Source of the DNA: Ralstonia sp. TCR112
Lineage (GTDB): Bacteria; Pseudomonadota; Gammaproteobacteria; Burkholderiales; Burkholderiaceae
Direction of reading: 5' to 3'
DNA length: 64,000 bases
Assembly: GCF_007997035.1 (NCBI RefSeq)
Contig: NZ_VOSS01000076.1
Span: 1 to 64,000, forward strand
The notes below the pieces were generated by a model. It was not told the DNA's origin. It saw only the letters and a program-made list of their open reading frames with translations, and ran no database searches. The position numbers and the translations under genes were made by a program. Shown piece after piece: positions 1-64,000 of this stretch (within the stretch, counting starts at the first letter, position 1; the number at the start of each line of letters is the position of its first letter).

Positions 1-130
1 CAAGGGCGATCGGCAGGCTTGCGGCCTGGATCGGCGTCATGTCGGTGTAGCCAAGCTGCGCGAGGTTGGCCAGCACGGCAGGGGCGAGCGGCAGGGTGCT
101 GAAGGGCGCGGCGGTCGATTCGATGGTCAT
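1..130 (-). CDS. dbpA: ATP-dependent RNA helicase DbpA, 5' end only
   Basis: Reverse-strand translation from the ATG at 130 gives 43 residues before the window edge. They include FSTLPL, then LAQLGYTDMTPIQ and SLPIAL, which is the DEAD-box Q-motif region. The pattern FSTLPL...L..LGY..MTPIQ resembles DbpA, the helicase that acts on 23S rRNA hairpin 92 during 50S assembly. All catalytic motifs lie outside the window, so DbpA rather than another DEAD-box helicase is a similarity judgement. The next gene (145-330) lies 14 bp upstream on the same strand and may be cotranscribed. Confidence 0.8.
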   Translation of the reverse strand, partial: MTIESTAAPFSTLPLAPAVLANLAQLGYTDMTPIQAASLPIAL

Positions 131-144
131 GTCGTTGCGTTGGA

Positions 145-330
145 TCACTTGAGCGGCTTGCCTTCGATTTGCTTGTAGATGACCCGGCCGTCTTTGGTTT
201 CGACGCGTTTGAGATAGTTGCGTGCGCCGCATAGCGCACAGCGGAAGAGCGGCCCTTGGCCCTCGTCTTTGATGACGACGTCGGAAAGCTGCCACTGCGT
301 GCCGCAGCTCTGGTTGATGCAAGTGAACAC
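145..330 (-). CDS. small zinc-ribbon-like conserved protein
   Basis: This encodes 61 residues with two cysteine pairs, C-x4-C near residues 4-9 and C-x2-C (CALC) near residues 31-34, a likely zinc-ribbon knuckle. The C-terminal half is basic (LKRVETKDGR, YKQIEGKPLK). There is no signal peptide or membrane segment. It sits directly upstream of dbpA on the same strand, so a link to RNA metabolism is possible but is only suggested by position. Function unknown. Confidence 0.72.
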   Translation of the reverse strand: MFTCINQSCGTQWQLSDVVIKDEGQGPLFRCALCGARNYLKRVETKDGRVIYKQIEGKPLK

Positions 331-519
331 GGTTTTCTCTAAATGGAGGTGTCGTTGTGCCTCGGTGGCGAGGCAGGTGGATCGGGCCGCAAGTGCGCCG
401 ATGTCGATCTGAATGCAGGAAGTGAATGAGACGCTGGCGCCGGTTGTACCACGGAAACGCCCCGCCTTGGGGCAAGTAGCGGCTCCGTCTCATCTGAACG
501 GGATGTGGCAGGTCGATTT

Positions 520-1370
520 CTACTGCGCTGGCTTGCGGACGCCGCCCTGCGGGGCGGAAGCTGCGGCATAGAAGTTGTCGAGGCCTTCGATCTCGGCAGC
601 GGTCAGGCGGTGTGCAAAAGCGCGCATGACGCCGTCGTCGTCGTTGGCGCGCGTGCCGGAGCGAAACGCATTGAGCTGCGCAGCGACCATGCCTTTGGGC
701 TGCCCCGTCAGCGGTGGCAGGACCGGGCCGCCGCCACGCCCCGAAGCGCCGTGGCAGTCTGCGCAGGCGGGCAGGGCACGCCCGTTGTCGCCGGACCAAT
801 GCAAGCTCGCGGCGGCGCCATCCGTGGGCAACGCTGCGGTGCCCGGCCGCGCTTGCGCCGCGTAGTACCGCGCGACTGCTGTGATATCGCTGTCCGACAA
901 TTCCCGCGCGACCGGTTGCATGACGACGATTGCCGCGCGCCGCTGCGGTAATCGAGCAGTTGCTTGACGATGTACTCAGCCGGCAATCCCTCCAGCGCAG
1001 GAAACGGTTGCGGCGCCACCGACTTCGCCCCATGGCAGGTCGCGCATGCAGGCGGCACGGCGCCACTGCCCTGCGTGACAAGGATTCGCGCGCGCGCGGT
1101 GTCCTCTTGCGGCGCCTTTGCCAGCAGGGCGGACCATGCCGTCGGCTTGGGAATGAAATCGGTGGCGCGCCTGACCGCCGTGCCGGTTTCCGCCACGTTC
1201 CCTGGCGGCTTCGCATGGTTTTGCGCCTGGCTTGCCCCACGAAATGACGAGATGCCCCGATCCGACAACATGTCATAGAAGACCGCGCAGATCGGCAGCG
1301 CAATGCCGAGCAACGGCAGCAGCCATAAAACGACCGGCAGGCGGCGAGAGGGCGGGCGGTCTTCGGTCAT
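520..1370 (-). CDS. diheme cytochrome c of a membrane dehydrogenase (frameshifted in this sequence)
   Basis: The ATG at 1370 overlaps the stop of the flavoprotein gene (ATGA). The N-terminus MTEDRPPSRRLPVVLWLLPLLG is a membrane anchor. Two haem c sites follow: CATCH in the first frame and CADCH in the second. The frames change between about 920 and 940: after LLDYRSGAR the reading runs into nonsense, while the shifted frame continues as MQPVARELSD to the stop at 520. One base missing from a G run near 933 (plus-strand CC) would restore a single protein of about 282 residues. It would pass electrons from the FAD subunit to the respiratory chain. The family is clear; whether the break is real is not. 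Confidence 0.8.
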
Positions 1371-3133
1371 ACCAGCCCCTTCCCGGGGGACTTCAGATAG
1401 CGCGCGTTGATGGCGTCGGCAATCCAGTACGCCGTGGCGCCCACGGTACCGGTGGGGTTGTAGTTGGAGTTTTGCGGGAAGAGGCTGGCCCCGGTCACGA
1501 ACACGTTCGGCACATCCCAGCATTGCCCGAAGCGGTTGACGACACTGGTGGCCGGATCGTCGCCGATCGCGGCGCCGCCCGTGAGGTGCGTCGACTGATA
1601 GCTTGTCGCCGTGTACGGCCGCTTGCGTGGGCCAGGCTCGGTCGCCACAACACCTTGCATGGCCTTGCCGATCGCGTTCCCACGGTCGGTCAGAAAGGCT
1701 GACATGCGGATGTCGTTGTCAGGAAAGTCGTAGGTGATGCGCAGCAGCGGCAGGCCGTAGACGTCGCGGTACGTCGGGTCCAGGTCGAGATAGCCGCCGC
1801 GCGTCGGCATGGCCGAGCCGGTGATCGTGATCGACGCGGAATGGTTGTAATAGCGCTTCACGGCACGCTTCCAGGCGCTGCCCCACTGCGGGGTGCCGTG
1901 CGGGGTCGGGTGGTATCCGATGGGCGCGCCGCTCACCACCTGGATCTGGATGTAGCCGCCGCCGACGAAGCCATGCGGGCCGTGGTCGAAGTTGTCAGCG
2001 CTGAAGTCGTCGATCGTCACCGCCGCGGCACCGGCGCCCATGAAGGGGTTGAGCCACGTCTTCTCGTCGAAGAACAGGTTCACGCCGGACGTTGTCTGGT
2101 GCGTGTAATTGCGGCCCACCACGCCTTGGCCCGTGGCAGCGTCGTAAGGCTTGCCGATGCCGGACAGGAGCAGCAGCCGCACGTTCTGAACGCTGAACGC
2201 GCACAGCACCACCATCTCTGCGGGCTGGAAGAACTGCTGGCCTGTGGCGTCGACATAGGTCACGCCGCGCGCGTGCTTGCGCGCTTCGTCCAGCTCGACC
2301 TTCAGCACGTGGGCGTTCGTGCGTAGCTCAAACGTGTTGAGCTTGAGCGCCGCCGGCAGGACACAGATTTGCGGGGACGCCTTCGCAAAATGCTCGCAGC
2401 CGAAGTTGGAGCAAAAGCCGCAATACACGCACGCATTCATCGGCAGCCCCTCGGTGTTCACGTACGGGCGCGTGCACAGCGCAGAGGGCTGGATGTAGGG
2501 GTGGTATCCCAGTGATGCCGCAGCCGTGCCGAACAATGCCGATGCAAACGGCACCTTCATCGGCGGATTCGGATACGGCCGCGAGCGCCACGGCTCGAAG
2601 GGGTTGCCGCCCGGCTGCAACTGCCCCTTCAGGTTGCCGGCAAAACCCGACGCGCCGATCAGGTAGTCGAAGCGGTCGTAATACGGTTCCAGCTCGTCGT
2701 AGGTGAGGGGCCAGTCCTGGGCGGTGAGGTTGGCATCGAAGATGCGGTCGCCATAGCGCTGGCGATAGTGGCTGCGCAGCTTGAGGTCGGTCGGGTCGAA
2801 CCGGTAATAGGCGCCGGACCAGTGGTTGCCGGCACCGCCCAGATGCGTGGCCGGATAGGCGAACTGCCAGCGGCGCATCGGCAAGGCCACCTGGTCGCTG
2901 CGGTTGCGGAAGGTGAAGGTCTCGGTCGACGTGTCCTGGTGCAGCGCATGCCGGCGCGTGTATTTCAGTTCGTCGTGGATTGCCGGCGCCTGGAAGTCGG
3001 GCGACGGCCAGCGGGGCTGCCCACGCTCCATCACCACCACACGCGAGCCATGTGCCGCCAACTCCTTGCCGATGATGGCGCCGGTCCAGCCGCCGCCAAT
3101 GATTACGGCATCCACTGGGGGAAAGGTCTTCAT
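1367..3133 (-). CDS. GMC-family FAD dehydrogenase, gluconate 2-dehydrogenase-like large subunit
   Basis: A 588-residue flavoprotein starting MKTFPPVDAVIIGGGWTGA, with the GxGxxG dinucleotide-binding loop at about residues 12-17. A cysteine-rich stretch (NACVYCGFCSNFGCEHF) is typical of the membrane-bound alcohol/gluconate/sorbitol dehydrogenase branch. The C-terminal GASLFPQNSNYNPTGTVGA carries the conserved His/Asn active-site region of GMC oxidoreductases. Its start overlaps the stop of the subunit-3 gene and its stop overlaps the cytochrome start, so the three are translationally coupled. Likely periplasm-facing oxidation of a sugar acid or polyol; the substrate cannot be told from sequence. 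Confidence 0.88.
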   Translation of the reverse strand: MKTFPPVDAVIIGGGWTGAIIGKELAAHGSRVVVMERGQPRWPSPDFQAPAIHDELKYTRRHALHQDTSTETFTFRNRSDQVALPMRRWQFAYPATHLGGAGNHWSGAYYRFDPTDLKLRSHYRQRYGDRIFDANLTAQDWPLTYDELEPYYDRFDYLIGASGFAGNLKGQLQPGGNPFEPWRSRPYPNPPMKVPFASALFGTAAASLGYHPYIQPSALCTRPYVNTEGLPMNACVYCGFCSNFGCEHFAKASPQICVLPAALKLNTFELRTNAHVLKVELDEARKHARGVTYVDATGQQFFQPAEMVVLCAFSVQNVRLLLLSGIGKPYDAATGQGVVGRNYTHQTTSGVNLFFDEKTWLNPFMGAGAAAVTIDDFSADNFDHGPHGFVGGGYIQIQVVSGAPIGYHPTPHGTPQWGSAWKRAVKRYYNHSASITITGSAMPTRGGYLDLDPTYRDVYGLPLLRITYDFPDNDIRMSAFLTDRGNAIGKAMQGVVATEPGPRKRPYTATSYQSTHLTGGAAIGDDPATSVVNRFGQCWDVPNVFVTGASLFPQNSNYNPTGTVGATAYWIADAINARYLKSPGKGLV

Positions 3134-3999
3134 TCGCCGCCTCCGTTATCGGTGCCCGTGCGGCTGCGGCATACCTCGTTACTGGCAAGCGCGACGAAGG
3201 CAATCGGCTGCGCTTCTGAGCGCGGGGGCGCTGTCGCCATGTCGTGCGGGTGTGCGGTAGCGATCGAAACGGGCGCGCGCGTGTAGGGCTGGTTGTGTCG
3301 CTCGATGTCATTGGCAAAACTGGCCATTGCGCCCGGAAAACCGACCAGCTTCCAGCCCACCATGTCGCGGTTGCCGCCGTAGATGGGGTCGGAGAAATAG
3401 CCCTCGACAGCGCCGTCCAAGAGCGTCTGGAAGAACACCGCGCTCGGCACGGCGTCCATCTCAAGCTTGCCGGCTTCAGCCTCGCTGAGCACCGCGTCCT
3501 GTGTTGCTGTATCGAGCTGGGCGAATCGCTTTCCGCCATAACGGTTCGCGCAGGCACGGTCCAATGCCGCCAGCCCGAGGCGGTAGCATTCCGCCGGTGT
3601 AAGCGCCAGCTGATAGCCCTGTTCCGGTGTGCCTTGCTGGAACGGGCCATGGCGATAAAAGTTCGCGCCGCTGCCGAAACTGCCCGCCAGTTGTCGATCC
3701 AGAAAGACCGTGACACCGGCCTCTTTTGCGCCGGGCCCAAGTTCGTCTGCCGGAATCAGGCGCGCAACGATCGCATCGACCGCCGCTTTTTCGTCTGCAT
3801 TGAAGAAAAGACTCACAGGTTCAGTCGCCGCTGCGCCGGAGGTGGCGCTTGGCCCCGGCGTGGCAGTCATGCCCGGAAGGTGCTCGGATGTGCGTGCCGC
3901 TGGGCTTTGCGCGCCAGCGAATACGGTGGTCGAGGCGGGCAGCGTGATCCCCAGGGCCTTGAGCAAGCGGCGTCGGGCCGGTTTGAAGTCGTCGTGCAT
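3130..3999 (-). CDS. gluconate 2-dehydrogenase subunit 3 family protein (Tat-exported)
   Basis: A 289-residue protein starting at 3999 with GGAG upstream. The N-terminus ARRRLLKALGITLP is a twin-arginine-like export signal. The middle (ADEKAAVDAIVARLIPADELGPGAKEAGV, with VFLDRQL and FYRHGPF further on) matches the small subunit of three-component membrane dehydrogenases, which escorts the FAD subunit through the Tat pathway. It is first in the operon with the GMC protein and cytochrome. The longer frame running up to 5169 lies antisense to the PHA synthase gene and is not the true start. Confidence 0.85.
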   Translation of the reverse strand: MHDDFKPARRRLLKALGITLPASTTVFAGAQSPAARTSEHLPGMTATPGPSATSGAAATEPVSLFFNADEKAAVDAIVARLIPADELGPGAKEAGVTVFLDRQLAGSFGSGANFYRHGPFQQGTPEQGYQLALTPAECYRLGLAALDRACANRYGGKRFAQLDTATQDAVLSEAEAGKLEMDAVPSAVFFQTLLDGAVEGYFSDPIYGGNRDMVGWKLVGFPGAMASFANDIERHNQPYTRAPVSIATAHPHDMATAPPRSEAQPIAFVALASNEVCRSRTGTDNGGGE

Positions 4000-4148
4000 A
4001 TCGGGCTCCGTCTTCGGGGATGTTGACGATGGCGGCTCAGCGCGAAACAAAACGCTGAAAGACGACCGGGCAGCAAGAATCGTGACTGCGAACGGATACC
4101 GATGGCATGTCGGCTGCTTCAAACACCGGCACGCACCGGAGGCCGAGC

Positions 4149-4481
4149 ATGGACGACGTACGGAAAGTGCAGAAGAGGGCAGCGGCTGGCTTGCTCGTTT
4201 TGCTGGGATGGGGAAGTGGGCTTTCGTTCGCGCAGCCCGGGAAGATGGACTCTGCGCGGCCAGCTTCCGCAGCGGCGGCTCCACCTCAGGCGACAAAAAA
4301 ATCCCTGCCCCGGCATCCCAATACAGTGCCGGCGTCCGCGCCCAAAGCATCCGGCCCCGAGGGCGCCGGCACCTCGGCCGGATCGCGTGGATCCGGCGGT
4401 AGCGACGGTTTGGCAGGAACGGGCGCGGCCGCGGGGTCGGGCGGATCCGCGGATATGCGAGGTGAGCCGACGCATCGGTAG
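4149..4481 (+). CDS. small secreted low-complexity protein (hypothetical)
   Basis: From the ATG at 4149 the product begins MDDVRKVQKRAAAGLLVLLG and continues to SFAQ, a plausible signal peptide. It is followed by an Ala/Pro/Gly/Ser-rich stretch with no recognisable domain (about 110 residues in total). An alternative start at 4107 adds 14 residues. It lies in the gap between the divergent dehydrogenase operon and the PHA synthase operon. The signal-like N-terminus is the only positive evidence, so this may not be a gene. Confidence 0.4.
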   Translation: MDDVRKVQKRAAAGLLVLLGWGSGLSFAQPGKMDSARPASAAAAPPQATKKSLPRHPNTVPASAPKASGPEGAGTSAGSRGSGGSDGLAGTGAAAGSGGSADMRGEPTHR

Positions 4482-4587
4482 ACGACAAGGTTGCCCCGGG
4501 GGCGCGCGGTAGTGACCTGCTGCCCGGATTTCCACCCCCAGATGTCGTTTCTGTGACTCCACCTAGAGTCCGCCCTCTTGTCCCGGT

Positions 4588-4601
4588 TTGAGGTGCATCA
4601 A
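4588..4601 (+). promoter_or_regulatory. FNR-type site upstream of the PHA synthase operon
   Basis: TTGAG-GTGC-ATCAA matches 9 of the 10 half-site bases of TTGAT-N4-ATCAA. A TCTAAT element at 4624-4629 is centred 32 bp downstream of the site centre, which fits a class II FNR promoter with transcription starting near 4636. That start favours ATG 4666 over TTG 4633 for phaC. Confidence 0.65.
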
Positions 4602-4665
4602 GTCCGGGCGGTAGCCCCTGGCATCTAATGGATTGCATATTTCGCAATCGTTTGACGCCCCGACC

Positions 4666-6414
4666 ATGCGCACCGCCCCCGTGCCGTCTTCGTTGACTGC
4701 TGAGCAGATCGACCAACCGTTTCACGCTGCGCTTGCCCGCGCCTCCAATTCGCTGTCGCTTGCATCGATGCAACTGGCGCTGCTCGACTGGGCGCTGCAT
4801 CTGGCCGTCTCTCCCGGCAAGCAGCTGGATCTGTACCGCTTGGCGCTGACGCAGGCCCAACAACTCGAGGGTTACATCCGGAACTGCATGGCGTCCGGCC
4901 CCCAGAACGCGTGTCTTTGCGTCCAGCCGCCGGCCCGCGACCGTCGTTTCTCTGCCGACGAGTGGCGCTTGTGGCCGTTCAACGTGCTGCATCAGGCCTT
5001 CCTCTTGACAGAACAATGGTGGGAGGCGGCGACGCGCGGCGTGTGGGGAGTCGCCAAACATCATGAGGACGTGGTCGCCTTTGCTGCGCGTCAGTGGCTC
5101 GACATGATGTCGCCGGGCAACCAATTGGCAACCAACCCGATTGTCCTGCGCCGGACCTTTGAACAGCACGGCACCAATCTCGTGCGCGGCGCGCTCAATG
5201 CGCTTGACGACCTGGAGCGCTCCTTGAGCGGCGCGCCCGCTGCCGGTACCGAACGCTTTATGGTGGGCCGCGACGTGGCCATCACGCCCGGCAAGGTGGT
5301 CCTGCGCAATCGGCTGATCGAGCTGATCCAGTACGCACCGGCCACGGGCAAGGTCCAGGCCGAGCCCATCCTGATCGTGCCGGCCTGGATCATGAAGTAC
5401 TACATCCTGGACCTGTCGCCGCAGAACTCACTGATCCGCTATCTGGTCGAGCAGGGCCATACCGTGTTCTGCATCTCCTGGAAGAACCCTGACGAGGCGG
5501 ATCGCGACCTCGACATGGATGACTACCTGAAGCTCGGCGTCTTTGCCGCGCTCGATGCCGTCAATGCCATCGTGCCGGGCCAGCGCGTACATGCGACCGG
5601 CTACTGCCTTGGGGGCACGCTATTGGCGATTGCCGCCGCTGCCATGGCACGCGATGGCGATGCGCGGCTGGCCTCCATGACGCTGTTTGCCGCCCAGACC
5701 GATTTTTGTGAACCGGGCGAACTGGGCCTGTTCATCGACGAGGCCCAGGTCAGCCTGCTTGAAGCACAGATGGAGCAGACCGGCTATCTGCGTGCCAGCC
5801 AGATGGCCGGGGCCTTCCAGATGCTGCGCTCGTACGACTTGTTGTGGTCGCGCCTGGTGGGCGAATACCTGCTGGGAGACCGCGCGCCCATGAACGACCT
5901 GATGGCCTGGAACGCCGATGCCACGCGCATGCCCGCGCGCATGCACAGCCAGTACCTGCGGCACCTGTTTCTGAACGACGACCTGAGCGAGGGCCGCTAC
6001 CCCGTCAACGGCAAGCCGGTGGCGCTCAACGATATCGATTTGCCCATCTTCGTGGTGGGCACGCTGACCGACCACGTGGCGCCCTGGCGCTCCGTCTACA
6101 AGCTGCATCACCTGACCGAGGCTGAGCTGACGTTCGTGTTGACCAGCGGCGGCCATAACGCCGGCATCGTGAGCCCGCCCGTCAACTCGCATCGGCGTTT
6201 CCAGATGCAGACACGCCATGCAGGCGAGACATCGGCGGCGCCGGATGATTGGCTGGCCTCGGCACCCGCCACAGACGGCTCTTGGTGGCCGGCGTGGCAT
6301 GCATGGCTCGTTGAACATGCCTCGGGCTCCGCAGTGGTGAAGCCGCCGAAGATGGGCGTTCCAGGATTCCCGCCATTGGCCGATGCGCCCGGCACCTACG
6401 TGCTGGAGAAATAG
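4666..6414 (+). CDS. phaC: class I-like PHA synthase (polyhydroxyalkanoate polymerase)
   Basis: About 582 residues, the usual class I length. The lipase-like box GYCLGG contains the nucleophilic Cys (about residue 314). The other catalytic residues are the Asp in VVGTLTDHVAPW and the His in LTSGGHNAG. The enzyme polymerises hydroxyacyl-CoA at the PHA granule surface. An in-frame TTG at 4633 would lie at or before the predicted FNR-dependent transcription start, so I use ATG 4666; no strong ribosome site is seen for either. The next gene begins immediately after its stop. Sharing an operon with an efflux system, a phasin and acyl-phosphate enzymes is unlike the usual phaCAB locus and suggests an accessory synthase for low oxygen. 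Confidence 0.9.
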   Translation: MRTAPVPSSLTAEQIDQPFHAALARASNSLSLASMQLALLDWALHLAVSPGKQLDLYRLALTQAQQLEGYIRNCMASGPQNACLCVQPPARDRRFSADEWRLWPFNVLHQAFLLTEQWWEAATRGVWGVAKHHEDVVAFAARQWLDMMSPGNQLATNPIVLRRTFEQHGTNLVRGALNALDDLERSLSGAPAAGTERFMVGRDVAITPGKVVLRNRLIELIQYAPATGKVQAEPILIVPAWIMKYYILDLSPQNSLIRYLVEQGHTVFCISWKNPDEADRDLDMDDYLKLGVFAALDAVNAIVPGQRVHATGYCLGGTLLAIAAAAMARDGDARLASMTLFAAQTDFCEPGELGLFIDEAQVSLLEAQMEQTGYLRASQMAGAFQMLRSYDLLWSRLVGEYLLGDRAPMNDLMAWNADATRMPARMHSQYLRHLFLNDDLSEGRYPVNGKPVALNDIDLPIFVVGTLTDHVAPWRSVYKLHHLTEAELTFVLTSGGHNAGIVSPPVNSHRRFQMQTRHAGETSAAPDDWLASAPATDGSWWPAWHAWLVEHASGSAVVKPPKMGVPGFPPLADAPGTYVLEK

Positions 6415-7929
6415 ATGCGTGTGGAGAAACAACGCCGGCAGCATGGCAGCTACGCAGGCACCCGCGCCGCCGCGATGGCCGCCGCCGCTGTGCTGGCCCT
6501 GTCGGCCTGCATCTCGATGGCGCCGCCTTACGAGGCGCCCGCGTTGCCTGTGGCCCAGCACTACGACACCGACGACGGCACGGACGGCCTGTCCGCCGCC
6601 GCCACCGGCTGGCAGGCGTACTTTACGGACACGCGCCTGCAGGCGTTGATTGCGCAAGCGCTGGAGAACAACCGTGACTTGCGCACTGCCGTGCTGCGCG
6701 TGGAAGAGGCGCGTGCCGCGTTTGGCATCCAGCGCTCGGAGTCTTTTCCGCACCTTGACGCGCAGGCCGGCGTTAGCCGCCTGAGCATTCCGGCGGACGT
6801 CAGCCCATTCGGCATGCCCATGCGTGTCACCCAGTACCAGGTGGGGGCCGGTGTCTCCAGCTGGGAGATCGATTTCTGGGGGCGCGTGCGCAACCTCAAC
6901 GACGCCGCTCTGGAAAGCTACGTAGCGTCCGACGCAGCGCGCCGCGCAGTCGCGCTTGGGTTGATCGCACAGGTGGCCGACAGCTATCTGGTCATGCGCG
7001 AACTGGACGAGCGCATCGCGCTGGCGCAGCAGACCGTCGACAGCCGCACCGAGACACTGCGCATCTTCTCGCGCCGGGTGGCAGTCGGGGCGACTTCACG
7101 ATTGAACCAAACGCAGGTCGAGACCCTGCTGACCCAGGCGCAGGCGCTGCTGACGCAACTGCGGCAGGCGCGCGACGTTCAGGCGCACGGCCTGGCCGTG
7201 CTTGTCGGCAAGCCCATTGACTTGCCACCGGTTGCCGAGCCGCTTGACGAGCGCCACATGCTGGCCGAGCTGCGCGCCGGTCTGCCTTCCGATCTCCTGA
7301 CGCAGCGCCCGGACATTGCAGCTGCGGAGCACCGGCTGCGGGCCGCGCACGCCAGCATCGGTGCGGCACGGGCGGCGTTCTTTCCGCGCGTGGCGCTGAC
7401 GGGCGCTTACGGCACCGTCGGCCCAGAACTGGGCAATCTGTTTGCACCCGGCACACGCGCCTGGATGTTTGCGCCGAGCATCAGCCTGCCGCTGTTTGAA
7501 GGCGGGAAGCTGCGCAGCAACCTCGACCTGGCAGAAGCCCGCCGGGACCTTGCCGTGGCGGCCTACGAAAAGACCGTGCAAGGCGCATTCCGCGACGTGT
7601 CCGACGCGCTGTCGGCACGCAGGTGGCTGGCCGAACAGCTCGACATTGCACAGGCCGCATTGGCCGCGCAGACCGAACGGGCGCGGCTGTCGCAACTGCG
7701 TTTCGACGCTGGAGCATCGACGTTCCTGGAGGTGCTCGACGCCCAGCGCGATCTGCTGGCCGCGCAGCAGCAACTGGTGCAAATGCGTCGCGCGCTTCTC
7801 TCGAGCCGCGTTGGCCTGTATGCGGCACTGGGCGGCGGCACGCAGGCCGTCGAATCCGCAACCGATCCGCAACCCCATCCTCTGAGCCTGACGCCGGCAC
7901 CGCGCGTATCGGGCCGAACAACACCATGA
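6415..7929 (+). CDS. NodT-family outer-membrane efflux lipoprotein
   Basis: A 504-residue protein with a type II signal and lipobox ending LALSAC near residue 28. Two repeats of the TolC-type outer-membrane efflux fold follow, each with long coiled-coil helices (for example EARRDLAVAAYEKTVQGAFR). It would form the outer-membrane exit duct for the HlyD/ABC system encoded next. Its ATG directly abuts the phaC stop and its own stop overlaps the next start (ATGA), so it is translationally coupled on both sides. Confidence 0.9.
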   Translation: MRVEKQRRQHGSYAGTRAAAMAAAAVLALSACISMAPPYEAPALPVAQHYDTDDGTDGLSAAATGWQAYFTDTRLQALIAQALENNRDLRTAVLRVEEARAAFGIQRSESFPHLDAQAGVSRLSIPADVSPFGMPMRVTQYQVGAGVSSWEIDFWGRVRNLNDAALESYVASDAARRAVALGLIAQVADSYLVMRELDERIALAQQTVDSRTETLRIFSRRVAVGATSRLNQTQVETLLTQAQALLTQLRQARDVQAHGLAVLVGKPIDLPPVAEPLDERHMLAELRAGLPSDLLTQRPDIAAAEHRLRAAHASIGAARAAFFPRVALTGAYGTVGPELGNLFAPGTRAWMFAPSISLPLFEGGKLRSNLDLAEARRDLAVAAYEKTVQGAFRDVSDALSARRWLAEQLDIAQAALAAQTERARLSQLRFDAGASTFLEVLDAQRDLLAAQQQLVQMRRALLSSRVGLYAALGGGTQAVESATDPQPHPLSLTPAPRVSGRTTP

Positions 7930-8998
7930 CGACGACTCCCCAACAACGATGGATTGCGCTGCTGGCGGCCGCCCTGGTGGCAGCCGGAGCGGCGTTCGCG
8001 TGGAAGACGCTTCGGCAAGAAGGTCCCGGCAAGGGCTTTGTGAGCGGCAACGGCCGCATCGAAGCCACCGAAATCGACGTGGCAACCAAGCTCCCCGGCC
8101 GCGTGCAGGACATCCTGGTGGACGAGGGCGACTTCGTGACGGCAGGGCAGCCGCTTGCGCACATGCAAGTGCAGACGCTGGAAGCGCAGCGCGACGAGGC
8201 TCTGGCGCGGCAGCAGCAATCGGTCTCTGCCGTGGCGAGCGCACAGGCGCAGGTGGCCGTGCGAGAAGCCGATAGGCAAGCGGCTCTCGCGCAAATTGCT
8301 CTGCGTGAGAGCGACCTCGATGCCGCGCAGCGCCGCCTGGCGCGCTCCGAGACGCTGTCGCACGAAGGGGCATCGTCAATGCAGGAGCTGGACGACGACC
8401 GCGCCCGCGTGCGCAGCGCCAAGGCCGCGCTGGTGGCGGCCCGCGCGCAAGCCGAGGCGGCGCAGGCAGCCGTATTGGCTGCGCGTACACAGGTGGCCGG
8501 CGCCGGTGCCACCGTCAAGGCGGCAGACGCCACCGTACTGCGCATCAAGGCCGATATCGACGACAGCGCCCTGACGCGCCGCGCGACGCCCGCGTGCAAT
8601 ACCGCATCGCCCAGCCCGGCGAGGTACTGGCCGGCGGCGGGCGACTGCTCAATCTCGTCGATCTGTCCGACGTCTACATGACCTTCTTCGTGCCGGAGAC
8701 CGACGCGGGCCGCATCGCCATGGGCAGCGAGGTGCGTATCGTGCTCGACGCAGCGCCGCAATACGTGATTCCGGCGCGCGTGTCGTTTGTCGCCAGCACC
8801 GCGCAATTCACGCCCAAGACCGTGGAAACGGCCAGCGAGCGCCAGAAGCTGATGTTCCGCGTCAAGGCGCAGATCGATCGCGATCTGCTGCGCAAGCACC
8901 TGAAGCTGGTGAAGACCGGCTTGCCCGGCGTGGCGTGGCTGAAGCTCGACGCGCAAGCCGAATGGCCGGCCAGCCTGGCGATCAAGGTTCCGCAGTGA
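7926..8998 (+). CDS. HlyD-family periplasmic adaptor, YhiI-like (frameshifted in this sequence)
   Basis: The N-terminal anchor ([18 protein letters not shown]) is followed by the biotinyl-lipoyl-like hairpin [20 protein letters not shown], a coiled coil and a beta-barrel. The frame breaks at about 8576 after [11 protein letters not shown]. The shifted frame resumes at once with [16 protein letters not shown] and runs to the stop at 8998. Adding one G to GACG at 8573-8576 gives a continuous reading, [15 protein letters not shown]. The rbbA-type gene starts at an overlapping GTGA. In E. coli the yhiI-rbbA-yhhJ operon has the same order. The substrate is unknown. Confidence 0.83.
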
Positions 8999-11778
8999 CC
9001 GCCTCTGCCGACCCATGCGCCTCGCCTGACGCGCGCCCGGCGTCGCCGGTGGCCAGCCTGGCCGGCGTGCGCCTGCGCTACCGCAAGACGCTCGCGCTGG
9101 ATGGCGTCACGCTCGACCTGCCCGCCGGCTGCATGGTCGGTTTGATCGGCCCGGACGGCGTTGGCAAGTCCAGCCTGCTGTCTCTCGTGGCGGGCGCCCG
9201 GGCCCTGCAGGAGGGCACTGTCCATGTGCTCGGCAGCGACATGAGCGACCGCCGGGCGCGCGCCGCGGTCGGCCCACGCATCGCTTACATGCCGCAAGGG
9301 TTGGGGCGCAACCTGTATCCCACGTTGTCGATCGAAGAGAACCTGCAGTTCTTCGGGCGCCTGTTCGGCCACGATGCAGCGGAGCGCCGCCGCCGCATCG
9401 ATGCACTCACGGCCAGCACCGGCCTGCGGGCGTTCCTCTCACGACCTGCAGGCAAGCTCTCGGGCGGCATGAAACAGAAGCTGGCGTTGTGCTGCGCGCT
9501 GATCCACGACCCCGATCTGTTGATTCTCGATGAACCGACCACCGGCGTCGATCCGCTTTCGCGCAGGCAGTTCTGGGACTTGATTGCCAGTATTCGCGCC
9601 GCGCGACCCGGCATGAGCGTGATCGTGGCTACCGCATACATGGAAGAGGCCGAGCGCTTCGACTGGCTGGTCGCCATGGACGCGGGGCGGGTGCTCGCCA
9701 CCGGCACGCCGGCCGAGCTGCGCAGCCGCGCCGGTGCCGATTCGCTTGAGGCCGCCTTCATCGCACTGCTGCCGCCAACGCGCCGACAGGGCCATCAGGC
9801 CGTGGTGGTGCCACCCCTCGTGGCTGGCGCAGAAGACGATGTGGCCGTGCAGGCGAGTGGCCTGACCATGCGCTTCGGCGACTTCGTTGCCGTCGACCAC
9901 GTCGACTTCCGCATCCGTCGTGGAGAAATCTTCGGCTTTCTCGGCTCCAACGGCTGCGGCAAATCGACCACCATGAAGATGCTCACCGGCCTGCTGCCCG
10001 CCACCGAAGGGCAGGCCTGGCTGTTCGGCCATCCGGTGGACCCGAAGGACATCGACACACGCCGCCGCGTGGGCTACATGTCGCAGGCGTTCTCGCTGTA
10101 TGGCGAGCTGACCGTGCACCAGAACCTCGTCCTGCATGCGCGGCTGTTCCAGGTGCCCGAGCAGGAAGTGCAGTCGCGCGTGGCAGAGATGCTGACCCGG
10201 TTCGGGCTGCAGGACGTGTCCGACAGCCTGCCCCAGAGCTTGCCGCTGGGCATGCGGCAGCGCCTGTCACTGGCCGTGGCGATGGTGCACAAGCCCGAGT
10301 TGCTGATCCTGGACGAGCCGACCTCCGGCGTGGACCCGGTCGCACGCGACATGTTCTGGCGCCTGATGATCGACCTCGCGCGGCGGGATCGCGTGACCAT
10401 CTTCATCTCCACGCATTTCATGAACGAGGCCGAGCGATGCGACCGCATCTCGCTCATGCATGCGGGCCGTGTGCTGGTGAGCGACGCGCCCGCGGCGCTG
10501 GTGCATGCCCGGGGTACAGAGACGCTGGAGCAAGCGTTCATCGCTTATCTGCAGGAGGCGGCCGAAGCGTCTGCGGGAGCCGCCGAGTTTGCCGCGCCGC
10601 TGCCGGAGCGCGCGGCGCCAACCCCTGCGCCTACCGGCATGTCGGCCGGGCGCCGCTTCAGTCTGGCGCGTGCGATGAGCTATTCGTTGCGCGAGGCCCT
10701 GGAACTGCGCCGTGACCGCGTGCGCGCCACGCTGGCGCTGCTGGGCACGGCCATCCTCATGTTCATCATCGGATACGGCATCAGCCTCGATGTGGAGAAC
10801 CTGACCTACGCCGTGCTCGACCGTGACCAGACCGTGCTTTCACACGACTACACGCTCAACCTGGCGGGCTCGCGTTATTTCATCGAAAAACCCCCGATTC
10901 GCGACTACGCTGAGTTGGACCGCCGCATGCGTAACGGCGAGTTGTCGCTGGCAATCGAAATTCCGCCTGGCTTTGCGCGCGATGTGGAGCGCGGCACGGC
11001 CGTGCAGATCGGGGCCTGGGTGGACGGCGCCATGCCCACCCGCGCGGAAACCGTGCGCGGTTACGTGCAGGCCATCCACCAGCTCTGGCTGGCAGATGCG
11101 GCCGTGCACCGGCTGGGAGTGCGCCTGGCGGCGCCCAGCAGTGTTGAAACGCGCTATCGCTACAACCCCGACGTGAAAAGCCTGCCTGCCATGGTGCCCG
11201 CCGTGATTCCAATGCTGCTGATGATGATTCCTGCCATGCTGGCGGCGTTGTCCGTGGTGCGTGAAAAGGAGCTGGGCTCCATCATCAATTTCTACGTGAC
11301 GCCGGTCACGCGGGCGGAATTCGTGCTCGGCAAGCAGGCGCCGTACATCGTGCTGGCCATGCTGAACTTCTTCTTGCTGGCGCTGCTGGCGGTGACAGTG
11401 TTCGGTGTGCCGATCAAGGGCAGCTTTGCAACGCTCGCGCTAGGGGCGCTGATTTTCGTGACGTGTTCGACGGGTTTCGGGCTGTTTGCGTCGACCTTCA
11501 CGCAAAGCCAGATCGCAGCCATGTTCGTCACCATGATCGGCACGATCATTCCGTGCGTGCAATTTGCAGGACTGCTCAATCCGGTGTCGTCGCTGGAAGG
11601 GACGGGCGCTGTGATCGGGCGCGTGTATCCGGCCACGCATTTCCTGACGATCAGCCGCGGCGTGTTCAGCAAGGCGCTGGATGTGGGCGCGCTGGGCAGC
11701 GCCTTCTGGCCGCTGCTGGCGGCGGTGCCGTTCATCCTGGGCGCCACCTTGCTGATGCTGCGCAAGCAGGATCGGTAG
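8995..11778 (+). CDS. rbbA: RbbA-type ABC fusion: two ATPase domains plus permease
   Basis: About 927 residues from a GTG at 8995 that overlaps the adaptor stop. Two ABC domains come first. Domain 1 has Walker [10 protein letters not shown], signature LSGGM and Walker [14 protein letters not shown]. Domain 2 has GSNGCGKST and [13 protein letters not shown], but its signature position reads LPLGMRQ instead of LSGGQ, so it may be degenerate. An ABC-2 permease region follows, with one membrane segment near [17 protein letters not shown] and about five after residue 720. The architecture matches E. coli RbbA/YhiH. Together with its neighbours it would form an export complex across both membranes. 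Confidence 0.88.
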
Positions 11779-11790
11779 GAGCACCACGCC

Positions 11791-12942
11791 ATGCCGAGTC
11801 TTCAGACCAATCGCCGCACTGCCCGTCTGAGCAACATCTTCCGCCTGGGCATCAAGGAATTGCGAAGCCTGCTGCGCGACCCGATGATGATGGTGCTGAT
11901 CGTCTACACCTTCACGCTGTCGATCTACGTGGCCGCCACCGCGATGCCGGAGAGCCTGCACAACGCCTCCATCGCTATCGTCGATGAAGACAGCTCGCCG
12001 TTGTCGGCGCGCATTGTCTCGAGCTTCTATCCACCGCATTTCCGCACCCCGGCACTGATCCCGCTCACGGACGTGGACCCAGGCATGGACAGCGGCCGCT
12101 ACACGTTCGTGCTCGACATCCCGCCCAATTTCCAGCGCGACGTGCTGGCTGGCCGCGCACCGTCAATCCAGCTCAACATCGACGCCACGCGCATGAGCCA
12201 GGCCTTCACCGGCAACGGCTACATCCAGCAGATCGTCTCGGGCGAGGTGAACACGTTCCTGCAGCGCCACCGCGCCGCGCCTGCCACGCCGGTCGACCTG
12301 GTGCTGCGCACACGCTTCAACCCCAACCTGGAGCAGACGTGGTTCGGCTCGTTGATGGAGATCATCAACAACGTGACCATGCTGTCGATCATCCTGACTG
12401 GGGCCGCGCTGATTCGCGAACGCGAGCACGGCACGATCGAGCACCTGCTGGTGATGCCTGTCACGCCGTTCGAGATCATGGTGTCCAAGGTCTGGTCGAT
12501 GGGGCTGGTGGTGGTCCTCGCCGCGCTCGTGGCGCTGGTGTTCGTGGTGCAAGGCGCGCTGCATGTCCCGATCGAGGGCTCGATCCTGCTGTTCATGCTG
12601 GTGGCCACGCTGCATCTGTTTGCCACGACCTCCATGGGGATCTTTCTTGCGACGGTGGCGCGCTCCATGCCGCAGTTCGGCATGCTGCTGGTTCTGGTGC
12701 TGCTGCCGCTGCAGTTGCTTTCCGGCGGCACCACCCCGCTCGAGAGCATGCCCGGCGTGGTCCGAGACATCATGCTCGCCGCACCGACCACGCATTTCGT
12801 ATCGGCGTCGCAGGCCATTCTCTATCGGGGTGCGGGGCTGGATGTCGTGTGGCCGCAGTGTCTGGCCATCTGCGTCATCGGCGCCGTGCTGTTTCTCGCA
12901 TCATTGACGCGCTTTCGCCAAACCATCAGCCAGATGGCTTAA
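11791..12942 (+). CDS. ABC-2 type permease, YhhJ-like
   Basis: A 383-residue membrane protein. One N-terminal segment (MVLIVYTFTLSIYVAAT) precedes a large periplasmic domain, and five segments lie in the C-terminal half (for example GLVVVLAALVALVFVV and FGMLLVLVLLPLQLLSGG). This is the ABC-2 export permease plan. It follows the RbbA fusion by 12 bp and would pair with that protein's permease half. The phasin gene starts 9 bp after its stop, behind AAGGAG. Confidence 0.88.
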   Translation: MPSLQTNRRTARLSNIFRLGIKELRSLLRDPMMMVLIVYTFTLSIYVAATAMPESLHNASIAIVDEDSSPLSARIVSSFYPPHFRTPALIPLTDVDPGMDSGRYTFVLDIPPNFQRDVLAGRAPSIQLNIDATRMSQAFTGNGYIQQIVSGEVNTFLQRHRAAPATPVDLVLRTRFNPNLEQTWFGSLMEIINNVTMLSIILTGAALIREREHGTIEHLLVMPVTPFEIMVSKVWSMGLVVVLAALVALVFVVQGALHVPIEGSILLFMLVATLHLFATTSMGIFLATVARSMPQFGMLLVLVLLPLQLLSGGTTPLESMPGVVRDIMLAAPTTHFVSASQAILYRGAGLDVVWPQCLAICVIGAVLFLASLTRFRQTISQMA

Positions 12943-12951
12943 GGAGCCAAC

Positions 12952-13464
12952 ATGGATACACCCGCCAACGTTCCGCTCGCGCTCCAAAAGGCGCAGCTCG
13001 CATTCGGACTGCAGACGTTGGGTCTGCTGAAGGCAACGCGACAGCGCTGGTATGAACTCGGCGCCGACCTGCTTGCCGCAGACGTGGCCCGCACGGAATC
13101 TGCGCTGGCCGACCTGCAAAACGTCGAGGAGTGGAACGCGTTTGCAGCACTGCTGCCGAACGTTTTCTGGCAGGGCAGCGAGCGCGCCATGGATGTGCTG
13201 CAAGGGGTGCTGCAAACGGCCATCTCGAACCAGTCGAGCTTCGTGGCGGATTACCAGCGCGTCATGCTGGAATGGCAGCAGGCCTCCGTCCGAGCCCTGA
13301 GCACGGCCGGCAATGCCATGCCGGTCCACACGGCGCTGCAGGGCATGCTGTCAACGTGGGGCGTGCCGGGCGATGCATGGGTCCGCCCCGCAAGCGAGCC
13401 GTCGAACCCGAATCTTCTGCGTGCCCCCGGCAAGGGCAACGGACAACTCCGCAAAGCTTCCTGA
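12952..13464 (+). CDS. phasin family protein (PHA granule-associated)
   Basis: A 170-residue, largely helical protein with the phasin pattern LQTLGLLKATRQRWYELGADLL and amphipathic repeats to about residue 130, then a Pro/Asn-rich tail. It has a good ribosome site (AAGGAGCCAAC-ATG). Phasins coat PHA granules and control their size. Location in the same operon as the PHA synthase supports this role. It is distinct in sequence from the two later phasins at 41141 and 47164. Confidence 0.8.
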   Translation: MDTPANVPLALQKAQLAFGLQTLGLLKATRQRWYELGADLLAADVARTESALADLQNVEEWNAFAALLPNVFWQGSERAMDVLQGVLQTAISNQSSFVADYQRVMLEWQQASVRALSTAGNAMPVHTALQGMLSTWGVPGDAWVRPASEPSNPNLLRAPGKGNGQLRKAS

Positions 13465-13473
13465 CGAGCGCAC

Positions 13474-14919
13474 ATGGGCCCCGATCATCTGCCTGCATCT
13501 CCGGCGCTCCTGCCGGGCAGCGACCTCAGCGTGGTGCGCAATCGCACCTTTGACGAAATTGCCGTTGGCGACACCGCAGCCATCCTGCGCACGCTCACGG
13601 CAGAGGACATCCAGCTCTTTGCCGTGCTGTCGGGGGACGTCAACCCCCAGCACCTCGACCCGGAATTTGCCGCATCCACGCGCTTTCATGGCGTGATCGC
13701 CCACGGCATGCTGGGCGGAGCGCTCATCTCCGCCTTGCTCGGGACCCGTTTGCCGGGCCCGGGAACGATCTACCTTGGGCAGACGCTGCAATTCCTGGCA
13801 CCGGTGCGCATTGGCGACACGTTGACCATCCGCGTGACGGTGGTCAGCAAAGAGGACGAAAGAAAGCGCGTCAAGCTGGCATGCACGTGTACGAACGACA
13901 GCGGCACAGTGGCCATCGCGGGCGAGGCGGAGGTCATCGCGCCCACCGAGCGGATCGAGCGTCCGCGTACCACACTGCCGGACGTGCGCATCACCACCGG
14001 CAGTGACGGTATCCATCGGCTGCTCGACCATGTGCGGCCTCTTGGTGCGATTCACATGGCTGTCGTTCACCCGTGCGATGTGCTGAGCCTGTCTGCCGTG
14101 ATGGACGCGCGCGCTGAAGGGCTGATCGTGCCTTGTCTCGTCGCGCCATATGCCAAGCTGATGCGCGTAGCCGCCGAAGCCGGCCTCGACCTCCGTGGCA
14201 TCGAGATTGAAGACGTGCCGCACAGCAGCGCCGCTGCCACCCGCGCAGTGGAGCTTGTCACGCAGGGCAGGGCAGAGGCGCTCATGAAGGGCAGCCTGCA
14301 TACCGATGAACTGATGGCGGCGGTCGTGCGCGAAGAGGCTGGGCTGCGTACCAAGCGCCGGATCAGCCATTGCTTCCTCATGCAGTCCCCCGCGTATCCG
14401 CGCCCGTTTATCGTGACGGATGCCGCCATCAACATCACGCCGACCCTCGACCAGAAGGCGGACATCGTGCGCAACGCCATCGATCTGGCCCATGCGATTG
14501 GCGTGGAACGGCCTCGGGTGGCGATCCTTGCGGCGGTCGAAACCGTGAACCCGCGCATGCCCGCCACGCTCGATGCGGCTGCGCTGTGCAAAATGGCGGA
14601 TCGCGGTCAGATTGAGGGCGGGGTGCTGGACGGGCCATTGGCCTTCGATAACGCAGTATCTGCCGCGGCCGCGCGCATCAAGGGCATCGTGTCGGAAGTG
14701 GCAGGGCAGGCCGATGTGCTCGTGGTGCCCGATCTCGAAAGCGGCAACATGCTCGCCAAACAGTTGGAATACCTGGGCGGGGCCGCCAGCGCGGGCATTG
14801 TGCTCGGCGCCCGCGTGCCCATTGTGTTGACCAGCCGTGCCGACTCACGCGAATCGCGCATCGCGTCGTGCGCGCTTGCCACATTGCTGGCTCACCGCTA
14901 CCGCAACTTACCGCCATGA
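13474..14919 (+). CDS. MaoC-like hydratase fused to phosphate acetyl/butyryltransferase
   Basis: 481 residues with two domains. Residues about 15-150 form a MaoC hot-dog fold (QLFAVLSGDVNPQHLDPEFA, FHGVIAHGML, catalytic Asp/His pair). Residues about 175-480 form the PTA_PTB fold (LMKGSLHTDELM, ITPTLDQKADIV, LVVPDLESGNMLAKQL). The first could hydrate or dehydrate (R)-3-hydroxyacyl-CoA; the second converts acyl-CoA and phosphate to acyl-phosphate. The stop overlaps the acetate kinase ATG, so acyl-phosphate can pass straight to ATP synthesis. Confidence 0.9.
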   Translation: MGPDHLPASPALLPGSDLSVVRNRTFDEIAVGDTAAILRTLTAEDIQLFAVLSGDVNPQHLDPEFAASTRFHGVIAHGMLGGALISALLGTRLPGPGTIYLGQTLQFLAPVRIGDTLTIRVTVVSKEDERKRVKLACTCTNDSGTVAIAGEAEVIAPTERIERPRTTLPDVRITTGSDGIHRLLDHVRPLGAIHMAVVHPCDVLSLSAVMDARAEGLIVPCLVAPYAKLMRVAAEAGLDLRGIEIEDVPHSSAAATRAVELVTQGRAEALMKGSLHTDELMAAVVREEAGLRTKRRISHCFLMQSPAYPRPFIVTDAAINITPTLDQKADIVRNAIDLAHAIGVERPRVAILAAVETVNPRMPATLDAAALCKMADRGQIEGGVLDGPLAFDNAVSAAAARIKGIVSEVAGQADVLVVPDLESGNMLAKQLEYLGGAASAGIVLGARVPIVLTSRADSRESRIASCALATLLAHRYRNLPP

Positions 14920-16097
14920 ACGATTGCATCGTCGTACTGAACTGCGGCTCGTCGAGCATCAAGTTTGCGTTGTTCGACGCCACCTTGGACCCGTTGCCGC
15001 GTACGCCTATGTGGAACGGCAAAGTGGAGGGGATCGGCACTGAACACCCCACCGCAACTGAGGCAGGCGCGCCGACACACGCGCTCCAACTTGACAGTGC
15101 GCAGCCGTATCACGCCGCGCTCGTGCACATTCGCCGACGTGTCGAGCAAAGGCTGGACGGCCGTCGCCTAATGGCCGTGGCGCATCGGGTGGTGCATGGC
15201 GGCGCCAAGTACTTTGCGCCGGTACGCGTGGACGCGGAGGTGCTGTCCGATCTACGCAGCTACATTCCGCTGGCGCCGCTGCATCAGCCATTTGCACTGG
15301 AAGCCATCGAGGCGCTTCTGTCGAACTTGCCTGACGTGCCGCAAGTCGCCTGCTTCGATACCGCGTTCCACAGCACGCTGCCGCAGGTCGAGACGATGCT
15401 GCCGTTGCCTTACAAGGCATGGGAGCGCGGCCTGCGGCGTTATGGCTTTCATGGGCTGTCGTACGAATACATGTCGATTGCCTTGCCCGAACGGCATGGC
15501 GATATCGCCCGCGGGCGAACCATCGTCGCGCACCTCGGCAGCGGTGCCAGCCTGTGTGCAATGCACGGGCTCAAGAGCGTGGCCACAACGATGGGGTTTT
15601 CCGCACTCGAAGGCCTGATGATGGGCACGCGATGCGGCTCGCTGGATCCGGGTGCGGTGCTCTACATGATGGAGACGGAGCATCTTTCCCCGGCACAGGT
15701 CGGGCACGTGCTGTATCACGAATCGGGTCTGCTTGGCGTGTCGGGGCTGTCTTCCGACCCGCGCGAACTCATTTCGCACGAAGCCGACAACCCGCGCGCC
15801 CAGGCAGCGCTGGCGCTCTACGTGCGCCGTATCGTCCGCGAGATCGGCGCCTTGGTGGCGGTGCTGGGCGGGCTGGATTTCCTGGTATTCACGGCCGGTA
15901 TCGGCGAACACAACGCCGTACTGCGCGAACGCGTTGTCGGTGCACTGGGTTACCTGGGGGCCGAGCTGGATGACGCAGCCAACCAAGCGCATGCCGCAAT
16001 CATTTCCAGTTCTGCGAGCCGCATCCGCGTGGCGGTAGAGCCGACGAATGAAGAGTGGATTGCGGCTCGGCATGCTGTCCGATGCAATTTGCGGTGA
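14916..16097 (+). CDS. ackA: acetate kinase family enzyme
   Basis: 393 residues. N-terminal phosphate-binding signature VVLNCGSSSIKFALFD, then RRYGFHGLSYEY, MMGTRCGSLDPG and FTAGIGEHNAVLR, all standard for the acetate kinase fold. It makes ATP and acetate from acetyl-phosphate, or acts on a related acyl-phosphate from the fused transferase upstream. The start at 14916 gives an ATGA overlap. It is the last gene of the PHA operon, placing substrate-level phosphorylation under the same FNR-type promoter. Confidence 0.92.
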   Translation: MNDCIVVLNCGSSSIKFALFDATLDPLPRTPMWNGKVEGIGTEHPTATEAGAPTHALQLDSAQPYHAALVHIRRRVEQRLDGRRLMAVAHRVVHGGAKYFAPVRVDAEVLSDLRSYIPLAPLHQPFALEAIEALLSNLPDVPQVACFDTAFHSTLPQVETMLPLPYKAWERGLRRYGFHGLSYEYMSIALPERHGDIARGRTIVAHLGSGASLCAMHGLKSVATTMGFSALEGLMMGTRCGSLDPGAVLYMMETEHLSPAQVGHVLYHESGLLGVSGLSSDPRELISHEADNPRAQAALALYVRRIVREIGALVAVLGGLDFLVFTAGIGEHNAVLRERVVGALGYLGAELDDAANQAHAAIISSSASRIRVAVEPTNEEWIAARHAVRCNLR

Positions 16098-16220
16098 CAA
16101 GTCTTCTTGTCGAAAAAACCGGATGGGAGAGATGCTGTCGGCGCCTGCGGGCGTTGCATTTATTTTACATAATCCTAATTACACGACATCTGGATGTCAA
16201 AGCTACGTGCTGATGCGCCG

Positions 16221-16234
16221 TTGACATGCATCAA
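16221..16234 (+). promoter_or_regulatory. FNR-type site upstream of the copper ATPase
   Basis: TTGAC-ATGC-ATCAA matches 9 of 10 half-site bases. TACATT at 16256-16261 is centred 31 bp downstream, giving an expected start near 16269. It lies upstream of the separate CueR-type promoter in the same 320-bp gap. Confidence 0.65.
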
Positions 16235-16303
16235 TGGCGGCTCGTGCCGGCCATCTACATTGACATTGCGTGCATCTGCCGCCTTCCGCACAAAAAAATC
16301 CCG

Positions 16304-16334
16304 TTGACCCTCCCTGCATGGGAGGGTTTATCGT
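16304..16334 (+). promoter_or_regulatory. CueR/MerR-type copper promoter
   Basis: A -35 element TTGACC (16304-16309) and a -10 element TATCGT (16329-16334) are separated by an unusually long 19-bp spacer. The spacer holds the dyad ACCCTCCC / GGGAGGGT. This is the layout of copA-type promoters, in which a MerR-family activator twists the over-long spacer. Although the hairpin could suggest a terminator, the spacing, the -35/-10 match and the downstream copper ATPase favour a CueR operator. No MerR-family gene is in the window. Confidence 0.75.
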
Positions 16335-16416
16335 TTTCTGAGCGTACGAAACGTGTGCTGCCCCGAAAGCAAGTGCATCTGGCAGCGGGCGAACGCATAG
16401 GAAGGAGCCAATCTCA

Positions 16417-18696
16417 ATGGAAGAGCACCGCCACATCCACGCTGCCGAGCACGATCACACGCGTTCGCATGACGGACATGCCGGCCATCATCATGAAGGG
16501 CACGATGTGATGCACCGGCACGACCGAGCTACAACATCGCCCATCGGGCAGATCGACGCAGACCGCGTTGCGCCCTCTTCCGCCGGCGCCCGAGCCGGGA
16601 CCGTCTACACCTGCCCGATGCATCCGGAAATCCGGCAGGACCGCCCAGGCAATTGTCCGATCTGCGGTATGACGCTGGAACCGATGGTTCCGGAACTGGG
16701 TGACGAAGAGAACCCCGAGCTGGAAGACTTCCAACGCCGCTTCTGGTGGACGCTGCCGCTTACCGTTGCAGCTTTCATCCTGGCGATGTTCGGACACCGA
16801 TACGGCTGGATGGACGCCCCGCAGCAAAGCTGGATCGAGCTGGCCCTCTCGACGCCCGTCGTGCTCTGGGCGGGCTATCCCTTTTTCAAGCGATGCGCTC
16901 AGTCGTTCATGCATCGCAGTCCCAACATGTGGACGCTCATTGGCCTGGGTGCCGGCGCGGCCTATCTCTACAGTGTGATCGCCACCATCGCGCCAGGCAC
17001 GTTTCCACAGACGTTCGCGGAGCATGGTCGCATCGGTGTCTACTTTGAAGCGGCGGCGGTCATTATTTCGCTCACGCTGGTGGGTCAACTTCTGGAGTTG
17101 AAGGCGCGCTCGCAGACGTCAGCGGCAATCAAGTCGCTGCTTGGGCTTGCCCCCAAAACGGCACGGCGTGTCAACGCAGACGGCACCGAGGCAGATGTGC
17201 CCTTGGCCGACGTACACGCGGGCGACCGCCTGCGCGTGCGCCCCGGTGAGAAAGTGCCCACCGACGGCATCGTGATCGAGGGCGCAAGTTCCGTCGACGA
17301 ATCGATGATTACCGGCGAGCCTATTCCTGTGACGAAGCGAGTGGGCGACCACGTGATTGGCGCGACCATGAACACCGCAGGGAGCTTGATCATCGAATCG
17401 GAGAAAGTGGGCTCCGAGACTGTCCTCTCGCAGATCGTTCAGTTGGTCGCTCAAGCGCAGCGCTCCAAGGCACCCATGCAGCGCATGGCCGATAAGGTCG
17501 CGGGAGGCTTCGTTGTTGCTGTGGTTGCCATTGCGGTGCTCACCTTCTTTGCCTGGGGATTTTTTGGGCCGCAGCCAAGCTGGGTGTATGGGCTCATCAA
17601 TGCGGTTGCCGTGTTGATCATCGCGTGCCCGTGCGCATTGGGCCTCGCCACCCCAATGTCGATCATGGTGGCAAGCGGCAAGGGCGCCACGAACGGCATC
17701 CTGTTTCGCGACGCGGCCGCCATCGAGAATCTGCGCAAGGTAGACACCCTCGTCGTCGACAAGACCGGAACGCTCACGCAAGGCAAGCCTGCGTTTGAGC
17801 GCAGCTTGGGCGCCAACGGTTTCGATGCGTCCGAAGTGCTCCGCCTGGCGGCCAGTCTCGACCAGGGCAGCGAGCACCCTTTGGCGGCGGCCATTGTCGA
17901 GGCCGCGAAAGCGCGCGGATTGTCTTTGCAGAACGCCGAGGATTTCGAGTCCAGCAGCGGCATCGGCGTACGCGGTTCGGTCGGGGGAAAGAGGCTCGCG
18001 CTGGGCAACGCCGTGTTGATGGAGCAAGAGCGTGTTGACGCAACCGCATTGGCCCGGTCCGCGGACGAACTACGCACCCGCGGCGCAAGCGTCATGTACC
18101 TGGCCGCAGACGGCATGCTTGCCGGTTTGCTCGCCGTCTCCGATCCGGTCAAACCGACCACGGTCGAGGCGTTGGCGCAGCTCAAGGACAAGGGCATCCG
18201 CGTGGTGATGGCCACAGGCGACGGCGCGGCAACGGCAAAGGCGGTCGCTCAATCATTGGGCATCACCGAATTTCACGGAGAAGTCAGGCCCGCCGATAAG
18301 CTGGCGCTCGTGACAAGACTCCAAAGCGAAGGCAGAACAGTGGCGATGGCCGGCGACGGGATCAACGATGCACCAGCATTGGCGAAGGCCGATGTCGGAA
18401 TCGCCATGGGCACCGGCACGGATGTCGCCATGAACAGCGCGCAGGTCACGCTCCTCAAAGGCGATCTGCGCGGCATCGCACGCGCACGGGCGCTGTCCGA
18501 GGCGACGATTGGCAACATGAAGCAAAACCTCGGTTTTGCGTTCGTCTACAACGCCTTGGGGGTACCGCTCGCGGCCGGTGTTCTGTACAGCACGACTGGC
18601 TTGCTGCTGTCCCCGATGATCGCGGCGCTTGCGATGAGCCTGAGTTCGGTTTCGGTGGTATCCAACGCGCTGCGCCTGCGCCGCGCAAGCATCTAG
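16417..18696 (+). CDS. copA: copper-exporting P1B-type ATPase
   Basis: 759 residues with a strong ribosome site (GGAAGGAG). The N-terminus is His-rich (HHHEGH), followed by a heavy-metal-binding domain, [20 protein letters not shown]. Core motifs are the membrane CPC in [13 protein letters not shown], the phosphorylation site DKTGTLTQG, the SEHPLAAAI His-Pro and [16 protein letters not shown]. Eight membrane segments are expected. It exports Cu(I) (or Ag(I)) from the cytoplasm. The upstream gap holds both a CueR-type promoter and an FNR-type site. Its stop overlaps the convergent epimerase gene by 4 bp. Confidence 0.93.
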
Positions 18697-19610
18697 CCGC
18701 CAGCCATGCACCGGGCGTTCAGCAGATCAGCCAATGCGTCCTCCAGACGCGGAAACCGAAACCGATAGCCAGCCTGCATGGCGCGTGCGGGCTCAACATG
18801 CTGGCTTCCCAGCAACAGGATCGACATTTCCCGTAGCGCCACGCGCAACGCCCATGCGGGAACAGGAAAAAGCATTGGGCGGTGAAGCGCCCGCGCCAAG
18901 GCCTGTGCAAATTCCCTATTGCACACGGCATGTGGCGCGCACGCATTGAACACACCTCGGCAGTCTTCCGTGCGCAGCAGAAAGTCGATCAGTCCGACCT
19001 CGTCATCCAGATGGATCCACGGTGCCCATTGCCGTCCGTCCCCTAAACGGCCACCGAGGCCCAAGCTGAACGGCACCAGCAGCTTCGGCAACATTCCGCC
19101 GCCGCGGGCAAGTATTGGCGCCGTCCGCAGCAGGCCAACACGCATGCCCAGGTGCTCGGCACGCTCGGCCTCTTGCTCCCAGGCCACGCAAAGCCTGCTG
19201 CCAAAATCGCTTCCGCCCGGATCGCTACCCTCGTCGAGGCGCTCGTTCCCGCGGTCGCCATACCAGCCCGTTGCAGAAGCCGAGACGAGCACGCGGGGAC
19301 GCAGCACGCTATCGCCCAGCCAGTCCACGAGTTCGCGGGTCAGGTCGATGCGGCTGCGCCATAGAACCTGCCGCCTCCGCGCGGTCCACGGGCGGTCGGC
19401 GATCGGTGCGCCGGCCAGGTTGACCACTGCATCGAACGGCTCCGCGTCATCAAGCTCGCGCAGAGCGGCCACCCCTTGCGCACCGGAACACAGCGTCGGC
19501 ACACGTAGCGGCGTACGACTCCAGACAACGAGCTCATGGCCGGCCGCCACCCAATAACGGCAAAGCGCCCGGCCGATCAAGCCGGTGCCTCCGGTCAGCA
19601 ATATACGCAC
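18693..19610 (-). CDS. TIGR01777-type NAD-dependent epimerase/dehydratase (YfcH-like)
   Basis: 305 residues. The Rossmann loop [20 protein letters not shown], the [13 protein letters not shown] motif and the active-site region SASATGWYG are typical of the SDR39U1/YfcH family. A C-terminal DUF1731-like part is present ([20 protein letters not shown]). The biochemical role of the family is poorly defined. It is transcribed convergently with the copper ATPase. Confidence 0.88.
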
Positions 19611-20090
19611 GGTTGTTCAAGGCTCATGTCAATCGAAATCGGGACAGTGCAGCACAGCTTGGGTCTACAGCGTCTCCAGCCGCGCACGCACGTCCTCGGC
19701 GCATCAAGTTCCTCTGCCAGCGCCCTCCCCTTGCGGATCTGCCCCCTGCCCGGCGTTGTCCAGCCAGTCGACCAAGTTGCTGTGAACGCCGTGGTCCACC
19801 GGTTGCGCTTTGAGCCAAGACGCAGGCGAGCGCCGTCGTGCCGCCACCCGCGATGGCCACGTCGGCTGCGCGATATTCCAGATTCATGAAACGAAACTGG
19901 CCGGCGACATTGGCGTTCAGCTTGGCTATGGAGTCAGTGCCGAGTATAGGGATGCAAGGCCGTGTTCTGTGTCCTTCCGCTCGCCATTTCGAACACAAAT
20001 ATCAACGCATTCCCGACTCACGGGCCGAGCAAACGCGTCAAAGCAAAAGAAGTCCGCTACGCCTTGGCAATGAAATCGCCGTTGGGAATG
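19611..20090 (-). other. 480-bp gap with a possible decayed small gene
   Basis: No intact gene is seen. On the minus strand one frame reads MNLEYRAADVAIAGGGTTAL from 19887. A second frame continues naturally as WLKAQPVDHGVHSNLVDWLD to a stop at 19704. One indel near 19830 would join them into a protein of about 60 residues, which I do not recognise. It could be a small gene with a frameshift or chance open sequence. Confidence 0.3.
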
Positions 20091-21728
20091 TCACGACACC
20101 GATACAGCGGTGTGCGGCGCCAGCATCAACGCGGCGACTGGCACTTCTGCCAGAAGACTCTCCGAGCCGGAGCCGACCGCGCCCATCGTCGCAGCGCCGA
20201 CGGCCTCAAGCGGCACAGCCAGCACGAATGTGGCGCCCAGCCCGTCGCCGGCGCTCGTCGCTGTCAATGTGCCGCCGTGCAGCGTGGCGAGCTTGCGCGC
20301 AATGGCGAGCCCGAGACCCAACCCGCCGTGATCCTTGGGACGCGACACGCCCAGCTGCGCAAACGGCTCAAAAATCGTTTCAAGCTTCTCCTGCGGGATG
20401 CCCTTGCCGCTGTCGGACATTGCCACCTTCACGAAGGGGCCGTCCAAGGTGACAACAACATCGATGTGCCCACCCGCAGGCGTGTAGCGCATTGCATTGC
20501 TGAGCACGTTCGAGATGATCTGGCGCAGACGTACCGCGTCACCCACCACGCCGCCCCCGGCTTCGAGCCGATAGCGCAGATCGATCTGCTTGCGTTGCGC
20601 AATCGGCATCCAACTTTGGACCTCCGCCGAGACAATGTTCTCGATGCGCAGCGGCTCAGTTTCAATGACCAGTTTGTCGGTTGCGGCTCGATTGACGTCC
20701 AACAGATCGTCGACGAGTCGTGCCTGTGCATCGATGTTTCGATGCAGCACCTCGACACACCGCATGACAGCCTCAGGGTCGGTCGCCTTGGCTGCCAGCA
20801 CCTCGGTCCAGGCTTTGATTGCATTGAGCGGCGTGCGGAGTTCATGCGACACCGTCGCGATCAACGAGTCCTTGAGCGAGCTTGCGGTTTGCGCTTCCTG
20901 CCGGCGAAGCCGCTCGTGCTCCAGCAGCCGGTCCCGCTCCTTCTCCACCAGTTTCTGCTTGGTGATGTCGATCGTGATCCCGTCAAACTGGGCGGGGTCG
21001 CCGGATTCGGAATACCGCGTGCGGCCCATCGCCCGCACCCAACGCACGTCACCCGACGGCGACAGCGTGCGGTATTCGATGTCATAGGGCATGGCGCGGT
21101 ACACGGCCGCTTCGACGGCCTCGCGCGTATGTTCGACATCGTCTGGATGCAACCGCGCATAGAAAACGCCGATGTCGACCTCTGCATCGGGCGGAAGCCA
21201 GAAATGCTCTTTGCACTTCGCATTCCAGACGATCTTGTCCAGCGGCATCGGGCAGTAGAACGTGCCGATCTCGGCCGCTTCAACAGCCATGCGAAGCATG
21301 GCTTCGTCTTGAAACGCGTCGTCAGCGCGGCCACTGCCCCGGCGGTGCTCAGAAACGCGGTGGAACCGAATGATGGCGCGACCGGGCGATGCTTCTTCGT
21401 CGTCAGGCAGGATCTCCGCTTGGAAGCGGGCACCGCTGCGTCCATGGAATTCAATCGTTTGCGCAGAAGCGCGCTGAATGACACCCGAAATGGCATCGAG
21501 AAGCGTATCCGCTTGCAGATCGAGCGCTTGCCCCTCTTGAAGTGGGAGCATGAGCGTGTCGCGCGCCGCCGTATTCGCGAAAACGATGAAGAGCCGCTCG
21601 TCTACGACGATATACGGTTCAGGAAGGACCTTTAATACGCCGTAGGGCAGTTGCATTAGAGCCGCCAGGTGGGGAAGCCGGCGGGCCGCCAGCCACGGCA
21701 TTGTAGGGTGTTGCAGACGCGGCCGCAC
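20091..21728 (-). CDS. soluble PAS-domain sensor histidine kinase
   Basis: Up to 545 residues. An N-terminal PAS-like region (YIVVDERLFIVFANTAA) is followed by a second PAS/PAC region (LDKIVWNAKCKEHFWLP, YRTLSPSGDVRWVRAMGR). HisKA comes next with the phospho-acceptor H-box SHELRTPLNAIKAW. HATPase motifs are NVLSNAMRYTP, SDSGKGIP and HGGLGLGLAIARKLATLHGG. There is no clear transmembrane segment, so it should sense a cytoplasmic signal. Internal starts at 21701 or 21656 are possible. No receiver domain or response regulator is adjacent, so it is an orphan kinase. Confidence 0.85.
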   Translation of the reverse strand: MRPRLQHPTMPWLAARRLPHLAALMQLPYGVLKVLPEPYIVVDERLFIVFANTAARDTLMLPLQEGQALDLQADTLLDAISGVIQRASAQTIEFHGRSGARFQAEILPDDEEASPGRAIIRFHRVSEHRRGSGRADDAFQDEAMLRMAVEAAEIGTFYCPMPLDKIVWNAKCKEHFWLPPDAEVDIGVFYARLHPDDVEHTREAVEAAVYRAMPYDIEYRTLSPSGDVRWVRAMGRTRYSESGDPAQFDGITIDITKQKLVEKERDRLLEHERLRRQEAQTASSLKDSLIATVSHELRTPLNAIKAWTEVLAAKATDPEAVMRCVEVLHRNIDAQARLVDDLLDVNRAATDKLVIETEPLRIENIVSAEVQSWMPIAQRKQIDLRYRLEAGGGVVGDAVRLRQIISNVLSNAMRYTPAGGHIDVVVTLDGPFVKVAMSDSGKGIPQEKLETIFEPFAQLGVSRPKDHGGLGLGLAIARKLATLHGGTLTATSAGDGLGATFVLAVPLEAVGAATMGAVGSGSESLLAEVPVAALMLAPHTAVSVS

Positions 21729-21844
21729 CTTTTACCGCGGGCGCAACGTCAGGATGGACTTCCCATGGGTGCAAACGTGGCGCCCAGGCGCCGGTAAAAA
21801 ACGCATCGTCGCTGCGGTGCCGGGCCAGCTCGTCCAGACTCAAC

Positions 21845-22489
21845 TCATCGCCCTGCTTTTGTTTGTGTGTCTTCGGATGCCGATGCGAGCGATTCCCGGT
21901 GCCGCCAGCGCAGACGCTTCGTTTGTAAAAAGTGCCGCCAATCCACTTTGGCGAACCCGTAAACGAGCGCTAGAAACACGACCTGCGACACGACGAAGTA
22001 CACGCCCATATACGCTCCATCGATCTCCGTCTCCGCATCCAGATAACGGGCGCCGATCTGGGCAATGTGCGTCCAGGTCAGATAGCTGATCCAGCGGCCG
22101 ATGAAGAACGGCACGCCGATCAGCCATAGCCGCATCCCGGTCAAACCGTACGCGATGAAGACATAGTTGGATGGGAACGGGCTGAACGCGTAAGCGAGCA
22201 TCAGGCCGACCGTCATACCCTTGCGCTCTTCCAACCAGGCTCGCACCACGTCGATGTTCTGACGATCCGCCTCGCGCATCCAGCGGTTGCGTACAAGCGT
22301 GCAAGAGAGCCGCGCAAGGACCAAGCGCCCAAGAGTTGCCGCGCAGGCAGCAACGCCCGCAAGAAGCTCCGGGTTCGCATCGGGCCGCGAGAAGCCAACC
22401 CAAGACATGACCATCCACGTCGGCGGTGCGAAGGCCGGCATCACGTTCAGCAAGAAGATGGTCGCGAACAACGCGAGCAGGTTTGTCAT
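21845..22489 (-). CDS. small multi-pass inner-membrane protein
   Basis: About 214 residues from ATG 22489, which overlaps the stop of the P-type ATPase gene (ATGA). Likely membrane segments are NLLALFATIFLLNVMPAFA, GVAACAATLGRLVLARL, a stretch around FSPFPSNYVFIAYG, and YMGVYFVVSQVVFLALVYGF. The plan recalls small SNARE/DedA-like or VTT-type membrane proteins but I do not recognise the family. Coupling to the ATPase suggests a role in the same metal or redox process. Confidence 0.75.
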   Translation of the reverse strand: MTNLLALFATIFLLNVMPAFAPPTWMVMSWVGFSRPDANPELLAGVAACAATLGRLVLARLSCTLVRNRWMREADRQNIDVVRAWLEERKGMTVGLMLAYAFSPFPSNYVFIAYGLTGMRLWLIGVPFFIGRWISYLTWTHIAQIGARYLDAETEIDGAYMGVYFVVSQVVFLALVYGFAKVDWRHFLQTKRLRWRHRESLASASEDTQTKAGR

Positions 22490-24816
22490 GGCGGTGATGG
22501 CTCTCCACTGAGCACGTGGAACAGTTCGTCTTCTTGCGCGCAATGCAGCCGCAGGATGGCATCGAGCCCATACAGCAGGCGTTGCAACTCTTGCGTGACG
22601 GAGGCATCAGGTCCGTCGGGGGAAACATCCGCCACGATACGGCCCAACAGGTTCGTCACGCGGAATATCTCGCGATGCATGGCGCTCATTGCCGCCATCG
22701 GGTCGTCTCCGCCGAGCAGGCGCGCGACGTCCGGGTACAGCTGGGTGTCGTCTCTGCGCTCATGCGGCACCAGGACATCTGCCAAGGATTGGTTGAGCGA
22801 TAGCAGCGCGGCTTTTGCAGCAGCGCCCGCCATATGGGGCAGCGCGTCTGCAACGACGCGGATCCGACTGAGAATGGGCTCCAGCTCGGCGTGTTCGGCC
22901 TTCAGACGTTCGACGTCTGCAGAGATCATTGAACGAGTCGCTTCAGCTTGATTGGGCAACAGCGCGCGTAATGCGTTGGCGATCGCCAATACATCAATCA
23001 CTTCCTGCAGCAGCGCGCCCGCCAACGGCGGTAGATGGCCCAGCGCTGCGACAACCATGGCGGCCAGCGACAACGACATGCCGATCATCACGCTCTGCAA
23101 CGCGATGCGGCGTGTGCGGTGTGCGATCCGGACCGCATCAACGAGCCGGTCCAGGCGGTCCACCAACAAGACAATGTCCGCGGCCTCCGAAGAGGCGGCA
23201 GCGCCGCGTGCACCCATGGCCACGCCAATATCCGCTGCGGCCAGCGCAGGTGCATCGTTGACGCCATCACCGACCATGATGACCGTGCCATTGGCGCGGG
23301 CATCCCGAATCGCCGCGAGCTTGGCCGCCGGTGACAACGCCGCATAGATCTCCGTCACCCCCAGCATTGATCCGACCGAATCGGCAACGTCTGGCCGATC
23401 GCCGGTCAACATCGCCTGCCGTGCGATGCCTTCTCGACGCAGGAGGCGCAGCGCTCGAGGCGCTTCAAGGCGAACGCGGTCGATCAACTGCAATGCGCCC
23501 ACCAGTGCGCCATCCACACCGACAAAAACGGCTGACGCACCGGCATAGCTCACGCGCTTGACGAACGCTTCCACCCAGGCCGGCACGGCGGCCGAACCCA
23601 AGACATAAGGCAACGCGCCGATGGAAACGACATGCCCCTCAACGCGGCCGCAGACGCCAGCGCCTGGACTCTCCTCAACGGCGCTTGGCAATCGCAGCGT
23701 GGCGCCCTGCTCCCGCGCGGCCTTGGCGACGGCTTCTGCCGTAACGTGGTTCGACGCCTGCGCGAGTGATCCCGCAAGCCCAAGCACAACCTCCGGCGCG
23801 TACTGCGGTGCGCATTCAACGTCGACCAATCGTGCATATCCGCTGGTGAGCGTGCCCGTTTTGTCGAAGAACAGCGTGTCGGCCAATGCCAGTCGCTCCA
23901 GCGCGCTGCCGCCTTTGACCAGTACGCCCCGTTTGGCGCAACGCGACAACCCGGAAACGATAGCGACCGGCACCGCAAGGATCAACGGACACGGCGTGGC
24001 AACGACGAGCACGGCAAGACAAAGCGCCGGATCACCCGTGAGGATCCAGCTTGCCCCGGCCAGAAGAATGGCGACGCAGCCAAAGGCGAAGGCATAACGG
24101 TCAGCCAGCCTCACCGAAGGGCTGCGCTCTGACTGCGCCGCACCGACGAGGCGGACAACGCCGGCAAACGTGCTCTTCTCAGCTGACGCGCTCGCGATCA
24201 TTTCGAAAGCGGCGCCCACATTGAGCACGCCGCTGCAAATGGCATCTGCGGGCAAACGATGACGGGTGAGCGATTCTCCGGTCAACGTGGATTCATCGAG
24301 ATCGGCGGGCTCGGACAGCGTACCGTCCACCGGTACGACTTCGCCGTGTCGCACCAGCAACCGGTCACCGGCTTGCACCGTCTCCAGACTGACCTGGCGC
24401 CACTGACCGTCGTCGAAGCGATTCGCCCGCTTGGGCGCGTGGCCGAGCAACGCGGTCATCTCGCGCTGCGCACGCGCCTGGGCGAAGTCTTCCAACGTGC
24501 GGCCCGTCGCGAGCATCAACGCAATGACCGCCGCGACCAGCACCTCGCCAGACAGCAGCGCAAAGCTGATCGACATCACGGCCAGCACATCCACGCCGGC
24601 CTGCCGTCGCATCAACGACTGGACAATCGCGACCGCCAAGGCCAGCCAGTTCGGCACCACGCCGATCAGCCAGAGTTGCTGCGCCAGCGCATCGGCACCG
24701 ACATGACGCGCCCATAATCCCGCCGCCAACGTCAGCGCCGACACGGCAAGCAACGCAACGTTGGCGAGCAGGCGCGTGGAGTGCATCGTGGAGTCCGTGG
24801 TCGGCGCGGTCTTCAT
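22486..24816 (-). CDS. P1B-type metal ATPase with C-terminal hemerythrin-like domain
   Basis: 776 residues. The ATPase core has TGES, the membrane motif TPCPLI (in place of CPC), DKTGTLTSG and GDGVNDAPALAAADIG. The late membrane helix reads LLQEVIDVLAIANALR. TPCP plus QExxDxxN is the P1B-5 pattern, whose studied members move Ni/Fe. After about residue 620 comes a hemerythrin-like four-helix region with EHAELEPIL, VPHERRDD, AMHREIF and LHCAQEDELF supplying His/Glu ligands. There is no N-terminal metal-binding CxxC domain. It is in an operon with cytochrome b561 upstream and a membrane protein downstream. The hemerythrin tail could make export sensitive to oxygen or iron. Confidence 0.88.
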   Translation of the reverse strand: MKTAPTTDSTMHSTRLLANVALLAVSALTLAAGLWARHVGADALAQQLWLIGVVPNWLALAVAIVQSLMRRQAGVDVLAVMSISFALLSGEVLVAAVIALMLATGRTLEDFAQARAQREMTALLGHAPKRANRFDDGQWRQVSLETVQAGDRLLVRHGEVVPVDGTLSEPADLDESTLTGESLTRHRLPADAICSGVLNVGAAFEMIASASAEKSTFAGVVRLVGAAQSERSPSVRLADRYAFAFGCVAILLAGASWILTGDPALCLAVLVVATPCPLILAVPVAIVSGLSRCAKRGVLVKGGSALERLALADTLFFDKTGTLTSGYARLVDVECAPQYAPEVVLGLAGSLAQASNHVTAEAVAKAAREQGATLRLPSAVEESPGAGVCGRVEGHVVSIGALPYVLGSAAVPAWVEAFVKRVSYAGASAVFVGVDGALVGALQLIDRVRLEAPRALRLLRREGIARQAMLTGDRPDVADSVGSMLGVTEIYAALSPAAKLAAIRDARANGTVIMVGDGVNDAPALAAADIGVAMGARGAAASSEAADIVLLVDRLDRLVDAVRIAHRTRRIALQSVMIGMSLSLAAMVVAALGHLPPLAGALLQEVIDVLAIANALRALLPNQAEATRSMISADVERLKAEHAELEPILSRIRVVADALPHMAGAAAKAALLSLNQSLADVLVPHERRDDTQLYPDVARLLGGDDPMAAMSAMHREIFRVTNLLGRIVADVSPDGPDASVTQELQRLLYGLDAILRLHCAQEDELFHVLSGEPSPP

Positions 24817-24837
24817 GTGCTCATGTGCCCATGTTGG

Positions 24838-25362
24838 CTACAGCATGCGGCGCAGCAGCCGATCCTTCAGGATGAACTCGTGCCAGAGCGCCGCAGCGGC
24901 ATGCAGCCCGACTGCGATATAGACCAGCGTGGCGCCTGACTCATGAATTTCCTTGGACCAGTGCGCCAAGGTCTTGTCTTGCGTGAGCGCCAGCGGCAGA
25001 TTCAGCCCGAACGGTTGAATCGGCTTGCCGCCCCAGGCCAGTGCCAACAGGCCCAGAACGGGCATCCCGACCATCAGCACGTAGAGCGCGCCATGCGTGA
25101 GTCGCGCCGCAAGCTGCACCAGCGGTGTGCCCGGAACCGGAGGCGGAGCCTGTGTGGCCACCCGGGCCAACAGGCGCAACACCATCAACGCAAGCACGGA
25201 GAGCCCCGCCGTCTGGTGAACGATGAATAGCGTTGCGCGCTCGGCGCTGCCTTTCGGGAAGAAGTCCATGATTTCGATGGCCACGACGGCAATCAACACC
25301 GCCAGGGCCACCAGCCAATGGAGCGCGCGCATGGTGGGGGAATATTTCAGTTCGGATTGCAT
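24838..25362 (-). CDS. cytochrome b561 family protein
   Basis: 174 residues with four membrane segments (LVALAVLIAVVAIEIM, TAGLSVLALMVLRLL, GALYVLMVGMPVLGLLAL and LVYIAVGLHAAAALW). Haem-ligand histidines lie in RALHWLV, IVHQTAG, RLTHGALY and LHAAAALWHE. It would move electrons within the inner membrane, for instance between quinol and an acceptor. The P1B ATPase gene follows 21 bp after its stop on the same strand. Confidence 0.9.
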   Translation of the reverse strand: MQSELKYSPTMRALHWLVALAVLIAVVAIEIMDFFPKGSAERATLFIVHQTAGLSVLALMVLRLLARVATQAPPPVPGTPLVQLAARLTHGALYVLMVGMPVLGLLALAWGGKPIQPFGLNLPLALTQDKTLAHWSKEIHESGATLVYIAVGLHAAAALWHEFILKDRLLRRML

Positions 25363-25407
25363 AGCGTTATCCAGAGTGTGTTGAGCAAGAGGTCAGCCTG
25401 CAGCGGA

Positions 25408-26679
25408 TCAATCGTCGAAGTCCCACATCCGATGCAGATCGAGCTGAAGGCGGCTGTCTGCCTCCAGCACGTCGACGCGGGCGAGCCTCTCGGCCAGTTG
25501 AGCCTCGGCGAGGCTACGGCGCGCCGCCAATAGCTCCGTCAGGCCCGACTCCCCTGCGCGATACGCACGGGTTGCCCTGTCGGAAGCGCTTTTCTGCAGC
25601 GTAGCCGCTTCCTTCTGCGCTTGCGCGCTCGCCCGCTTGCCTTGCAAGTTGCCGTAGAGAACGTCGAATTCGGCACCCAGCCGCCGCTCCGCGCCCAGCC
25701 TGCGCCGTGCCGCCGTTTCCGCATCGGCAGCGGCCGCCACCGCCGCTGAGCGACGGTGCGCCGACCCGATCGGCATGGCAACGCTCACCCCCATGATGCG
25801 TTCGGCACCGCCGCGCTCCACCGTAACGAACATCCCGACGGTCGGGTCCGGCCGACGCTCCAGATCGGCGCGCTTGGCCATCTGCTGCGCCTGCGCCTCT
25901 TCTGCCATGGCGAGCCGGTATTCGTGGCTGTCCTGGATGTACTGGGTGCGCAGACGATCTGGTGGATCGTGTGGATCGCGCGGCAACGCTGGGAGCGCGG
26001 AATCGGCGCCCAACGCGGGATGGCCCAGTCCCGGAAACCGGGCTTGCAGCTCTGCCTGCGCCGTCCGTTCCGTCGCCTCGGCAGTCGCCAGCGCGGCCTG
26101 CATGCGCGCGCGGTCGGCTGCGGCCAGCTCGGACTCCATGCGGGAGGCATCCCCCAGCTGTACCCTTCTCGCCGTCAACGTCGCCAGATCGGCGGCGGCC
26201 TTGGCATTTTCCTGCGCCGCCTGGCGTGCCTGGCCTGCGCGCACGGCTGCAAACCAGAGGGCCAGAATCTGCCGCGATGCCTCATGGCGCGCGTCCTTGA
26301 CGGCAAGCTGGCCGGCCTCGGTAGCCGCATCGGCAAGCTGCCCGTCGGCTTGCGCTTTGCCCCATAGCCGCAATGGCCGTTCCACAGCAATCTGCCCTTC
26401 GGCATGGCGGTCGGAAGGGTCGCGCACCTGTCGGCCTTGGCCAATGGCGCGCACCACCGTTTCCGCCGTGCCCATGCGGATGCCTTCAGCGCGGGCCAGT
26501 ACGGCATCGCGGCGGGCCTCTGCCGCCAGCACGTCGGGCGACTGTGCGACGGCCTCGCGCACGGCGCTCTCGGCGGGTAGATAGCTCGGCGAACCTTGCT
26601 CTTGCCCTTGCGCTGCGCCAATCCAAAGCAGCATCGCGCCCGCTCCTGCCAATACGATGCGAATCAGATCCAACTTCAT
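25408..26679 (-). CDS. CzcC-like outer-membrane factor of a metal RND system
   Basis: 423 residues with a signal peptide (LAGAGAMLLWIGAAQGQ). The remainder is the TolC/CzcC helical barrel, with long Ala/Arg/Gln-rich helices. It forms the outer-membrane duct of a tripartite efflux pump. Its ATG overlaps the stop of the RND pump gene (ATGA), so the order is adaptor, pump, duct. Confidence 0.87.
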   Translation of the reverse strand: MKLDLIRIVLAGAGAMLLWIGAAQGQEQGSPSYLPAESAVREAVAQSPDVLAAEARRDAVLARAEGIRMGTAETVVRAIGQGRQVRDPSDRHAEGQIAVERPLRLWGKAQADGQLADAATEAGQLAVKDARHEASRQILALWFAAVRAGQARQAAQENAKAAADLATLTARRVQLGDASRMESELAAADRARMQAALATAEATERTAQAELQARFPGLGHPALGADSALPALPRDPHDPPDRLRTQYIQDSHEYRLAMAEEAQAQQMAKRADLERRPDPTVGMFVTVERGGAERIMGVSVAMPIGSAHRRSAAVAAAADAETAARRRLGAERRLGAEFDVLYGNLQGKRASAQAQKEAATLQKSASDRATRAYRAGESGLTELLAARRSLAEAQLAERLARVDVLEADSRLQLDLHRMWDFDD

Positions 26680-29600
26680 TGTGATTCTCCCTGCCCGGCG
26701 GCCATGCGCGGCCGAGGCAACCCAAAACGTTCAAACAGCAGGGGCAAAAGAAGCAGCGTCAGCGCGGTCGAAGAGATCAGCCCGCCCGATACGACGATCG
26801 CCAGCGGCCGCTGAATTTCTGACCCTGGCCCGCTGGCCAGCAGGAGCGGAATCATCCCCAGCGCGGTGATGCAGGCCGTCATCAGGACGGGCCGCAGGCG
26901 GTCTCGCACGCCGTCGCGCACGGCTTGCGCCATGCCAATACCGGATTCCAGCAGCGTGTTGAAGTGCGACACCAGCACCACCCCGTTGAGCACCGCGATC
27001 CCGAGCAACGCGATGAAGCCGACGGAGGCCGGCACCGAGAGGTACTCGCCCGATATCCGCAGCGCTGCAATGCCGCCCACGAGTGCGAACGGAATGTTGG
27101 CGACCACCAGCACGGCCTGCCGCACCGAGCGGAACGTCAACATCAGCAAGAGGAAGATCGCGCCCAGGGCAAGTGGAACCACAAGCGCAAGGCGCGCTGC
27201 GGCGCGTTGCTGGTTCTCGAACTGACCGCCCCACACCACACGCAACCCTTTCGGCAACGTACCGATGCCACCGACCGCTGCCTGGGCTTCCTGCACGAAA
27301 CCTGCGAGGTCCCGACCATCGACATTGGCCTGGATTACGGCAAACCGGGCGCCGTCTTCGTGGTTGATGCGTACGGGGCCGTCTACGCGTTCGATGCGAG
27401 CGAGGGACGTGAGCGGCCATACCTTGCCGTCGGGTGCCGTCACCAGAAGGCTGGTTAGGTTTTCTGGGGCCTGCCGCAAGCCCGCTCCGCCACGCAAGAT
27501 GAGCGGCGTGCGGACGATGCCTTCGGGCACCACGCCAATCCGGTCACCTTCAATCAGCGCGCGCAGTTGTGCCTGCAGGGCATCGCCGGAGAAGCCGGCC
27601 TGACCGACCGCCCCCCGGTCCAGCGACACCTTCAGGTACTGCACGCCGCTGTTGCTGGGCGCAATCACCTCGGCCGCGCCGGGGATGGTGCGGACCTTCG
27701 CCGCGATGGCCTGCGCAGCTGCGTCGATGGCGGCAAGGTCGCTTCCAAACAGCTTGATGGCAACGTCGCCTCGCGTGCCGGTCAGCATCTCCGAGACACG
27801 CATCTCAATGGGCTGTGTGAAGCCGTAGATGACGCCGGGAAAGCGTTCCATCACACGCCGGATCGCAATCGCGATGTCTTCCTTGCTGCCGCGCCACTGG
27901 TCCTTGGGCTTGAGTACCAGGAAGGTATCGGTTTCATTCAGGCCCATCGGGTCCAGGCCAAGATCATCCGACCCCGAGCGCGCGACGATCGAGCGTATTT
28001 CCGGCACCTCCTTGAGCAACGCCTGTTGCACACGTTGGTCCATGTCGAGCGACGCCGCGAGCGAAACGGACGGCGCCTTCTGCAGCTGAACGATGAGATC
28101 GCCCTCATCCATCGTTGGCATGAACGTCTTGCCGACCGACATGTACAGCACGACGGCCAGCGCCAGCGCCACGACGGCCAGACCGAACACCGTGCGGCGA
28201 TGCGTTGTCGTCCATGACTGGATTCGCGCAAAGCCGCCCGCGACCTTGCGCATCAGCCAGGGCGGCTCGTCTGCATGCGCCAGCAAGAGCAACGAAGCGA
28301 GCGCCGGAACCACCGTAAACGCAATCACCACGGACGAAGCCAGCGCCAGCACGATGGTCAGCGCCACCGGCCCGAAGAGCTTGCCCTCCAGACCTTGCAA
28401 CGACAGCAGCGGCAGAAACACGATGGCAATGATCGACACGCCCGACAGCATCGGTACCGCCACCGTTGCCACTGCGTGGCGGATGACCGCACCGCGCAAC
28501 GCCGGATCTGTGTTGTGGTCTTGCGCACGCGCCATGGCCGTCTCGATGTTCTCGACCACGACGACGGCGGCGTCCACGAGCATGCCCAGCGCAATGGCCA
28601 GGCCGCCGAGGCTCATCAGGTTGGCCGTCAGGCCACGTAGCGCATCAGCAGGAACGTCGTCAGCATCGACAGCGGCAGCGTGGCCGCCACAACGAGCGCC
28701 GCCCGCACCCCGCCCAGGAACAGGTACAACGTGATGACGACCAGCACGCTGGCTTCAATCAACGCACGAACCACGGTATTGGCTGCGCGGGTGACGAGCT
28801 CGCCGCGGTTGTAGAAGACGTGGGTCGACATGCCCTTTGGCAGTTGCGGGCCCAGCGCATCGAGCCGCGCCTGCACCGCCTCCACGAGCTTGCGCGCATC
28901 GCTGCCGCGCAGGCCCAGCACCAGTCCTTCAACCGCCTCGCCGTTGCCGTCTTTGCTGACGGCGCCGTTGCGGGTGGCCTCACCCATCCGCACGGTCGCA
29001 ACATCGCCCACCGTGACCGCAGGCGCGGAAGACGCGCCCTGAGCCGGCACCACGACAATCGCGCGCAGATCATCCAGCCCGCGCACGCCACCTTCTACGC
29101 GCACGACCCAATGCTCGTCTCCGCGGTCCAGCCGCCCTGCTCCGTCGTTGCGATTGTTGGCGTCCAGCGCCTGACGCAATTGTTCGAGCGTGACGCCGCG
29201 TGCGCGCAATCGGGCCGGATCAGGTGTCACCTCATAGCTGCGCACCTCGCCGCCGAGGGCGTTAACGTCAGCCACGCCCGGCACGGTGCGCAGCGCCGGC
29301 CGGATCACCCAGTCCAGCACACGGCGCCGTTCGGCCAGGGAATAGCCATCGCCCTCCACCGTGAACATGAACATCTCGCCGAGCGGCGTGGTGATGGGCG
29401 CCAGGCCGCCCACGGCCGTCGACGGCAGATCGCGCGCCAAGCCGGCCAGGCGTTCCGACACCTGCTGGCGTGCCCAGTAAACGTCCACCCCTTCTTCAAA
29501 ATCGACCGTCACATCGCTGATGCCGTACTTGGACACCGAGCGCACGATCGTCTTGTGCGGCAGGCCGAGCAGTTCCTGCTCGATGGGCGTCGAAACGCGC

Positions 29601-29788
29601 TGCTCAACCTCCTCTGGTGTCATGCCCGGCACCTTCAGCACGACTTTGACCTGCGTCGGCGAGATATCGGGAAACGCGTCGATCGGCAGGTTCAGATACG
29701 CCCAGACGCCGGCCACTGCCAGCACGCCAGCCGCGATCAGCACCAGCACGCGCTGGCGCAACGAAAACTCAATCAGGCGGGGCAACAT
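26676..29788 (-). CDS. heavy-metal RND efflux pump, CzcA/CusA family (frameshifted in this sequence)
   Basis: Two abutting frames make one pump of about 1,040 residues. The first (29788 to 28628) starts MLPRLIEFSLRQRVLVLIAA and contains the family pattern PIEQELLGLPH and DFEEGVDVYWARQQV. It stops at LLMRYVA. The second resumes at LTANLMSLGGLAIALGMLVD. Restoring one G (plus-strand CC at 28633-28634 becoming CCC) gives RYVGLTANLMSLGG, a perfect join. The membrane motif GMLVDAAVVVVENI differs from the DFG...DGAVV of Co/Zn/Cd pumps, so the metal is uncertain. Confidence 0.87.
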
Positions 29789-30872
29789 CACTGCTCTCCC
29801 GCCAGCAAGCCCTTGAGCGCACCGACACCTGCCACCGCTACGCGCGCACCGGCCGGAAGATTTGCACGAACGACGGCGATGGCGTCGTCCGTACTGGCGA
29901 CAGCGACCTCCTGGAAGCGGAAGCCTTTATCAGTCGCGACAAACACGCCTGGCAGGCCGCGCACATAGACCAGCGCAGCCACAGGCACCCGCAGCAGGCC
30001 GGGGGCGCTCGCGTTGGCCTGCCCCCTCAGCTTGAGCGTGACGTTGACATTCTCTCCGGCGCGCAGGTCTCCATGTCGCTCCAGCGATGCGCGCACCCGC
30101 ACGCCTGCCGTGCCGTCACCGGAAGGCGCGACACCAATGACGGTGCCGCCCGCGCCGCGTTGCGCGACCTCCACCCGATCGCCTGCTGCCGGTACCGGTA
30201 TATCGCGGCCGACGAGCAGGTCCAGCTCCAGGGCAGCCGGGTCGACGATCCTGAAAAGCGGTGCCGCCGCTTCCACTCGCGCGCCCGGAACGGCGTTCAC
30301 TTCCGACACGACACCGCCACGGCTGGCAACCAATTGCGCCTCACCGCCCGCGCCGGTGAATGCGATGCCTGCGGAAGCCAGCTCCGCCCTGCGCGCCTTG
30401 ACCATGGCGCTGGCTTCAGCGGCCCGCGCTGCGTTGCCTGCCAGCGGCTTGCAGCGATGATGCCGTCGTCGTAGAGGGCTTTGTCGCGCGCGAGTGACTG
30501 CTGTGCGAGCCGCGCCTGCGAATTGGCTTCCGTAAGTGCGCGGCTCGTCTCGAAGAGTTGCGGGCTCAGAAAGCCCGCCAGCGGCTGGCCTGTACGGACG
30601 GTTTGCCCGACCGACACCAACACCCGCGGCACCATGCCCGCGTACGGCGCCGCCACTACATATTGCGCATCCGGCTTGAAGACGACGCGCGCGTGCGTGC
30701 CCACCTCCAGCACGGAAGCACTCTCGACCGGGCTGAAGCGCACACCAAGCGAGCGCGCTTGCTCCGCCGACAGCGGCACCACCTGGGCACCTGCTTGGGC
30801 AGCGGCCTGCTCAAGAGGGAACACGATCAGCGCGACACACGCACTGGCGGTAAAGATTCGTTTGAAAGACAT
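29788..30872 (-). CDS. CzcB-like periplasmic adaptor of the metal RND pump (frameshifted in this sequence)
   Basis: It starts MSFKRIFTASACVALIVF with a signal peptide ending AAAQA. Then come a lipoyl-like half (APYAGMVPRVLVSVGQTV, GQPLAGF) and a coiled coil. After IAASRWQATQR the frame is lost; the shifted frame continues AAEASAMVKARRAELAS to the stop at 29788. Adding one base to the CCC at 30423-30425 joins them. The stop overlaps the pump start by one base. It links the inner-membrane pump to the outer-membrane duct. Confidence 0.83.
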
Positions 30873-31171
30873 ACCTGACTCCAATCCTCGGAGGCAGCGC
30901 TGCGGGCGCCACCCCTGATTGCGTCGCATACGCGGAGCAACCTAAAGATCAACCGTCGCTCAGCGCTTGCATGCGACGCGAGCGACAAACGCTTGCGGTG
31001 GATGGCCAATGGAATGCGGAGTTGCTACCGCCGTGTAGCGTTGGGCGTGCGCAATGCGGCAAAAGACAGCGCTTCTGACACATTCATCATCGCCAATGCA
31101 GACACGAAGGGCTTGTTGCAAGTCAACAAGCTGCGGAGTCACGCGCACGCCGGCCGTCAACCGGGTACGGA
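30873..31171 (-). other. upstream region of the metal efflux operon, no gene seen
   Basis: 299 bp between the adaptor gene and a small membrane-protein gene, both on the minus strand. I see no convincing coding frame, FNR site or MerR-type dyad. A promoter for the efflux operon is expected here but cannot be placed. Confidence 0.4.
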
Positions 31172-31672
31172 TCAGGACTGCAGCGGAGGTGCTTGGGACG
31201 GAGGCGGCCGGTTGATGCGATCCCGCCAGCGCGCTCGAACGGGCGTTGGCCGATAGGCGGGACGCAGTGCAGCGGCGCGAGCAAGCGCCGCAAGGAGGAG
31301 GAACGTCAGCGCAGAAACGCCAGCGGCCGCCGCTGCCCAAAGAAAGGCGGCAAGGTCCGCCGGTCCCATGGCGGGCTCGACATCCACCTCGAAGGGTTCC
31401 TGACTCGTCAATGCCAGGCCATGGAGATCCGTCGTGGCCGACGTTTCAGCACGAGGTCGATGGACAAACGAGATGGGTACGAAATGAGAATCAACCGCAG
31501 CAGGAAGTGCGGTGTGCACGTGCAGGCCAAATTGTTTCGGTGTTCCGAGATGGCCGTGCAGAAGCGGGCTGAGCAGCTGCATCAACACGATGGTCAACAG
31601 CAGCATTGCCCGAAGCGAGAGGCTTGCAGTCGCACGTGGCATGCGCGGATTGTAACGCAATGTGCCTTTCAT
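31172..31672 (-). CDS. small two-segment membrane protein upstream of the metal efflux genes
   Basis: About 166 residues from ATG 31672, or 156 from ATG 31642; neither has a clear ribosome site. An N-terminal hydrophobic segment (AMLLLTIVLMQLLSPLLHG) is followed by a periplasmic loop with HGHLG and GLHVHTALP histidines. A second segment is AAFLWAAAAAGVSALTFLLLAAL, then a basic Arg/Pro tail. Small His-containing membrane proteins often precede czc-type operons, so a metal-related role is possible. No family recognised. Confidence 0.6.
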   Translation of the reverse strand: MKGTLRYNPRMPRATASLSLRAMLLLTIVLMQLLSPLLHGHLGTPKQFGLHVHTALPAAVDSHFVPISFVHRPRAETSATTDLHGLALTSQEPFEVDVEPAMGPADLAAFLWAAAAAGVSALTFLLLAALARAAALRPAYRPTPVRARWRDRINRPPPSQAPPLQS

Positions 31673-31709
31673 TTGACGGCGCCGAGCCACCAACAATGTG
31701 CAATCAAGA

Positions 31710-33257
31710 TCAAACGATTCCCATCGGGGATAAATCCACCACAGCATGCGTCATCGCGTAGGCCGACGAATACTCCAGCTCGCCCGAGGCCTGCGCGTGG
31801 ATGGTGAACAGCGGCTGCCCAACACTCACCTGATCCCGCAGTCGCACATGGATTTCCACCCCCGCGACTTGACGCATCGGCGCGCCCGCAAGCTTTGCGA
31901 TGCGGGCAAGGTGGCGGTTGTCGATGTTCGTGACGACGCCATTTCGATCGGCAACTACGTCTCGGCGGAAGACGGCTTCGCCGGGGATGCGCAAGCCGCC
32001 CTGCGCCTCGCAGATCGCTTCGAACTTCCGCCACGCAGCACCGCTGTCCAGCAAGCCGCTTGCCATGTCGAGCCCCGTTCCGGCAACAGCAGCGCCGCAG
32101 AACTCCAGCAACGCGCCGGCCAGCAATAGGGACCGCTCCCGCAAGTCGAACGGCGCCGTAGGAGAACGCTGCAGCACGGCAAGAACGTCTCTCGCTTCCA
32201 GCGCGGGGCCGATCCCGCGGCCAACAGGTTGTGCACCATCCGTGCGCACCATCAACACCTGCACATCAAACGCCTGGGCCACGCGCTTGAGCAGCAGTTC
32301 CAGGCGCTCGAGGTCTTCGACACTGCGCACTTTCGCCGTTGGGCCCACGGGCACGTCGATCAACACATGGGTCGACCCGGCCGCGATCTTTTTGGAGAGA
32401 ATGGACGCCACCAACTGGGCATCGCTGTCGACATCGAGCGCCCTTTCCACGCGAATCAGCACGTCGTCCGCCGGGCTGAGGCTCAGCGCCCCGCCCCACG
32501 CAAGCGATGCCCCGACCTGCCCTACCACGCATCGCAGTTCCGCAGCAGTCAGGTTGACGCGCGTGAGCGTTTCCATCATGTCTGCGGTGCCTGCCGGCGA
32601 GGTGATGGCGCGTGACGACGTTTTGGGCAGCAGCAGCCCCGCCGCCGCACAGATGGCTACCACGATGGGGCTCGTGCGGTTGCCAGGCAACCCGCCCACG
32701 CAGTGCTTGTCTGCCACGACGGCGCGATCCCACTGCAGGCGCTCGCCCGAGTCGACCATCGCCTGTGTGAGATCGATGGTTTCCTTGATAGTCATGCGGC
32801 CCGATGCGCAGGCACTCAGGAAGGCTGCGATATGGACATCGGCATAGCGCTCGTTCGAAATGTCCGCAATGATCTCGTGCAGCTGCCTGGCGTCCAGATG
32901 CCCACCGTAGATCTTGGTCCGCAAGGCACGCAGCGACTCGAGCGACGGCGCATGCCTGACGCAGACCTCGTCCCCCGGGCGCGCCATCAACGCATCCACC
33001 GCGGCGGCCGAGAGGCTCACCTCATGCTTCTCCAGCAGCTCCGACCCGACCAGGTTCAGCGTGGCGATCGTCGATCGCAGCCCGATCTGGACTTCCACGC
33101 GGGCTTGCGCGGTAAAGCCTTCCGACCGGCAGATCGCGCTGTCCGGGTGCATGTAGATGACGTGCTCCTGCCACGTGTCAATGCCAAGCGCCTTGAAGCT
33201 GAGGCATCCCTGTGGCACAACGGCGGCGTCGACCGCGGGCATGGAGTGGGAGCTCAT
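31710..33257 (-). CDS. AMP phosphorylase / thymidine phosphorylase family enzyme
   Basis: 515 residues from ATG 33257. An N-terminal domain of about 85 residues precedes the phosphorylase fold. The motif [18 protein letters not shown] and the segment [20 protein letters not shown], followed by [14 protein letters not shown], closely resemble archaeal-type AMP phosphorylase more than E. coli DeoA. Those enzymes turn a nucleoside monophosphate plus phosphate into free base and ribose 1,5-bisphosphate. It is the last gene of the hsp20 operon, next to a PRPP synthetase-like gene. Thymidine phosphorylase activity cannot be excluded. Confidence 0.85.
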
Positions 33258-33267
33258 GACGGCCACG

Positions 33268-33546
33268 TCAGCCGGCGAAGCGGAAGTGCCCGCTGTGCAG
33301 CGTAATCTCCTTGGAGCCGGTTTGCTCGAACAGCATGCGTGCGACATTTTCGATATCGCCGCGATGCACATTGAACGCGGCGAGCAGATCATCCGACCGG
33401 CAGGAGCGCGCACCGAAATGGTCTTCGAGTGCCTCGGCCGTGATCGCGTAGCTTGCGGAGCTGCCATCGACCGACGCGCGGCATTGCAGACGCGGCCCCG
33501 CTGCACAGTAGGCCGGCTCGTCAGGCAGGAACCGGATCTCTTTCAT
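33268..33546 (-). CDS. DUF1488-like small protein
   Basis: 92 residues with an excellent ribosome site (GGAGG) before ATG 33546. The sequence ([44 protein letters not shown]) resembles the DUF1488 family in layout. It has no known function. It lies between the PRPP synthetase-like gene and the phosphorylase gene and is surely cotranscribed, 10 bp from the latter. Confidence 0.75.
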
Positions 33547-33575
33547 GATGGCCTCCAAATACGAAAGCGCCCTGA

Positions 33576-34517
33576 TCAAACAAGCACCCGCTTGTTCGAC
33601 GGCAGGGGTAAATCGAACATGCTTGAAACGGCGTCGACCAGCGGCGCTGTCAATGCGATCTCGTTCGAGGGGTGGGGGATGGTGTCGCACGTGACCACCT
33701 CTGCGCTGGCCGCACAAAGCTGGCTGTACGCGTCGGCGGCGAACACGGCATGCACGCCAACGCAAACCGGCCGAGACTTGCCGGCGCGCTGCAGCAGATT
33801 CGCAGCCGCGAGCATCGTGCGCCCGGTGGAGATGATGTCGTCCACAAGCACCGGCACACACCGCGGTGGAATATCTGGCAACTCTGCAAATTCCACGTGC
33901 CACGCACTGTGTCGCGTCTTGGTCAGCGCCGCCCATGGGGCGTTGCAAAGACCGGCTACCTGCTCCACCCACTGCCGGCTTTCGTCGTCGGGCCCGATCA
34001 GGAACGGCGCTTGCACATGCGCTTGGATCCATGCGGCAATGGCAGGCGCGGCTTCCACGGCGACCGTCGGCATGCGATAGACATCCGACAGATGCGCGAT
34101 GCGATGCAGATGCGGATCCACCGTGACGAGCCAGTCGAACACGCCATTGAGCAGGGCCGCAAAGTGTTCCGCAGCGCGAATCTCGCCCGCATTGAAGATG
34201 ACGTCCTGCCGCATGTACGGCAGATACGGTGCAATCAGGCCAACACGACGCGCCCCGCCCTGGCGTGCCGCAATCGCCAGCCAGAGCAACGGCAACAGCT
34301 TCTCGTCGGGATGATCGAGTGTGCAGACAATGGCCACTTCCGCCCCGTGCACAGGCGTGTAAAGCCGCACATAGGACTCACCGTCCGGAAAGTGGCTCAC
34401 GGCGGCGTGGCCCAATTCCGCGCTCAGCGGGATGGCAAGCCGCATGGCGGCGGTGTCGCAGCCCGGCATGGCGATCAGCAGGCGCTGCGGGTCCAGACCA
34501 ACGGCCGGGGCGGTCAT
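33576..34517 (-). CDS. ribose-phosphate pyrophosphokinase (PRPP synthetase) family protein
   Basis: 313 residues. Key motifs: FPDGES, APYLPYMRQDVIF (the ATP-site RQD), VDPHLHRI and the PRPP loop VLVDDIISTGRTM. These are the PRPP synthetase signatures; the length suits a shorter archaeal-like class. It makes PRPP from ribose 5-phosphate and ATP, or here may handle the ribose bisphosphate released by the phosphorylase downstream, which is speculation. Its ATG overlaps the stop of the beta-CASP gene (ATGA). It is unlikely to be the housekeeping Prs, given its operon. Confidence 0.87.
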   Translation of the reverse strand: MTAPAVGLDPQRLLIAMPGCDTAAMRLAIPLSAELGHAAVSHFPDGESYVRLYTPVHGAEVAIVCTLDHPDEKLLPLLWLAIAARQGGARRVGLIAPYLPYMRQDVIFNAGEIRAAEHFAALLNGVFDWLVTVDPHLHRIAHLSDVYRMPTVAVEAAPAIAAWIQAHVQAPFLIGPDDESRQWVEQVAGLCNAPWAALTKTRHSAWHVEFAELPDIPPRCVPVLVDDIISTGRTMLAAANLLQRAGKSRPVCVGVHAVFAADAYSQLCAASAEVVTCDTIPHPSNEIALTAPLVDAVSSMFDLPLPSNKRVLV

Positions 34518-35878
34518 GCGCCCTCCAGATCGTAGGACTGGCGATACTCAGGCATGCGAACGGGCCACTGCAGTTCGTGCTCGATGCGCTGGCGCAAGGC
34601 GTCACTGGCGGCCGGCTCGCCATGCACGATGAAGGTCTGCCGTGGCGGTCGCGTAAAGCCGCGCAGCCAGGCCATCAGTTCATTGGCATCCGCGTGGGCG
34701 GACAGATTCTGGATTTGCTCGACCGAGGCCCGGATGGCCACCTCGCGTCCGTGCACGCGCAAGGCCCGTTGGCCGGCCAGCAGCGCCGCGCCCCGCGTGC
34801 CGGCCGCCTGGAAGCCCGACATCAGGATGGCATTGCGCTTACCCCCGCCAAAACTCTTCAGGTGATGCAGCACCCGCCCGCCCGTGGCCATGCCGCTTGC
34901 GGCAAGAATGATCTTGGGCGCGCGATCGCTGCCCAGATGTCTGGACTGTTCAGGGCTCTGCACCGGGACGGCCAACGCGCAGGCCGCCTGACAGTCGGAG
35001 GCGCCGATATGCAGGTCGTCGACATGGCGCGCAAATACCTCGGTCGCCAGTTCGGCCATCGGGCTATCGAGGTAGATCGGCACATGCGGGATTCGACGTT
35101 CGCGGATCAGCACGTAGAGGCAATACAGAAGCTCTTGCGTGCGCCCGACCGCAAAGGCGGGAATCAGCAGCGTGCCGCCCTGCCCGATGGTCCGCTGCAC
35201 AACCTGCTGGAGTGCATCCAGCGGGTCGCCCTCCGGGTGCACGCGGTCGCCATAGGTGGATTCGACCAGCAGGGTATCGGCCTCGGCAATGGGCTCGGGT
35301 GGGCGCATGACGGGGTCGATCTGTCGGCCGAGGTCGCCGGAAAAGACGACGCGACGGCCCTCCGCGAACAATGTCGCCGTGGCCGCACCGATGATGTGCC
35401 CTGCACGGTGGAACTCCGCTTCCACGCCCTCCGCAACGGGAAAACGCTCGCCATAGTCAACGGGATGCAGACGCCGCAATGCCCGGGCGGCGTCCTTTTC
35501 GTCGTAGAGCGGCAAGGCCGGGTGATGACGCGAGAACCCTTCGGCATTCGCGTACTGCGCATCCTCCTGCGCAAGCCGAGCGCTGTCAGGCAGCAGGATG
35601 TTGCACAGTTCGGCGGTGCCCTTCGTGCAATAGACCGGACCATGAAAGCCATTGCGCACGAGCAGCGGCAGGTAGCCGCTGTGGTCGATATGGGCATGCG
35701 TGAGCACAACCGCATCGATGTGGTGCGGGTTGACGGCGAGCTTGTCCCAGTTGCGCAGACGCAGCGACTTGTAGCCCTGAAACAGCCCGCAGTCGACCAT
35801 GACCCGGCGCCCGCCGGTCTCAAGCACGTACTTGGAGCCCGTCACCGTGTCGGTCGCGCCGAGAAATTGCAGCCGCAT
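34514..35878 (-). CDS. MBL-fold beta-CASP ribonuclease-like protein
   Basis: 454 residues. The metallo-beta-lactamase motif THAHIDHSGYLP, a later GHIIGAA with FSGDLG, and the beta-CASP region (PIYLDSPMA, ILAASGMATGGRVLHHLKSF, SAHADANEL) identify a CPSF/RNase J-like metallo-nuclease of bacterial type. It would cleave RNA using two zinc ions. It follows hsp20 by 17 bp and is coupled to the PRPP synthetase-like gene. RNA breakdown would feed nucleotides to the phosphorylase in the same operon. Confidence 0.9.
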   Translation of the reverse strand: MRLQFLGATDTVTGSKYVLETGGRRVMVDCGLFQGYKSLRLRNWDKLAVNPHHIDAVVLTHAHIDHSGYLPLLVRNGFHGPVYCTKGTAELCNILLPDSARLAQEDAQYANAEGFSRHHPALPLYDEKDAARALRRLHPVDYGERFPVAEGVEAEFHRAGHIIGAATATLFAEGRRVVFSGDLGRQIDPVMRPPEPIAEADTLLVESTYGDRVHPEGDPLDALQQVVQRTIGQGGTLLIPAFAVGRTQELLYCLYVLIRERRIPHVPIYLDSPMAELATEVFARHVDDLHIGASDCQAACALAVPVQSPEQSRHLGSDRAPKIILAASGMATGGRVLHHLKSFGGGKRNAILMSGFQAAGTRGAALLAGQRALRVHGREVAIRASVEQIQNLSAHADANELMAWLRGFTRPPRQTFIVHGEPAASDALRQRIEHELQWPVRMPEYRQSYDLEGA

Positions 35879-35895
35879 GCGATCGCCCCTGACAC

Positions 35896-36318
35896 TCAGC
35901 GAATCGTCACGCGCTGCTGCGGCGACGCTTCCTTCTTGGGCAGGGTCACGCGCAGCAGCCCGTTCTCGTATGTCGCATCGACCTTGCTTTCGTCGACGGC
36001 CGCATCGAGCGTGAACATGCGCTGCATGGCGCCGCTGTAGCGCTCGCTGCGGATGACGCGTTCGCCTTCCTTCTCTTCGGAGTTGCGTTCCACCTTGGCC
36101 GAGATCATGACCGTGCCGCGATCGACTGTCACGTCAATGTCTTCCTTCTTCGCGCCCGGGATTTCTGCGACCACGTTGTAGGCCTTGTCCGACTCCGTCA
36201 CGTCCACCTTGAACGGCAACGCACCGTCCATCCCGCCGCGAAACGAGCGCAGAAGCCCTTGGAAGATGTCGCCGACCGGCTCAATGGCGAACGGGTCATA
36301 ACGCTTGAGTTGACTCAT
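35896..36318 (-). CDS. Hsp20/alpha-crystallin small heat shock protein
   Basis: 140 residues with the alpha-crystallin domain: FKVDVTESDKAYNVVAEIPG, KKEDIDVTV, and the closing ATYENGLLRVTLPKKE. It holds unfolding proteins for refolding. Ribosome site GGAGG before ATG 36318. It is the first gene of the operon with the nuclease, PRPP synthetase-like, DUF1488 and phosphorylase genes. An FNR-type site lies 76 bp upstream of its start. Confidence 0.92.
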   Translation of the reverse strand: MSQLKRYDPFAIEPVGDIFQGLLRSFRGGMDGALPFKVDVTESDKAYNVVAEIPGAKKEDIDVTVDRGTVMISAKVERNSEEKEGERVIRSERYSGAMQRMFTLDAAVDESKVDATYENGLLRVTLPKKEASPQQRVTIR

Positions 36319-36655
36319 GACTGCCTCCTGATGAGTGGTCCCCGGGATCTCGGGGTGAGCACATTCATCGTGGCACGACAGTTTCGGAGCGCCTTGCGGC
36401 AGATCAACGGCGGCGCACGGCAGGCGTCGGACCGGGCGTCGCGCGGCTCGTATCAAGCACATCGCTTCCGAGGTACCGCCCCCGGTGTCAGGCTTTCCTG
36501 ACATGGGAACCCGCCGCTCCGACAGCATTCTCAGCGCAGCCTGCATGACGCCGGCGAATGCGCTGCCAATACTGGTGACACGCCAACAAGCAAGCAGCGC
36601 CTTGTCGATTCGCCCCGGAATACGACAACGCCCAGCCAGTACAACGGAGCGCGCC
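36319..36655. other. 337-bp divergent intergenic region
   Basis: This separates hsp20 (minus) from the LRAT-fold gene (plus). It contains one FNR-type site (36394-36407) placed for hsp20. I see no coding frame and no recognisable promoter for the rightward gene; the ribosome site before 36656 (ACGGAGCGCGCC) is ordinary. Confidence 0.5.
36394..36407 (-). promoter_or_regulatory. FNR-type site upstream of the hsp20 operon
   Basis: Read on the minus strand it is TTGAT-CTGC-CGCAA: one perfect half and 3 of 5 in the other. Its centre is 82 bp from the hsp20 ATG, leaving a leader of about 40 bases. The -10 at the expected distance (CACGAT) is weak. Confidence 0.5.
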
Positions 36656-37156
36656 ATGAGCCAGAACATCGAGTGCATCGCCCAGTGGGATGAACCGCAC
36701 GATCTCGCCGCTTTCGATGCTGTGCTTCCGGTAGGCGCGCACCTTGTAGCGGGCCGCGATGGATACCGCCACCACGGCATCTATGTCGGCAATGGGCAGG
36801 TGATTCACTACGCAGGCTTCTCTCGCCATCAGCGCCGTGGCCCGGTGGAGCGCATCTCCATTGCGTGCTTTGCATGCGGTTTTGCGGTGACCATCCAGTG
36901 CGACGCCAGCCCCTGCTACGACGGCGAAGAGGTCGCCCGCCGTGCGGGGTCGCGCCTTGGGGAACGCAACTACCGACTGCTGACCAACAACTGTGAGCAC
37001 TTCTGTTCCTGGTGCCTGTTCGGCGAATGCCGCAGCGCACAGGTGCAGGCCTGCCTGAAAAGCCCCGTGCGGGCTGCGCGCATGCTGTTCAAGCTGATGC
37101 TGCTGGCACTGTCCGCCGAATGGCGCACTGCCCAGCAGCCGACCCAGGCCGCATGA
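36656..37156 (+). CDS. LRAT/NlpC-P60-fold protein
   Basis: 166 residues. The N-terminal HHGIYVGNGQVIHYAGF is the lecithin retinol acyltransferase (LRAT)-type histidine motif, and LLTNNCEHFCSWCLFGECRS holds the NCEHF nucleophilic cysteine. A C-terminal hydrophobic stretch (AARMLFKLMLLALSAEW) may anchor it to membrane. Relatives are thiol acyltransferases, phospholipases or hydrolases. The substrate is unknown. Its stop overlaps the next small gene's ATG, and ftsH follows. Confidence 0.82.
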   Translation: MSQNIECIAQWDEPHDLAAFDAVLPVGAHLVAGRDGYRHHGIYVGNGQVIHYAGFSRHQRRGPVERISIACFACGFAVTIQCDASPCYDGEEVARRAGSRLGERNYRLLTNNCEHFCSWCLFGECRSAQVQACLKSPVRAARMLFKLMLLALSAEWRTAQQPTQAA

Positions 37157-37389
37157 CGGCGAATCGCACCATGCCCCAATACGAAACCACGTTGCGCGAG
37201 CTGGTGACCAAGTGGTTTGGCCTGCTCGACGCACCGAATCTGCGCATCTCGCGCCTGCATTGCCCCGGCGTCGACTGCGGCTGCGTACGGGCCGAACTGA
37301 CAACATCGGCCCGCCCGCTTGTCATCATCTTCTTCCGTCACCGCGCGGGGTGCTGGAGGCTGTTTCCGCCATCGCAGGCACGCCGCTGA
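37153..37389 (+). CDS. small conserved hypothetical protein
   Basis: 78 residues, starting at ATG 37153 overlapping the LRAT stop (ATGA). The start [17 protein letters not shown] and the segment [19 protein letters not shown] resemble small hypothetical proteins seen in Burkholderiales; I know no function. An alternative reading, with one extra G near 37350, would extend the frame to a stop at 37511 that overlaps the ftsH GTG. I prefer the shorter form because that extension would run through the FNR-type site. Confidence 0.6.
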
Positions 37390-37415
37390 GCGTCCAACGA
37401 CGACCTGCGCAGGGG

Positions 37416-37429
37416 TTGATCCGCATCAA
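37416..37429 (+). promoter_or_regulatory. perfect FNR palindrome upstream of ftsH
   Basis: TTGAT-CCGC-ATCAA is a full consensus match. It is centred about 86 bp before the GTG start of ftsH. The -10 at the expected distance (GAACAT, 37451-37456) is weak, so promoter strength is uncertain, but this is the best single site in the window. Confidence 0.7.
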
Positions 37430-37507
37430 CCGTCTTTCCGGCCCAGGCACGAACATCAAGGTTCGATCGGGACGCCAGATGACGCACGACCATGCGAAGG
37501 TGAAATC

Positions 37508-39457
37508 GTGAAAGAGAGCATGAAGCCGCAGCAGCAGAGATTTTCACTCTGGTACGCCGTCATCGTCGCGTTGAGCATGCTGGCGTTCCAGGCGCTGTTC
37601 ATGTCCGAGCAGACGGACACCCTCCCCTACAGCGACTTCAAGGCCCTGCTGCACGCCGGCAAGATCAAGGACGTCGCCATTGGCGAGCAGGACATCACCG
37701 GCACCTTCTCGACGGAGGGTGTCGAGGCGTTGCTGACGCAGCAGCAGATCGATCTCATCCGCCGCACGGCCAAAGGCGACCATCCGTTCCAGACGCTTCG
37801 TGTGAATGACCCGGCCCTTGTTCAGGAACTGGAGGCTGCCAAGGTGCGCTTCGTCGGTCGGCCTGACAACAAATGGCTGAGCACGCTGCTCTCGTGGGTT
37901 GTGCCTGCGCTACTGTTCTTCGCTGTCTGGAGCTTTCTCATCCGGCGCATGGGCGGGGCCGCGGCCGGCGGGCTGATGGAAATCGGCAAGAGCAAGGCAA
38001 AGGTCTACATGCAAAAGGAAACGGGGGTGACCTTTGCCGATGTTGCCGGCATCGACGAGGCCAAGGACGAGCTGTCGGAAATCGTGAGCTTTCTGAAAGA
38101 GCCTCTGCGGTATCAGCTCCTGGGCGGCAGGATTCCGAAGGGCGTGTTGCTTGTGGGCGCGCCCGGCACCGGCAAGACGCTGCTTGCCAAGGCAGTCGCC
38201 GGTGAAGCGGCTGTGCCCTTCTTCAGCATGAGCGGGTCGGAATTTGTCGAGATGTTCGTCGGCGTGGGTGCGGCGCGCGTGCGCGACCTGTTCAGTCAGG
38301 CTGAATCCATGGCGCCCTGCATCATCTTCATCGATGAACTCGATGCCCTGGGCAAGACGCGCGCGTTCAACGTCGTTGGCGGCAATGAAGAGCGCGAGCA
38401 GACGCTGAACCAGCTTCTGGTCGAGATGGACGGTTTTGACAGCAACAAGGGCGTCATCATCATGGCCGCCACGAACCGGCCCGAAATACTCGACCCCGCT
38501 CTGCTTCGTCCAGGCCGGTTCGATCGCCATATCGCGCTGGACCGGCCGGACCTCAAGGGGCGGGAGCAGATCCTCAAGGTCCACGCCAAAAACGTCACGC
38601 TCGGGGCCGATGTGGACCTCAGCAAGATCGCCGCCCGGACGCCGGGCTTTGCGGGTGCCGACCTGGCCAACCTCGTCAATGAGGCGGCGCTTCTTGCCGC
38701 GCGCGAAGGCAAAGCCGCGGTGGAGACCATCGACTTTGACGAGGCGCTTGACCGCATCGTGGGCGGCCTGGAGAAGAAGAACCGCGTGATGAACGCCACG
38801 GAAAAGGAGACGATCGCCTACCACGAAGCCGGGCATGCCATCGTGGCCGAGCATCGACCGCTGGCCGATCGCGTTTCGAAGGTGTCGATCATTCCGCGAG
38901 GTATCGCCGCACTCGGCTACACGCAGCAGACCCCGACCGAGGACCGCTACCTTCTCAAGCGGAGCGAGTTGCTCGACCGCCTCGACGTGCTGCTGGGCGG
39001 CTACGTTGCCGAGCAGATCGTGTACCACGACGTGTCGACCGGTGCGCAGAACGACTTGCAACGCGCAACGGACATGGCGCGGCAGATGATTACCCAGTTT
39101 GGAATGAGCGAACAGCTTGGCCTGGCGACCTACGAGCAGACGCCGAACCCCCTCCTTGCCGGCGCAGGCCTGATGCAGCGCGAGCGCAAGCAGTACAGCG
39201 AAGACACAGCGCAGATGATCGATGCGGAAGTGCGCAAAGTGTTGTCCGATGCCAGCGCGCGCGTGAAAGCCACGCTGGAAGCCCAGCGCTCGAGACTGGA
39301 AGCGCTGGCGCGCACGCTGCTGGACAAGGAGGTAGTTGACCGCCACGACCTCGACATGATCCTGACTGGAAACGTGATGCCAATGCCGGCCCCGAAATCG
39401 GAGGCGGGTTCCCCTTTGGGCGCTTCGTCTCCGCTGCCTGCGAAACAGCCGCATTAG
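37508..39457 (+). CDS. ftsH: FtsH-type membrane AAA+ zinc protease
   Basis: About 649 residues. Two N-terminal membrane segments ([18 protein letters not shown] and [19 protein letters not shown]) flank the periplasmic domain. The AAA module has Walker A GAPGTGKT, Walker [13 protein letters not shown] and the second region of homology with RPGRFDRHI. The pore motif is FVEMFVGVG and the zinc site is HEAGH with a downstream acidic ligand region. GTG 37508 has a good ribosome site (GAAGGTG); ATG 37520 is the alternative. It degrades membrane and soluble proteins. Its placement among stress genes suggests an additional FtsH rather than the housekeeping copy. Confidence 0.92.
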
Positions 39458-39505
39458 CAGATCGAACTTTTACGCTGCCGAAAACCGAGCCGAAGCAAGC
39501 GCACC

Positions 39506-40438
39506 TCAAGACAATGAGACCGCTGCGAAGCGCTGCTCGATCTCCGCGGCGCTGCCGAGTTCGGTCCCCGCATGGCCCAACGCCGCTGCTGCGGCAGCCA
39601 TGCCGTACCGAAATGCCTCTCGCATGCCCGCATCGCGGTTGAGCGCCCACACCATTCCGCCCACGAAGCTGTCGCCCGCCCCAATCGTGCTGAGCAATGA
39701 CGTTGCGACGGCACCGGCACGAACCATCTCCTCCTGTGTGACAAGCATGGCGCCGCCCGCACCCAGAGTGAGCGCAACCGCATGCGCGTGCCCATTTCGG
39801 ACGATCTCCTGGGCAGTCCGCATGCAATCCGCCTCCGTGTCCAACGCGCGCCCGGTCAGTTGGCGAAGCTCGTTCAGGCTGGGCTTGATCAGGTATGGCG
39901 CATGCGGCAACGCAACACGCAATGCCGGCCCCGAGGCATCCAGCACGACGCGGCTGCCACGCGCCCGGGCCTGATCAATGATGCGTGCGTAGAAATCGTC
40001 GGCAACCCCGAGCGGCAGGCTTCCGCTGAGCACAAGGTAGCGCGGCGCAGGTTGCAGCGCATCGAGATACGCCAGGCAGCGGTGCCATTCGGTTTCCGAA
40101 ACGACCGGCCCAGGCATGACGAAACGGAATTCGCGGTGGCTGCACAGTTCCGTCACGGAAAAGTTCTCACGCGTCTCGCCTTCAATCCCAAGGGCGACGA
40201 ATGACAGGCCCTCTGCCGATAGAAGGCTCTCTAATCGCTCAGCCATCGGACCGCCAGCTAGGTAGATGGCCAGGCAATCGCCGCCCAGGCGATGGACGAC
40301 GCGGGCGACGTTGATGCCGCCGCCTCCTGGGTCACAGCGGGCCGGCGTGCAGCGCATCTTGTGCGTATCCGTCAAGCGCTCCACCGACGTGGCGATATCG
40401 ATTGCGGGATTGACCGTCAGCGTGACGATTTCCGGCAT
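39506..40438 (-). CDS. pfkB: 6-phosphofructokinase, PfkB type
   Basis: 310 residues of the ribokinase fold. CDPGGGGINVARVVHRLGG is the N-terminal signature and LLSTIGAGDSFVGGMVWAL holds the catalytic Asp and anion hole. Overall similarity to E. coli PfkB is extensive (TLTVNPAIDIAT, RFVMPGP, LSGSLPLGV, VLDASGPAL). It phosphorylates fructose 6-phosphate, or a related sugar phosphate. Good ribosome site (GGAGGTGTGCA). Many relatives of this group use Entner-Doudoroff and lack a classical PfkA, so this gene could open a glycolytic route during low oxygen. Confidence 0.88.
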   Translation of the reverse strand: MPEIVTLTVNPAIDIATSVERLTDTHKMRCTPARCDPGGGGINVARVVHRLGGDCLAIYLAGGPMAERLESLLSAEGLSFVALGIEGETRENFSVTELCSHREFRFVMPGPVVSETEWHRCLAYLDALQPAPRYLVLSGSLPLGVADDFYARIIDQARARGSRVVLDASGPALRVALPHAPYLIKPSLNELRQLTGRALDTEADCMRTAQEIVRNGHAHAVALTLGAGGAMLVTQEEMVRAGAVATSLLSTIGAGDSFVGGMVWALNRDAGMREAFRYGMAAAAAALGHAGTELGSAAEIEQRFAAVSLS

Positions 40439-41074
40439 TGCACACCTCCAGGAGGCACAGCGGTCAGCCGTTGTTCAGGCGGCACATCGGCGTTTTGATC
40501 CAGCGCCCCTCACCATGTCATGCATGTCTTGCAGGGCATTGAGAAGCGCGACACGTACATCCAGGTCCGACGCCCGGTCCGTTGCAAGCTCATGCCCCTG
40601 CTCCTCCACCTCGACGTGCGCGAAATAGGGGCCGCAAAGCGGCTCGGCTCGACTCAGAAGCCAATCTCACACTTGCACCTTTCGACGCTGCATGGAAGAC
40701 CGTTGGGCCTGACGGCAAACCGCCTCACGGCTTCCTTGATCGCATTCAACAGCAATGCGGCACCAAAGCGACCTGACCTATTAGCCTAATTTGCGCTACG
40801 TCCAGCGTTTTGACGTGCCTCAACAACGCAATACTGCTCGCGCCACTCGCCCACCGGTGGCCGTATCCATCGACATGATTGCGGCCTGCCGGGCATGGAC
40901 ATGTGTATGAGCACCTCCGCCGCTGCTTGCGTCATGCGGTACCGCGCAACGCGGCCTTGCGGATGGCGTTCTCAAGTTCCTTGACCGCGCTTTCTTTCGG
41001 GTTTTCAGCCCTGGCAGCAAACCGCGTGAGGAACGCCGTGCCATCAGAGGCCCATGCGACGCCGATCTGGAGAT
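40439..41074 (-). other. long intergenic region with coding remnants
   Basis: Over 600 bp with no intact gene. On the minus strand, one frame ending at 40475 reads GPYFAHVEVEEQGHELATDR then LLNALQDMHDMV. Another, ending at 40932, reads LQIGVAWASDGTAFLTRFAA then KESAVKELENAIRKAALRG. Both look protein-like, both lack a start codon and both begin right after a stop, so they may be tails of decayed genes. I recognise neither. A TTGAT half-site lies at about 40495. Confidence 0.35.
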
Positions 41075-41088
41075 TTGCGTCAGGTCAA
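41075..41088 (+). promoter_or_regulatory. variant FNR-type site upstream of the second phasin
   Basis: TTGCG-TCAG-GTCAA is a weak match (7 of 10). TACCCT at 41110-41115 is centred exactly 31 bp downstream, and the same variant half-sites occur before the third phasin at 47060, which supports function. Confidence 0.5.
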
Positions 41089-41140
41089 TTCCGGCAATGA
41101 CGAAGTGCCTACCCTGCAGTCATGTCAACCGGAGATCGTG

Positions 41141-41629
41141 ATGCCACAGCCCACTGATGCAGCCTGCAATCTCGCCTGCGCCACCATGCGCGACGCCAGC
41201 CGCGCAGCCGAGTTCTTCGTCGATAGCCAACTTCAACTCGCGCGCCTTCGCGTCAAGATGGCCGAAACGGCGCTGGAGAATCTGTCCAAGTTGGAGGGTC
41301 AGCTGGACACAGTCAAAGACTGGAGTGCGCTGGCTTCGGCACAGAGCGCATACATGAAGCAGCAAGCGAACCAAAGCGCCAACGCTGTTCGCCAATGGAC
41401 CGATCTGCTCAACGATGCACAGCGCTCATATCTTCGGCAGGCCACCGAATGGCACGATCAGTTCCAACATCGACCGGGGACGGCTGCGTCCCCAGCACAA
41501 CTGTGGATCGCCTCTCTCGACTCCTGGCAGACGTTGGTCAACACCTTCAACGTAATCGCCGCATCGGCTACGCAAGCCCAACCGCCGCTCCAAACGCACG
41601 CCGCGTCCAGGCGCGCGCAAGGCGCCTGA
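41141..41629 (+). CDS. phasin family protein
   Basis: 162 residues starting MPQPTDAACNLACATMRDAS with GGAG before ATG 41141. Helical, with the phasin-like KMAETALENLSKLEGQLDTV and an Ala/Gln-rich C-terminus. It closely parallels the gene at 47164, whose N-terminus is MQQPADMACNLACAALREMS, so the two are paralogues. They probably bind PHA granules or act as low-oxygen-induced granule proteins. Transcribed alone, with a variant FNR-type promoter. Confidence 0.75.
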   Translation: MPQPTDAACNLACATMRDASRAAEFFVDSQLQLARLRVKMAETALENLSKLEGQLDTVKDWSALASAQSAYMKQQANQSANAVRQWTDLLNDAQRSYLRQATEWHDQFQHRPGTAASPAQLWIASLDSWQTLVNTFNVIAASATQAQPPLQTHAASRRAQGA

Positions 41630-41819
41630 CGGCTCGTCGTCGCGAAAGAAGATACGCACGCCAGGAAGCGATGTGCCAGGCACGCGTCGACGGTGAAGAG
41701 GAGCTTGATTCCTGTCAACGAGGCTGTCTCACAGGTGCCTATTCTTGAAATAGCCGTCGCCACGCACACGCGGTAGACGGAAACCATTGGATCGACTGGA
41801 TTGTTTGCAGGAGAAAAAA

Positions 41820-42287
41820 ATGCGCGGAAAACTCATGATGGCGGTGCTCGTCATCGCGGCAGCGTCCACATCGGTGTACGCACAAACGAAGACCGGCTCG
41901 GCGCAGAGCGACAACGGACAGGGGACTGACAAAATCAACCCCTACACGGAGGGTGCAAAACAAGCCAAGCCCGATCCGTATACAGAGGGATCGAGACGCG
42001 GCAAGTTCGATCCGTACACAGAGGGCGCAAAGGGCAAACGCGACCCCTATACGGAAGGCGCCAAACATGCCAAGCGCGACCCGTACACAGAGGGATCAAG
42101 GCGCGGCAAGTTCGACCCTTACACGGAAGGCGCAAAGGGCAGGCGTGACGTTTATACGGACGGCGCCAAGCAGGCGAAGCGCGACCCGTACACAGAAGGA
42201 TCGAGGAGCGGCAAGTTCGATCCATACACAGAAGGCGCAAAGGGCAAGCGTGACGCTTATACGGACGGCGGAAACCAGACGAAGTAG
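41820..42287 (+). CDS. secreted protein made of PYTEG repeats
   Basis: 155 residues with ribosome site AGGAG before ATG 41820. A signal peptide (MRGKLMMAVLVIAAASTSVYA) is followed by a short linker and then, from residue 41, ten units of 10-12 residues of the form PYTEGAKxxKRD. The units are grouped as a 35-residue super-repeat (12+12+11) three times, plus a final partial unit. The mature protein is very rich in Lys, Arg, Gly and Asp and likely disordered or a metal/nucleic-acid/polyanion binder in the periplasm. No known domain. Confidence 0.8.
   Translation: MRGKLMMAVLVIAAASTSVYAQTKTGSAQSDNGQGTDKINPYTEGAKQAKPDPYTEGSRRGKFDPYTEGAKGKRDPYTEGAKHAKRDPYTEGSRRGKFDPYTEGAKGRRDVYTDGAKQAKRDPYTEGSRSGKFDPYTEGAKGKRDAYTDGGNQTK
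41940..42254 (+). repeat. three tandem 105-bp coding repeats
   Basis: Three copies of 105 bp, each encoding PYTEGAKxAKxD, PYTEGSRxGKFD and PYTEGAKGxRD. Copy 3 begins VYTDG instead of PYTEG. The period is an exact multiple of three, so copy number could change without a frameshift. Confidence 0.85.
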
Positions 42288-42473
42288 CCGCGTTTGGTTT
42301 GGCCCCGACGGACGCCACGGACGCCGTCTGTGCGCGTAGAGACCGTCGTCAATGCGCACCCGCTCGACACGCTGCGTCCGCCGTTGAAGCGGACCATGTG
42401 ACGCCGGGCGGGAGGCATCACCTCGGCCGGCCTGTCTCTGCACTGCAACATGTCGCCTGCCGGGCCAAACGGT

Positions 42474-42487
42474 TTGATCCGAGTCAA
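42474..42487 (+). promoter_or_regulatory. FNR-type site upstream of the short HPF gene
   Basis: TTGAT-CCGA-GTCAA matches 9 of 10. AACAAT at 42509-42514 is centred 31 bp downstream. The expected start near 42522 leaves a 40-base leader to ATG 42562. Confidence 0.65.
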
Positions 42488-42561
42488 GGTGCCGGAAATC
42501 ATGCGATCAACAATGAACGCATCGATGTCCACTCCCCCACCAGACCCACCGGAGCCTAACC

Positions 42562-42879
42562 ATGAGTCTTCCAGTCGATATTTCTTTCCAGGGTGTTGCG
42601 CATTCCAAGGCCGTCGAAGAGGCCGTTATCGACCGTGCAGACCGCTTGACGCGTATTCGTGGCGATCTGGAACGCTGCCGTGTCAGCCTTACCGTAGGGG
42701 CCAAGCATCAGCACAAGGGCAAGCCGTTCGACGTGCACGTCCACGTGTTTGCGCCGCATCAGACGCATGTGTCCAGCAATACGTCCCACGAAGACCCCTA
42801 CGTCGCGCTTCACGAAGCGTTCACGCACGTGGAGCGCATGCTGGTGGAGGCCAACGGCAAACGCTCGCCACAGTCCTGA
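42562..42879 (+). CDS. short ribosome hibernation promoting factor (HPF/RaiA family)
   Basis: 105 residues: MSLPVDISFQGVAHSKAVEE at the start, basic central strands and YVALHEAFTHVERMLVEA at the end, the layout of the HPF/YfiA S30AE domain. The long-form C-terminal dimerisation domain is absent. Such proteins inactivate ribosomes in stationary or energy-poor cells. Its own FNR-type promoter would induce it when oxygen runs out. Confidence 0.85.
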   Translation: MSLPVDISFQGVAHSKAVEEAVIDRADRLTRIRGDLERCRVSLTVGAKHQHKGKPFDVHVHVFAPHQTHVSSNTSHEDPYVALHEAFTHVERMLVEANGKRSPQS

Positions 42880-42906
42880 CGGATCGTTGGCGTGCGCACG
42901 CGTTAC

Positions 42907-43041
42907 TCATGCGATCGCATGCGTATTGCCCAATGAATGGGTGACCACAATCCGGTGCCCTTGCTCATGAAGACGGATGGCAATGGCCTGGACCAGGCCG
43001 CCCATGCCACCGGTGATGAGCGCAGTGCGATGTGTTGTCAT
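42907..43041 (-). pseudogene. truncated acetoacetyl-CoA reductase (PhaB) remnant
   Basis: 44 residues from ATG 43041: MTTHRTALITGGMGGLVQAI, then RLHEQGHRIVVTHSLGN, ending in a stop at 42907. This matches the start of PhaB-type short-chain reductases (TGGMGGLGxAI.IRL...GH.VVVT). The last glycine of the nucleotide loop is changed to Val, and all catalytic residues are missing. The strand and position, right after the 43049-43555 gene, suggest a once-complete phaB at the end of the alcohol dehydrogenase operon. Confidence 0.62.
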
Positions 43042-43048
43042 GACGGCC

Positions 43049-43555
43049 TTATCGCGTTGCCGGACGCGCGCCAGCGCGCGGGCAGCCGCGCTTGCACAGC
43101 AGCCACTCGTCTGCGCCAGGCTCGATATGCAACCGCACGACCGCATCGACGGGCTGCGCGCCTGCGCGAACGCCCAGCGTTTGCATCGCTCCGCGATATG
43201 CGGCCGTGATCTGATAGTGCCCGCGGGGCAAGCGCATATACAGAAGCGGGCCCTCCGTGCGCACGCGCAAACGCAGCTTGCCGCGATCATCCGCAACCGA
43301 CACATCCACGTCCGACAGCGCCTCGCCGGTTCTGGCCGACACCACGTTCAGCCGCACGTTGAAACGACGCGCCATCGCGTGCAGGGTGTCGCGCTCGTCG
43401 CTTCCCACGCCGCCGGACACATAGGCGATCTCGTTCTGGAAGCGGACTTCCGGAGCCGCCGCTGCATCTGGCCCGGCTGCACCGGCGTGCGCGCTGGCAG
43501 CCAACGCCAATGCGGCGAACAGGCAGCGTTGCAAAAGACGACTTGCGTGGCTCAT
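43049..43555 (-). CDS. secreted protein with a carboxypeptidase-regulatory-like fold (hypothetical)
   Basis: 168 residues from ATG 43555, which has GAGG upstream. A signal peptide (LLQRCLFAALALAASAHAGA) precedes a beta-rich part: VRFQNEIAYVSGGVGSDER, then VVSARTGEALSDVDVSVADD and LYMRLPRGHYQITAAYRG. This is the look of a carboxypeptidase-regulatory-like or transthyretin-like sandwich, with a cysteine pair near the end. Role unknown. It lies 14 bp after the nitroreductase gene in the same operon. Confidence 0.75.
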   Translation of the reverse strand: MSHASRLLQRCLFAALALAASAHAGAAGPDAAAAPEVRFQNEIAYVSGGVGSDERDTLHAMARRFNVRLNVVSARTGEALSDVDVSVADDRGKLRLRVRTEGPLLYMRLPRGHYQITAAYRGAMQTLGVRAGAQPVDAVVRLHIEPGADEWLLCKRGCPRAGARPATR

Positions 43556-43569
43556 GTCATACCTCATCG

Positions 43570-44217
43570 CTAAGCGGCCGGGTGGCCGACTGTCTGCGCC
43601 AGCACCGGTACCTCGTCTTCGTTGAGCGACAAGGCCTCTGCCAGCAGGCGCTGGTTGAGCCAGCCGCGCACCACACAGCCCAGCCCGACCGCGGCACAGT
43701 AGAGCGACACGTTCTGCGAGATCGCACCGGCCGCTACGCCGCAAAAGGTGTCGCGCACGGCTTCGGGCATCTGGTCCGCACGCGCATGGTTCACGACGTA
43801 CACCAGATCCAGCGGGGCCCTCCCCACAAAATCCTGGTACCCCGTGAGGTTGCGCGCGTCCACGGCGTGCTTGAGGCGCAGGCGGTGCGCGCCAGGTTCG
43901 TATTCGTAGACGCCTTCAGGCAGCGCGACGTAGATGTCGATCTCGTTCAGGCCATGCGCAGAAGGCGCGGTGCGCCCGCCGGTTTCCGGCCGATTGATGC
44001 CATTCGCCGCCCATAGCAAGTCGCTCAGTTGCTGCAGCGATAGCGGCGTGGGTGCGAAATCCCGCACGCTTTTCCGCTTGGCAAGCGCCGCCGCCAACAT
44101 GTTGCCGCCATCCAATAGCGGCGGCGCCAGCGCTATGGTTGCCGGCGCAGCATGGGATGTGGGCTGCGGCAGCAGATGTTGCACAGGGTCGTAAGACAGG
44201 AGCATCGCCGCACTCAT
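43570..44217 (-). CDS. SagB-type nitroreductase family protein
   Basis: 215 residues from ATG 44217 (GAGGTGG upstream; a GTG at 44247 is possible). AKRKSVRDFAPTPLSLQQLS and LLWAANGINRPETGGRTAPS form the FMN-binding start, and NVSLYCAAVGLGCVVRGWLN the second flavin region. The family reduces nitro or quinone compounds or oxidises peptides, using FMN. It is cotranscribed downstream of the zinc alcohol dehydrogenase, under the same FNR-type site. Confidence 0.85.
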   Translation of the reverse strand: MSAAMLLSYDPVQHLLPQPTSHAAPATIALAPPLLDGGNMLAAALAKRKSVRDFAPTPLSLQQLSDLLWAANGINRPETGGRTAPSAHGLNEIDIYVALPEGVYEYEPGAHRLRLKHAVDARNLTGYQDFVGRAPLDLVYVVNHARADQMPEAVRDTFCGVAAGAISQNVSLYCAAVGLGCVVRGWLNQRLLAEALSLNEDEVPVLAQTVGHPAA

Positions 44218-44264
44218 GGCATCCACCTCACAGAGCTGAAAAGTCACCGAACATGTGTCGCCAT

Positions 44265-45302
44265 CTAGGCGGAGATGATCACCTTGAGCGCCTGTGTTTT
44301 CGCGGCGTTGCGGAAGGTGTCATAGGCGGCGAGGATGTCATCGAGCTTGAAGCGGTGCGTAATGAGCTGCCCAGGCAGCAGCTTGCCCGCGCGCACCGTT
44401 TTGAGGAGCATCGGTGTGCTGACCGTATCGACCAGCCTCGTGGTGATGGCGATGTTCTGGCTCCACAACGTTTCCAGATGCAGGTCTGCCTTCACGCCAT
44501 GCACGCCGATGTTCGCAATCACGCCACCCGGCGCAACCAGTTGCTGGCAGAGCTCGAACGTCGCGGGCACGCCCACCGCCTCGATTGCACAATCGACGCC
44601 CACGCCATCTGTCAGCCGCTTCACGGCGGCTACGGCATCTTCACTCGAGACATCGATACACGCGGTCGCGCCCAGCCGGCCCGCCACTTCCAGCCGCGCG
44701 GTATTCGTGTCAATCATGATGATCTGCGCCGGCGAGTAGAACTGCGCCGTCAGTAGCGAAGCCAGCCCGATGGGGCCTGCACCCACGATCGCCACGCTGT
44801 TGCCGGGCTGAACACGGCCGTTCAGCACGCCACATTCGAATCCGGTGGGGAAGATGTCCGACAGCATGACGAGCGCCTCCTCGTCAACGCCAGGCGGCAG
44901 TTTGTACAGGCTCGTCTCCGCATGCGGAATTCGGACGTACTCGGCCTGCACGCCGTCGATGCGGTGGCCCAGGATCCAGCCGCCCGTCTCGCAATGCGAG
45001 TACATGCCGCGCCGGCAGTTCGCACATTTTCCGCACGACGAAATACAGGAGATCAGCACATGGTCCCCCGGCTGCAGCGATGTCACGGCCGCGCCAACCG
45101 ACTCCACCACGCCCACGCCTTCGTGGCCCAAGGTGCGCCCAGGCTCGCAGGTCGGCACGTCGCCCTTGATGATGTGCAGATCGGTACCGCAGATCGTCGT
45201 CAACGTGACACGCACGACGGCGTCGCCCGGCGACTGCACCTCCGGTTTCGGCTTGTCGGCCAGGGTGATCTTGCCGGGCCCTTCGTAGACGAGCGCTTTC
45301 AT
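44265..45302 (-). CDS. zinc-dependent alcohol dehydrogenase
   Basis: 345 residues of the medium-chain dehydrogenase family. Catalytic zinc ligands lie in TICGTDLHI and GRTLGHEGVG. The structural zinc site is CGKCANCRRGMYSHC and the cofactor loop is AIVGAGPIGLASLLTA. It interconverts alcohols and aldehydes/ketones with NAD(P). ATG 45302 has a GGGGACTCCC-type leader with a modest ribosome site. The FNR-type site is 56 bp upstream, and TAGCAT is at the -10 position. Confidence 0.9.
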   Translation of the reverse strand: MKALVYEGPGKITLADKPKPEVQSPGDAVVRVTLTTICGTDLHIIKGDVPTCEPGRTLGHEGVGVVESVGAAVTSLQPGDHVLISCISSCGKCANCRRGMYSHCETGGWILGHRIDGVQAEYVRIPHAETSLYKLPPGVDEEALVMLSDIFPTGFECGVLNGRVQPGNSVAIVGAGPIGLASLLTAQFYSPAQIIMIDTNTARLEVAGRLGATACIDVSSEDAVAAVKRLTDGVGVDCAIEAVGVPATFELCQQLVAPGGVIANIGVHGVKADLHLETLWSQNIAITTRLVDTVSTPMLLKTVRAGKLLPGQLITHRFKLDDILAAYDTFRNAAKTQALKVIISA

Positions 45303-45357
45303 GGGAGTCCCCAAGGAAGACGATGACTCCATGCTAGGCAACCGCCCTGCGCGCACG

Positions 45358-45371
45358 TTGATCTGCGTCAG
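45358..45371. promoter_or_regulatory. FNR-type site in a divergent gap
   Basis: TTGAT-CTGC-GTCAG (8 of 10). Leftward, TAGCAT (45331-45336) is centred exactly 31 bp away for the alcohol dehydrogenase. Rightward, GATATT (45392-45397) is 30 bp away for the kinase chimera at 45430. One palindrome could serve both genes. Confidence 0.62.
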
Positions 45372-45429
45372 GGCGCATGTCGGCATGCGCGCGATATTGA
45401 TGTTCAATGTCCGGAGATGAAACCCGCGT

Positions 45430-47016
45430 ATGGCCGAACAAGCCGCCACCATTCCAAGCACGCAGGCAGCGGAAGCGTTCGTCAGCCGCATGCTTGAGGC
45501 CGCTGCGTATCCGCACCCCGCCACCGATCTGCAGATGATCGAAACGCATCTGTCGTGGGTCTTCCTGGCCGGAGCGTTTGCGTACAAGGTGCGCAAGCCA
45601 GTCAAGCTCGATTTCGTCGACTTTTCGACGCTCCGCGCGCGGCAAATCGATTGCGAGGAAGAGTGCCGTCTCAACCGTCGCCTCGCCCCCGCGCTATACG
45701 TTGGCGTGGTGCCGATTTCGCGCGATCCGGCCACGGGCGCCATCCGCATCAACGGGCAAGGGGTGCCTGATGAATACGCCGTCTGCATGCGGCGGTTCGC
45801 CCAGCAAGACGTACTCTGTGCGGTGGCGCGTGACCGGCGGCTCGGCCCAGAAGAAGTCGACGCGCTGGCCGACCTGATTGCAGACTTCCACGCCTCCGCG
45901 CCGGTCGCCAGTGCGGGTTCAGAGGATGGAACGCCCTCAGCCATTCGCCACACACTCGAGGATTGCGCAGCCGGAGTCATTGCCTTAAGCACAGAACCAG
46001 CGCTGGCCCAAGCCACGGTATCGCAGCTTCGTCGACAGACCGACCGCCTCGAAGCGACATTCGCGTCACGCCGACGCAGTCGCCACATCCGCGAATGCCA
46101 TGGCGACCTGCACCTGGGCAACATCGTCTTGATCGACGGCCAGCCGACCCCGTTCGACTGTCTGGAATTCTCAGCCTCACTGCGGTGGATCGACACCATC
46201 TACGACGCCGCGTTCCTGTTCATGGATTTGCTCGCCACAGGTCTGGACGGGCTGGCGTATCGATTCATCAACCGCTATCTCGAACGATGCGGCGACTATG
46301 GCGGGTTGGCAGTTCTGCCCTTCTACGCATCGATGCGTGCACTCGTGCGCGCTCGCGTACTGCTCGAACGCGCCCGTCAGCTGGACAGCACCCCGGATCT
46401 GGGCGCCAAGCCACGCGCCGAGGCACGCCGCATGCTCGACCTGTCCCACAAGCTGCTCTGCCGAAACGACGCGTGCATTGTCCTCATGCACGGTCTTTCC
46501 GGCAGTGGAAAATCCACGCGTGCCGCACAGCTTGCCGAAGCGGAAGCGATGATCCGCGTGCGCTCCGATGTCGAACGCCAACGCGTTCGGTATGCCGGCC
46601 CTGCCGATCGCTATCTGCCGCGTGCGCTCGAGCGTACCTATCGACGCCTGGCCGCGATCTGCAAGCTCGGTGCAGACGCTGGTTTTCCGATGATTGCGGA
46701 CGCCACGTTCCTGGCCGAGCATCAGCGCCGACGCTTTTTCTCGCTGGGCCGGCGGCTGAGCGTGGCGGTGGGCATCGCGGACTGCGTTGCCGACGTCGAC
46801 ACGCTGCGTAAGCGCATCCGCCATCGCATGCGCGGCGGGCACGATGCATCCGAGGCAGATCTGGGCGTGCTGGACGCTCAGATCACCACGCAGGAGCCAC
46901 TCAACGCGCAGGAGCGGGCACATGTCATTCCTTGTGAGATATCCAACGTGGTGCCTCATCTCAGGGGCACAGGGCAGTGCATTCCTCCGGCTGGCTCAGG
47001 CAAGCAAATGCCCTGA
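45430..47016 (+). CDS. bifunctional aminoglycoside-phosphotransferase-like / P-loop kinase protein
   Basis: 528 residues in two parts. The N-terminal half resembles an APH-type kinase, with the catalytic-loop-like IRECHGDLHLGNIVLIDGQP and FDCLEFSASLRWIDTIYD. The C-terminal half, from about residue 350, carries a P-loop, VLMHGLSGSGKSTRA, typical of small-molecule or gluconate-kinase-like ATPases. Such fusions are common in proteobacteria, but the substrate is not known; a real antibiotic-resistance role is unlikely. Divergent from the alcohol dehydrogenase. Confidence 0.82.
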   Translation: MAEQAATIPSTQAAEAFVSRMLEAAAYPHPATDLQMIETHLSWVFLAGAFAYKVRKPVKLDFVDFSTLRARQIDCEEECRLNRRLAPALYVGVVPISRDPATGAIRINGQGVPDEYAVCMRRFAQQDVLCAVARDRRLGPEEVDALADLIADFHASAPVASAGSEDGTPSAIRHTLEDCAAGVIALSTEPALAQATVSQLRRQTDRLEATFASRRRSRHIRECHGDLHLGNIVLIDGQPTPFDCLEFSASLRWIDTIYDAAFLFMDLLATGLDGLAYRFINRYLERCGDYGGLAVLPFYASMRALVRARVLLERARQLDSTPDLGAKPRAEARRMLDLSHKLLCRNDACIVLMHGLSGSGKSTRAAQLAEAEAMIRVRSDVERQRVRYAGPADRYLPRALERTYRRLAAICKLGADAGFPMIADATFLAEHQRRRFFSLGRRLSVAVGIADCVADVDTLRKRIRHRMRGGHDASEADLGVLDAQITTQEPLNAQERAHVIPCEISNVVPHLRGTGQCIPPAGSGKQMP

Positions 47017-47059
47017 AACGAAGCACCAAAGCGATGGCGCTTCACGCGCGGCCGGCTGT

Positions 47060-47073
47060 TTGCGCCACGTCAA
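47060..47073 (+). promoter_or_regulatory. variant FNR-type site upstream of the third phasin
   Basis: TTGCG-CCAC-GTCAA (7 of 10), with TACGCT at 47095-47100 centred exactly 31 bp downstream. The half-sites are identical to those before the paralogous phasin at 41141. Confidence 0.52.
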
Positions 47074-47163
47074 CGCACCCAGCCGCAGAGGGCCTACGCT
47101 GCATATGGATTCCCCATTCGGCGGCCCGCTCACCTGTCCGCCAAGACCCCACCGGAGAACGTA

Positions 47164-47652
47164 ATGCAACAACCTGCTGATATGGCCTGCAACCTGGCAT
47201 GCGCCGCTCTGCGCGAAATGAGCCGCACCGCCAGCTTCATGCTCGAGGCGCAAATCGACCTGGCCCATTTCCGCCTGAAGCTCGCCGAGGCCGTGCTGGA
47301 AGATGTGCGTGAACTGGAACATGAACTGAGCGGCACGCATGACTGGACATCGCTGACCGCTGCGAACAGCATCTTCATGAAGATGCAATCGAGCCACGGG
47401 GCTAACGCGCTGAAAACGTGGGCCGAGTTCACGAATAAGCTGCAAGCCGCCTCCTTGCGTCGAATGACGGAGTGGACCCAGCAGATGCAGCAACCCGAAG
47501 GGCAAACCTCTTCTTCCCAGCTGTTTGCCGCGTCGTCCGATTCGCTGAAGGCGTTCTTCGACAGCTTCAACCTCATGGCCCTGCCCGACTCCGAAGCGAA
47601 GAAGAACGGACTGGCACGCACCGCAAAGGCAAGGGCTCAACAGGCCGCCTGA
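47164..47652 (+). CDS. phasin family protein
   Basis: 162 residues beginning MQQPADMACNLACAALREMS, with FRLKLAEAVLEDVRELEHEL and SLKAFFDSFNLMAL. It is the same length as, and alignable along its length with, the phasin at 41141. Both probably bind the PHA granule surface. It starts an apparent operon with the hydrolase and phosphoribosyltransferase downstream. Confidence 0.75.
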   Translation: MQQPADMACNLACAALREMSRTASFMLEAQIDLAHFRLKLAEAVLEDVRELEHELSGTHDWTSLTAANSIFMKMQSSHGANALKTWAEFTNKLQAASLRRMTEWTQQMQQPEGQTSSSQLFAASSDSLKAFFDSFNLMALPDSEAKKNGLARTAKARAQQAA

Positions 47653-47738
47653 TCGACGAACCTCGGTAGTGCCCAGCCAGCACCAAACACGTAGCGCACC
47701 TGCCGGCTGGCTGCGCCTCACTTCCGGATATCCGCTCC

Positions 47739-48422
47739 ATGAACGCCGAACCGCTTTCTCTCAGCATGGACATCGTGGCGGATGAGGCAGTCCTGGAAGG
47801 CACCCTTGACTGCCCCGGCAACGCCACCGGCCTGGTCATCTTTGCGCATGGCAGCGGCAGTTCGCGGCTGAGCCCGCGCAACCGGTATGTGGCTGATCAG
47901 CTCCACGCCGCCGGCGTGGGCACGCTGCTGTTCGATCTGTTGAGTGCCGACGAGGCGTCACACGCATCGTGCCGGTTCGACATCGGCCTTCTGGCGCGTC
48001 GTCTGCAGACAGCTACACACGCGGTACGGAGCATCGCGCGCGAACGCAGTCTGCGACTCGGGTATTTCGGCGCCAGCACGGGCGCCGCAGCGGCGATCCT
48101 GGCAGCGTCGGAGCAGGACGACGCGTGCGCGATCGAAGCGGTCGTCAGCCGCGGCGGTCGCCCGGATCTTGCTGGCCAACGTGCGCTGAGCACGCTTGCC
48201 TGCCCGACCCTGCTGATTGTGGGGGCCGCCGATTTGGATGTTCTTGATCTCAACCGTCAGGCGCTGAGCCAGATGCAATGCGAAAAAGCCCTGGAGACAG
48301 TGCCCCACGCAACGCACCTTTTTGAAGAGGCCGGCGCGCTGGAACATGTTGCCGAGCTGGCGCGCGCATGGTTTGCCCGTCACCTGGGTGCAGCGACCCA
48401 ACCCCACCGACATACGAGGTAG
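47739..48422 (+). CDS. alpha/beta hydrolase (dienelactone hydrolase-like)
   Basis: 227 residues. GLVIFAHGSGSSRLSPRNR is the oxyanion loop, LGYFGASTGAAAAIL the nucleophile elbow (Ser), LLIVGAADLDVLDLN the Asp region and VPHATHLFEE the catalytic His. It is cytoplasmic (no signal). Its substrate is unknown; esters or PHA oligomers are possible given the phasin upstream. It is 4 bp from the next gene. Confidence 0.85.
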   Translation: MNAEPLSLSMDIVADEAVLEGTLDCPGNATGLVIFAHGSGSSRLSPRNRYVADQLHAAGVGTLLFDLLSADEASHASCRFDIGLLARRLQTATHAVRSIARERSLRLGYFGASTGAAAAILAASEQDDACAIEAVVSRGGRPDLAGQRALSTLACPTLLIVGAADLDVLDLNRQALSQMQCEKALETVPHATHLFEEAGALEHVAELARAWFARHLGAATQPHRHTR

Positions 48423-48426
48423 CGCC

Positions 48427-49077
48427 ATGCGGTTCAAAGATCGATTGGATGCAGCGCGCATGCTGGCACAGGCGCTGGAGCAGTACAGGGGCGTGCATCC
48501 CTTGGTATTGGCCATCCCCAGGGGCGCGGTTCCCATGGGCGCTCTCATCGCAACCGCACTTGGAGGTCAGCTCGATGTGGTGCTGGTCCGCAAGCTGGGC
48601 GCGCCATTCAACCCGGAACTGGCAGTGGGGTCCGTCGAAGAAGGCGGCTGGACCTACACCGCACCCTATGCAAGACGCATTGGCGCAGACACCACATACC
48701 TCGCACAGGAAAGCGCCGAACAGATGGATGTCATCCGCCGACGCCGTGCGCTCTATACCCCGAACCGCGGTCCGTATGACGTAGAAGGACGCGTCGTGAT
48801 CGTGGTCGACGATGGGCTGGCAACCGGGGCATCAATGAAGGCAGCACTCCACGCCATACGCCAGCGCCATCCGCAACGCCTCATCTGCGCCGTTCCTGTG
48901 GCGGCACCGGACAGCCTGGAAGACATCCGCCCCCTCGCCGATGAAGTGATCTGCCTCTACGCGCCGCAGGGCTTCCGCGCGGTCGGCATGTATTACGCCG
49001 ATTTTCCTCAAGTGGAAGACGCTGAAGTGCGTGCTGCGTTGGGCGCTGCCCCGCAAACCGAGCGCCAGGCGGGCTGA
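48427..49077 (+). CDS. type I phosphoribosyltransferase family protein
   Basis: 216 residues from ATG 48427. The PRPP loop is VVIVVDDGLATGASMKAAL, and the start has VLAIPRGAVPMGALIA and VLVRKLGAPFNPELAVGSV. Members transfer ribose 5-phosphate to a base or act as regulators; this subgroup is uncharacterised. A PRPP synthetase-like gene and a nucleotide phosphorylase in the same window hint at a shared ribose-phosphate pool. Confidence 0.87.
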   Translation: MRFKDRLDAARMLAQALEQYRGVHPLVLAIPRGAVPMGALIATALGGQLDVVLVRKLGAPFNPELAVGSVEEGGWTYTAPYARRIGADTTYLAQESAEQMDVIRRRRALYTPNRGPYDVEGRVVIVVDDGLATGASMKAALHAIRQRHPQRLICAVPVAAPDSLEDIRPLADEVICLYAPQGFRAVGMYYADFPQVEDAEVRAALGAAPQTERQAG

Positions 49078-49087
49078 CACGCCCGGC

Positions 49088-51718
49088 TCAATCAAGACCG
49101 TACCTGCGCACGTACCACGCTTTCATCATGTAGGCGCACACGCCGTAGACCAGCACGATCGCCACCAGACAGGGCCAGTAGGCAAGCGGCAGCGGCACAA
49201 AACCGAACAGTGCGCCGACTGGCGTCAACGGCATGGCAACGCCCACGCACGCAATGGCTAGGCTCGTCAGCACCAGCGCGGTACTTGCCCGGCTTTGCAC
49301 GAAGGGCACCTTGCCCGTGCGAATGATATGGATGATGAGTGTCTGCGTAAGCAGCGACTCAACAAACCACCCCGACTGGAAAAGCGCCGGACTCCCCCAC
49401 GCGTGAAACACCCCCAGCAGCAGCGCATACGTTGCAAAGTCAAACAGCGAACTGACAGGGCCCATGCACAGCATGAACTTCAGGATGCTGCCGATCTCCC
49501 ACCGCCGCGGCTTGACGAGGTAGTCGTCGTCCACGTTGTCAGTCGGGATGGCGGTTTGCGAGAAGTCGTATAGCAGGTTGTTGAGCAACACCTGCACGGG
49601 TGCCATCGGCAGAAAAGGCAGAAACAGGCTGGCGCCCAGTACGCTGAACATGTTTCCAAAGTTCGAGCTGGCGCCCATCTTGATGTACTTGACGATGTTG
49701 CCGAATACCTTGCGCCCTTCCGTCACGCCCTCCCCCAGCACCGCCAGGCTTTTCTCCAACAGGATGATGTCGGCGGACTCCTTGGCAATGTCGACCGCGC
49801 TGTCCACGGAGATGCCGACATCGGCGGCCTTGAGCGCCGGCCCGTCATTGATGCCGTCACCCATGAAGCCCACGACGTGGCCCCTGCGGTGCAGCGCCTC
49901 GACAATGGCCGCCTTCTGCGCGGGCGACACCTTGGCAAACACGGATGCGCGCTCTGCCACGTCGGCCATCTGCTCCGGCGACATGCCGGCCAGCTCGGTC
50001 CCGAGCACGACAGGCTCCACGGCCAGCCCGACCTCGCGACAGACCTTGCGCGCAACAATGGCGTTGTCCCCCGTCAGGATCTTGACCGCCACACCGCTGG
50101 CCTTCAACGCGGCAATGGCGGGCGCGGCCGTATCGCGCGGCGGGTCGAGAAAGGCGATATACCCCAGCAACGTCAACCCGGACTCGTCCGCCACGGCGTA
50201 CTGGCTTTGCTCGGGCGGCATCTCCTTGTAGGCAACGGCCACGACACGGAAACCATCGGCGTTCAGGTTCTCGGCCAATTGCCGCGTAGCTTCGAGATGG
50301 CTCGCCTCCAACGGCCCAGCCTCGTCTCCGCTCACGTAACGCGCACTGGCGGCCAGCACTTCTTCCACCGCGCCTTTGCAGATCAATACGTGCGTGCCGT
50401 CTTCCTGCGCCAGCACCACCGACATGCGCCTGCGCTCGAAGTCAAACGGCAGCTCATCGATCTTCTGGAAACGCGCGTGCACGTCCAGGCGCTGCTCCAG
50501 CTCCACATGCTTGAGCACGGCCACGTCCAGCAGGTTCTTCAGGCCCGACTGATAAAAGCTGTTCAGGAACGCATACTCCAGCACCTGGTCGGATTCTTCG
50601 CCGCGCAAGTCCAGGTGATGTTTGAGGATGATGCGGTCTTGCGTGAGCGTGCCGGTCTTGTCGGTGCAGAGCACGTCCATCGCCCCGAAATTCTGGATGG
50701 CATTGAGCCGCTTGACGATGACCTTCTTGCGCGACATGGCAATGGCGCCCTTGGCCAGATTGACCGTCACGATCATCGGCAGCATCTCGGGCGTCAGGCC
50801 CACGGCTACGGCCACCGCAAACAAGAGTGCCTCGAACCAGTTGCCCTTCGTCAGCCCGTTGATGAGAAACACCGTGGGCGCCATCACCAGGATCAACGTC
50901 AGCATCAGCCACGTGAACCGCGTAATGCCGCGATCGAAGCTGGTCTGAACACGTTGCCCGGCAATCAGGTTGGCCACATGGCCAAAGGCGGTCCGCTGGC
51001 CCGTGGTCAGGATCACGCCTTTGGCGTAGCCGCTCACCACGGCGCTGCCCATGAAGCACAGGTTGGCGCGATCGAAATCTGCCGCAGGGTGGCTGTCGGA
51101 AGGCTCCGCGTGTTTTTCCTGCGGCATGGCTTCGCCAGTCAGGGCCGACTGGTTGACGAACACATCCTTCGCGCTGAGCAGTCGCAAGTCGGCCGGGACC
51201 ATGTCACCGGCGGAAAGCTGGACGATATCGCCGGGCACCAATTGCTCGATGGGGATTTCTTGGGTTGCTTCGACGCCGTCGGAACCGATGCGCCTGACCG
51301 TCGCTGTTGTGTGCACCATGCGGCGCAGTGCTTCCGCTGCGCGGTTCGAGCGATGTTCCTGCAGAAAGCCGAGCACCACGCTCAGCACCACCATGACGGC
51401 AATCAGCACCGCCGCCCGGACATCGCCCAGCACCGCGGAGACGCCCGCCAGCGAGATCAGCAGCAAGTTCAGCGGATTGACGGAGCGGCGAGCCAACTCG
51501 ACCAGCACAGCCTCGTGATGGCCGTTGGCCACGCGGTTGGGCCCGTATTCACGCAGGCGCTGTGCGGCGGCGTCCTGTGTCAGGCCGTGCGCCTGGGTAT
51601 GGAGCCGATCCAGCACGTCTTGCGGGGCAAGCGCTGACCACGTAGAGAGATCGTCGGCGGCGGGTGAATGCACGGGCAGCACATCGGGCAGCACTTGCCA
51701 GCCTGGTTGACCGCGCAT
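49088..51718 (-). CDS. mgtA: magnesium-translocating P3B-type ATPase
   Basis: 876 residues. Cation-ATPase N-domain (LHTQAHGLTQDAAAQRLREYGPN), TGEAMPQEK, phosphorylation site [11 protein letters not shown], and FMGDGINDGPALKAADVGIS. The C-terminal membrane region with MSRKKVIVKRL upstream and GASSNFGNMFSVLGASLFLP matches MgtA/MgtB. It imports Mg2+ at ATP cost. Ribosome site AAGGAG before ATG 51718. No mgtL-like leader was identified in the 248 bp upstream. Confidence 0.92.
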   Translation of the reverse strand: MRGQPGWQVLPDVLPVHSPAADDLSTWSALAPQDVLDRLHTQAHGLTQDAAAQRLREYGPNRVANGHHEAVLVELARRSVNPLNLLLISLAGVSAVLGDVRAAVLIAVMVVLSVVLGFLQEHRSNRAAEALRRMVHTTATVRRIGSDGVEATQEIPIEQLVPGDIVQLSAGDMVPADLRLLSAKDVFVNQSALTGEAMPQEKHAEPSDSHPAADFDRANLCFMGSAVVSGYAKGVILTTGQRTAFGHVANLIAGQRVQTSFDRGITRFTWLMLTLILVMAPTVFLINGLTKGNWFEALLFAVAVAVGLTPEMLPMIVTVNLAKGAIAMSRKKVIVKRLNAIQNFGAMDVLCTDKTGTLTQDRIILKHHLDLRGEESDQVLEYAFLNSFYQSGLKNLLDVAVLKHVELEQRLDVHARFQKIDELPFDFERRRMSVVLAQEDGTHVLICKGAVEEVLAASARYVSGDEAGPLEASHLEATRQLAENLNADGFRVVAVAYKEMPPEQSQYAVADESGLTLLGYIAFLDPPRDTAAPAIAALKASGVAVKILTGDNAIVARKVCREVGLAVEPVVLGTELAGMSPEQMADVAERASVFAKVSPAQKAAIVEALHRRGHVVGFMGDGINDGPALKAADVGISVDSAVDIAKESADIILLEKSLAVLGEGVTEGRKVFGNIVKYIKMGASSNFGNMFSVLGASLFLPFLPMAPVQVLLNNLLYDFSQTAIPTDNVDDDYLVKPRRWEIGSILKFMLCMGPVSSLFDFATYALLLGVFHAWGSPALFQSGWFVESLLTQTLIIHIIRTGKVPFVQSRASTALVLTSLAIACVGVAMPLTPVGALFGFVPLPLAYWPCLVAIVLVYGVCAYMMKAWYVRRYGLD

Positions 51719-51966
51719 CGCTAATCTCCTTGCGCCCAGGTGTATGCGCGGCGAGCTGCGACCCTCGCATCATCGGCCGGCCCCACGACCACCCGCTTGC
51801 GTTTCAGAATGGCTTGCACATGGCTCCCGTTTGGCCATGCACGGCAGACAGGGGCGCGCCCCCGGGGTGAAATCAACCAGCCGATGCATGTGCATCAACG
51901 ATAGCGATTCGGGGCTGGCGGCCCTTGATGTGTCGCAAGGCCGCGCCGAGTCCCGCAGGAAATGCG
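51719..51966 (-). other. mgtA upstream region with two TTGAT half-sites
   Basis: On the minus strand two perfect TTGAT half-sites occur 22 bp apart (TTGATGCACATGCA at 51885-51898 and TTGATTTCACCCCG at 51863-51876), each with a poor second half. No -10 sits at the class II distance. The link to FNR control is weak. Confidence 0.3.
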
Positions 51967-52614
51967 CTACAGCGTGTCGTCGTCCGAGAACAAGCGATGA
52001 CGTATTGCGTAACGCACAAGGGCGGCTTCGCTGGAGAGCTGCAGTTTGTCCATCAACCGCATCTTGTAGGTGCTGACCGTCTTGGCGCTCACACACAGGC
52101 TGGTGGCGATCTCGGTCAGAGGCTCGCCCCGCACCAGGCGGCGATAGACCTCCATCTCGCGGTCGGACAGGCGCGTGTGGGCCGCCTCTTCACTGGGCTC
52201 GCCCAGGCTGTGCGCGAGCTTCTCCGCCATGGGCGGACTGACATAGGTGCCGCCGTTCGCCACCTTCTGCAGCGCGGTGACGAGTTCGGTCGCCGCGCTT
52301 TCCTTCGTCAGGTAGCCGGCGGCCCCGGCACGAAAAGCCCGCGCCACGTACTGTTCTTCCGCGTGCATGGTCAACACCAGCACACGCACCCTGGGGTGAT
52401 CGTCATGCAACTGACGAAGCAGCTCGAGCCCGCTGCGCCCCGGCATGGAAAGATCGAGCACGAGCACCTGCGGTTGATGGTCGCGCACCAGTTGCACGAC
52501 CTGCGTGCCGTCGGAGGCTTCGCATGCGACTTCAAAATCTCCAGCGCGCTCCAAGATATGACGCACGCCATCGCGCATCACGGCATGATCGTCGGCGATC
52601 ATCACGCGAATCAT
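51967..52614 (-). CDS. NarL/FixJ-family response regulator
   Basis: 215 residues. Receiver domain with the acidic pair (MIADDHAVMRDG), the phospho-acceptor Asp in VLVLDLSMPGRSG and a Lys in YLTKESAATE. The C-terminal LuxR-type helix-turn-helix is LSDREMEVYRRLVRGEPLTE and LCVSAKTVSTYKMRLMDKL. Its ATG overlaps the stop of the sensor kinase (ATGA), so they form a two-component pair. Targets unknown. Confidence 0.92.
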   Translation of the reverse strand: MIRVMIADDHAVMRDGVRHILERAGDFEVACEASDGTQVVQLVRDHQPQVLVLDLSMPGRSGLELLRQLHDDHPRVRVLVLTMHAEEQYVARAFRAGAAGYLTKESAATELVTALQKVANGGTYVSPPMAEKLAHSLGEPSEEAAHTRLSDREMEVYRRLVRGEPLTEIATSLCVSAKTVSTYKMRLMDKLQLSSEAALVRYAIRHRLFSDDDTL

Positions 52615-53956
52615 GTCCGCGCCTCCTCAGTGGTTTCGTGCACGGCCGGAAAACTTACGTTCAAGCGGAAGCCGCCGCCTGGCGAGTGTGTGATCGTCGC
52701 TTGCCCGCCAAGTAGCCGGGCGCGCTCGCGAATGCCAAGCAACCCCAGCGGCTTGCGCTCCCCCGCCGCGGGAGGTGCGCCGCTCCAGCCATGTCCATTG
52801 TCTTGAATGGACAGTTCCCACACGCCATCCTGCTGCGAGAACTCGATCTCGACGCGCGTTGCGTCGGCATGGCGCACGACATTGTTGAGTGCCTCCTGCA
52901 CGATCCGGAAGACCGAGATGGCGGCGCGCTCGTTCATCGCCAGCTCTTGGGCACGCACGGTGACGACCAGCCCAAAGCGCTGCGAAAATTCTTGGCCAAC
53001 CATTCGATGGACGGCACAAGCCCCAGCTCGTCGAGCAACGGCGGTCGAAGATCGGCCGAGATCTGCCGCACGGCGGCGATCGTCTCGTCGATCACGTGTT
53101 GCATTGCCTGGGTCTGGTCGATCAGCGTCTTGTCGCTCCGTGCCGCCTGCAGATCGGCCGCCAGCAGAGAAATGTCCATCTTGAGCGCGCTCAGACGTTG
53201 GCCAAGATCGTCGTGCAGTTCTCGGGCGATGCGGTGCCGCTCCTCCTCGCGCGTGGACAGGATGCTGTCCGACAGATGCTGGAGTTCTTCCTGCGAGCGC
53301 CGCAGCGCCGCTTCCGCGCGGACGCGCTCCGTGGTGTCGCGCAGCATCACCGTGAAGAGCTTGCCGCCGTTGACTTCGATCTGTGAAATCGATGCTTCGA
53401 TCGGAAACTCGCGCCCATCGGTATGCAGAGCAAACAGAGGGCGCTGCTTGCCCATCTGCCGCTCCGATACGCCCGTCACGCCGAAGCGCCGCACATGCGC
53501 TTCGTGTGCGCCGCGAAACCGCTCGGGAATAAAGTCCGACAGCGGACGGCCGATGGCGTGGCGCGCGGGGCATCCGAACAGTGTCTCCGCCATGGGATTG
53601 AAGAGCACGATGCGCTGAGCGTCATCGACCGAAATGATGGCTTCCATGGACGAGCGGATGATGCCGGCCAGCCGGGCTTCGCTCTTTTCCAGGTATGTCA
53701 GATCCCGCGCGACGGCCGCGCGCAGCTTCCGGAGCCGCAGCCAATAGAACACCAGTGCGACAACCGCAGCGATACTTGCCGAGGCCAGCAAAATGAACGG
53801 AGCATCGCCGGCCCGGAGTGCGAACGCCAACCGAGCCACCGTTGCAGCCAGCAGCAAAACGGCCAGCACCCCCACCACAAGTTCGGCTGAGGTGGATTGC
53901 AACTGCAATAGTCGCCTGTGCGTTGCCTTCGAAGATGGAGTGTCTTGGTCCGCCAC
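52611..53956 (-). CDS. membrane PAS histidine kinase, HisKA_3/NarX-like (frameshifted in this sequence)
   Basis: About 448 residues when joined. There are two membrane segments (LVVGVLAVLLLAATVARLAF and ILLASASIAAVVALVFYWL), then a PAS domain (IISVDDAQRIVLFNPMAETL) and HisKA_3 with ERHRIARELHDDLGQRLSAL. The frame breaks after SIEWLAKNF at about 52988. The other frame continues SQRFGLVVTV, VFRIVQEALNNVVRHADAT (N-box) and LGLLGIRERARLLGG. One extra T in the TTTT run (plus-strand AAAA 52985-52988) repairs it. Partner of the overlapping response regulator. Confidence 0.85.
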
Positions 53957-54253
53957 CGGGCACCAAAAAAGGGCTGGAATGCAGACAACATAGCTTATTC
54001 CGGGGGCGGCAGATACCGGCTGTGTGATGGAGGCGCCCCCCGGGAAACCCTGTCACGGCCTGTCAGGAAACCCTGACAAGAGCGCAGCGCACGCCGACGC
54101 GCATCTCAGCGCTGCCTGATTTCGCGCAAACGCGGCGCCTCCCATACTTCTACTCACGGACATCAGGCCTTGATGGAGGGCTGTGACCGGATACCCACCA
54201 CCTCTCGGAGGATGTGTGGTTCAAACACAACAACCGCCTTCCGGAGCCGCCCC
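53957..54253. other. divergent gap between sensor kinase and FNR gene
   Basis: 297 bp with no convincing gene. It contains an inverted pair ATCAGGCCTTGAT near 54162-54174, but its half-sites face the wrong way for FNR. Starts for the regulator at 54170/54173 lie here but lack a ribosome site, unlike ATG 54254. Confidence 0.4.
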
Positions 54254-55054
54254 ATGATTCCGCGCACGATAGAGTCGCCCACGCCCGTCGAAACCCGCCA
54301 CCCCGCTGCCCTTCCCCAGCTCCGGCTCGTCCGTGACGCAACACAGGCCCGCCAGACAACGCCGCTGATCCCGAGCAGCCAGTGCGCCAATTGCATGATG
54401 CACTGGGCCTGCATCGCCAGCGCTGTACCGACCGCACAACGCGAACAGCTGGATCAGATGGTGCACACCTGGCGCAAGATCCCCAAGGGCGAAGCACTGT
54501 TCCGCGCGGGTGACAGCTTCCACGCGCTCTATTCCATCCGCTCGGGTTCGTTCAAGACCGTGCTTTCGCACCCCAACGGCGCAAACCACGTCAGCGGCTT
54601 CCAGCTGCCCGGCGAAACGCTCGGCCTCGACGGCATCGCCACTGATCGCCACAGCTGCGATGCGATTGCACTGGAAGACAGCACGGTTTGCTCCATGCCG
54701 TTCCATTGCATTGAGGACCTGTGCCAGGACATCCGCCCGCTGCAGCATCGCCTTCACCAATTGATGGCCGAAGAGATCGTGCGCGGGTCGGGGCTCATGC
54801 TGCTGCTCGCCGGGCTGAGTGCCGAAGCGCGCGTGGCGACCTTCCTGCTGAACCTCTCCTCGCGCATGCAAGACCGCGGCTACTCGGCCTCCAGCTTCAC
54901 GCTGCGCATGACCCGCGAAGAAATCGGCAGCTACCTTGGCATGCAGCTCGAGACCGTCAGCCGTGCACTGTCGAGGTTCCAGCGCGAAGGCTGGATCGTT
55001 GTGAGCGGCAAGAACATCGAACTGACCGACAGGGCCGCACTGACCGAGCTTTGA
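54254..55054 (+). CDS. fnr: FNR-type oxygen-sensing transcription regulator (Crp/Fnr family)
   Basis: About 266 residues from ATG 54254 (GGAG 7 bases upstream). Cysteines C44, C47 and C53 (SSQCANCMMHWAC) plus C146 (STVCSMPF) match the four [4Fe-4S] ligands of E. coli FNR. The cNMP-type beta-roll follows (FRAGDSFHALYSIRSGSF). The helix-turn-helix REEIGSYLGMQLETVSRALS carries the E..SR residues that read TTGAT-N4-ATCAA. When oxygen is absent it should dimerise and activate the sites listed in this window. A terminator follows its stop. Confidence 0.93.
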   Translation: MIPRTIESPTPVETRHPAALPQLRLVRDATQARQTTPLIPSSQCANCMMHWACIASAVPTAQREQLDQMVHTWRKIPKGEALFRAGDSFHALYSIRSGSFKTVLSHPNGANHVSGFQLPGETLGLDGIATDRHSCDAIALEDSTVCSMPFHCIEDLCQDIRPLQHRLHQLMAEEIVRGSGLMLLLAGLSAEARVATFLLNLSSRMQDRGYSASSFTLRMTREEIGSYLGMQLETVSRALSRFQREGWIVVSGKNIELTDRAALTEL

Positions 55055-55078
55055 TCGCTCGGCTCGCCCCCATAAAAG

Positions 55079-55114
55079 AACGCCGCCCCCCTTTTTTCAG
55101 GTTGGGCGGCGTTT
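55079..55114. terminator. bidirectional intrinsic terminator
   Basis: Stem AACGCCGCCC (55079-55088) pairs with GGGCGGCGTT (55104-55113), with an AT-rich run on each side. It lies between the convergent FNR and BON genes and can stop both. Confidence 0.75.
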
Positions 55115-55166
55115 CTGCTTCCCCCGCGTTTCCCCGCTTGGCTTCCCCGCCTTGTTTCTGCCCTCA

Positions 55167-55814
55167 CTACGGCGCGATCTGGAGATGATCGATGACTTCC
55201 GTCACGCCAGGTGCGGACCATGCCGCGCCCTTGGCCGCCCGCCGCTCGGATGCGGAACCGATGTGGCCGCTGAGCGTGACCGTCCCGCCCTGAACAGAGA
55301 CCTGGATATGGTCAGCTTCCCGCGCGGCATGCCGCTTGAGCGCCGCACCGATCTGCTCGGCAACATTGGCCGGCGCCACGCGCGCTTTGATCCGCAAGCG
55401 GTTGATCAAGCCCGCCACACCGCGCAATGACCCCACCGCATGCGCTGCCTGTTCGCTCTGGTAGGGCCAGTCGACCTCCCCGGAGAGCGTCACCCAGCCG
55501 TTTTCGACCAGCACCTCGATGCGATTGGACGGCAAGGTCACCTGCCATTCAAGCGCGGCACGGGCTGCCTGCGCGACGTCCGCGTCCGTGTGCGCGCCCG
55601 GCAGGCGGACTTCAATTTTTTGCACAACACCGCGCACGCCGCCAACACGCTCGGCGGCATGCTCGGCAGCGAGTTTCTCCATGTAGCTGCGGACGTGGCC
55701 GGTCAGTGTCACCACGCCGTTTTCCACTTCCACGCCAATCGCTGCGGCATCCACCGCGGGCTCCCAAAGCAGTTCGTCGTTGACGTCCTGCTTGATACCC
55801 AGATCGCTTTTCAT
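55167..55814 (-). CDS. triple BON-domain protein
   Basis: 215 residues with three BON domains, each ending in a hydrophobic V-x-L-(T/S)-G-x-V/I motif: VEVENGVVTLTGHVRS, VLVENGWVTLSGEVDW and VSVQGGTVTLSGHIGS. There is no signal peptide, so it is cytoplasmic, unlike OsmY. BON domains bind phospholipid or other surfaces; the role here is unknown. Last gene of the Usp-BON-flavodoxin-TraR operon. Paralogue of the gene at 56831. Confidence 0.85.
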   Translation of the reverse strand: MKSDLGIKQDVNDELLWEPAVDAAAIGVEVENGVVTLTGHVRSYMEKLAAEHAAERVGGVRGVVQKIEVRLPGAHTDADVAQAARAALEWQVTLPSNRIEVLVENGWVTLSGEVDWPYQSEQAAHAVGSLRGVAGLINRLRIKARVAPANVAEQIGAALKRHAAREADHIQVSVQGGTVTLSGHIGSASERRAAKGAAWSAPGVTEVIDHLQIAP

Positions 55815-55844
55815 ACCTCGCTCCTGCTAGATAGCGTCGCCTTG

Positions 55845-56207
55845 CTACGCCCACCGGCGCTCGCGCGCGGTTTGGCATGGCAGACAGCGCATGGCAGTCG
55901 GCTGGGCTTGCAGGCGTAAAAACGGAATCGCCTCGCCACAATCGACGCAGATGCCGTAGCTGTGCTGCTGCATGCGCTCGCGTGCAGCGTCCAGTTGCTC
56001 CAGCTCGCTGCGATATCGGGCGAGCATGACGTCGTTCGTTTGCTCTCCTGCCTCTTCATCGGCAAGATCCGCGTTTTCGAACGGCGCCTCACGCGGCAAC
56101 GGCACCGCGGATGCCCCCAGTGCGGACAACTGACGCTGCACGCGTGCGTCCTGTTCGTCGAGCAAGCTCCTCAGCCGTTCCCATTGCGCCTCGGTAAAGC
56201 GGCTCAT
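55845..56207 (-). CDS. TraR/DksA-family zinc-finger protein
   Basis: 120 residues from ATG 56207 (AAGGAG upstream). A coiled-coil N-terminus (FTEAQWERLRSLLDEQDARV) leads to the four-cysteine finger GICVDCGEAIPF...MRCLPCQTARE. DksA-like proteins bind the secondary channel of RNA polymerase and tune transcription during starvation. The N-terminal region is shorter than in E. coli DksA, closer to YbiI/TraR-type members. Cotranscribed with BON and flavodoxin genes. Confidence 0.87.
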   Translation of the reverse strand: MSRFTEAQWERLRSLLDEQDARVQRQLSALGASAVPLPREAPFENADLADEEAGEQTNDVMLARYRSELEQLDAARERMQQHSYGICVDCGEAIPFLRLQAQPTAMRCLPCQTARERRWA

Positions 56208-56254
56208 GCCAAGTCTCCTTCGATTGATCCAATGTCCGAGCGGTGTGTTGAAGG

Positions 56255-56785
56255 TCAGGCTTCCGTTGGCGAGAGCCAAGCGGGGCGTTGCCTCGACTGC
56301 TCCCACCGGCCGGCGGTCTTCACCTGATCGATGAAGCCCGCCATCTCCTCCTGCGACAACCCGCTGAGCACGTCGCGCTGGAACAGCGCCAGCACGGGCG
56401 CAGGAATGGTCGCGGTGATCCGCATGATCTCTTCGACTGCACGGAAGGCCCCGCGCGCTGCCATGACGCAGATCACGGACAGGTGCGTGGACCCTGGCAA
56501 CTGGTCGGCCAGGAAGTCCCGCATGGGCGAAGCTAGGTGGCCCATCCAGATGGGGGCAATCACGACGACATGCTCGACTTCATCGAGCGGCGGGCCTTCA
56601 TAGCGGTACTTCGCGCGGGCATGGAACACGGTTTCGATGACGCAGCGCGCATCCCCGAGGAAACCGGCGCGGGGATGCTCGTCCGTCACCTCGGCAAGCT
56701 GCCATCCGCTCTGCGCAGCCATCTGCTCGGCCACCTGACGTGCCGTACCGGTACGCGAGTAGTACACGATCAGCTTCTTTTCCAT
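56255..56785 (-). CDS. flavodoxin family protein
   Basis: 176 residues from ATG 56785 (GGAG upstream). The FMN phosphate loop is VYYSRTGTARQVAEQM and a second flavin loop lies in IAPIWMGHLASPMRDFL. It would carry electrons at low potential or act as a NAD(P)H-linked reductase; the partner is not apparent. It is embedded in the stress operon between BON2 and the TraR-like gene. Confidence 0.85.
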   Translation of the reverse strand: MEKKLIVYYSRTGTARQVAEQMAAQSGWQLAEVTDEHPRAGFLGDARCVIETVFHARAKYRYEGPPLDEVEHVVVIAPIWMGHLASPMRDFLADQLPGSTHLSVICVMAARGAFRAVEEIMRITATIPAPVLALFQRDVLSGLSQEEMAGFIDQVKTAGRWEQSRQRPAWLSPTEA

Positions 56786-56830
56786 CTCGGACTCCAAAGA
56801 TTTCGAAAGCAGTGGAACAGCGGATTGCTT

Positions 56831-57484
56831 CTAGGAACCTACCCACATGCGGTCGACGACGGCACGCACGCCTGGCGCATCCCATGCAGCCTCGCGGGCC
56901 GCACGGCACTCGTTGAGGTTGCGCAGCGGCCCGTACAGCGTGACCGTCCCGTCCGTCACGGAAACATTCAGGCGCGAGGCGTCCACCGCAGCCAGGCGTT
57001 GCAGTGCCTTTGCGATGCGATCGCTCAGATCGGCCGGCCCGGAGGCGGCGCGCAATGTCAGCGCATTGGCGACAGACTTCACGCCGCGCACCCTGCGCAC
57101 CGTGTCCAACGCCGCACGGCGCTGGAAGTCCTGGTCGACTTCACCGCGCAGCGTCACGGCGCCCTCTTCGACGCTAATGCGGATGGCATCCGCCGGCACG
57201 GATACATTCCAGTGCAACGCGCTGCTGATTGCCTGCGCAATGTCTTCATCGGGGCGCACCATATCCGCCGGCATCCGTACATCCACATGGATGACAAGCG
57301 CGGTCACGCCGGCAACGCGCCGGATCGCCTCTTCCGCGGCATGCTTGTCGGCGAACGTGTCGACGCGGCCGGAGAGCGTGACGACGCCGTCCTTGGCCTG
57401 AACCGCAAAGCGACTGGCATCCACCGCCGGATCCCATTGCAGTTCTTCTTCGACATCGTGCTTGAGCTGGATATCGTTCTTCAT
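56831..57484 (-). CDS. triple BON-domain protein
   Basis: 217 residues beginning MKNDIQLKHDVEEELQWDPA. Three BON units end in VQAKDGVVTLSGRVDT, ISVEEGAVTLRGEVDQ and VSVTDGTVTLYGPLRN. It is parallel in size and order to the gene at 55167 (MKSDLGIKQDVNDELLWEPA), so a duplication is evident. Cytoplasmic. It follows the tandem Usp gene by 34 bp. Confidence 0.85.
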   Translation of the reverse strand: MKNDIQLKHDVEEELQWDPAVDASRFAVQAKDGVVTLSGRVDTFADKHAAEEAIRRVAGVTALVIHVDVRMPADMVRPDEDIAQAISSALHWNVSVPADAIRISVEEGAVTLRGEVDQDFQRRAALDTVRRVRGVKSVANALTLRAASGPADLSDRIAKALQRLAAVDASRLNVSVTDGTVTLYGPLRNLNECRAAREAAWDAPGVRAVVDRMWVGS

Positions 57485-57518
57485 GGCGATCTCATCAGGT
57501 TCAGTCGCGGCCCAGGGC

Positions 57519-58358
57519 TCAGTGCGACATCAGCGCCGGTACGGTCATCGTCTTCAGCAGGGTGCGCGTCACGCCGCCCAGCACGAGTTCGCGCAGGCGG
57601 CTGTGCCCGTAGGCGCCCATCACGATCAGATCGGCATTGAAGTCGGCCGCCCGCGAGAGCAGCAGCTCGCCCACGGCGGTGTCGGAATCCGCGCAGTCGG
57701 CCTCTTCAACCGTCGTTTGAATGCCGCGCGCATTCAGCGCACGCGCCACCTGGCCCACGGTGGTTTCTTCGGCCCAGTGCTTTGGCTGCCTGCTGGTGAT
57801 CTGCAGCACGTGCACGTTGGCACCCTTCATGATCGGCATGGCGTCGTGCACCGCACGGGCGGCTTCGCGGCCGCCGCTCCAGGCGACCAGTACACGCTTG
57901 GGCAATGCGGTGAAGTTGCCCGCATACGGCACAACCAGTACAGGGCGGCCCGACTCCAGGATCAGGGTTTCCACAAAGTCGCCGGCGATGAATTCATCCG
58001 GATCATCGTGGTTTCGTTGTCCGACCACGAGAAGATCGCTCTCTCGCGCCTCGCGCAGCACGAGCGCCACGGGGTCGCCCTCCACTGCGCGCCACTCCGT
58101 TTCCACCCCAAGGCTCTCCGTCGCCTGGCGAAAGCGCGCATGTACGGCGTCCCGAACGCTGTCGCGCCGGATACGGTCTTCTTCCAGATAGCGGGCTGCG
58201 TTCTCCATCATGTAGAACCAGCTGAGACTGGGCGCAAAGCTCGCATAGATGCCGACGAGTTTGGCGCCATGCGCCTGCGCGTACTGGGCTGCAAGGTTGA
58301 GACGGTGCATGGCGCGCTCGCTGCGGTCCAGATGCACCATCACACTGGCGTAACTCAT
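57519..58358 (-). CDS. tandem-domain universal stress protein
   Basis: 279 residues from ATG 58358. Domain 1 (SVMVHLDRSERAMHRLNLAA, with LLVVGQRNHDDPDEF) lacks the usual G-2x-G-9x-G-S/T loop. Domain 2 keeps a complete one (LIVMGAYGHSRLRELVLGGVTRTLL), so only domain 2 is likely to bind ATP. A Usp of this kind helps survival of starvation and anoxia. The next gene upstream is a single-domain Usp on the same strand. Confidence 0.88.
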   Translation of the reverse strand: MSYASVMVHLDRSERAMHRLNLAAQYAQAHGAKLVGIYASFAPSLSWFYMMENAARYLEEDRIRRDSVRDAVHARFRQATESLGVETEWRAVEGDPVALVLREARESDLLVVGQRNHDDPDEFIAGDFVETLILESGRPVLVVPYAGNFTALPKRVLVAWSGGREAARAVHDAMPIMKGANVHVLQITSRQPKHWAEETTVGQVARALNARGIQTTVEEADCADSDTAVGELLLSRAADFNADLIVMGAYGHSRLRELVLGGVTRTLLKTMTVPALMSH

Positions 58359-58398
58359 GGTCAGATCCTGGTGTCGTGTCAGAGGGGGAACTACCCGG

Positions 58399-58899
58399 TC
58401 AGGCAATGACGGCATTGGCCAGCGGTTCGGTAGCTTCGCGCGCTGCTTCCGTGGGCACCGCGCGGACGAGCAGCACCGGCAGCGTGCTGCGGCGTACAAC
58501 GCTCTCAGCCACGCTGCCCAGGAACAAGCGCTGGAAGCCGCGACGCCCATGCGTGCCCAGCACCAGGGCCTGGGCGCCGACGTTCTGTGCCGCCTGTTCG
58601 ATGGCGGTGCCGATGTCGAAGGTTCCGATGGGGTCGTCCACCACCACGCTGTGGACATGTACACCGGCCTTTTCGGCCTTGTCCCGCGCGTCGGCAACGA
58701 TTTGCTTGCCTTGTTTGACCAGTGCCTCGGTAAAGGCGCCGACATCGATATAGCCAACGTCGTACATCAGATACGAGTTGTCGATCACGTGCGCGATGAC
58801 CAGCTCAGAGCCGAGCTTTTTTGCCAGCTGGATGGCCTCGTCCAGCGCGCGCTCCGCCGTAGGACTGCCATCCACGGCTACCAGAATCCTGTCGTACAT
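58399..58899 (-). CDS. universal stress protein, single domain
   Basis: 166 residues from ATG 58899 with a strong GGAGG ribosome site. Start MYDRILVAVDGSPTAERALD; ATP-binding loop LVLGTHGRRGFQRLFLGSVA followed by ESVVRRSTLPVLLVR. First gene of a minus-strand operon: usp, usp, BON, flavodoxin, TraR-like, BON. An FNR-type site is centred about 88 bp upstream. Confidence 0.9.
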   Translation of the reverse strand: MYDRILVAVDGSPTAERALDEAIQLAKKLGSELVIAHVIDNSYLMYDVGYIDVGAFTEALVKQGKQIVADARDKAEKAGVHVHSVVVDDPIGTFDIGTAIEQAAQNVGAQALVLGTHGRRGFQRLFLGSVAESVVRRSTLPVLLVRAVPTEAAREATEPLANAVIA

Positions 58900-58980
58900 G
58901 ATGTGCCTCCATCTCGAATCCGTCGTCCGCCCCACACGGGGTTGCTGGATTCCATGTTGGACCACCATGCGGATCAGCCC

Positions 58981-58994
58981 TTGATTTACATCAG
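58981..58994 (-). promoter_or_regulatory. FNR-type site for the Usp-BON operon
   Basis: TTGAT-TTAC-ATCAG matches 9 of 10. On the minus strand the element 31 bp away reads CAACAT (58954-58959). The expected start leaves a leader of about 47 bases to the usp ATG. Confidence 0.65.
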
Positions 58995-59027
58995 CGTTTG
59001 GCTTGCCGGCGCCTCAGGCAATGCCAA

Positions 59028-59041
59028 TTGATCTGCCTCAA
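59028..59041 (+). promoter_or_regulatory. distal FNR-type site upstream of the CBS gene
   Basis: TTGAT-CTGC-CTCAA (8 of 10). TAGACT at 59063-59068 is centred exactly 31 bp downstream on the plus strand, so it would give a long-leader transcript for the CBS gene. Confidence 0.58.
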
Positions 59042-59119
59042 GGGCCTGCGCGCCGCGCTCGATAGACTCGTGCGCTATCCGCTGCCTCTCGGGTGCAGTT
59101 CTGGAAAGCTCACGGCACC

Positions 59120-59133
59120 TTGTGCGGGATCAA
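59120..59133 (+). promoter_or_regulatory. proximal FNR-type site upstream of the CBS gene
   Basis: TTGTG-CGGG-ATCAA: perfect right half, 3 of 5 in the left. The near-consensus TATAGT at 59155-59160 is centred exactly 31 bp downstream. Leader to ATG 59188 is about 20 bases. Confidence 0.6.
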
Positions 59134-59187
59134 CTTCTGACACCGGCCCGTTCTTATAGTGAAAACGTACGCGCATCGGAGTTCAGC

Positions 59188-59646
59188 ATGAGGGTCAACG
59201 AGATCTGTTCCCACCGCATCGTCCACGTCCAGGCGACGGCGACGCTGCAGCAAGCCGCCCGGCTGATGCGCGACGAAAGCGCCCGGGCGCTGCTTGTCAC
59301 GGAACAAGCCGTTGGAGGTTCACGGGTGGTCGGCATCGTGACAGACCGCGACATGGTGGTGCACGGCATTGCCAGCCAAAGCGACTGCACCCACACCGCC
59401 GTCTCCGAAGTCATGACGCGCGGCCTCCTGACCATCCACGATGACGCCGTGATCAGTGAAGCCCTGCGCTCGATGCTGAGCCACGGCCTGCACCGTCTAG
59501 GCGTGGTCGATCGTCAGCAACGGCTGGTGGGCATGCTCAGCCTGGACGACACCATCCGCGCGATCGGCGGCGAATGGACGTTGCTCGCCGGCATTCTCGG
59601 TCGCGACAACGCGACGCGCCCCGCCACCATGCGCCGTCCGACTTGA
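59188..59646 (+). CDS. CBS-domain pair protein
   Basis: 152 residues from ATG 59188 (GGAG upstream). Two CBS domains: ATLQQAARLMRDESARALLV with VGIVTDRDMVVHGIA, and AVISEALRSMLSHGLHRLGV with LVGMLSLDDTIRAIG. Stand-alone CBS pairs sense adenine nucleotides and regulate partner proteins. Two FNR-type promoters in tandem precede it. DUF2892 follows 40 bp downstream. Confidence 0.9.
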   Translation: MRVNEICSHRIVHVQATATLQQAARLMRDESARALLVTEQAVGGSRVVGIVTDRDMVVHGIASQSDCTHTAVSEVMTRGLLTIHDDAVISEALRSMLSHGLHRLGVVDRQQRLVGMLSLDDTIRAIGGEWTLLAGILGRDNATRPATMRRPT

Positions 59647-59686
59647 TTCTCTAAGGCTTCACTCACTGTTATCCAGGAGCACTGCC

Positions 59687-59869
59687 ATGTTCACCAATGT
59701 TGGAACCGCGGACCGCGCCGTCCGCATCTTGATCGGCGTCGCCATGATCCTGCTGGCGTTCTTTGGCAAGGTGCCCGCGTGGGTCGGCTGGGTGGGTCTG
59801 ATCCCCCTGGTGACCGGCCTCGTCCGCATGTGCCCGCTCTACTGGGTGCTGGGCATCGGACGAGATTGA
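59687..59869 (+). CDS. DUF2892 (YgaP-like transmembrane) small protein
   Basis: 60 residues with ribosome site AGGAG. MFTNVGTADRAVRILIGVAM begins the DUF2892 pattern, with two membrane segments (ILIGVAMILLAFFG, VGWVGLIPLVTGLV) and a conserved CPLY near the end. In YgaP this module follows a rhodanese domain; here it is alone. Its role is unknown. Its stop directly abuts that of the convergent DUF4010 gene. Confidence 0.85.
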   Translation: MFTNVGTADRAVRILIGVAMILLAFFGKVPAWVGWVGLIPLVTGLVRMCPLYWVLGIGRD

Positions 59870-61096
59870 TCAGGCAACCAACCAGAACACCGCCCAGCTG
59901 GCCAGCAGCATGGTCAGCAGACCGGCGGTGACCTTGCCGGCAAATGCCCGGCCTCCGCTGACGGCCACGACAACCTTCGAGAAAGTGTTGGCCGTCAGCG
60001 CAAGCATCACGAGCGCGCCCGCCGTCGATATTTGCAGCGTGTGGCTTGCCGCCTGCGTTGCGATGGAAGCGGTGGCGGCATGGACATCGGCAAACGCACC
60101 GAAGACCGTGACGGCCACGACCGCTGCCGTCCCGAACCACATGCGCGCGGCGGCTGCGGCAAGCAGCAACGCCGCCGTCCACAGCGCAAAACCGATCGCG
60201 ATGCGCCAGTTGATGGCGGACGCTGCGTCCTCCGGCGCCGCCTGAAGCGGCTCGCTGCCGCGCCATATCCATAGGGCGGACCATGCCACGGTCACCACCA
60301 TGGCCACCGCCAGCGGGGCTGCCAGCAGGCGCAACAAGTCGATGCTGATGGCGGCAATCAGCAACAGCATCTGCACCAGCGTGGCAACGTTGGAGAGCAG
60401 TGCAGCGGCAACCGCGCCGTCAACGGGGCGATGGTCTTTCCGCGCCCGTGCCGCCATCGTCGTGATCGTTGCCACACTCGAGGCAAACCCGCTGAACAAG
60501 CCGGCCAGCGGCAGACCGAGGCGCTCTCCAAACCCTCGCGCCGCAAAGTGGCCCATGTTGCCGGTCAGCATGACAAGCAGCACAACGAGCCACAGCGTAT
60601 GCGGGTTCCAGGCGTTCAGCGGCCCGAGGTTCCGGTCTGGAACAGCGGGCCAGATCAGCAATGCCGCCACGGCAAGGATCAGCAGATCGGCCAGTTCACG
60701 CTGGGTGATGACCGTGCGGGCAAACCGATGCAAACCGGCTTTGGCATAGAGCAGAACAAGAAGGACCGTGCCCAGGCCGGCCGTCATTTCCGGCTCGGTC
60801 ACGGCATAGGCGCCCAGCAGCGTGGTCGCCACAAGCGCGAGCTCCGTCGTCACACCAGGGTCAACATTGGCCGAATGGTGATACCCCATCGCCGCCAACA
60901 CCGCGACGGCCAGCAACACCGTGGGCACGGCAAACGGTATCGGCAGGCTTGCCGCAATGGCGCCTGCGAGCGCCCCGATCGCAAACGTTCGCATGCCCGC
61001 CGGCAACTCGGCGCTGCCGGCATGACTACGCTCGCGCTCAAGGCCGATCGCCAGGCCCACGCCCAGGGCAACCGAGAAAGACAGCAGTGAAGACAT
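59870..61096 (-). CDS. MgtC/DUF4010 family membrane protein
   Basis: 408 residues with about twelve hydrophobic segments. The N-terminal MgtC-like part reads LGVGLAIGLERERSHAG and GMRTFAIGALAGAI; the DUF4010 part follows from about residue 180. Members are linked to Mg or pH stress but the transported species, if any, is not settled. It is convergent with the DUF2892 gene and divergent from the alcohol dehydrogenase. Confidence 0.87.
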   Translation of the reverse strand: MSSLLSFSVALGVGLAIGLERERSHAGSAELPAGMRTFAIGALAGAIAASLPIPFAVPTVLLAVAVLAAMGYHHSANVDPGVTTELALVATTLLGAYAVTEPEMTAGLGTVLLVLLYAKAGLHRFARTVITQRELADLLILAVAALLIWPAVPDRNLGPLNAWNPHTLWLVVLLVMLTGNMGHFAARGFGERLGLPLAGLFSGFASSVATITTMAARARKDHRPVDGAVAAALLSNVATLVQMLLLIAAISIDLLRLLAAPLAVAMVVTVAWSALWIWRGSEPLQAAPEDAASAINWRIAIGFALWTAALLLAAAAARMWFGTAAVVAVTVFGAFADVHAATASIATQAASHTLQISTAGALVMLALTANTFSKVVVAVSGGRAFAGKVTAGLLTMLLASWAVFWLVA

Positions 61097-61250
61097 TCAG
61101 TGAAGTCGGATAGTCGTTGCAATGCACCCATTCAGTATTGCGCGCGGCAACGCTTTCCGATTGATCTGGCGCAGTCGATGGTCGACTGTCGGGCAGCCGT
61201 TCCGTGGTGCTGACCGATACTGTTCAGGCACGCCATTCTCGGAGACAGCG

Positions 61251-62261
61251 ATGTCTGAATCGATGCAGGCCATGGTGATGGAAGGCGCGGGAAAGCCGTT
61301 GAGCTGGCGTGAAGTGCCGCTGCCCGCCCCTGGCCCGGGAGAAGTCCGGATCGCCGTCTCGGTATGTGGTGTCTGCCGTACCGATCTGCATATCGTGGAC
61401 GGCGAACTGACCGCCCCGAAACCATCGCTCATTCCCGGTCACGAGATCGTGGGCGTCGTCGAGTCATGCGGCGAAGGCGTGACAACACCCGCTCCAGGCG
61501 AGCGCGTCGGCGTGCCGTGGCTCGGCTGGACATGCGGCGTCTGCCCGTACTGCCTGCACGGCCGCGAAAACCTGTGCGACCACCCTGCCTTCACCGGCTA
61601 TACGCGCGACGGCGGGTATGCCCAATACGTCGTCTGCGACGCGCGATACTGCCTGCCGATTCCAGCGCGGTACGACGATGCCCACGCCGCGCCGCTGCTC
61701 TGTGCCGGGCTGATCGGCTACCGCACGCTGCGCATGGCCGGCGATGCGCGCCGGATCGGCATCTACGGCTTTGGCGCGGCGGCCCACCTCATCACGCAGA
61801 TTGCCGTGGCAGAGCAGCGCGAAGTCTTCGCCTTCACCCGCGCCGGCGACACAGCAGCCCAGCAACTTGCGCTCGACACCGGCGCCAGCTGGGCAGGCGC
61901 AGGCGACGCGCCCGCCCCAGAACCGCTTGACGCCGCGCTGATCTTCGCGCCCATCGGCGCGCTCGTGCCGCAGGCGCTGAAAGCCGTGGTCAAGGGCGGC
62001 CCGGTGGTCTGCGGCGGCATCCACATGAGCGACATCCCCACGTTTCCGTACCGGCTGCTTTGGGAAGAACGCAAGCTCGTGTCGGTGGCAAACCTGACGC
62101 GCGCCGATGGAATCGCCCTCATGCGCACCGCCGCAGAGGTGCCCTTGCGCGTTCACGTCACGCCCTATCCGCTGCAAGACGCCAACACCGCCTTGGAAGA
62201 CCTCCGCGCGGGGCGCGTGGCGGGCGCTGCCGTCCTGCAGGTGGCGTCGAAAGACCTTTGA
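61251..62261 (+). CDS. zinc-dependent alcohol dehydrogenase (AdhA/AdhP-like)
   Basis: 336 residues from ATG 61251 (GGAGA upstream). Catalytic zinc: CGVCRTDLHIVDGEL and IPGHEIVG. Structural zinc: CGVCPYCLHGRENLC. The cofactor loop IGIYGFGAAAHLI is slightly unusual. It resembles the ethanol-type alcohol dehydrogenases in the zinc-binding ADH family. A weak FNR-like site lies at 61161-61174 (TTGATCTGGCGCAG), with no -10 at the right distance. The stop overlaps the FNR site of the usp gene. Confidence 0.88.
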   Translation: MSESMQAMVMEGAGKPLSWREVPLPAPGPGEVRIAVSVCGVCRTDLHIVDGELTAPKPSLIPGHEIVGVVESCGEGVTTPAPGERVGVPWLGWTCGVCPYCLHGRENLCDHPAFTGYTRDGGYAQYVVCDARYCLPIPARYDDAHAAPLLCAGLIGYRTLRMAGDARRIGIYGFGAAAHLITQIAVAEQREVFAFTRAGDTAAQQLALDTGASWAGAGDAPAPEPLDAALIFAPIGALVPQALKAVVKGGPVVCGGIHMSDIPTFPYRLLWEERKLVSVANLTRADGIALMRTAAEVPLRVHVTPYPLQDANTALEDLRAGRVAGAAVLQVASKDL

Positions 62262-62271
62262 CGCGCATCAA
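62258..62271 (+). promoter_or_regulatory. FNR-type site upstream of the third Usp gene
   Basis: TTGAC-GCGC-ATCAA (9 of 10), overlapping the stop codon of the alcohol dehydrogenase. TACGCT at 62293-62298 is centred 31 bp downstream. The leader to ATG 62342 would be about 36 bases. Confidence 0.68.
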
Positions 62272-62341
62272 CAACCCCGCCGCCACGCTGTCTACGCTGA
62301 TTACACGCGGTGCCGTACTGCGCAACGCCTTGGAGACCACC

Positions 62342-62797
62342 ATGTACCAGCGAATCCTGCTCGCCGTCGACGGCAGCCACGCGTCGTATCTCGCGCTGCA
62401 CCAGGCCATTGTGGTCAGCAAGGCAACGGGCGCCGAAGTCGAAGCCCTCTTCGTTGCCGACAGCAGCGACATCACCTTCGACATGGTCGGCGCGGACTCG
62501 ATTGCCTACGCCAACCAGGTCGTCAATTACGGCCGGGACACGCTCGCCGAGGTTTCGAAAAAGCTCGACGCTGCAGGCGTCAAGCATTCGACCAAGTTGC
62601 TCGAAAAATCCATTGCGCCGGGGCAGATCTCGGCAACGATCGTCGCAGAAGCCAACGAGACCGCCGCCGACCTGATCGTGCTCGGGACACATGGCCGACG
62701 CGGGCTCAAGCATCTGGTGCTCGGCAGCGTGGCCGAAGGCGTGGTGCGCAAGACCAACAAGCCGGTGTTGATGGTGCGTAGCGAGGTCGAGGAGTAA
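62342..62797 (+). CDS. universal stress protein
   Basis: 151 residues: MYQRILLAVDGSHASYLALH and the ATP-binding loop LIVLGTHGRRGLKHLVLGSV. Single domain, cytoplasmic. It follows the alcohol dehydrogenase by 80 bp but has its own FNR-type promoter. Together with the genes at 57519 and 58399 it makes three Usp genes in five kilobases. Confidence 0.92.
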   Translation: MYQRILLAVDGSHASYLALHQAIVVSKATGAEVEALFVADSSDITFDMVGADSIAYANQVVNYGRDTLAEVSKKLDAAGVKHSTKLLEKSIAPGQISATIVAEANETAADLIVLGTHGRRGLKHLVLGSVAEGVVRKTNKPVLMVRSEVEE

Positions 62798-63116
62798 GGC
62801 CACAACCTTCCCCGATCGTCTGACGCCGCCCGTCCGAGCTCATCGGCGGGCGGCAAAGTCTTGCTCGAAGCGCTTGCGCACCTGAGTGCACTCGGCCCTG
62901 CCTTCCGGATTCAAACCGACGCCACCTCCTTCTGCGTCAATTTGACCAAGGCGCGTTTGTTACTTTCGGTTCCAAAACGCAGCCAAACCCTCATCCCAGT
63001 GGTCGATGCATCGGCTCGGGGCCATTGCCCGCGAGCCTGCCCACCAATACGGCGGCCTGCGACAGGCGTACGGAGCGCATCGCTCCAGATTCCTGCCCGC
63101 CCAGATTCACTCGACC
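62798..63116 (+). other. intergenic gap with a GC-rich inverted repeat
   Basis: 319 bp. An inverted repeat GCCGCCCG (62824-62831) / CGGGCGGC (62847-62854) may be a terminator for the Usp gene, but it is followed by AAAGTC and not by a T run. No convincing gene; frames reading into the MscS gene are extensions. Confidence 0.4.
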
Positions 63117-64000
63117 ATGGAAGACTTTCTCTCGCACCTTCATCCCGAACGCCTGAACTTCATCTGGGACGCCTTCAGCCGCCTGGCCGTCAGCCTGTGC
63201 GCGGCGATGCTCATCCTGTTTCTCGGCTGGTGGATCTCCAAACGCATCGGCCGGTGGCTCAACCGGCTGGCCAGCGGCCAGACCCGCGTCGACGCCACGC
63301 TCAGGCCCATCCTGTGCGACATCGCCGTCTGGGGCATCCGGATTCTCGCCATTGTCGGGGCGCTGTCCCGGCTGGGCATTGAAACGGCCAGCATCATTGC
63401 CGTACTCGGCGCGGCGGGCCTTGCCATCGGGCTGGCGCTGCAGGGCACGCTGCAGAACATTGCGGCGGGCATCATGCTGCTCGCGCTACGGCCCTTTCGG
63501 GTGGGCGACTACATCGATGGCGGCGGCGGTGAAGTTGCCGGCACGGTGGAAGAAGTCAGCCTGTTCATGACGCGCCTGACCAAGCCCGACGGCATCTGCG
63601 AATACGTGCCGAACAGCGCGCTGTGGAGTCACTCCGTGCGCAACTACACGCGCAACCCGACCCGCCGGCTGGATCTGGAGATCCGAGGTCTCGCTCCAAG
63701 ACGATATTCCGCGTGCGCTTGAGGCACTCCAAACGCTGGCCGCCAATGAACCGCAGGTGCTGGCCGACCCGGCGCCGCTGGCCATGGTGATGCGTTTTGA
63801 CGACAGTATTGCCGTGTTGAATCTGCGCGTCTGGGCACGGACGGAGCACTTCTGGGACATGCGTTGGACGCTCGCCCAGAAAGTCCGCGCCACCCTCGCA
63901 GAGGCCCGCTGCGCCGTCCCCATGCGGATTCGCGAACTTCATATTGTGCGAGACGACACCAAGAAAATGGACGATGGACCGAGCCGTCAAGACCGAAAAA
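63117..64000 (+). CDS. MscS-family mechanosensitive channel (frameshifted, runs off the window)
   Basis: ATG 63117 gives MEDFLSHLHPERLNFIWDAF, then membrane segments LAVSLCAAMLILFLGWWIS, DIAVWGIRILAIVGALS and the pore helix ASIIAVLGAAGLAIGLALQG. The beta-domain follows (FRVGDYIDGGGGEVAGTVEE). After RRLDLEI the frame breaks near 63683. Deleting one C (ATCCGAG to ATCGAG) gives LEIEVSLQDDIPRALEALQ and an open frame to the window end. This member has only three membrane segments, like MscS. It would release solutes under osmotic shock. Confidence 0.87.

Follow-up and report, generated by a model that had tools for sequence, protein, structure and literature searches.

A block of about 58 kb in Ralstonia sp. 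TCR112 very probably represents, in Ralstonia, the lxa-type low-oxygen islands known in the Burkholderiaceae, with genes that FNR would activate from class II-type promoters. It lies within the first 64,000 nucleotides of contig NZ_VOSS01000076.1, and this whole 64-kb stretch is the DNA that was analyzed and is called the window here. On sequence grounds, the density, phase and conservation of the sites give good support to a class II-like regulon of FNR type that is clustered and contains an fnr gene. An earlier note on this DNA had proposed such a regulon, and the proposal held as a description but not as a novel idea: the lxa locus of Burkholderia, a low-oxygen block of about 50 genes that includes an FNR as well as FNR-box-like motifs, is already in print. 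What is new relative to the published accounts of lxa, with the founding paper (Sass 2013) outside the comparison, are the site density, the phase, the footprints and the related blocks on plasmids of approximately 270 kb. Among the matches listed, which did not cover that founding paper, no published title or abstract opening named a Ralstonia lxa locus or a plasmid-borne one.

FNR-type sites were concentrated in the window when the matching was strict. The window comprises 1.2% of the bases of the 5.44-Mb genome, yet it contained 10 of the 108 near-consensus boxes found with at most one mismatch (Poisson probability approximately 1e-6); a reversed-pattern control at the same threshold gave 13 boxes in the genome. 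The strict core TTGA-N6-TCAA occurred nine times in the 64 kb and nine times in 780 kb sampled elsewhere, a 12-fold difference in density (p approximately 2e-6). The density was nearly equal when up to two mismatches were allowed, with 0.36 sites per kb in the window versus 0.32 in a 400-kb sample of the genome. The 23 such sites in the window exceeded the number in all 100 dinucleotide shuffles (mean 10.6), but loose matches were not counted as evidence because they showed no enrichment per kb over the genome sample. The density signal is thus carried by the good sites. In a scan with a position weight matrix, enrichment likewise grew with stringency, from 1.3-fold at a score of 6 to 12-fold at a score of 14; the density argument was nevertheless built on fixed patterns, since the matrix was made partly from sites in the window.

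All 12 of the 14-bp sites listed in the earlier note were found in the window. Compared with the consensus TTGATNNNNATCAA, one had no mismatch, six had one, three had two, and two (41075 and 47060) differed from TTGATNNNNATCAA at three positions. That list lacked three phased sites, at 40810 (minus strand, TAGGCT), 41705 (plus strand, TATTCT) and 51925 (minus strand, TATCGT), and probably overlooked a fourth site at 31113 (minus strand).

The phase of the -10-like hexamer was the second line of evidence. The seven hexamers quoted earlier read as stated, all with their centers 31 bp from the site center, six of them on the plus strand and the one at 45331 on the minus strand. In 18 core sites taken without selection and examined at distances of 20 to 45 from the site center, TANNNT was found at exactly 31 in nine, with three such hexamers over the 25 other distances together. 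Of 47 core sites outside the window, three had TANNNT at 31. If the hexamer is the -10 element, this distance would center the box near -41.5, over the -35 region, as at class II promoters. The same phase was seen at the relatives' own loci, where each of six relatives had 4 to 13 hexamers at 31 and between 0 and 4 over the remaining distances, and also in some other genera and plasmids, though in 4 of the 10 cuts taken from other genera the remaining 25 distances combined had more hexamers than 31 did.

The sites stand ahead of genes with the following predicted functions. The site at 4588..4601 (plus strand), which has ATCTAA at 31 and TCTAAT at 32, precedes the phaC gene run (4666-16097), encoding PhaC, an outer-membrane factor, HlyD, ABC, MaoC-Pta and AckA proteins. 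The phased site at 16221..16234 (plus strand, TACATT at 31) lies ahead of a gene for a P-type ATPase with an HMBD domain (16417), whose predicted transcription start is 148 bp upstream of the gene. No TANNNT-phased site was found over the approximately 17 kb in the middle of the window, from 18.7 to 35.9 kb; the sole candidate there, at 31113..31126 on the minus strand, has GATGAT at 31 and points towards HlyD/RND genes (30929 downwards). The next sites precede genes for a small heat-shock protein of the HSP20 family (36318-35896; site 36394..36407, minus strand, CACGAT at 31) and for an FtsH-like protease, the latter behind the perfect FNR box at 37416..37429 (plus strand, GAACAT at 31). The phased site at 40810..40823 (minus strand) is directed towards a PfkB-type kinase gene, with the first start 337 bp away, while those on the plus strand at 41075..41088 (TACCCT at 31) and 41705..41718 precede, respectively, a phasin-like protein, for which the Pfam match is below the cut-off, and a small protein without a Pfam match. 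An S30AE-family gene resembling a ribosome hibernation factor follows the site at 42474..42487 (plus strand, AACAAT at 31).

Farther along the window, a single site at 45358..45371 lies between divergent genes and faces both, with GATATT at 31 on the plus side towards an AAA_33 kinase; on the minus side, towards a zinc alcohol dehydrogenase, it has TAGCAT at 31. A paralog of the phasin-like protein, without a significant Pfam match, is preceded by the phased site at 47060..47073 (plus strand, TACGCT at 31), and the phased site at 51925..51938 (minus strand) is oriented towards a cation-transporting ATPase gene, with the first start 172 bp away. The site at 58981..58994 (minus strand, CAACAT at 31) precedes minus-strand genes for universal stress proteins (58935-57519). 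The Usp domains are encoded on that strand, and the plus-strand open reading frames 57462-58409 and 58357-59031, which had no Pfam match, were rejected as genes. Two phased plus-strand sites, 59028..59041 (TAGACT at 31) and 59120..59133 (TATAGT at 31), form putative distal and proximal promoters of a CBS-domain gene (59188), and the last, at 62258..62271 (plus strand, TACGCT at 31), is ahead of another universal stress protein gene (62342-62797). The looser NANNNT was the only form at 31 for the sites at 36394 (minus), 37416, 42474, 58981 (minus) and 31113 (minus) and for the plus side of 45358. A search of the window against Rfam at the gathering threshold gave no matches.

Comparison with six relatives, in which 38 of 54 site-genome pairs could be aligned, revealed footprints at both promoter elements. 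Half-site positions were identical in 302 of 304 comparisons and the T, A and T of the hexamer in 108 of 111, versus 582 of 787 for the spacer and 546 of 760 for upstream sequence. The half-site positions of 47060 and 62258 were kept in all six relatives, as were the 14-mer and hexamer of 36394 and the site and hexamer of 58981. Conservation was complete wherever the place aligned for 37416 (site and hexamer, four relatives), 31113 (14-mer and GATGAT at 31, four relatives) and 4588 (half-sites, three relatives), and both hexamers of the divergent site at 45358 were exactly kept in four of the six. The site at 16221 aligned in none of the relatives. Which promoters of the block are under selection can be read from sequence alone, and the 31-bp phase together with conserved half-sites provides a simple rule for finding regulon members in related genomes.

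The regulator gene in the block (54254..55054, plus strand) encodes a 266-residue protein of the Crp/Fnr family with Pfam HTH_Crp_2 and cNMP_binding domains. As the earlier note had claimed, it has the iron-sulphur cysteines, CX2CX5C plus a fourth, and the E..SR recognition helix; all four cysteines and the E-T-x-S-R residues align with solved FNR chains, with LETVSR in the window protein and VETISR in those chains. The role of the recognition-helix Glu, Ser and Arg is taken from PMC4505428. These features match those of oxygen-sensing FNR proteins. Adjacent to fnr, at 51967..53956 on the minus strand, Pfam matches identified a two-component system of a LuxR-type response regulator and a PAS/HisKA_3 kinase, the latter split over two frames in the assembly. 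Of 18 cuts made around FNR matches outside Ralstonia, 13 contained a relative of the response regulator.

The following mechanism is proposed. As oxygen falls, the FNR-type protein would keep its iron-sulphur cluster and dimerize, and the dimer would bind the 14-bp boxes centered approximately 41 bp upstream of the transcription starts. Bound FNR would contact RNA polymerase as a class II activator and so replace the -35 element, while the box center and the -10 hexamer stay 31 bp apart. The 16 sites, of which one is divergent, would make about 17 promoters of this kind. The predicted targets are genes for storage polymers (PhaC, phasin-like), acetate metabolism (Pta, AckA), a chaperone and a protease (Hsp20, FtsH), the ribosome hibernation factor, alcohol dehydrogenase, universal stress proteins, cation ATPases and a sugar kinase, with the RND pump as a possible further target. 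The cell would be expected to survive without oxygen, not to grow.

The window would extend to Ralstonia a survival locus studied in Burkholderia. In B. cenocepacia J2315, lxa spans BCAM0275A-BCAM0323, some 50 genes in one block with counterparts in B. contaminans and B. multivorans (PMC4981469), and is reported to be required for survival without oxygen (among PMC9733578, PMC3759415 and PMC6127331). BCAM0287, a CRP/FNR protein named as the putative lxa regulator, adjoins the response regulator BCAM0288 (PMC4505428, PMC4981469). Many lxa genes induced by low oxygen carry an FNR-box-like motif (PMC4505428), as do many genes in the window. By product name, rather than by J2315 sequence, the window shares with Table 2 of PMC4981469 universal stress proteins, a heat shock protein (alpha-crystallin), acetate kinase, a PhaC-type polymerase, phosphate acetyl/butyryl transferase, zinc alcohol dehydrogenase, a metallo-beta-lactamase-type protein, a cell-division-type metallopeptidase, phosphofructokinase, a cation ATPase, cytochrome b561 and a CRP/FNR regulator beside a response regulator. 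RND lipoprotein, HlyD and ABC genes are common to the window and the B. contaminans and B. multivorans loci and are absent from that of J2315, according to the same table. The window differs in genus and in gene order, and its phasin-like, HPF-like, nitroreductase, DksA-like, CBS and MgtC/DUF4010 proteins and its MaoC-Pta and ATPase-hemerythrin fusions have no match in the lxa table, which may reflect naming, as many entries there are "hypothetical". In a protein comparison with 49 queries (one query per target place, weak cross-matches of ABC and outer-membrane proteins still counted), two cuts around the best FNR match, from a B. cenocepacia and a B. multivorans record, each matched only 6 of the 49 window proteins, so these cuts may not be lxa.

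DosR of Mycobacterium tuberculosis is a response regulator, not an FNR. Its regulon likewise serves survival of hypoxia, with 48 genes including 10 for universal stress proteins (among PMC9733578, PMC3759415 and PMC6127331), and is not proposed as a homologous locus. Herbaspirillum seropedicae has a class II site centered at -42 and several FNR paralogs, with targets that include universal stress proteins, alcohol dehydrogenase, a phasin and PHB genes. Promoters there are partly divided between Fnr1 and Fnr3 and partly common to both, possibly as heterodimers (PMC5934665). In contrast to the window, the locus tags of the targets are scattered and only some (ompW1, fixNOP) adjoin fnr1, which suggests, within the available part of that paper, that H. 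seropedicae has no comparable gene block.

It is extremely improbable that the sites are an artifact of chance or base composition: only the per-kb density with two mismatches, near that of the genome sample, would favor this, against which stand the strict-core density, the phase peak, the footprints and the reversed core, which occurred 0 times in the window and 32 times in the 780 kb elsewhere. The fnr inside the cluster may be the regulon's own regulator, as the earlier note proposed. Two further FNR-type proteins, on contigs C216 and C282, are 41% and 34% identical to the window FNR, and both have CX2CX5C and a cysteine at the fourth place. One of these, or a heterodimer, could be the main activator of real class II promoters, as the sharing in H. 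seropedicae and the naming of three candidate regulators for Burkholderia lxa (PMC4981469) would allow, with the fnr at 54254 only tuning them or serving other targets. We regard this as plausible though on balance improbable, given the position of fnr within the cluster and its presence in all 16 own-genus genomes among the matches listed (75-95% identity in the other 15), where 111 genomes without a match fell outside the list, so that a miss within the genus is possible. Upstream of fnr in the window no convincing FNR site was found (best matrix score 5.8), and among the six relatives a single place in one genome scored 10.4; autoregulation of fnr is not supported.

The earlier note had further suggested a physically assembled island, and this received partial backing. 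The block at 4.5-16 kb is inverted relative to its surroundings in two relatives (G007 and G008), several stretches of the window are without alignment in single relatives, and lxa-type gene sets occur on plasmids of 271 and 278 kb alongside transposase or recombinase genes. These observations argue against an ordinary chromosomal cluster of co-regulated genes that is neither mobile nor assembled. Such a cluster would fit the lack of tRNA genes in the window, the fairly even G+C content (62-67%) and the occurrence of fnr in every own-genus genome among those matches, and we consider it a tenable explanation, if a somewhat unlikely one. Equally tentative is the suggestion that the lxa-type blocks of the Burkholderiaceae are portable islands for low-oxygen survival. 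They would take their own fnr and two-component system along, on plasmids of about 270 kb too, and would recruit new cargo genes behind a stereotyped promoter (FNR box, 31 bp, -10) usable by any resident FNR. If so, an aerobe that carries the island would become durable without oxygen, and the plasmid-borne relatives raise the question of whether anoxic survival is a trait that can be acquired.

An orientation of the half-sites was also noted. Its interpretation as a mark of heterodimers was dropped because the Ralstonia counts repeat approximately 6-7 and 3 distinct sites, as grouped by eye; at phased sites of the seven Ralstonia loci the imperfect half was upstream in 34 cases and downstream in 7, versus 2 and 5 elsewhere.

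All twelve of the 14-bp FNR-like sites listed in the earlier note were found where it placed them, and the seven -10-like hexamers quoted with them had been read correctly. The list was not complete, since it left out sites with a hexamer centred exactly 31 bp from the box centre (phased sites) at 40810 (-), 41705 (+) and 51925 (-). Two listed sites, 41075 and 47060, have three mismatches each to the consensus, yet are among those with the best conservation support. The pattern TTGATNNNNATCAA, with at most one mismatch, occurs at 108 places in the 5.44-Mb genome, 10 of them in the window, where 1.3 were expected (Poisson probability about 1e-6); the reversed pattern, used as a control, occurs at 13 places genome-wide. 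The strict core TTGA-N6-TCAA was found nine times in the 64-kb window versus nine times in 780 kb from other parts of the genome (39 of 40 sampled stretches; L087, which shares the window's contig and has no strict cores, was set aside). None of the 39 background tiles of 20 kb held more than two strict cores, and the 8 kb from 40001 to 48000 hold four. At up to two mismatches the excess was gone (0.36 per kb in the window versus 0.32 per kb in a 400-kb genome sample), and the dense cluster that had been claimed is thus a property of the good sites (at most one mismatch, or strict core), but not of loosely matching ones.

The fixed spacing of the hexamers was evident at sites taken without regard to genes. 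All 18 core sites in the window (TTG-N7-TCAA or TTGA-N7-CAA) were examined in either orientation, and in nine the centre of a TANNNT lay exactly 31 bp from the site centre, against a total of three hexamers over the other 25 distances between 20 and 45 bp. The 780-kb background contained 47 such sites, with three TANNNT hexamers at 31 bp and 10 at the other 25 distances. The looser NANNNT was present at 31 bp in 13 of the 18 window sites (mean 0.8 and maximum 4 at other distances). In sigma-70 promoters, a box whose centre is 31 bp from the -10 hexamer would sit near -41, and this predicted geometry is the class II arrangement. A class II site has been mapped at -42 in the fnr1 promoter of H. 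seropedicae (excerpt of PMC5934665). At 45358-45371 divergent genes flank a single conserved box that has a -10-like hexamer exactly 31 bp away on either side, and both hexamers were exactly retained in four of six relatives. TANNNT at 31 bp on both sides of one site was also seen at three loci from other genera (L108:7531, L109:18650 and L119:12582).

Eight records contained an fnr homolog with 78-94% identity. Seven of them carry the name Ralstonia and the other is 'Burkholderiaceae bacterium 26'; the contig and position of the latter reappear in the genus survey as those of a same-genus genome. A ninth match, from a Bradyrhizobium MAG, was 33% identical. Sequence from six of the genomes, bacterium 26 and five with the name Ralstonia, was aligned, giving 54 pairs of phased site and genome, of which 38 aligned and 16 were dropped, including all six for 16221. 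Box and hexamer seem to be held by selection while the intervening sequence drifts, because in the aligned pairs the eight half-site positions matched the window in 302 of 304 cases and the hexamer's T, A and T positions in 108 of 111, versus 582 of 787 for the 21-bp spacer; identity was 546 of 760 in the 20 bp upstream and 630 of 740 in the 20 bp past the hexamer. Among sites without TANNNT, box and hexamer were both retained in all six relatives at 36394 and 58981 and in all four aligning relatives at 37416. The 14-mer at 31113 and its GATGAT at 31 bp were likewise retained in four of four, and the hexamer at 42474 was variable. The phased site at 16221-16234 aligned in none of the six relatives, so the P-type ATPase at 16417 may have been added recently.

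Alignment to solved FNR proteins bore out the description of the regulator at 54254, in which the four cysteines and the E-T-x-S-R helix are all present. Two further FNR-type proteins, with 41% and 34% identity to it, are encoded at other places in the genome and share the cysteine pattern. A matrix scan of the region upstream of fnr gave no convincing box. A LuxR-type response regulator and a PAS kinase adjoin the gene, and 13 of the 18 cuts made around FNR matches outside Ralstonia contain a relative of the former. Among the genomes listed, which include 20 of the 131 lacking a match, fnr was in all 16 of the own genus; at 1e-60, 168 of 299 sampled family genomes had a match and 131 had none. 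The best reading is that at low oxygen an FNR-type protein, as a dimer at the predicted boxes, would be a direct activator of the window promoters.

A search for start codons at 15 sites (31113 was found later and is not included) gave 16 promoter assignments. The predicted transcription start was 9-56 bp from the first in-frame start codon, a rough choice biased to short distances, in 13 of the 16, and 148, 172 and 337 bp from it in the others. Predicted targets, named by Pfam, were PhaC with an outer-membrane factor, HlyD, ABC transporter, MaoC-Pta and acetate kinase; a P-type ATPase; HSP20; an FtsH-like protease; a PfkB-type kinase; two phasin-like proteins (one under the Pfam cut-off and a paralogue of it that had no significant match); an S30AE hibernation factor-like protein; an AAA_33 kinase; a zinc alcohol dehydrogenase; a cation ATPase; universal stress proteins; and a CBS-domain protein with two predicted promoters. 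From 18.7 to 35.9 kb, the sole candidate site was 31113, facing RND genes; this region encodes an epimerase, PAS kinase, hemerythrin-fused ATPase, cytochrome b561, RND pump, and thymidine-phosphorylase-like, PRPP-synthase-like and beta-CASP proteins. The hemerythrin domain is fused to a P-type ATPase (22486-24816) with relatives of 58-59% identity in two other-genus genomes (G303 and G298) and C. oxalaticus, and at 13474-14919 a phosphate acetyl/butyryl transferase is fused to a MaoC-like domain. Three genes, for the histidine kinase (52611-53956), RND pump (26676-29791) and HlyD (29788-30929), are broken across two frames. In L068, a stretch from a relative, both pieces of the RND pump share one frame, so this 292-contig assembly may contain sequence errors.

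Ten cuts of 35-40 kb around FNR matches in other genera were surveyed. Core sites exceeded 17 per 100 kb in six of the ten, compared with 6 per 100 kb in the Ralstonia background. Hexamers exactly at 31 bp numbered 0-8 per cut, and four cuts (G246, G023, G105 and G014) had more hexamers summed over the 25 other distances than at 31 bp, so neither density nor phase is shared by all FNR neighbourhoods. Matches to the 49 window proteins numbered 4-20 per cut, with the most in G303 (20), G246 (15) and G298 (14). A Burkholderia stagnalis cut had neither the shared genes nor the phase (5 of 49 matched, two core sites, none phased). A 50-kb cut of a Cupriavidus oxalaticus megaplasmid matched 19 of 49, with 10 hexamers at 31 bp versus two elsewhere. 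The Cupriavidus sp. USMAHM13 plasmid (278 kb) has a 50-kb stretch where 14 hexamers at 31 bp, and three at other distances, accompany 16 core sites. Two stretches of this plasmid matched 14 of 49 window proteins; its annotation includes 'BCAM0308 family protein', ppsA, phosphofructokinase, Hsp20, CBS and nicotinate phosphoribosyltransferase. pOLGA1 (271 kb, Paraburkholderia phytofirmans) carries genes for universal stress proteins, FtsH, PfkB, ppsA, BON, fnr and a two-component system among transposase genes and matched 10 of 49; two stretches were weakly phased (eight hexamers at 31 bp versus nine at other distances). Both plasmids (stretches L131-L134) have genes of the kinds in the low-oxygen-activated (lxa) locus of Burkholderia together with FNR-type sites, strongly phased in USMAHM13, and both carry transposase or recombinase genes as well.

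The lxa locus is tabulated for B. cenocepacia, B. contaminans and B. multivorans (Table 2, PMC4981469). There, the CRP/FNR regulator BCAM0287 adjoins the response regulator BCAM0288, and lxa products include universal stress proteins, acetate kinase, PhaC-type polymerase, phosphate acetyl/butyryl transferase, alcohol dehydrogenase, a metallo-beta-lactamase-type protein, a metallopeptidase, phosphofructokinase, a cation ATPase and cytochrome b561; B. contaminans and B. multivorans also have genes for an RND lipoprotein, HlyD and ABC proteins. Excerpts of PMC4505428 describe BCAM0287 as part of lxa and 17-fold up at low oxygen, and many low-oxygen-induced genes as carrying an FNR-box-like motif. 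Compared by product name with that table, the window and lxa have gene kinds in common. One record each of B. cenocepacia and B. multivorans, cut at the best FNR match, matched only six of the 49 window proteins each, and these cuts may not be lxa, whose distribution among strains is patchy (excerpt of PMC4981469). By product name, the window is probably the Ralstonia form of the lxa locus; since lxa has an internal FNR, FNR-box-like motifs and the same kinds of genes, the kind is already known, and the block in Ralstonia would add a member to it. The finding, judged on unusually clean sequence evidence, is real and strong. A more tentative reading, which we consider somewhat doubtful, is of a survival island that is portable and built on a stereotyped promoter design. 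The phaC-to-ackA block (4536-16098; stretches L081/L082 and L084) is inverted relative to its surroundings in two relatives (G007 and G008), which suggests modular assembly.
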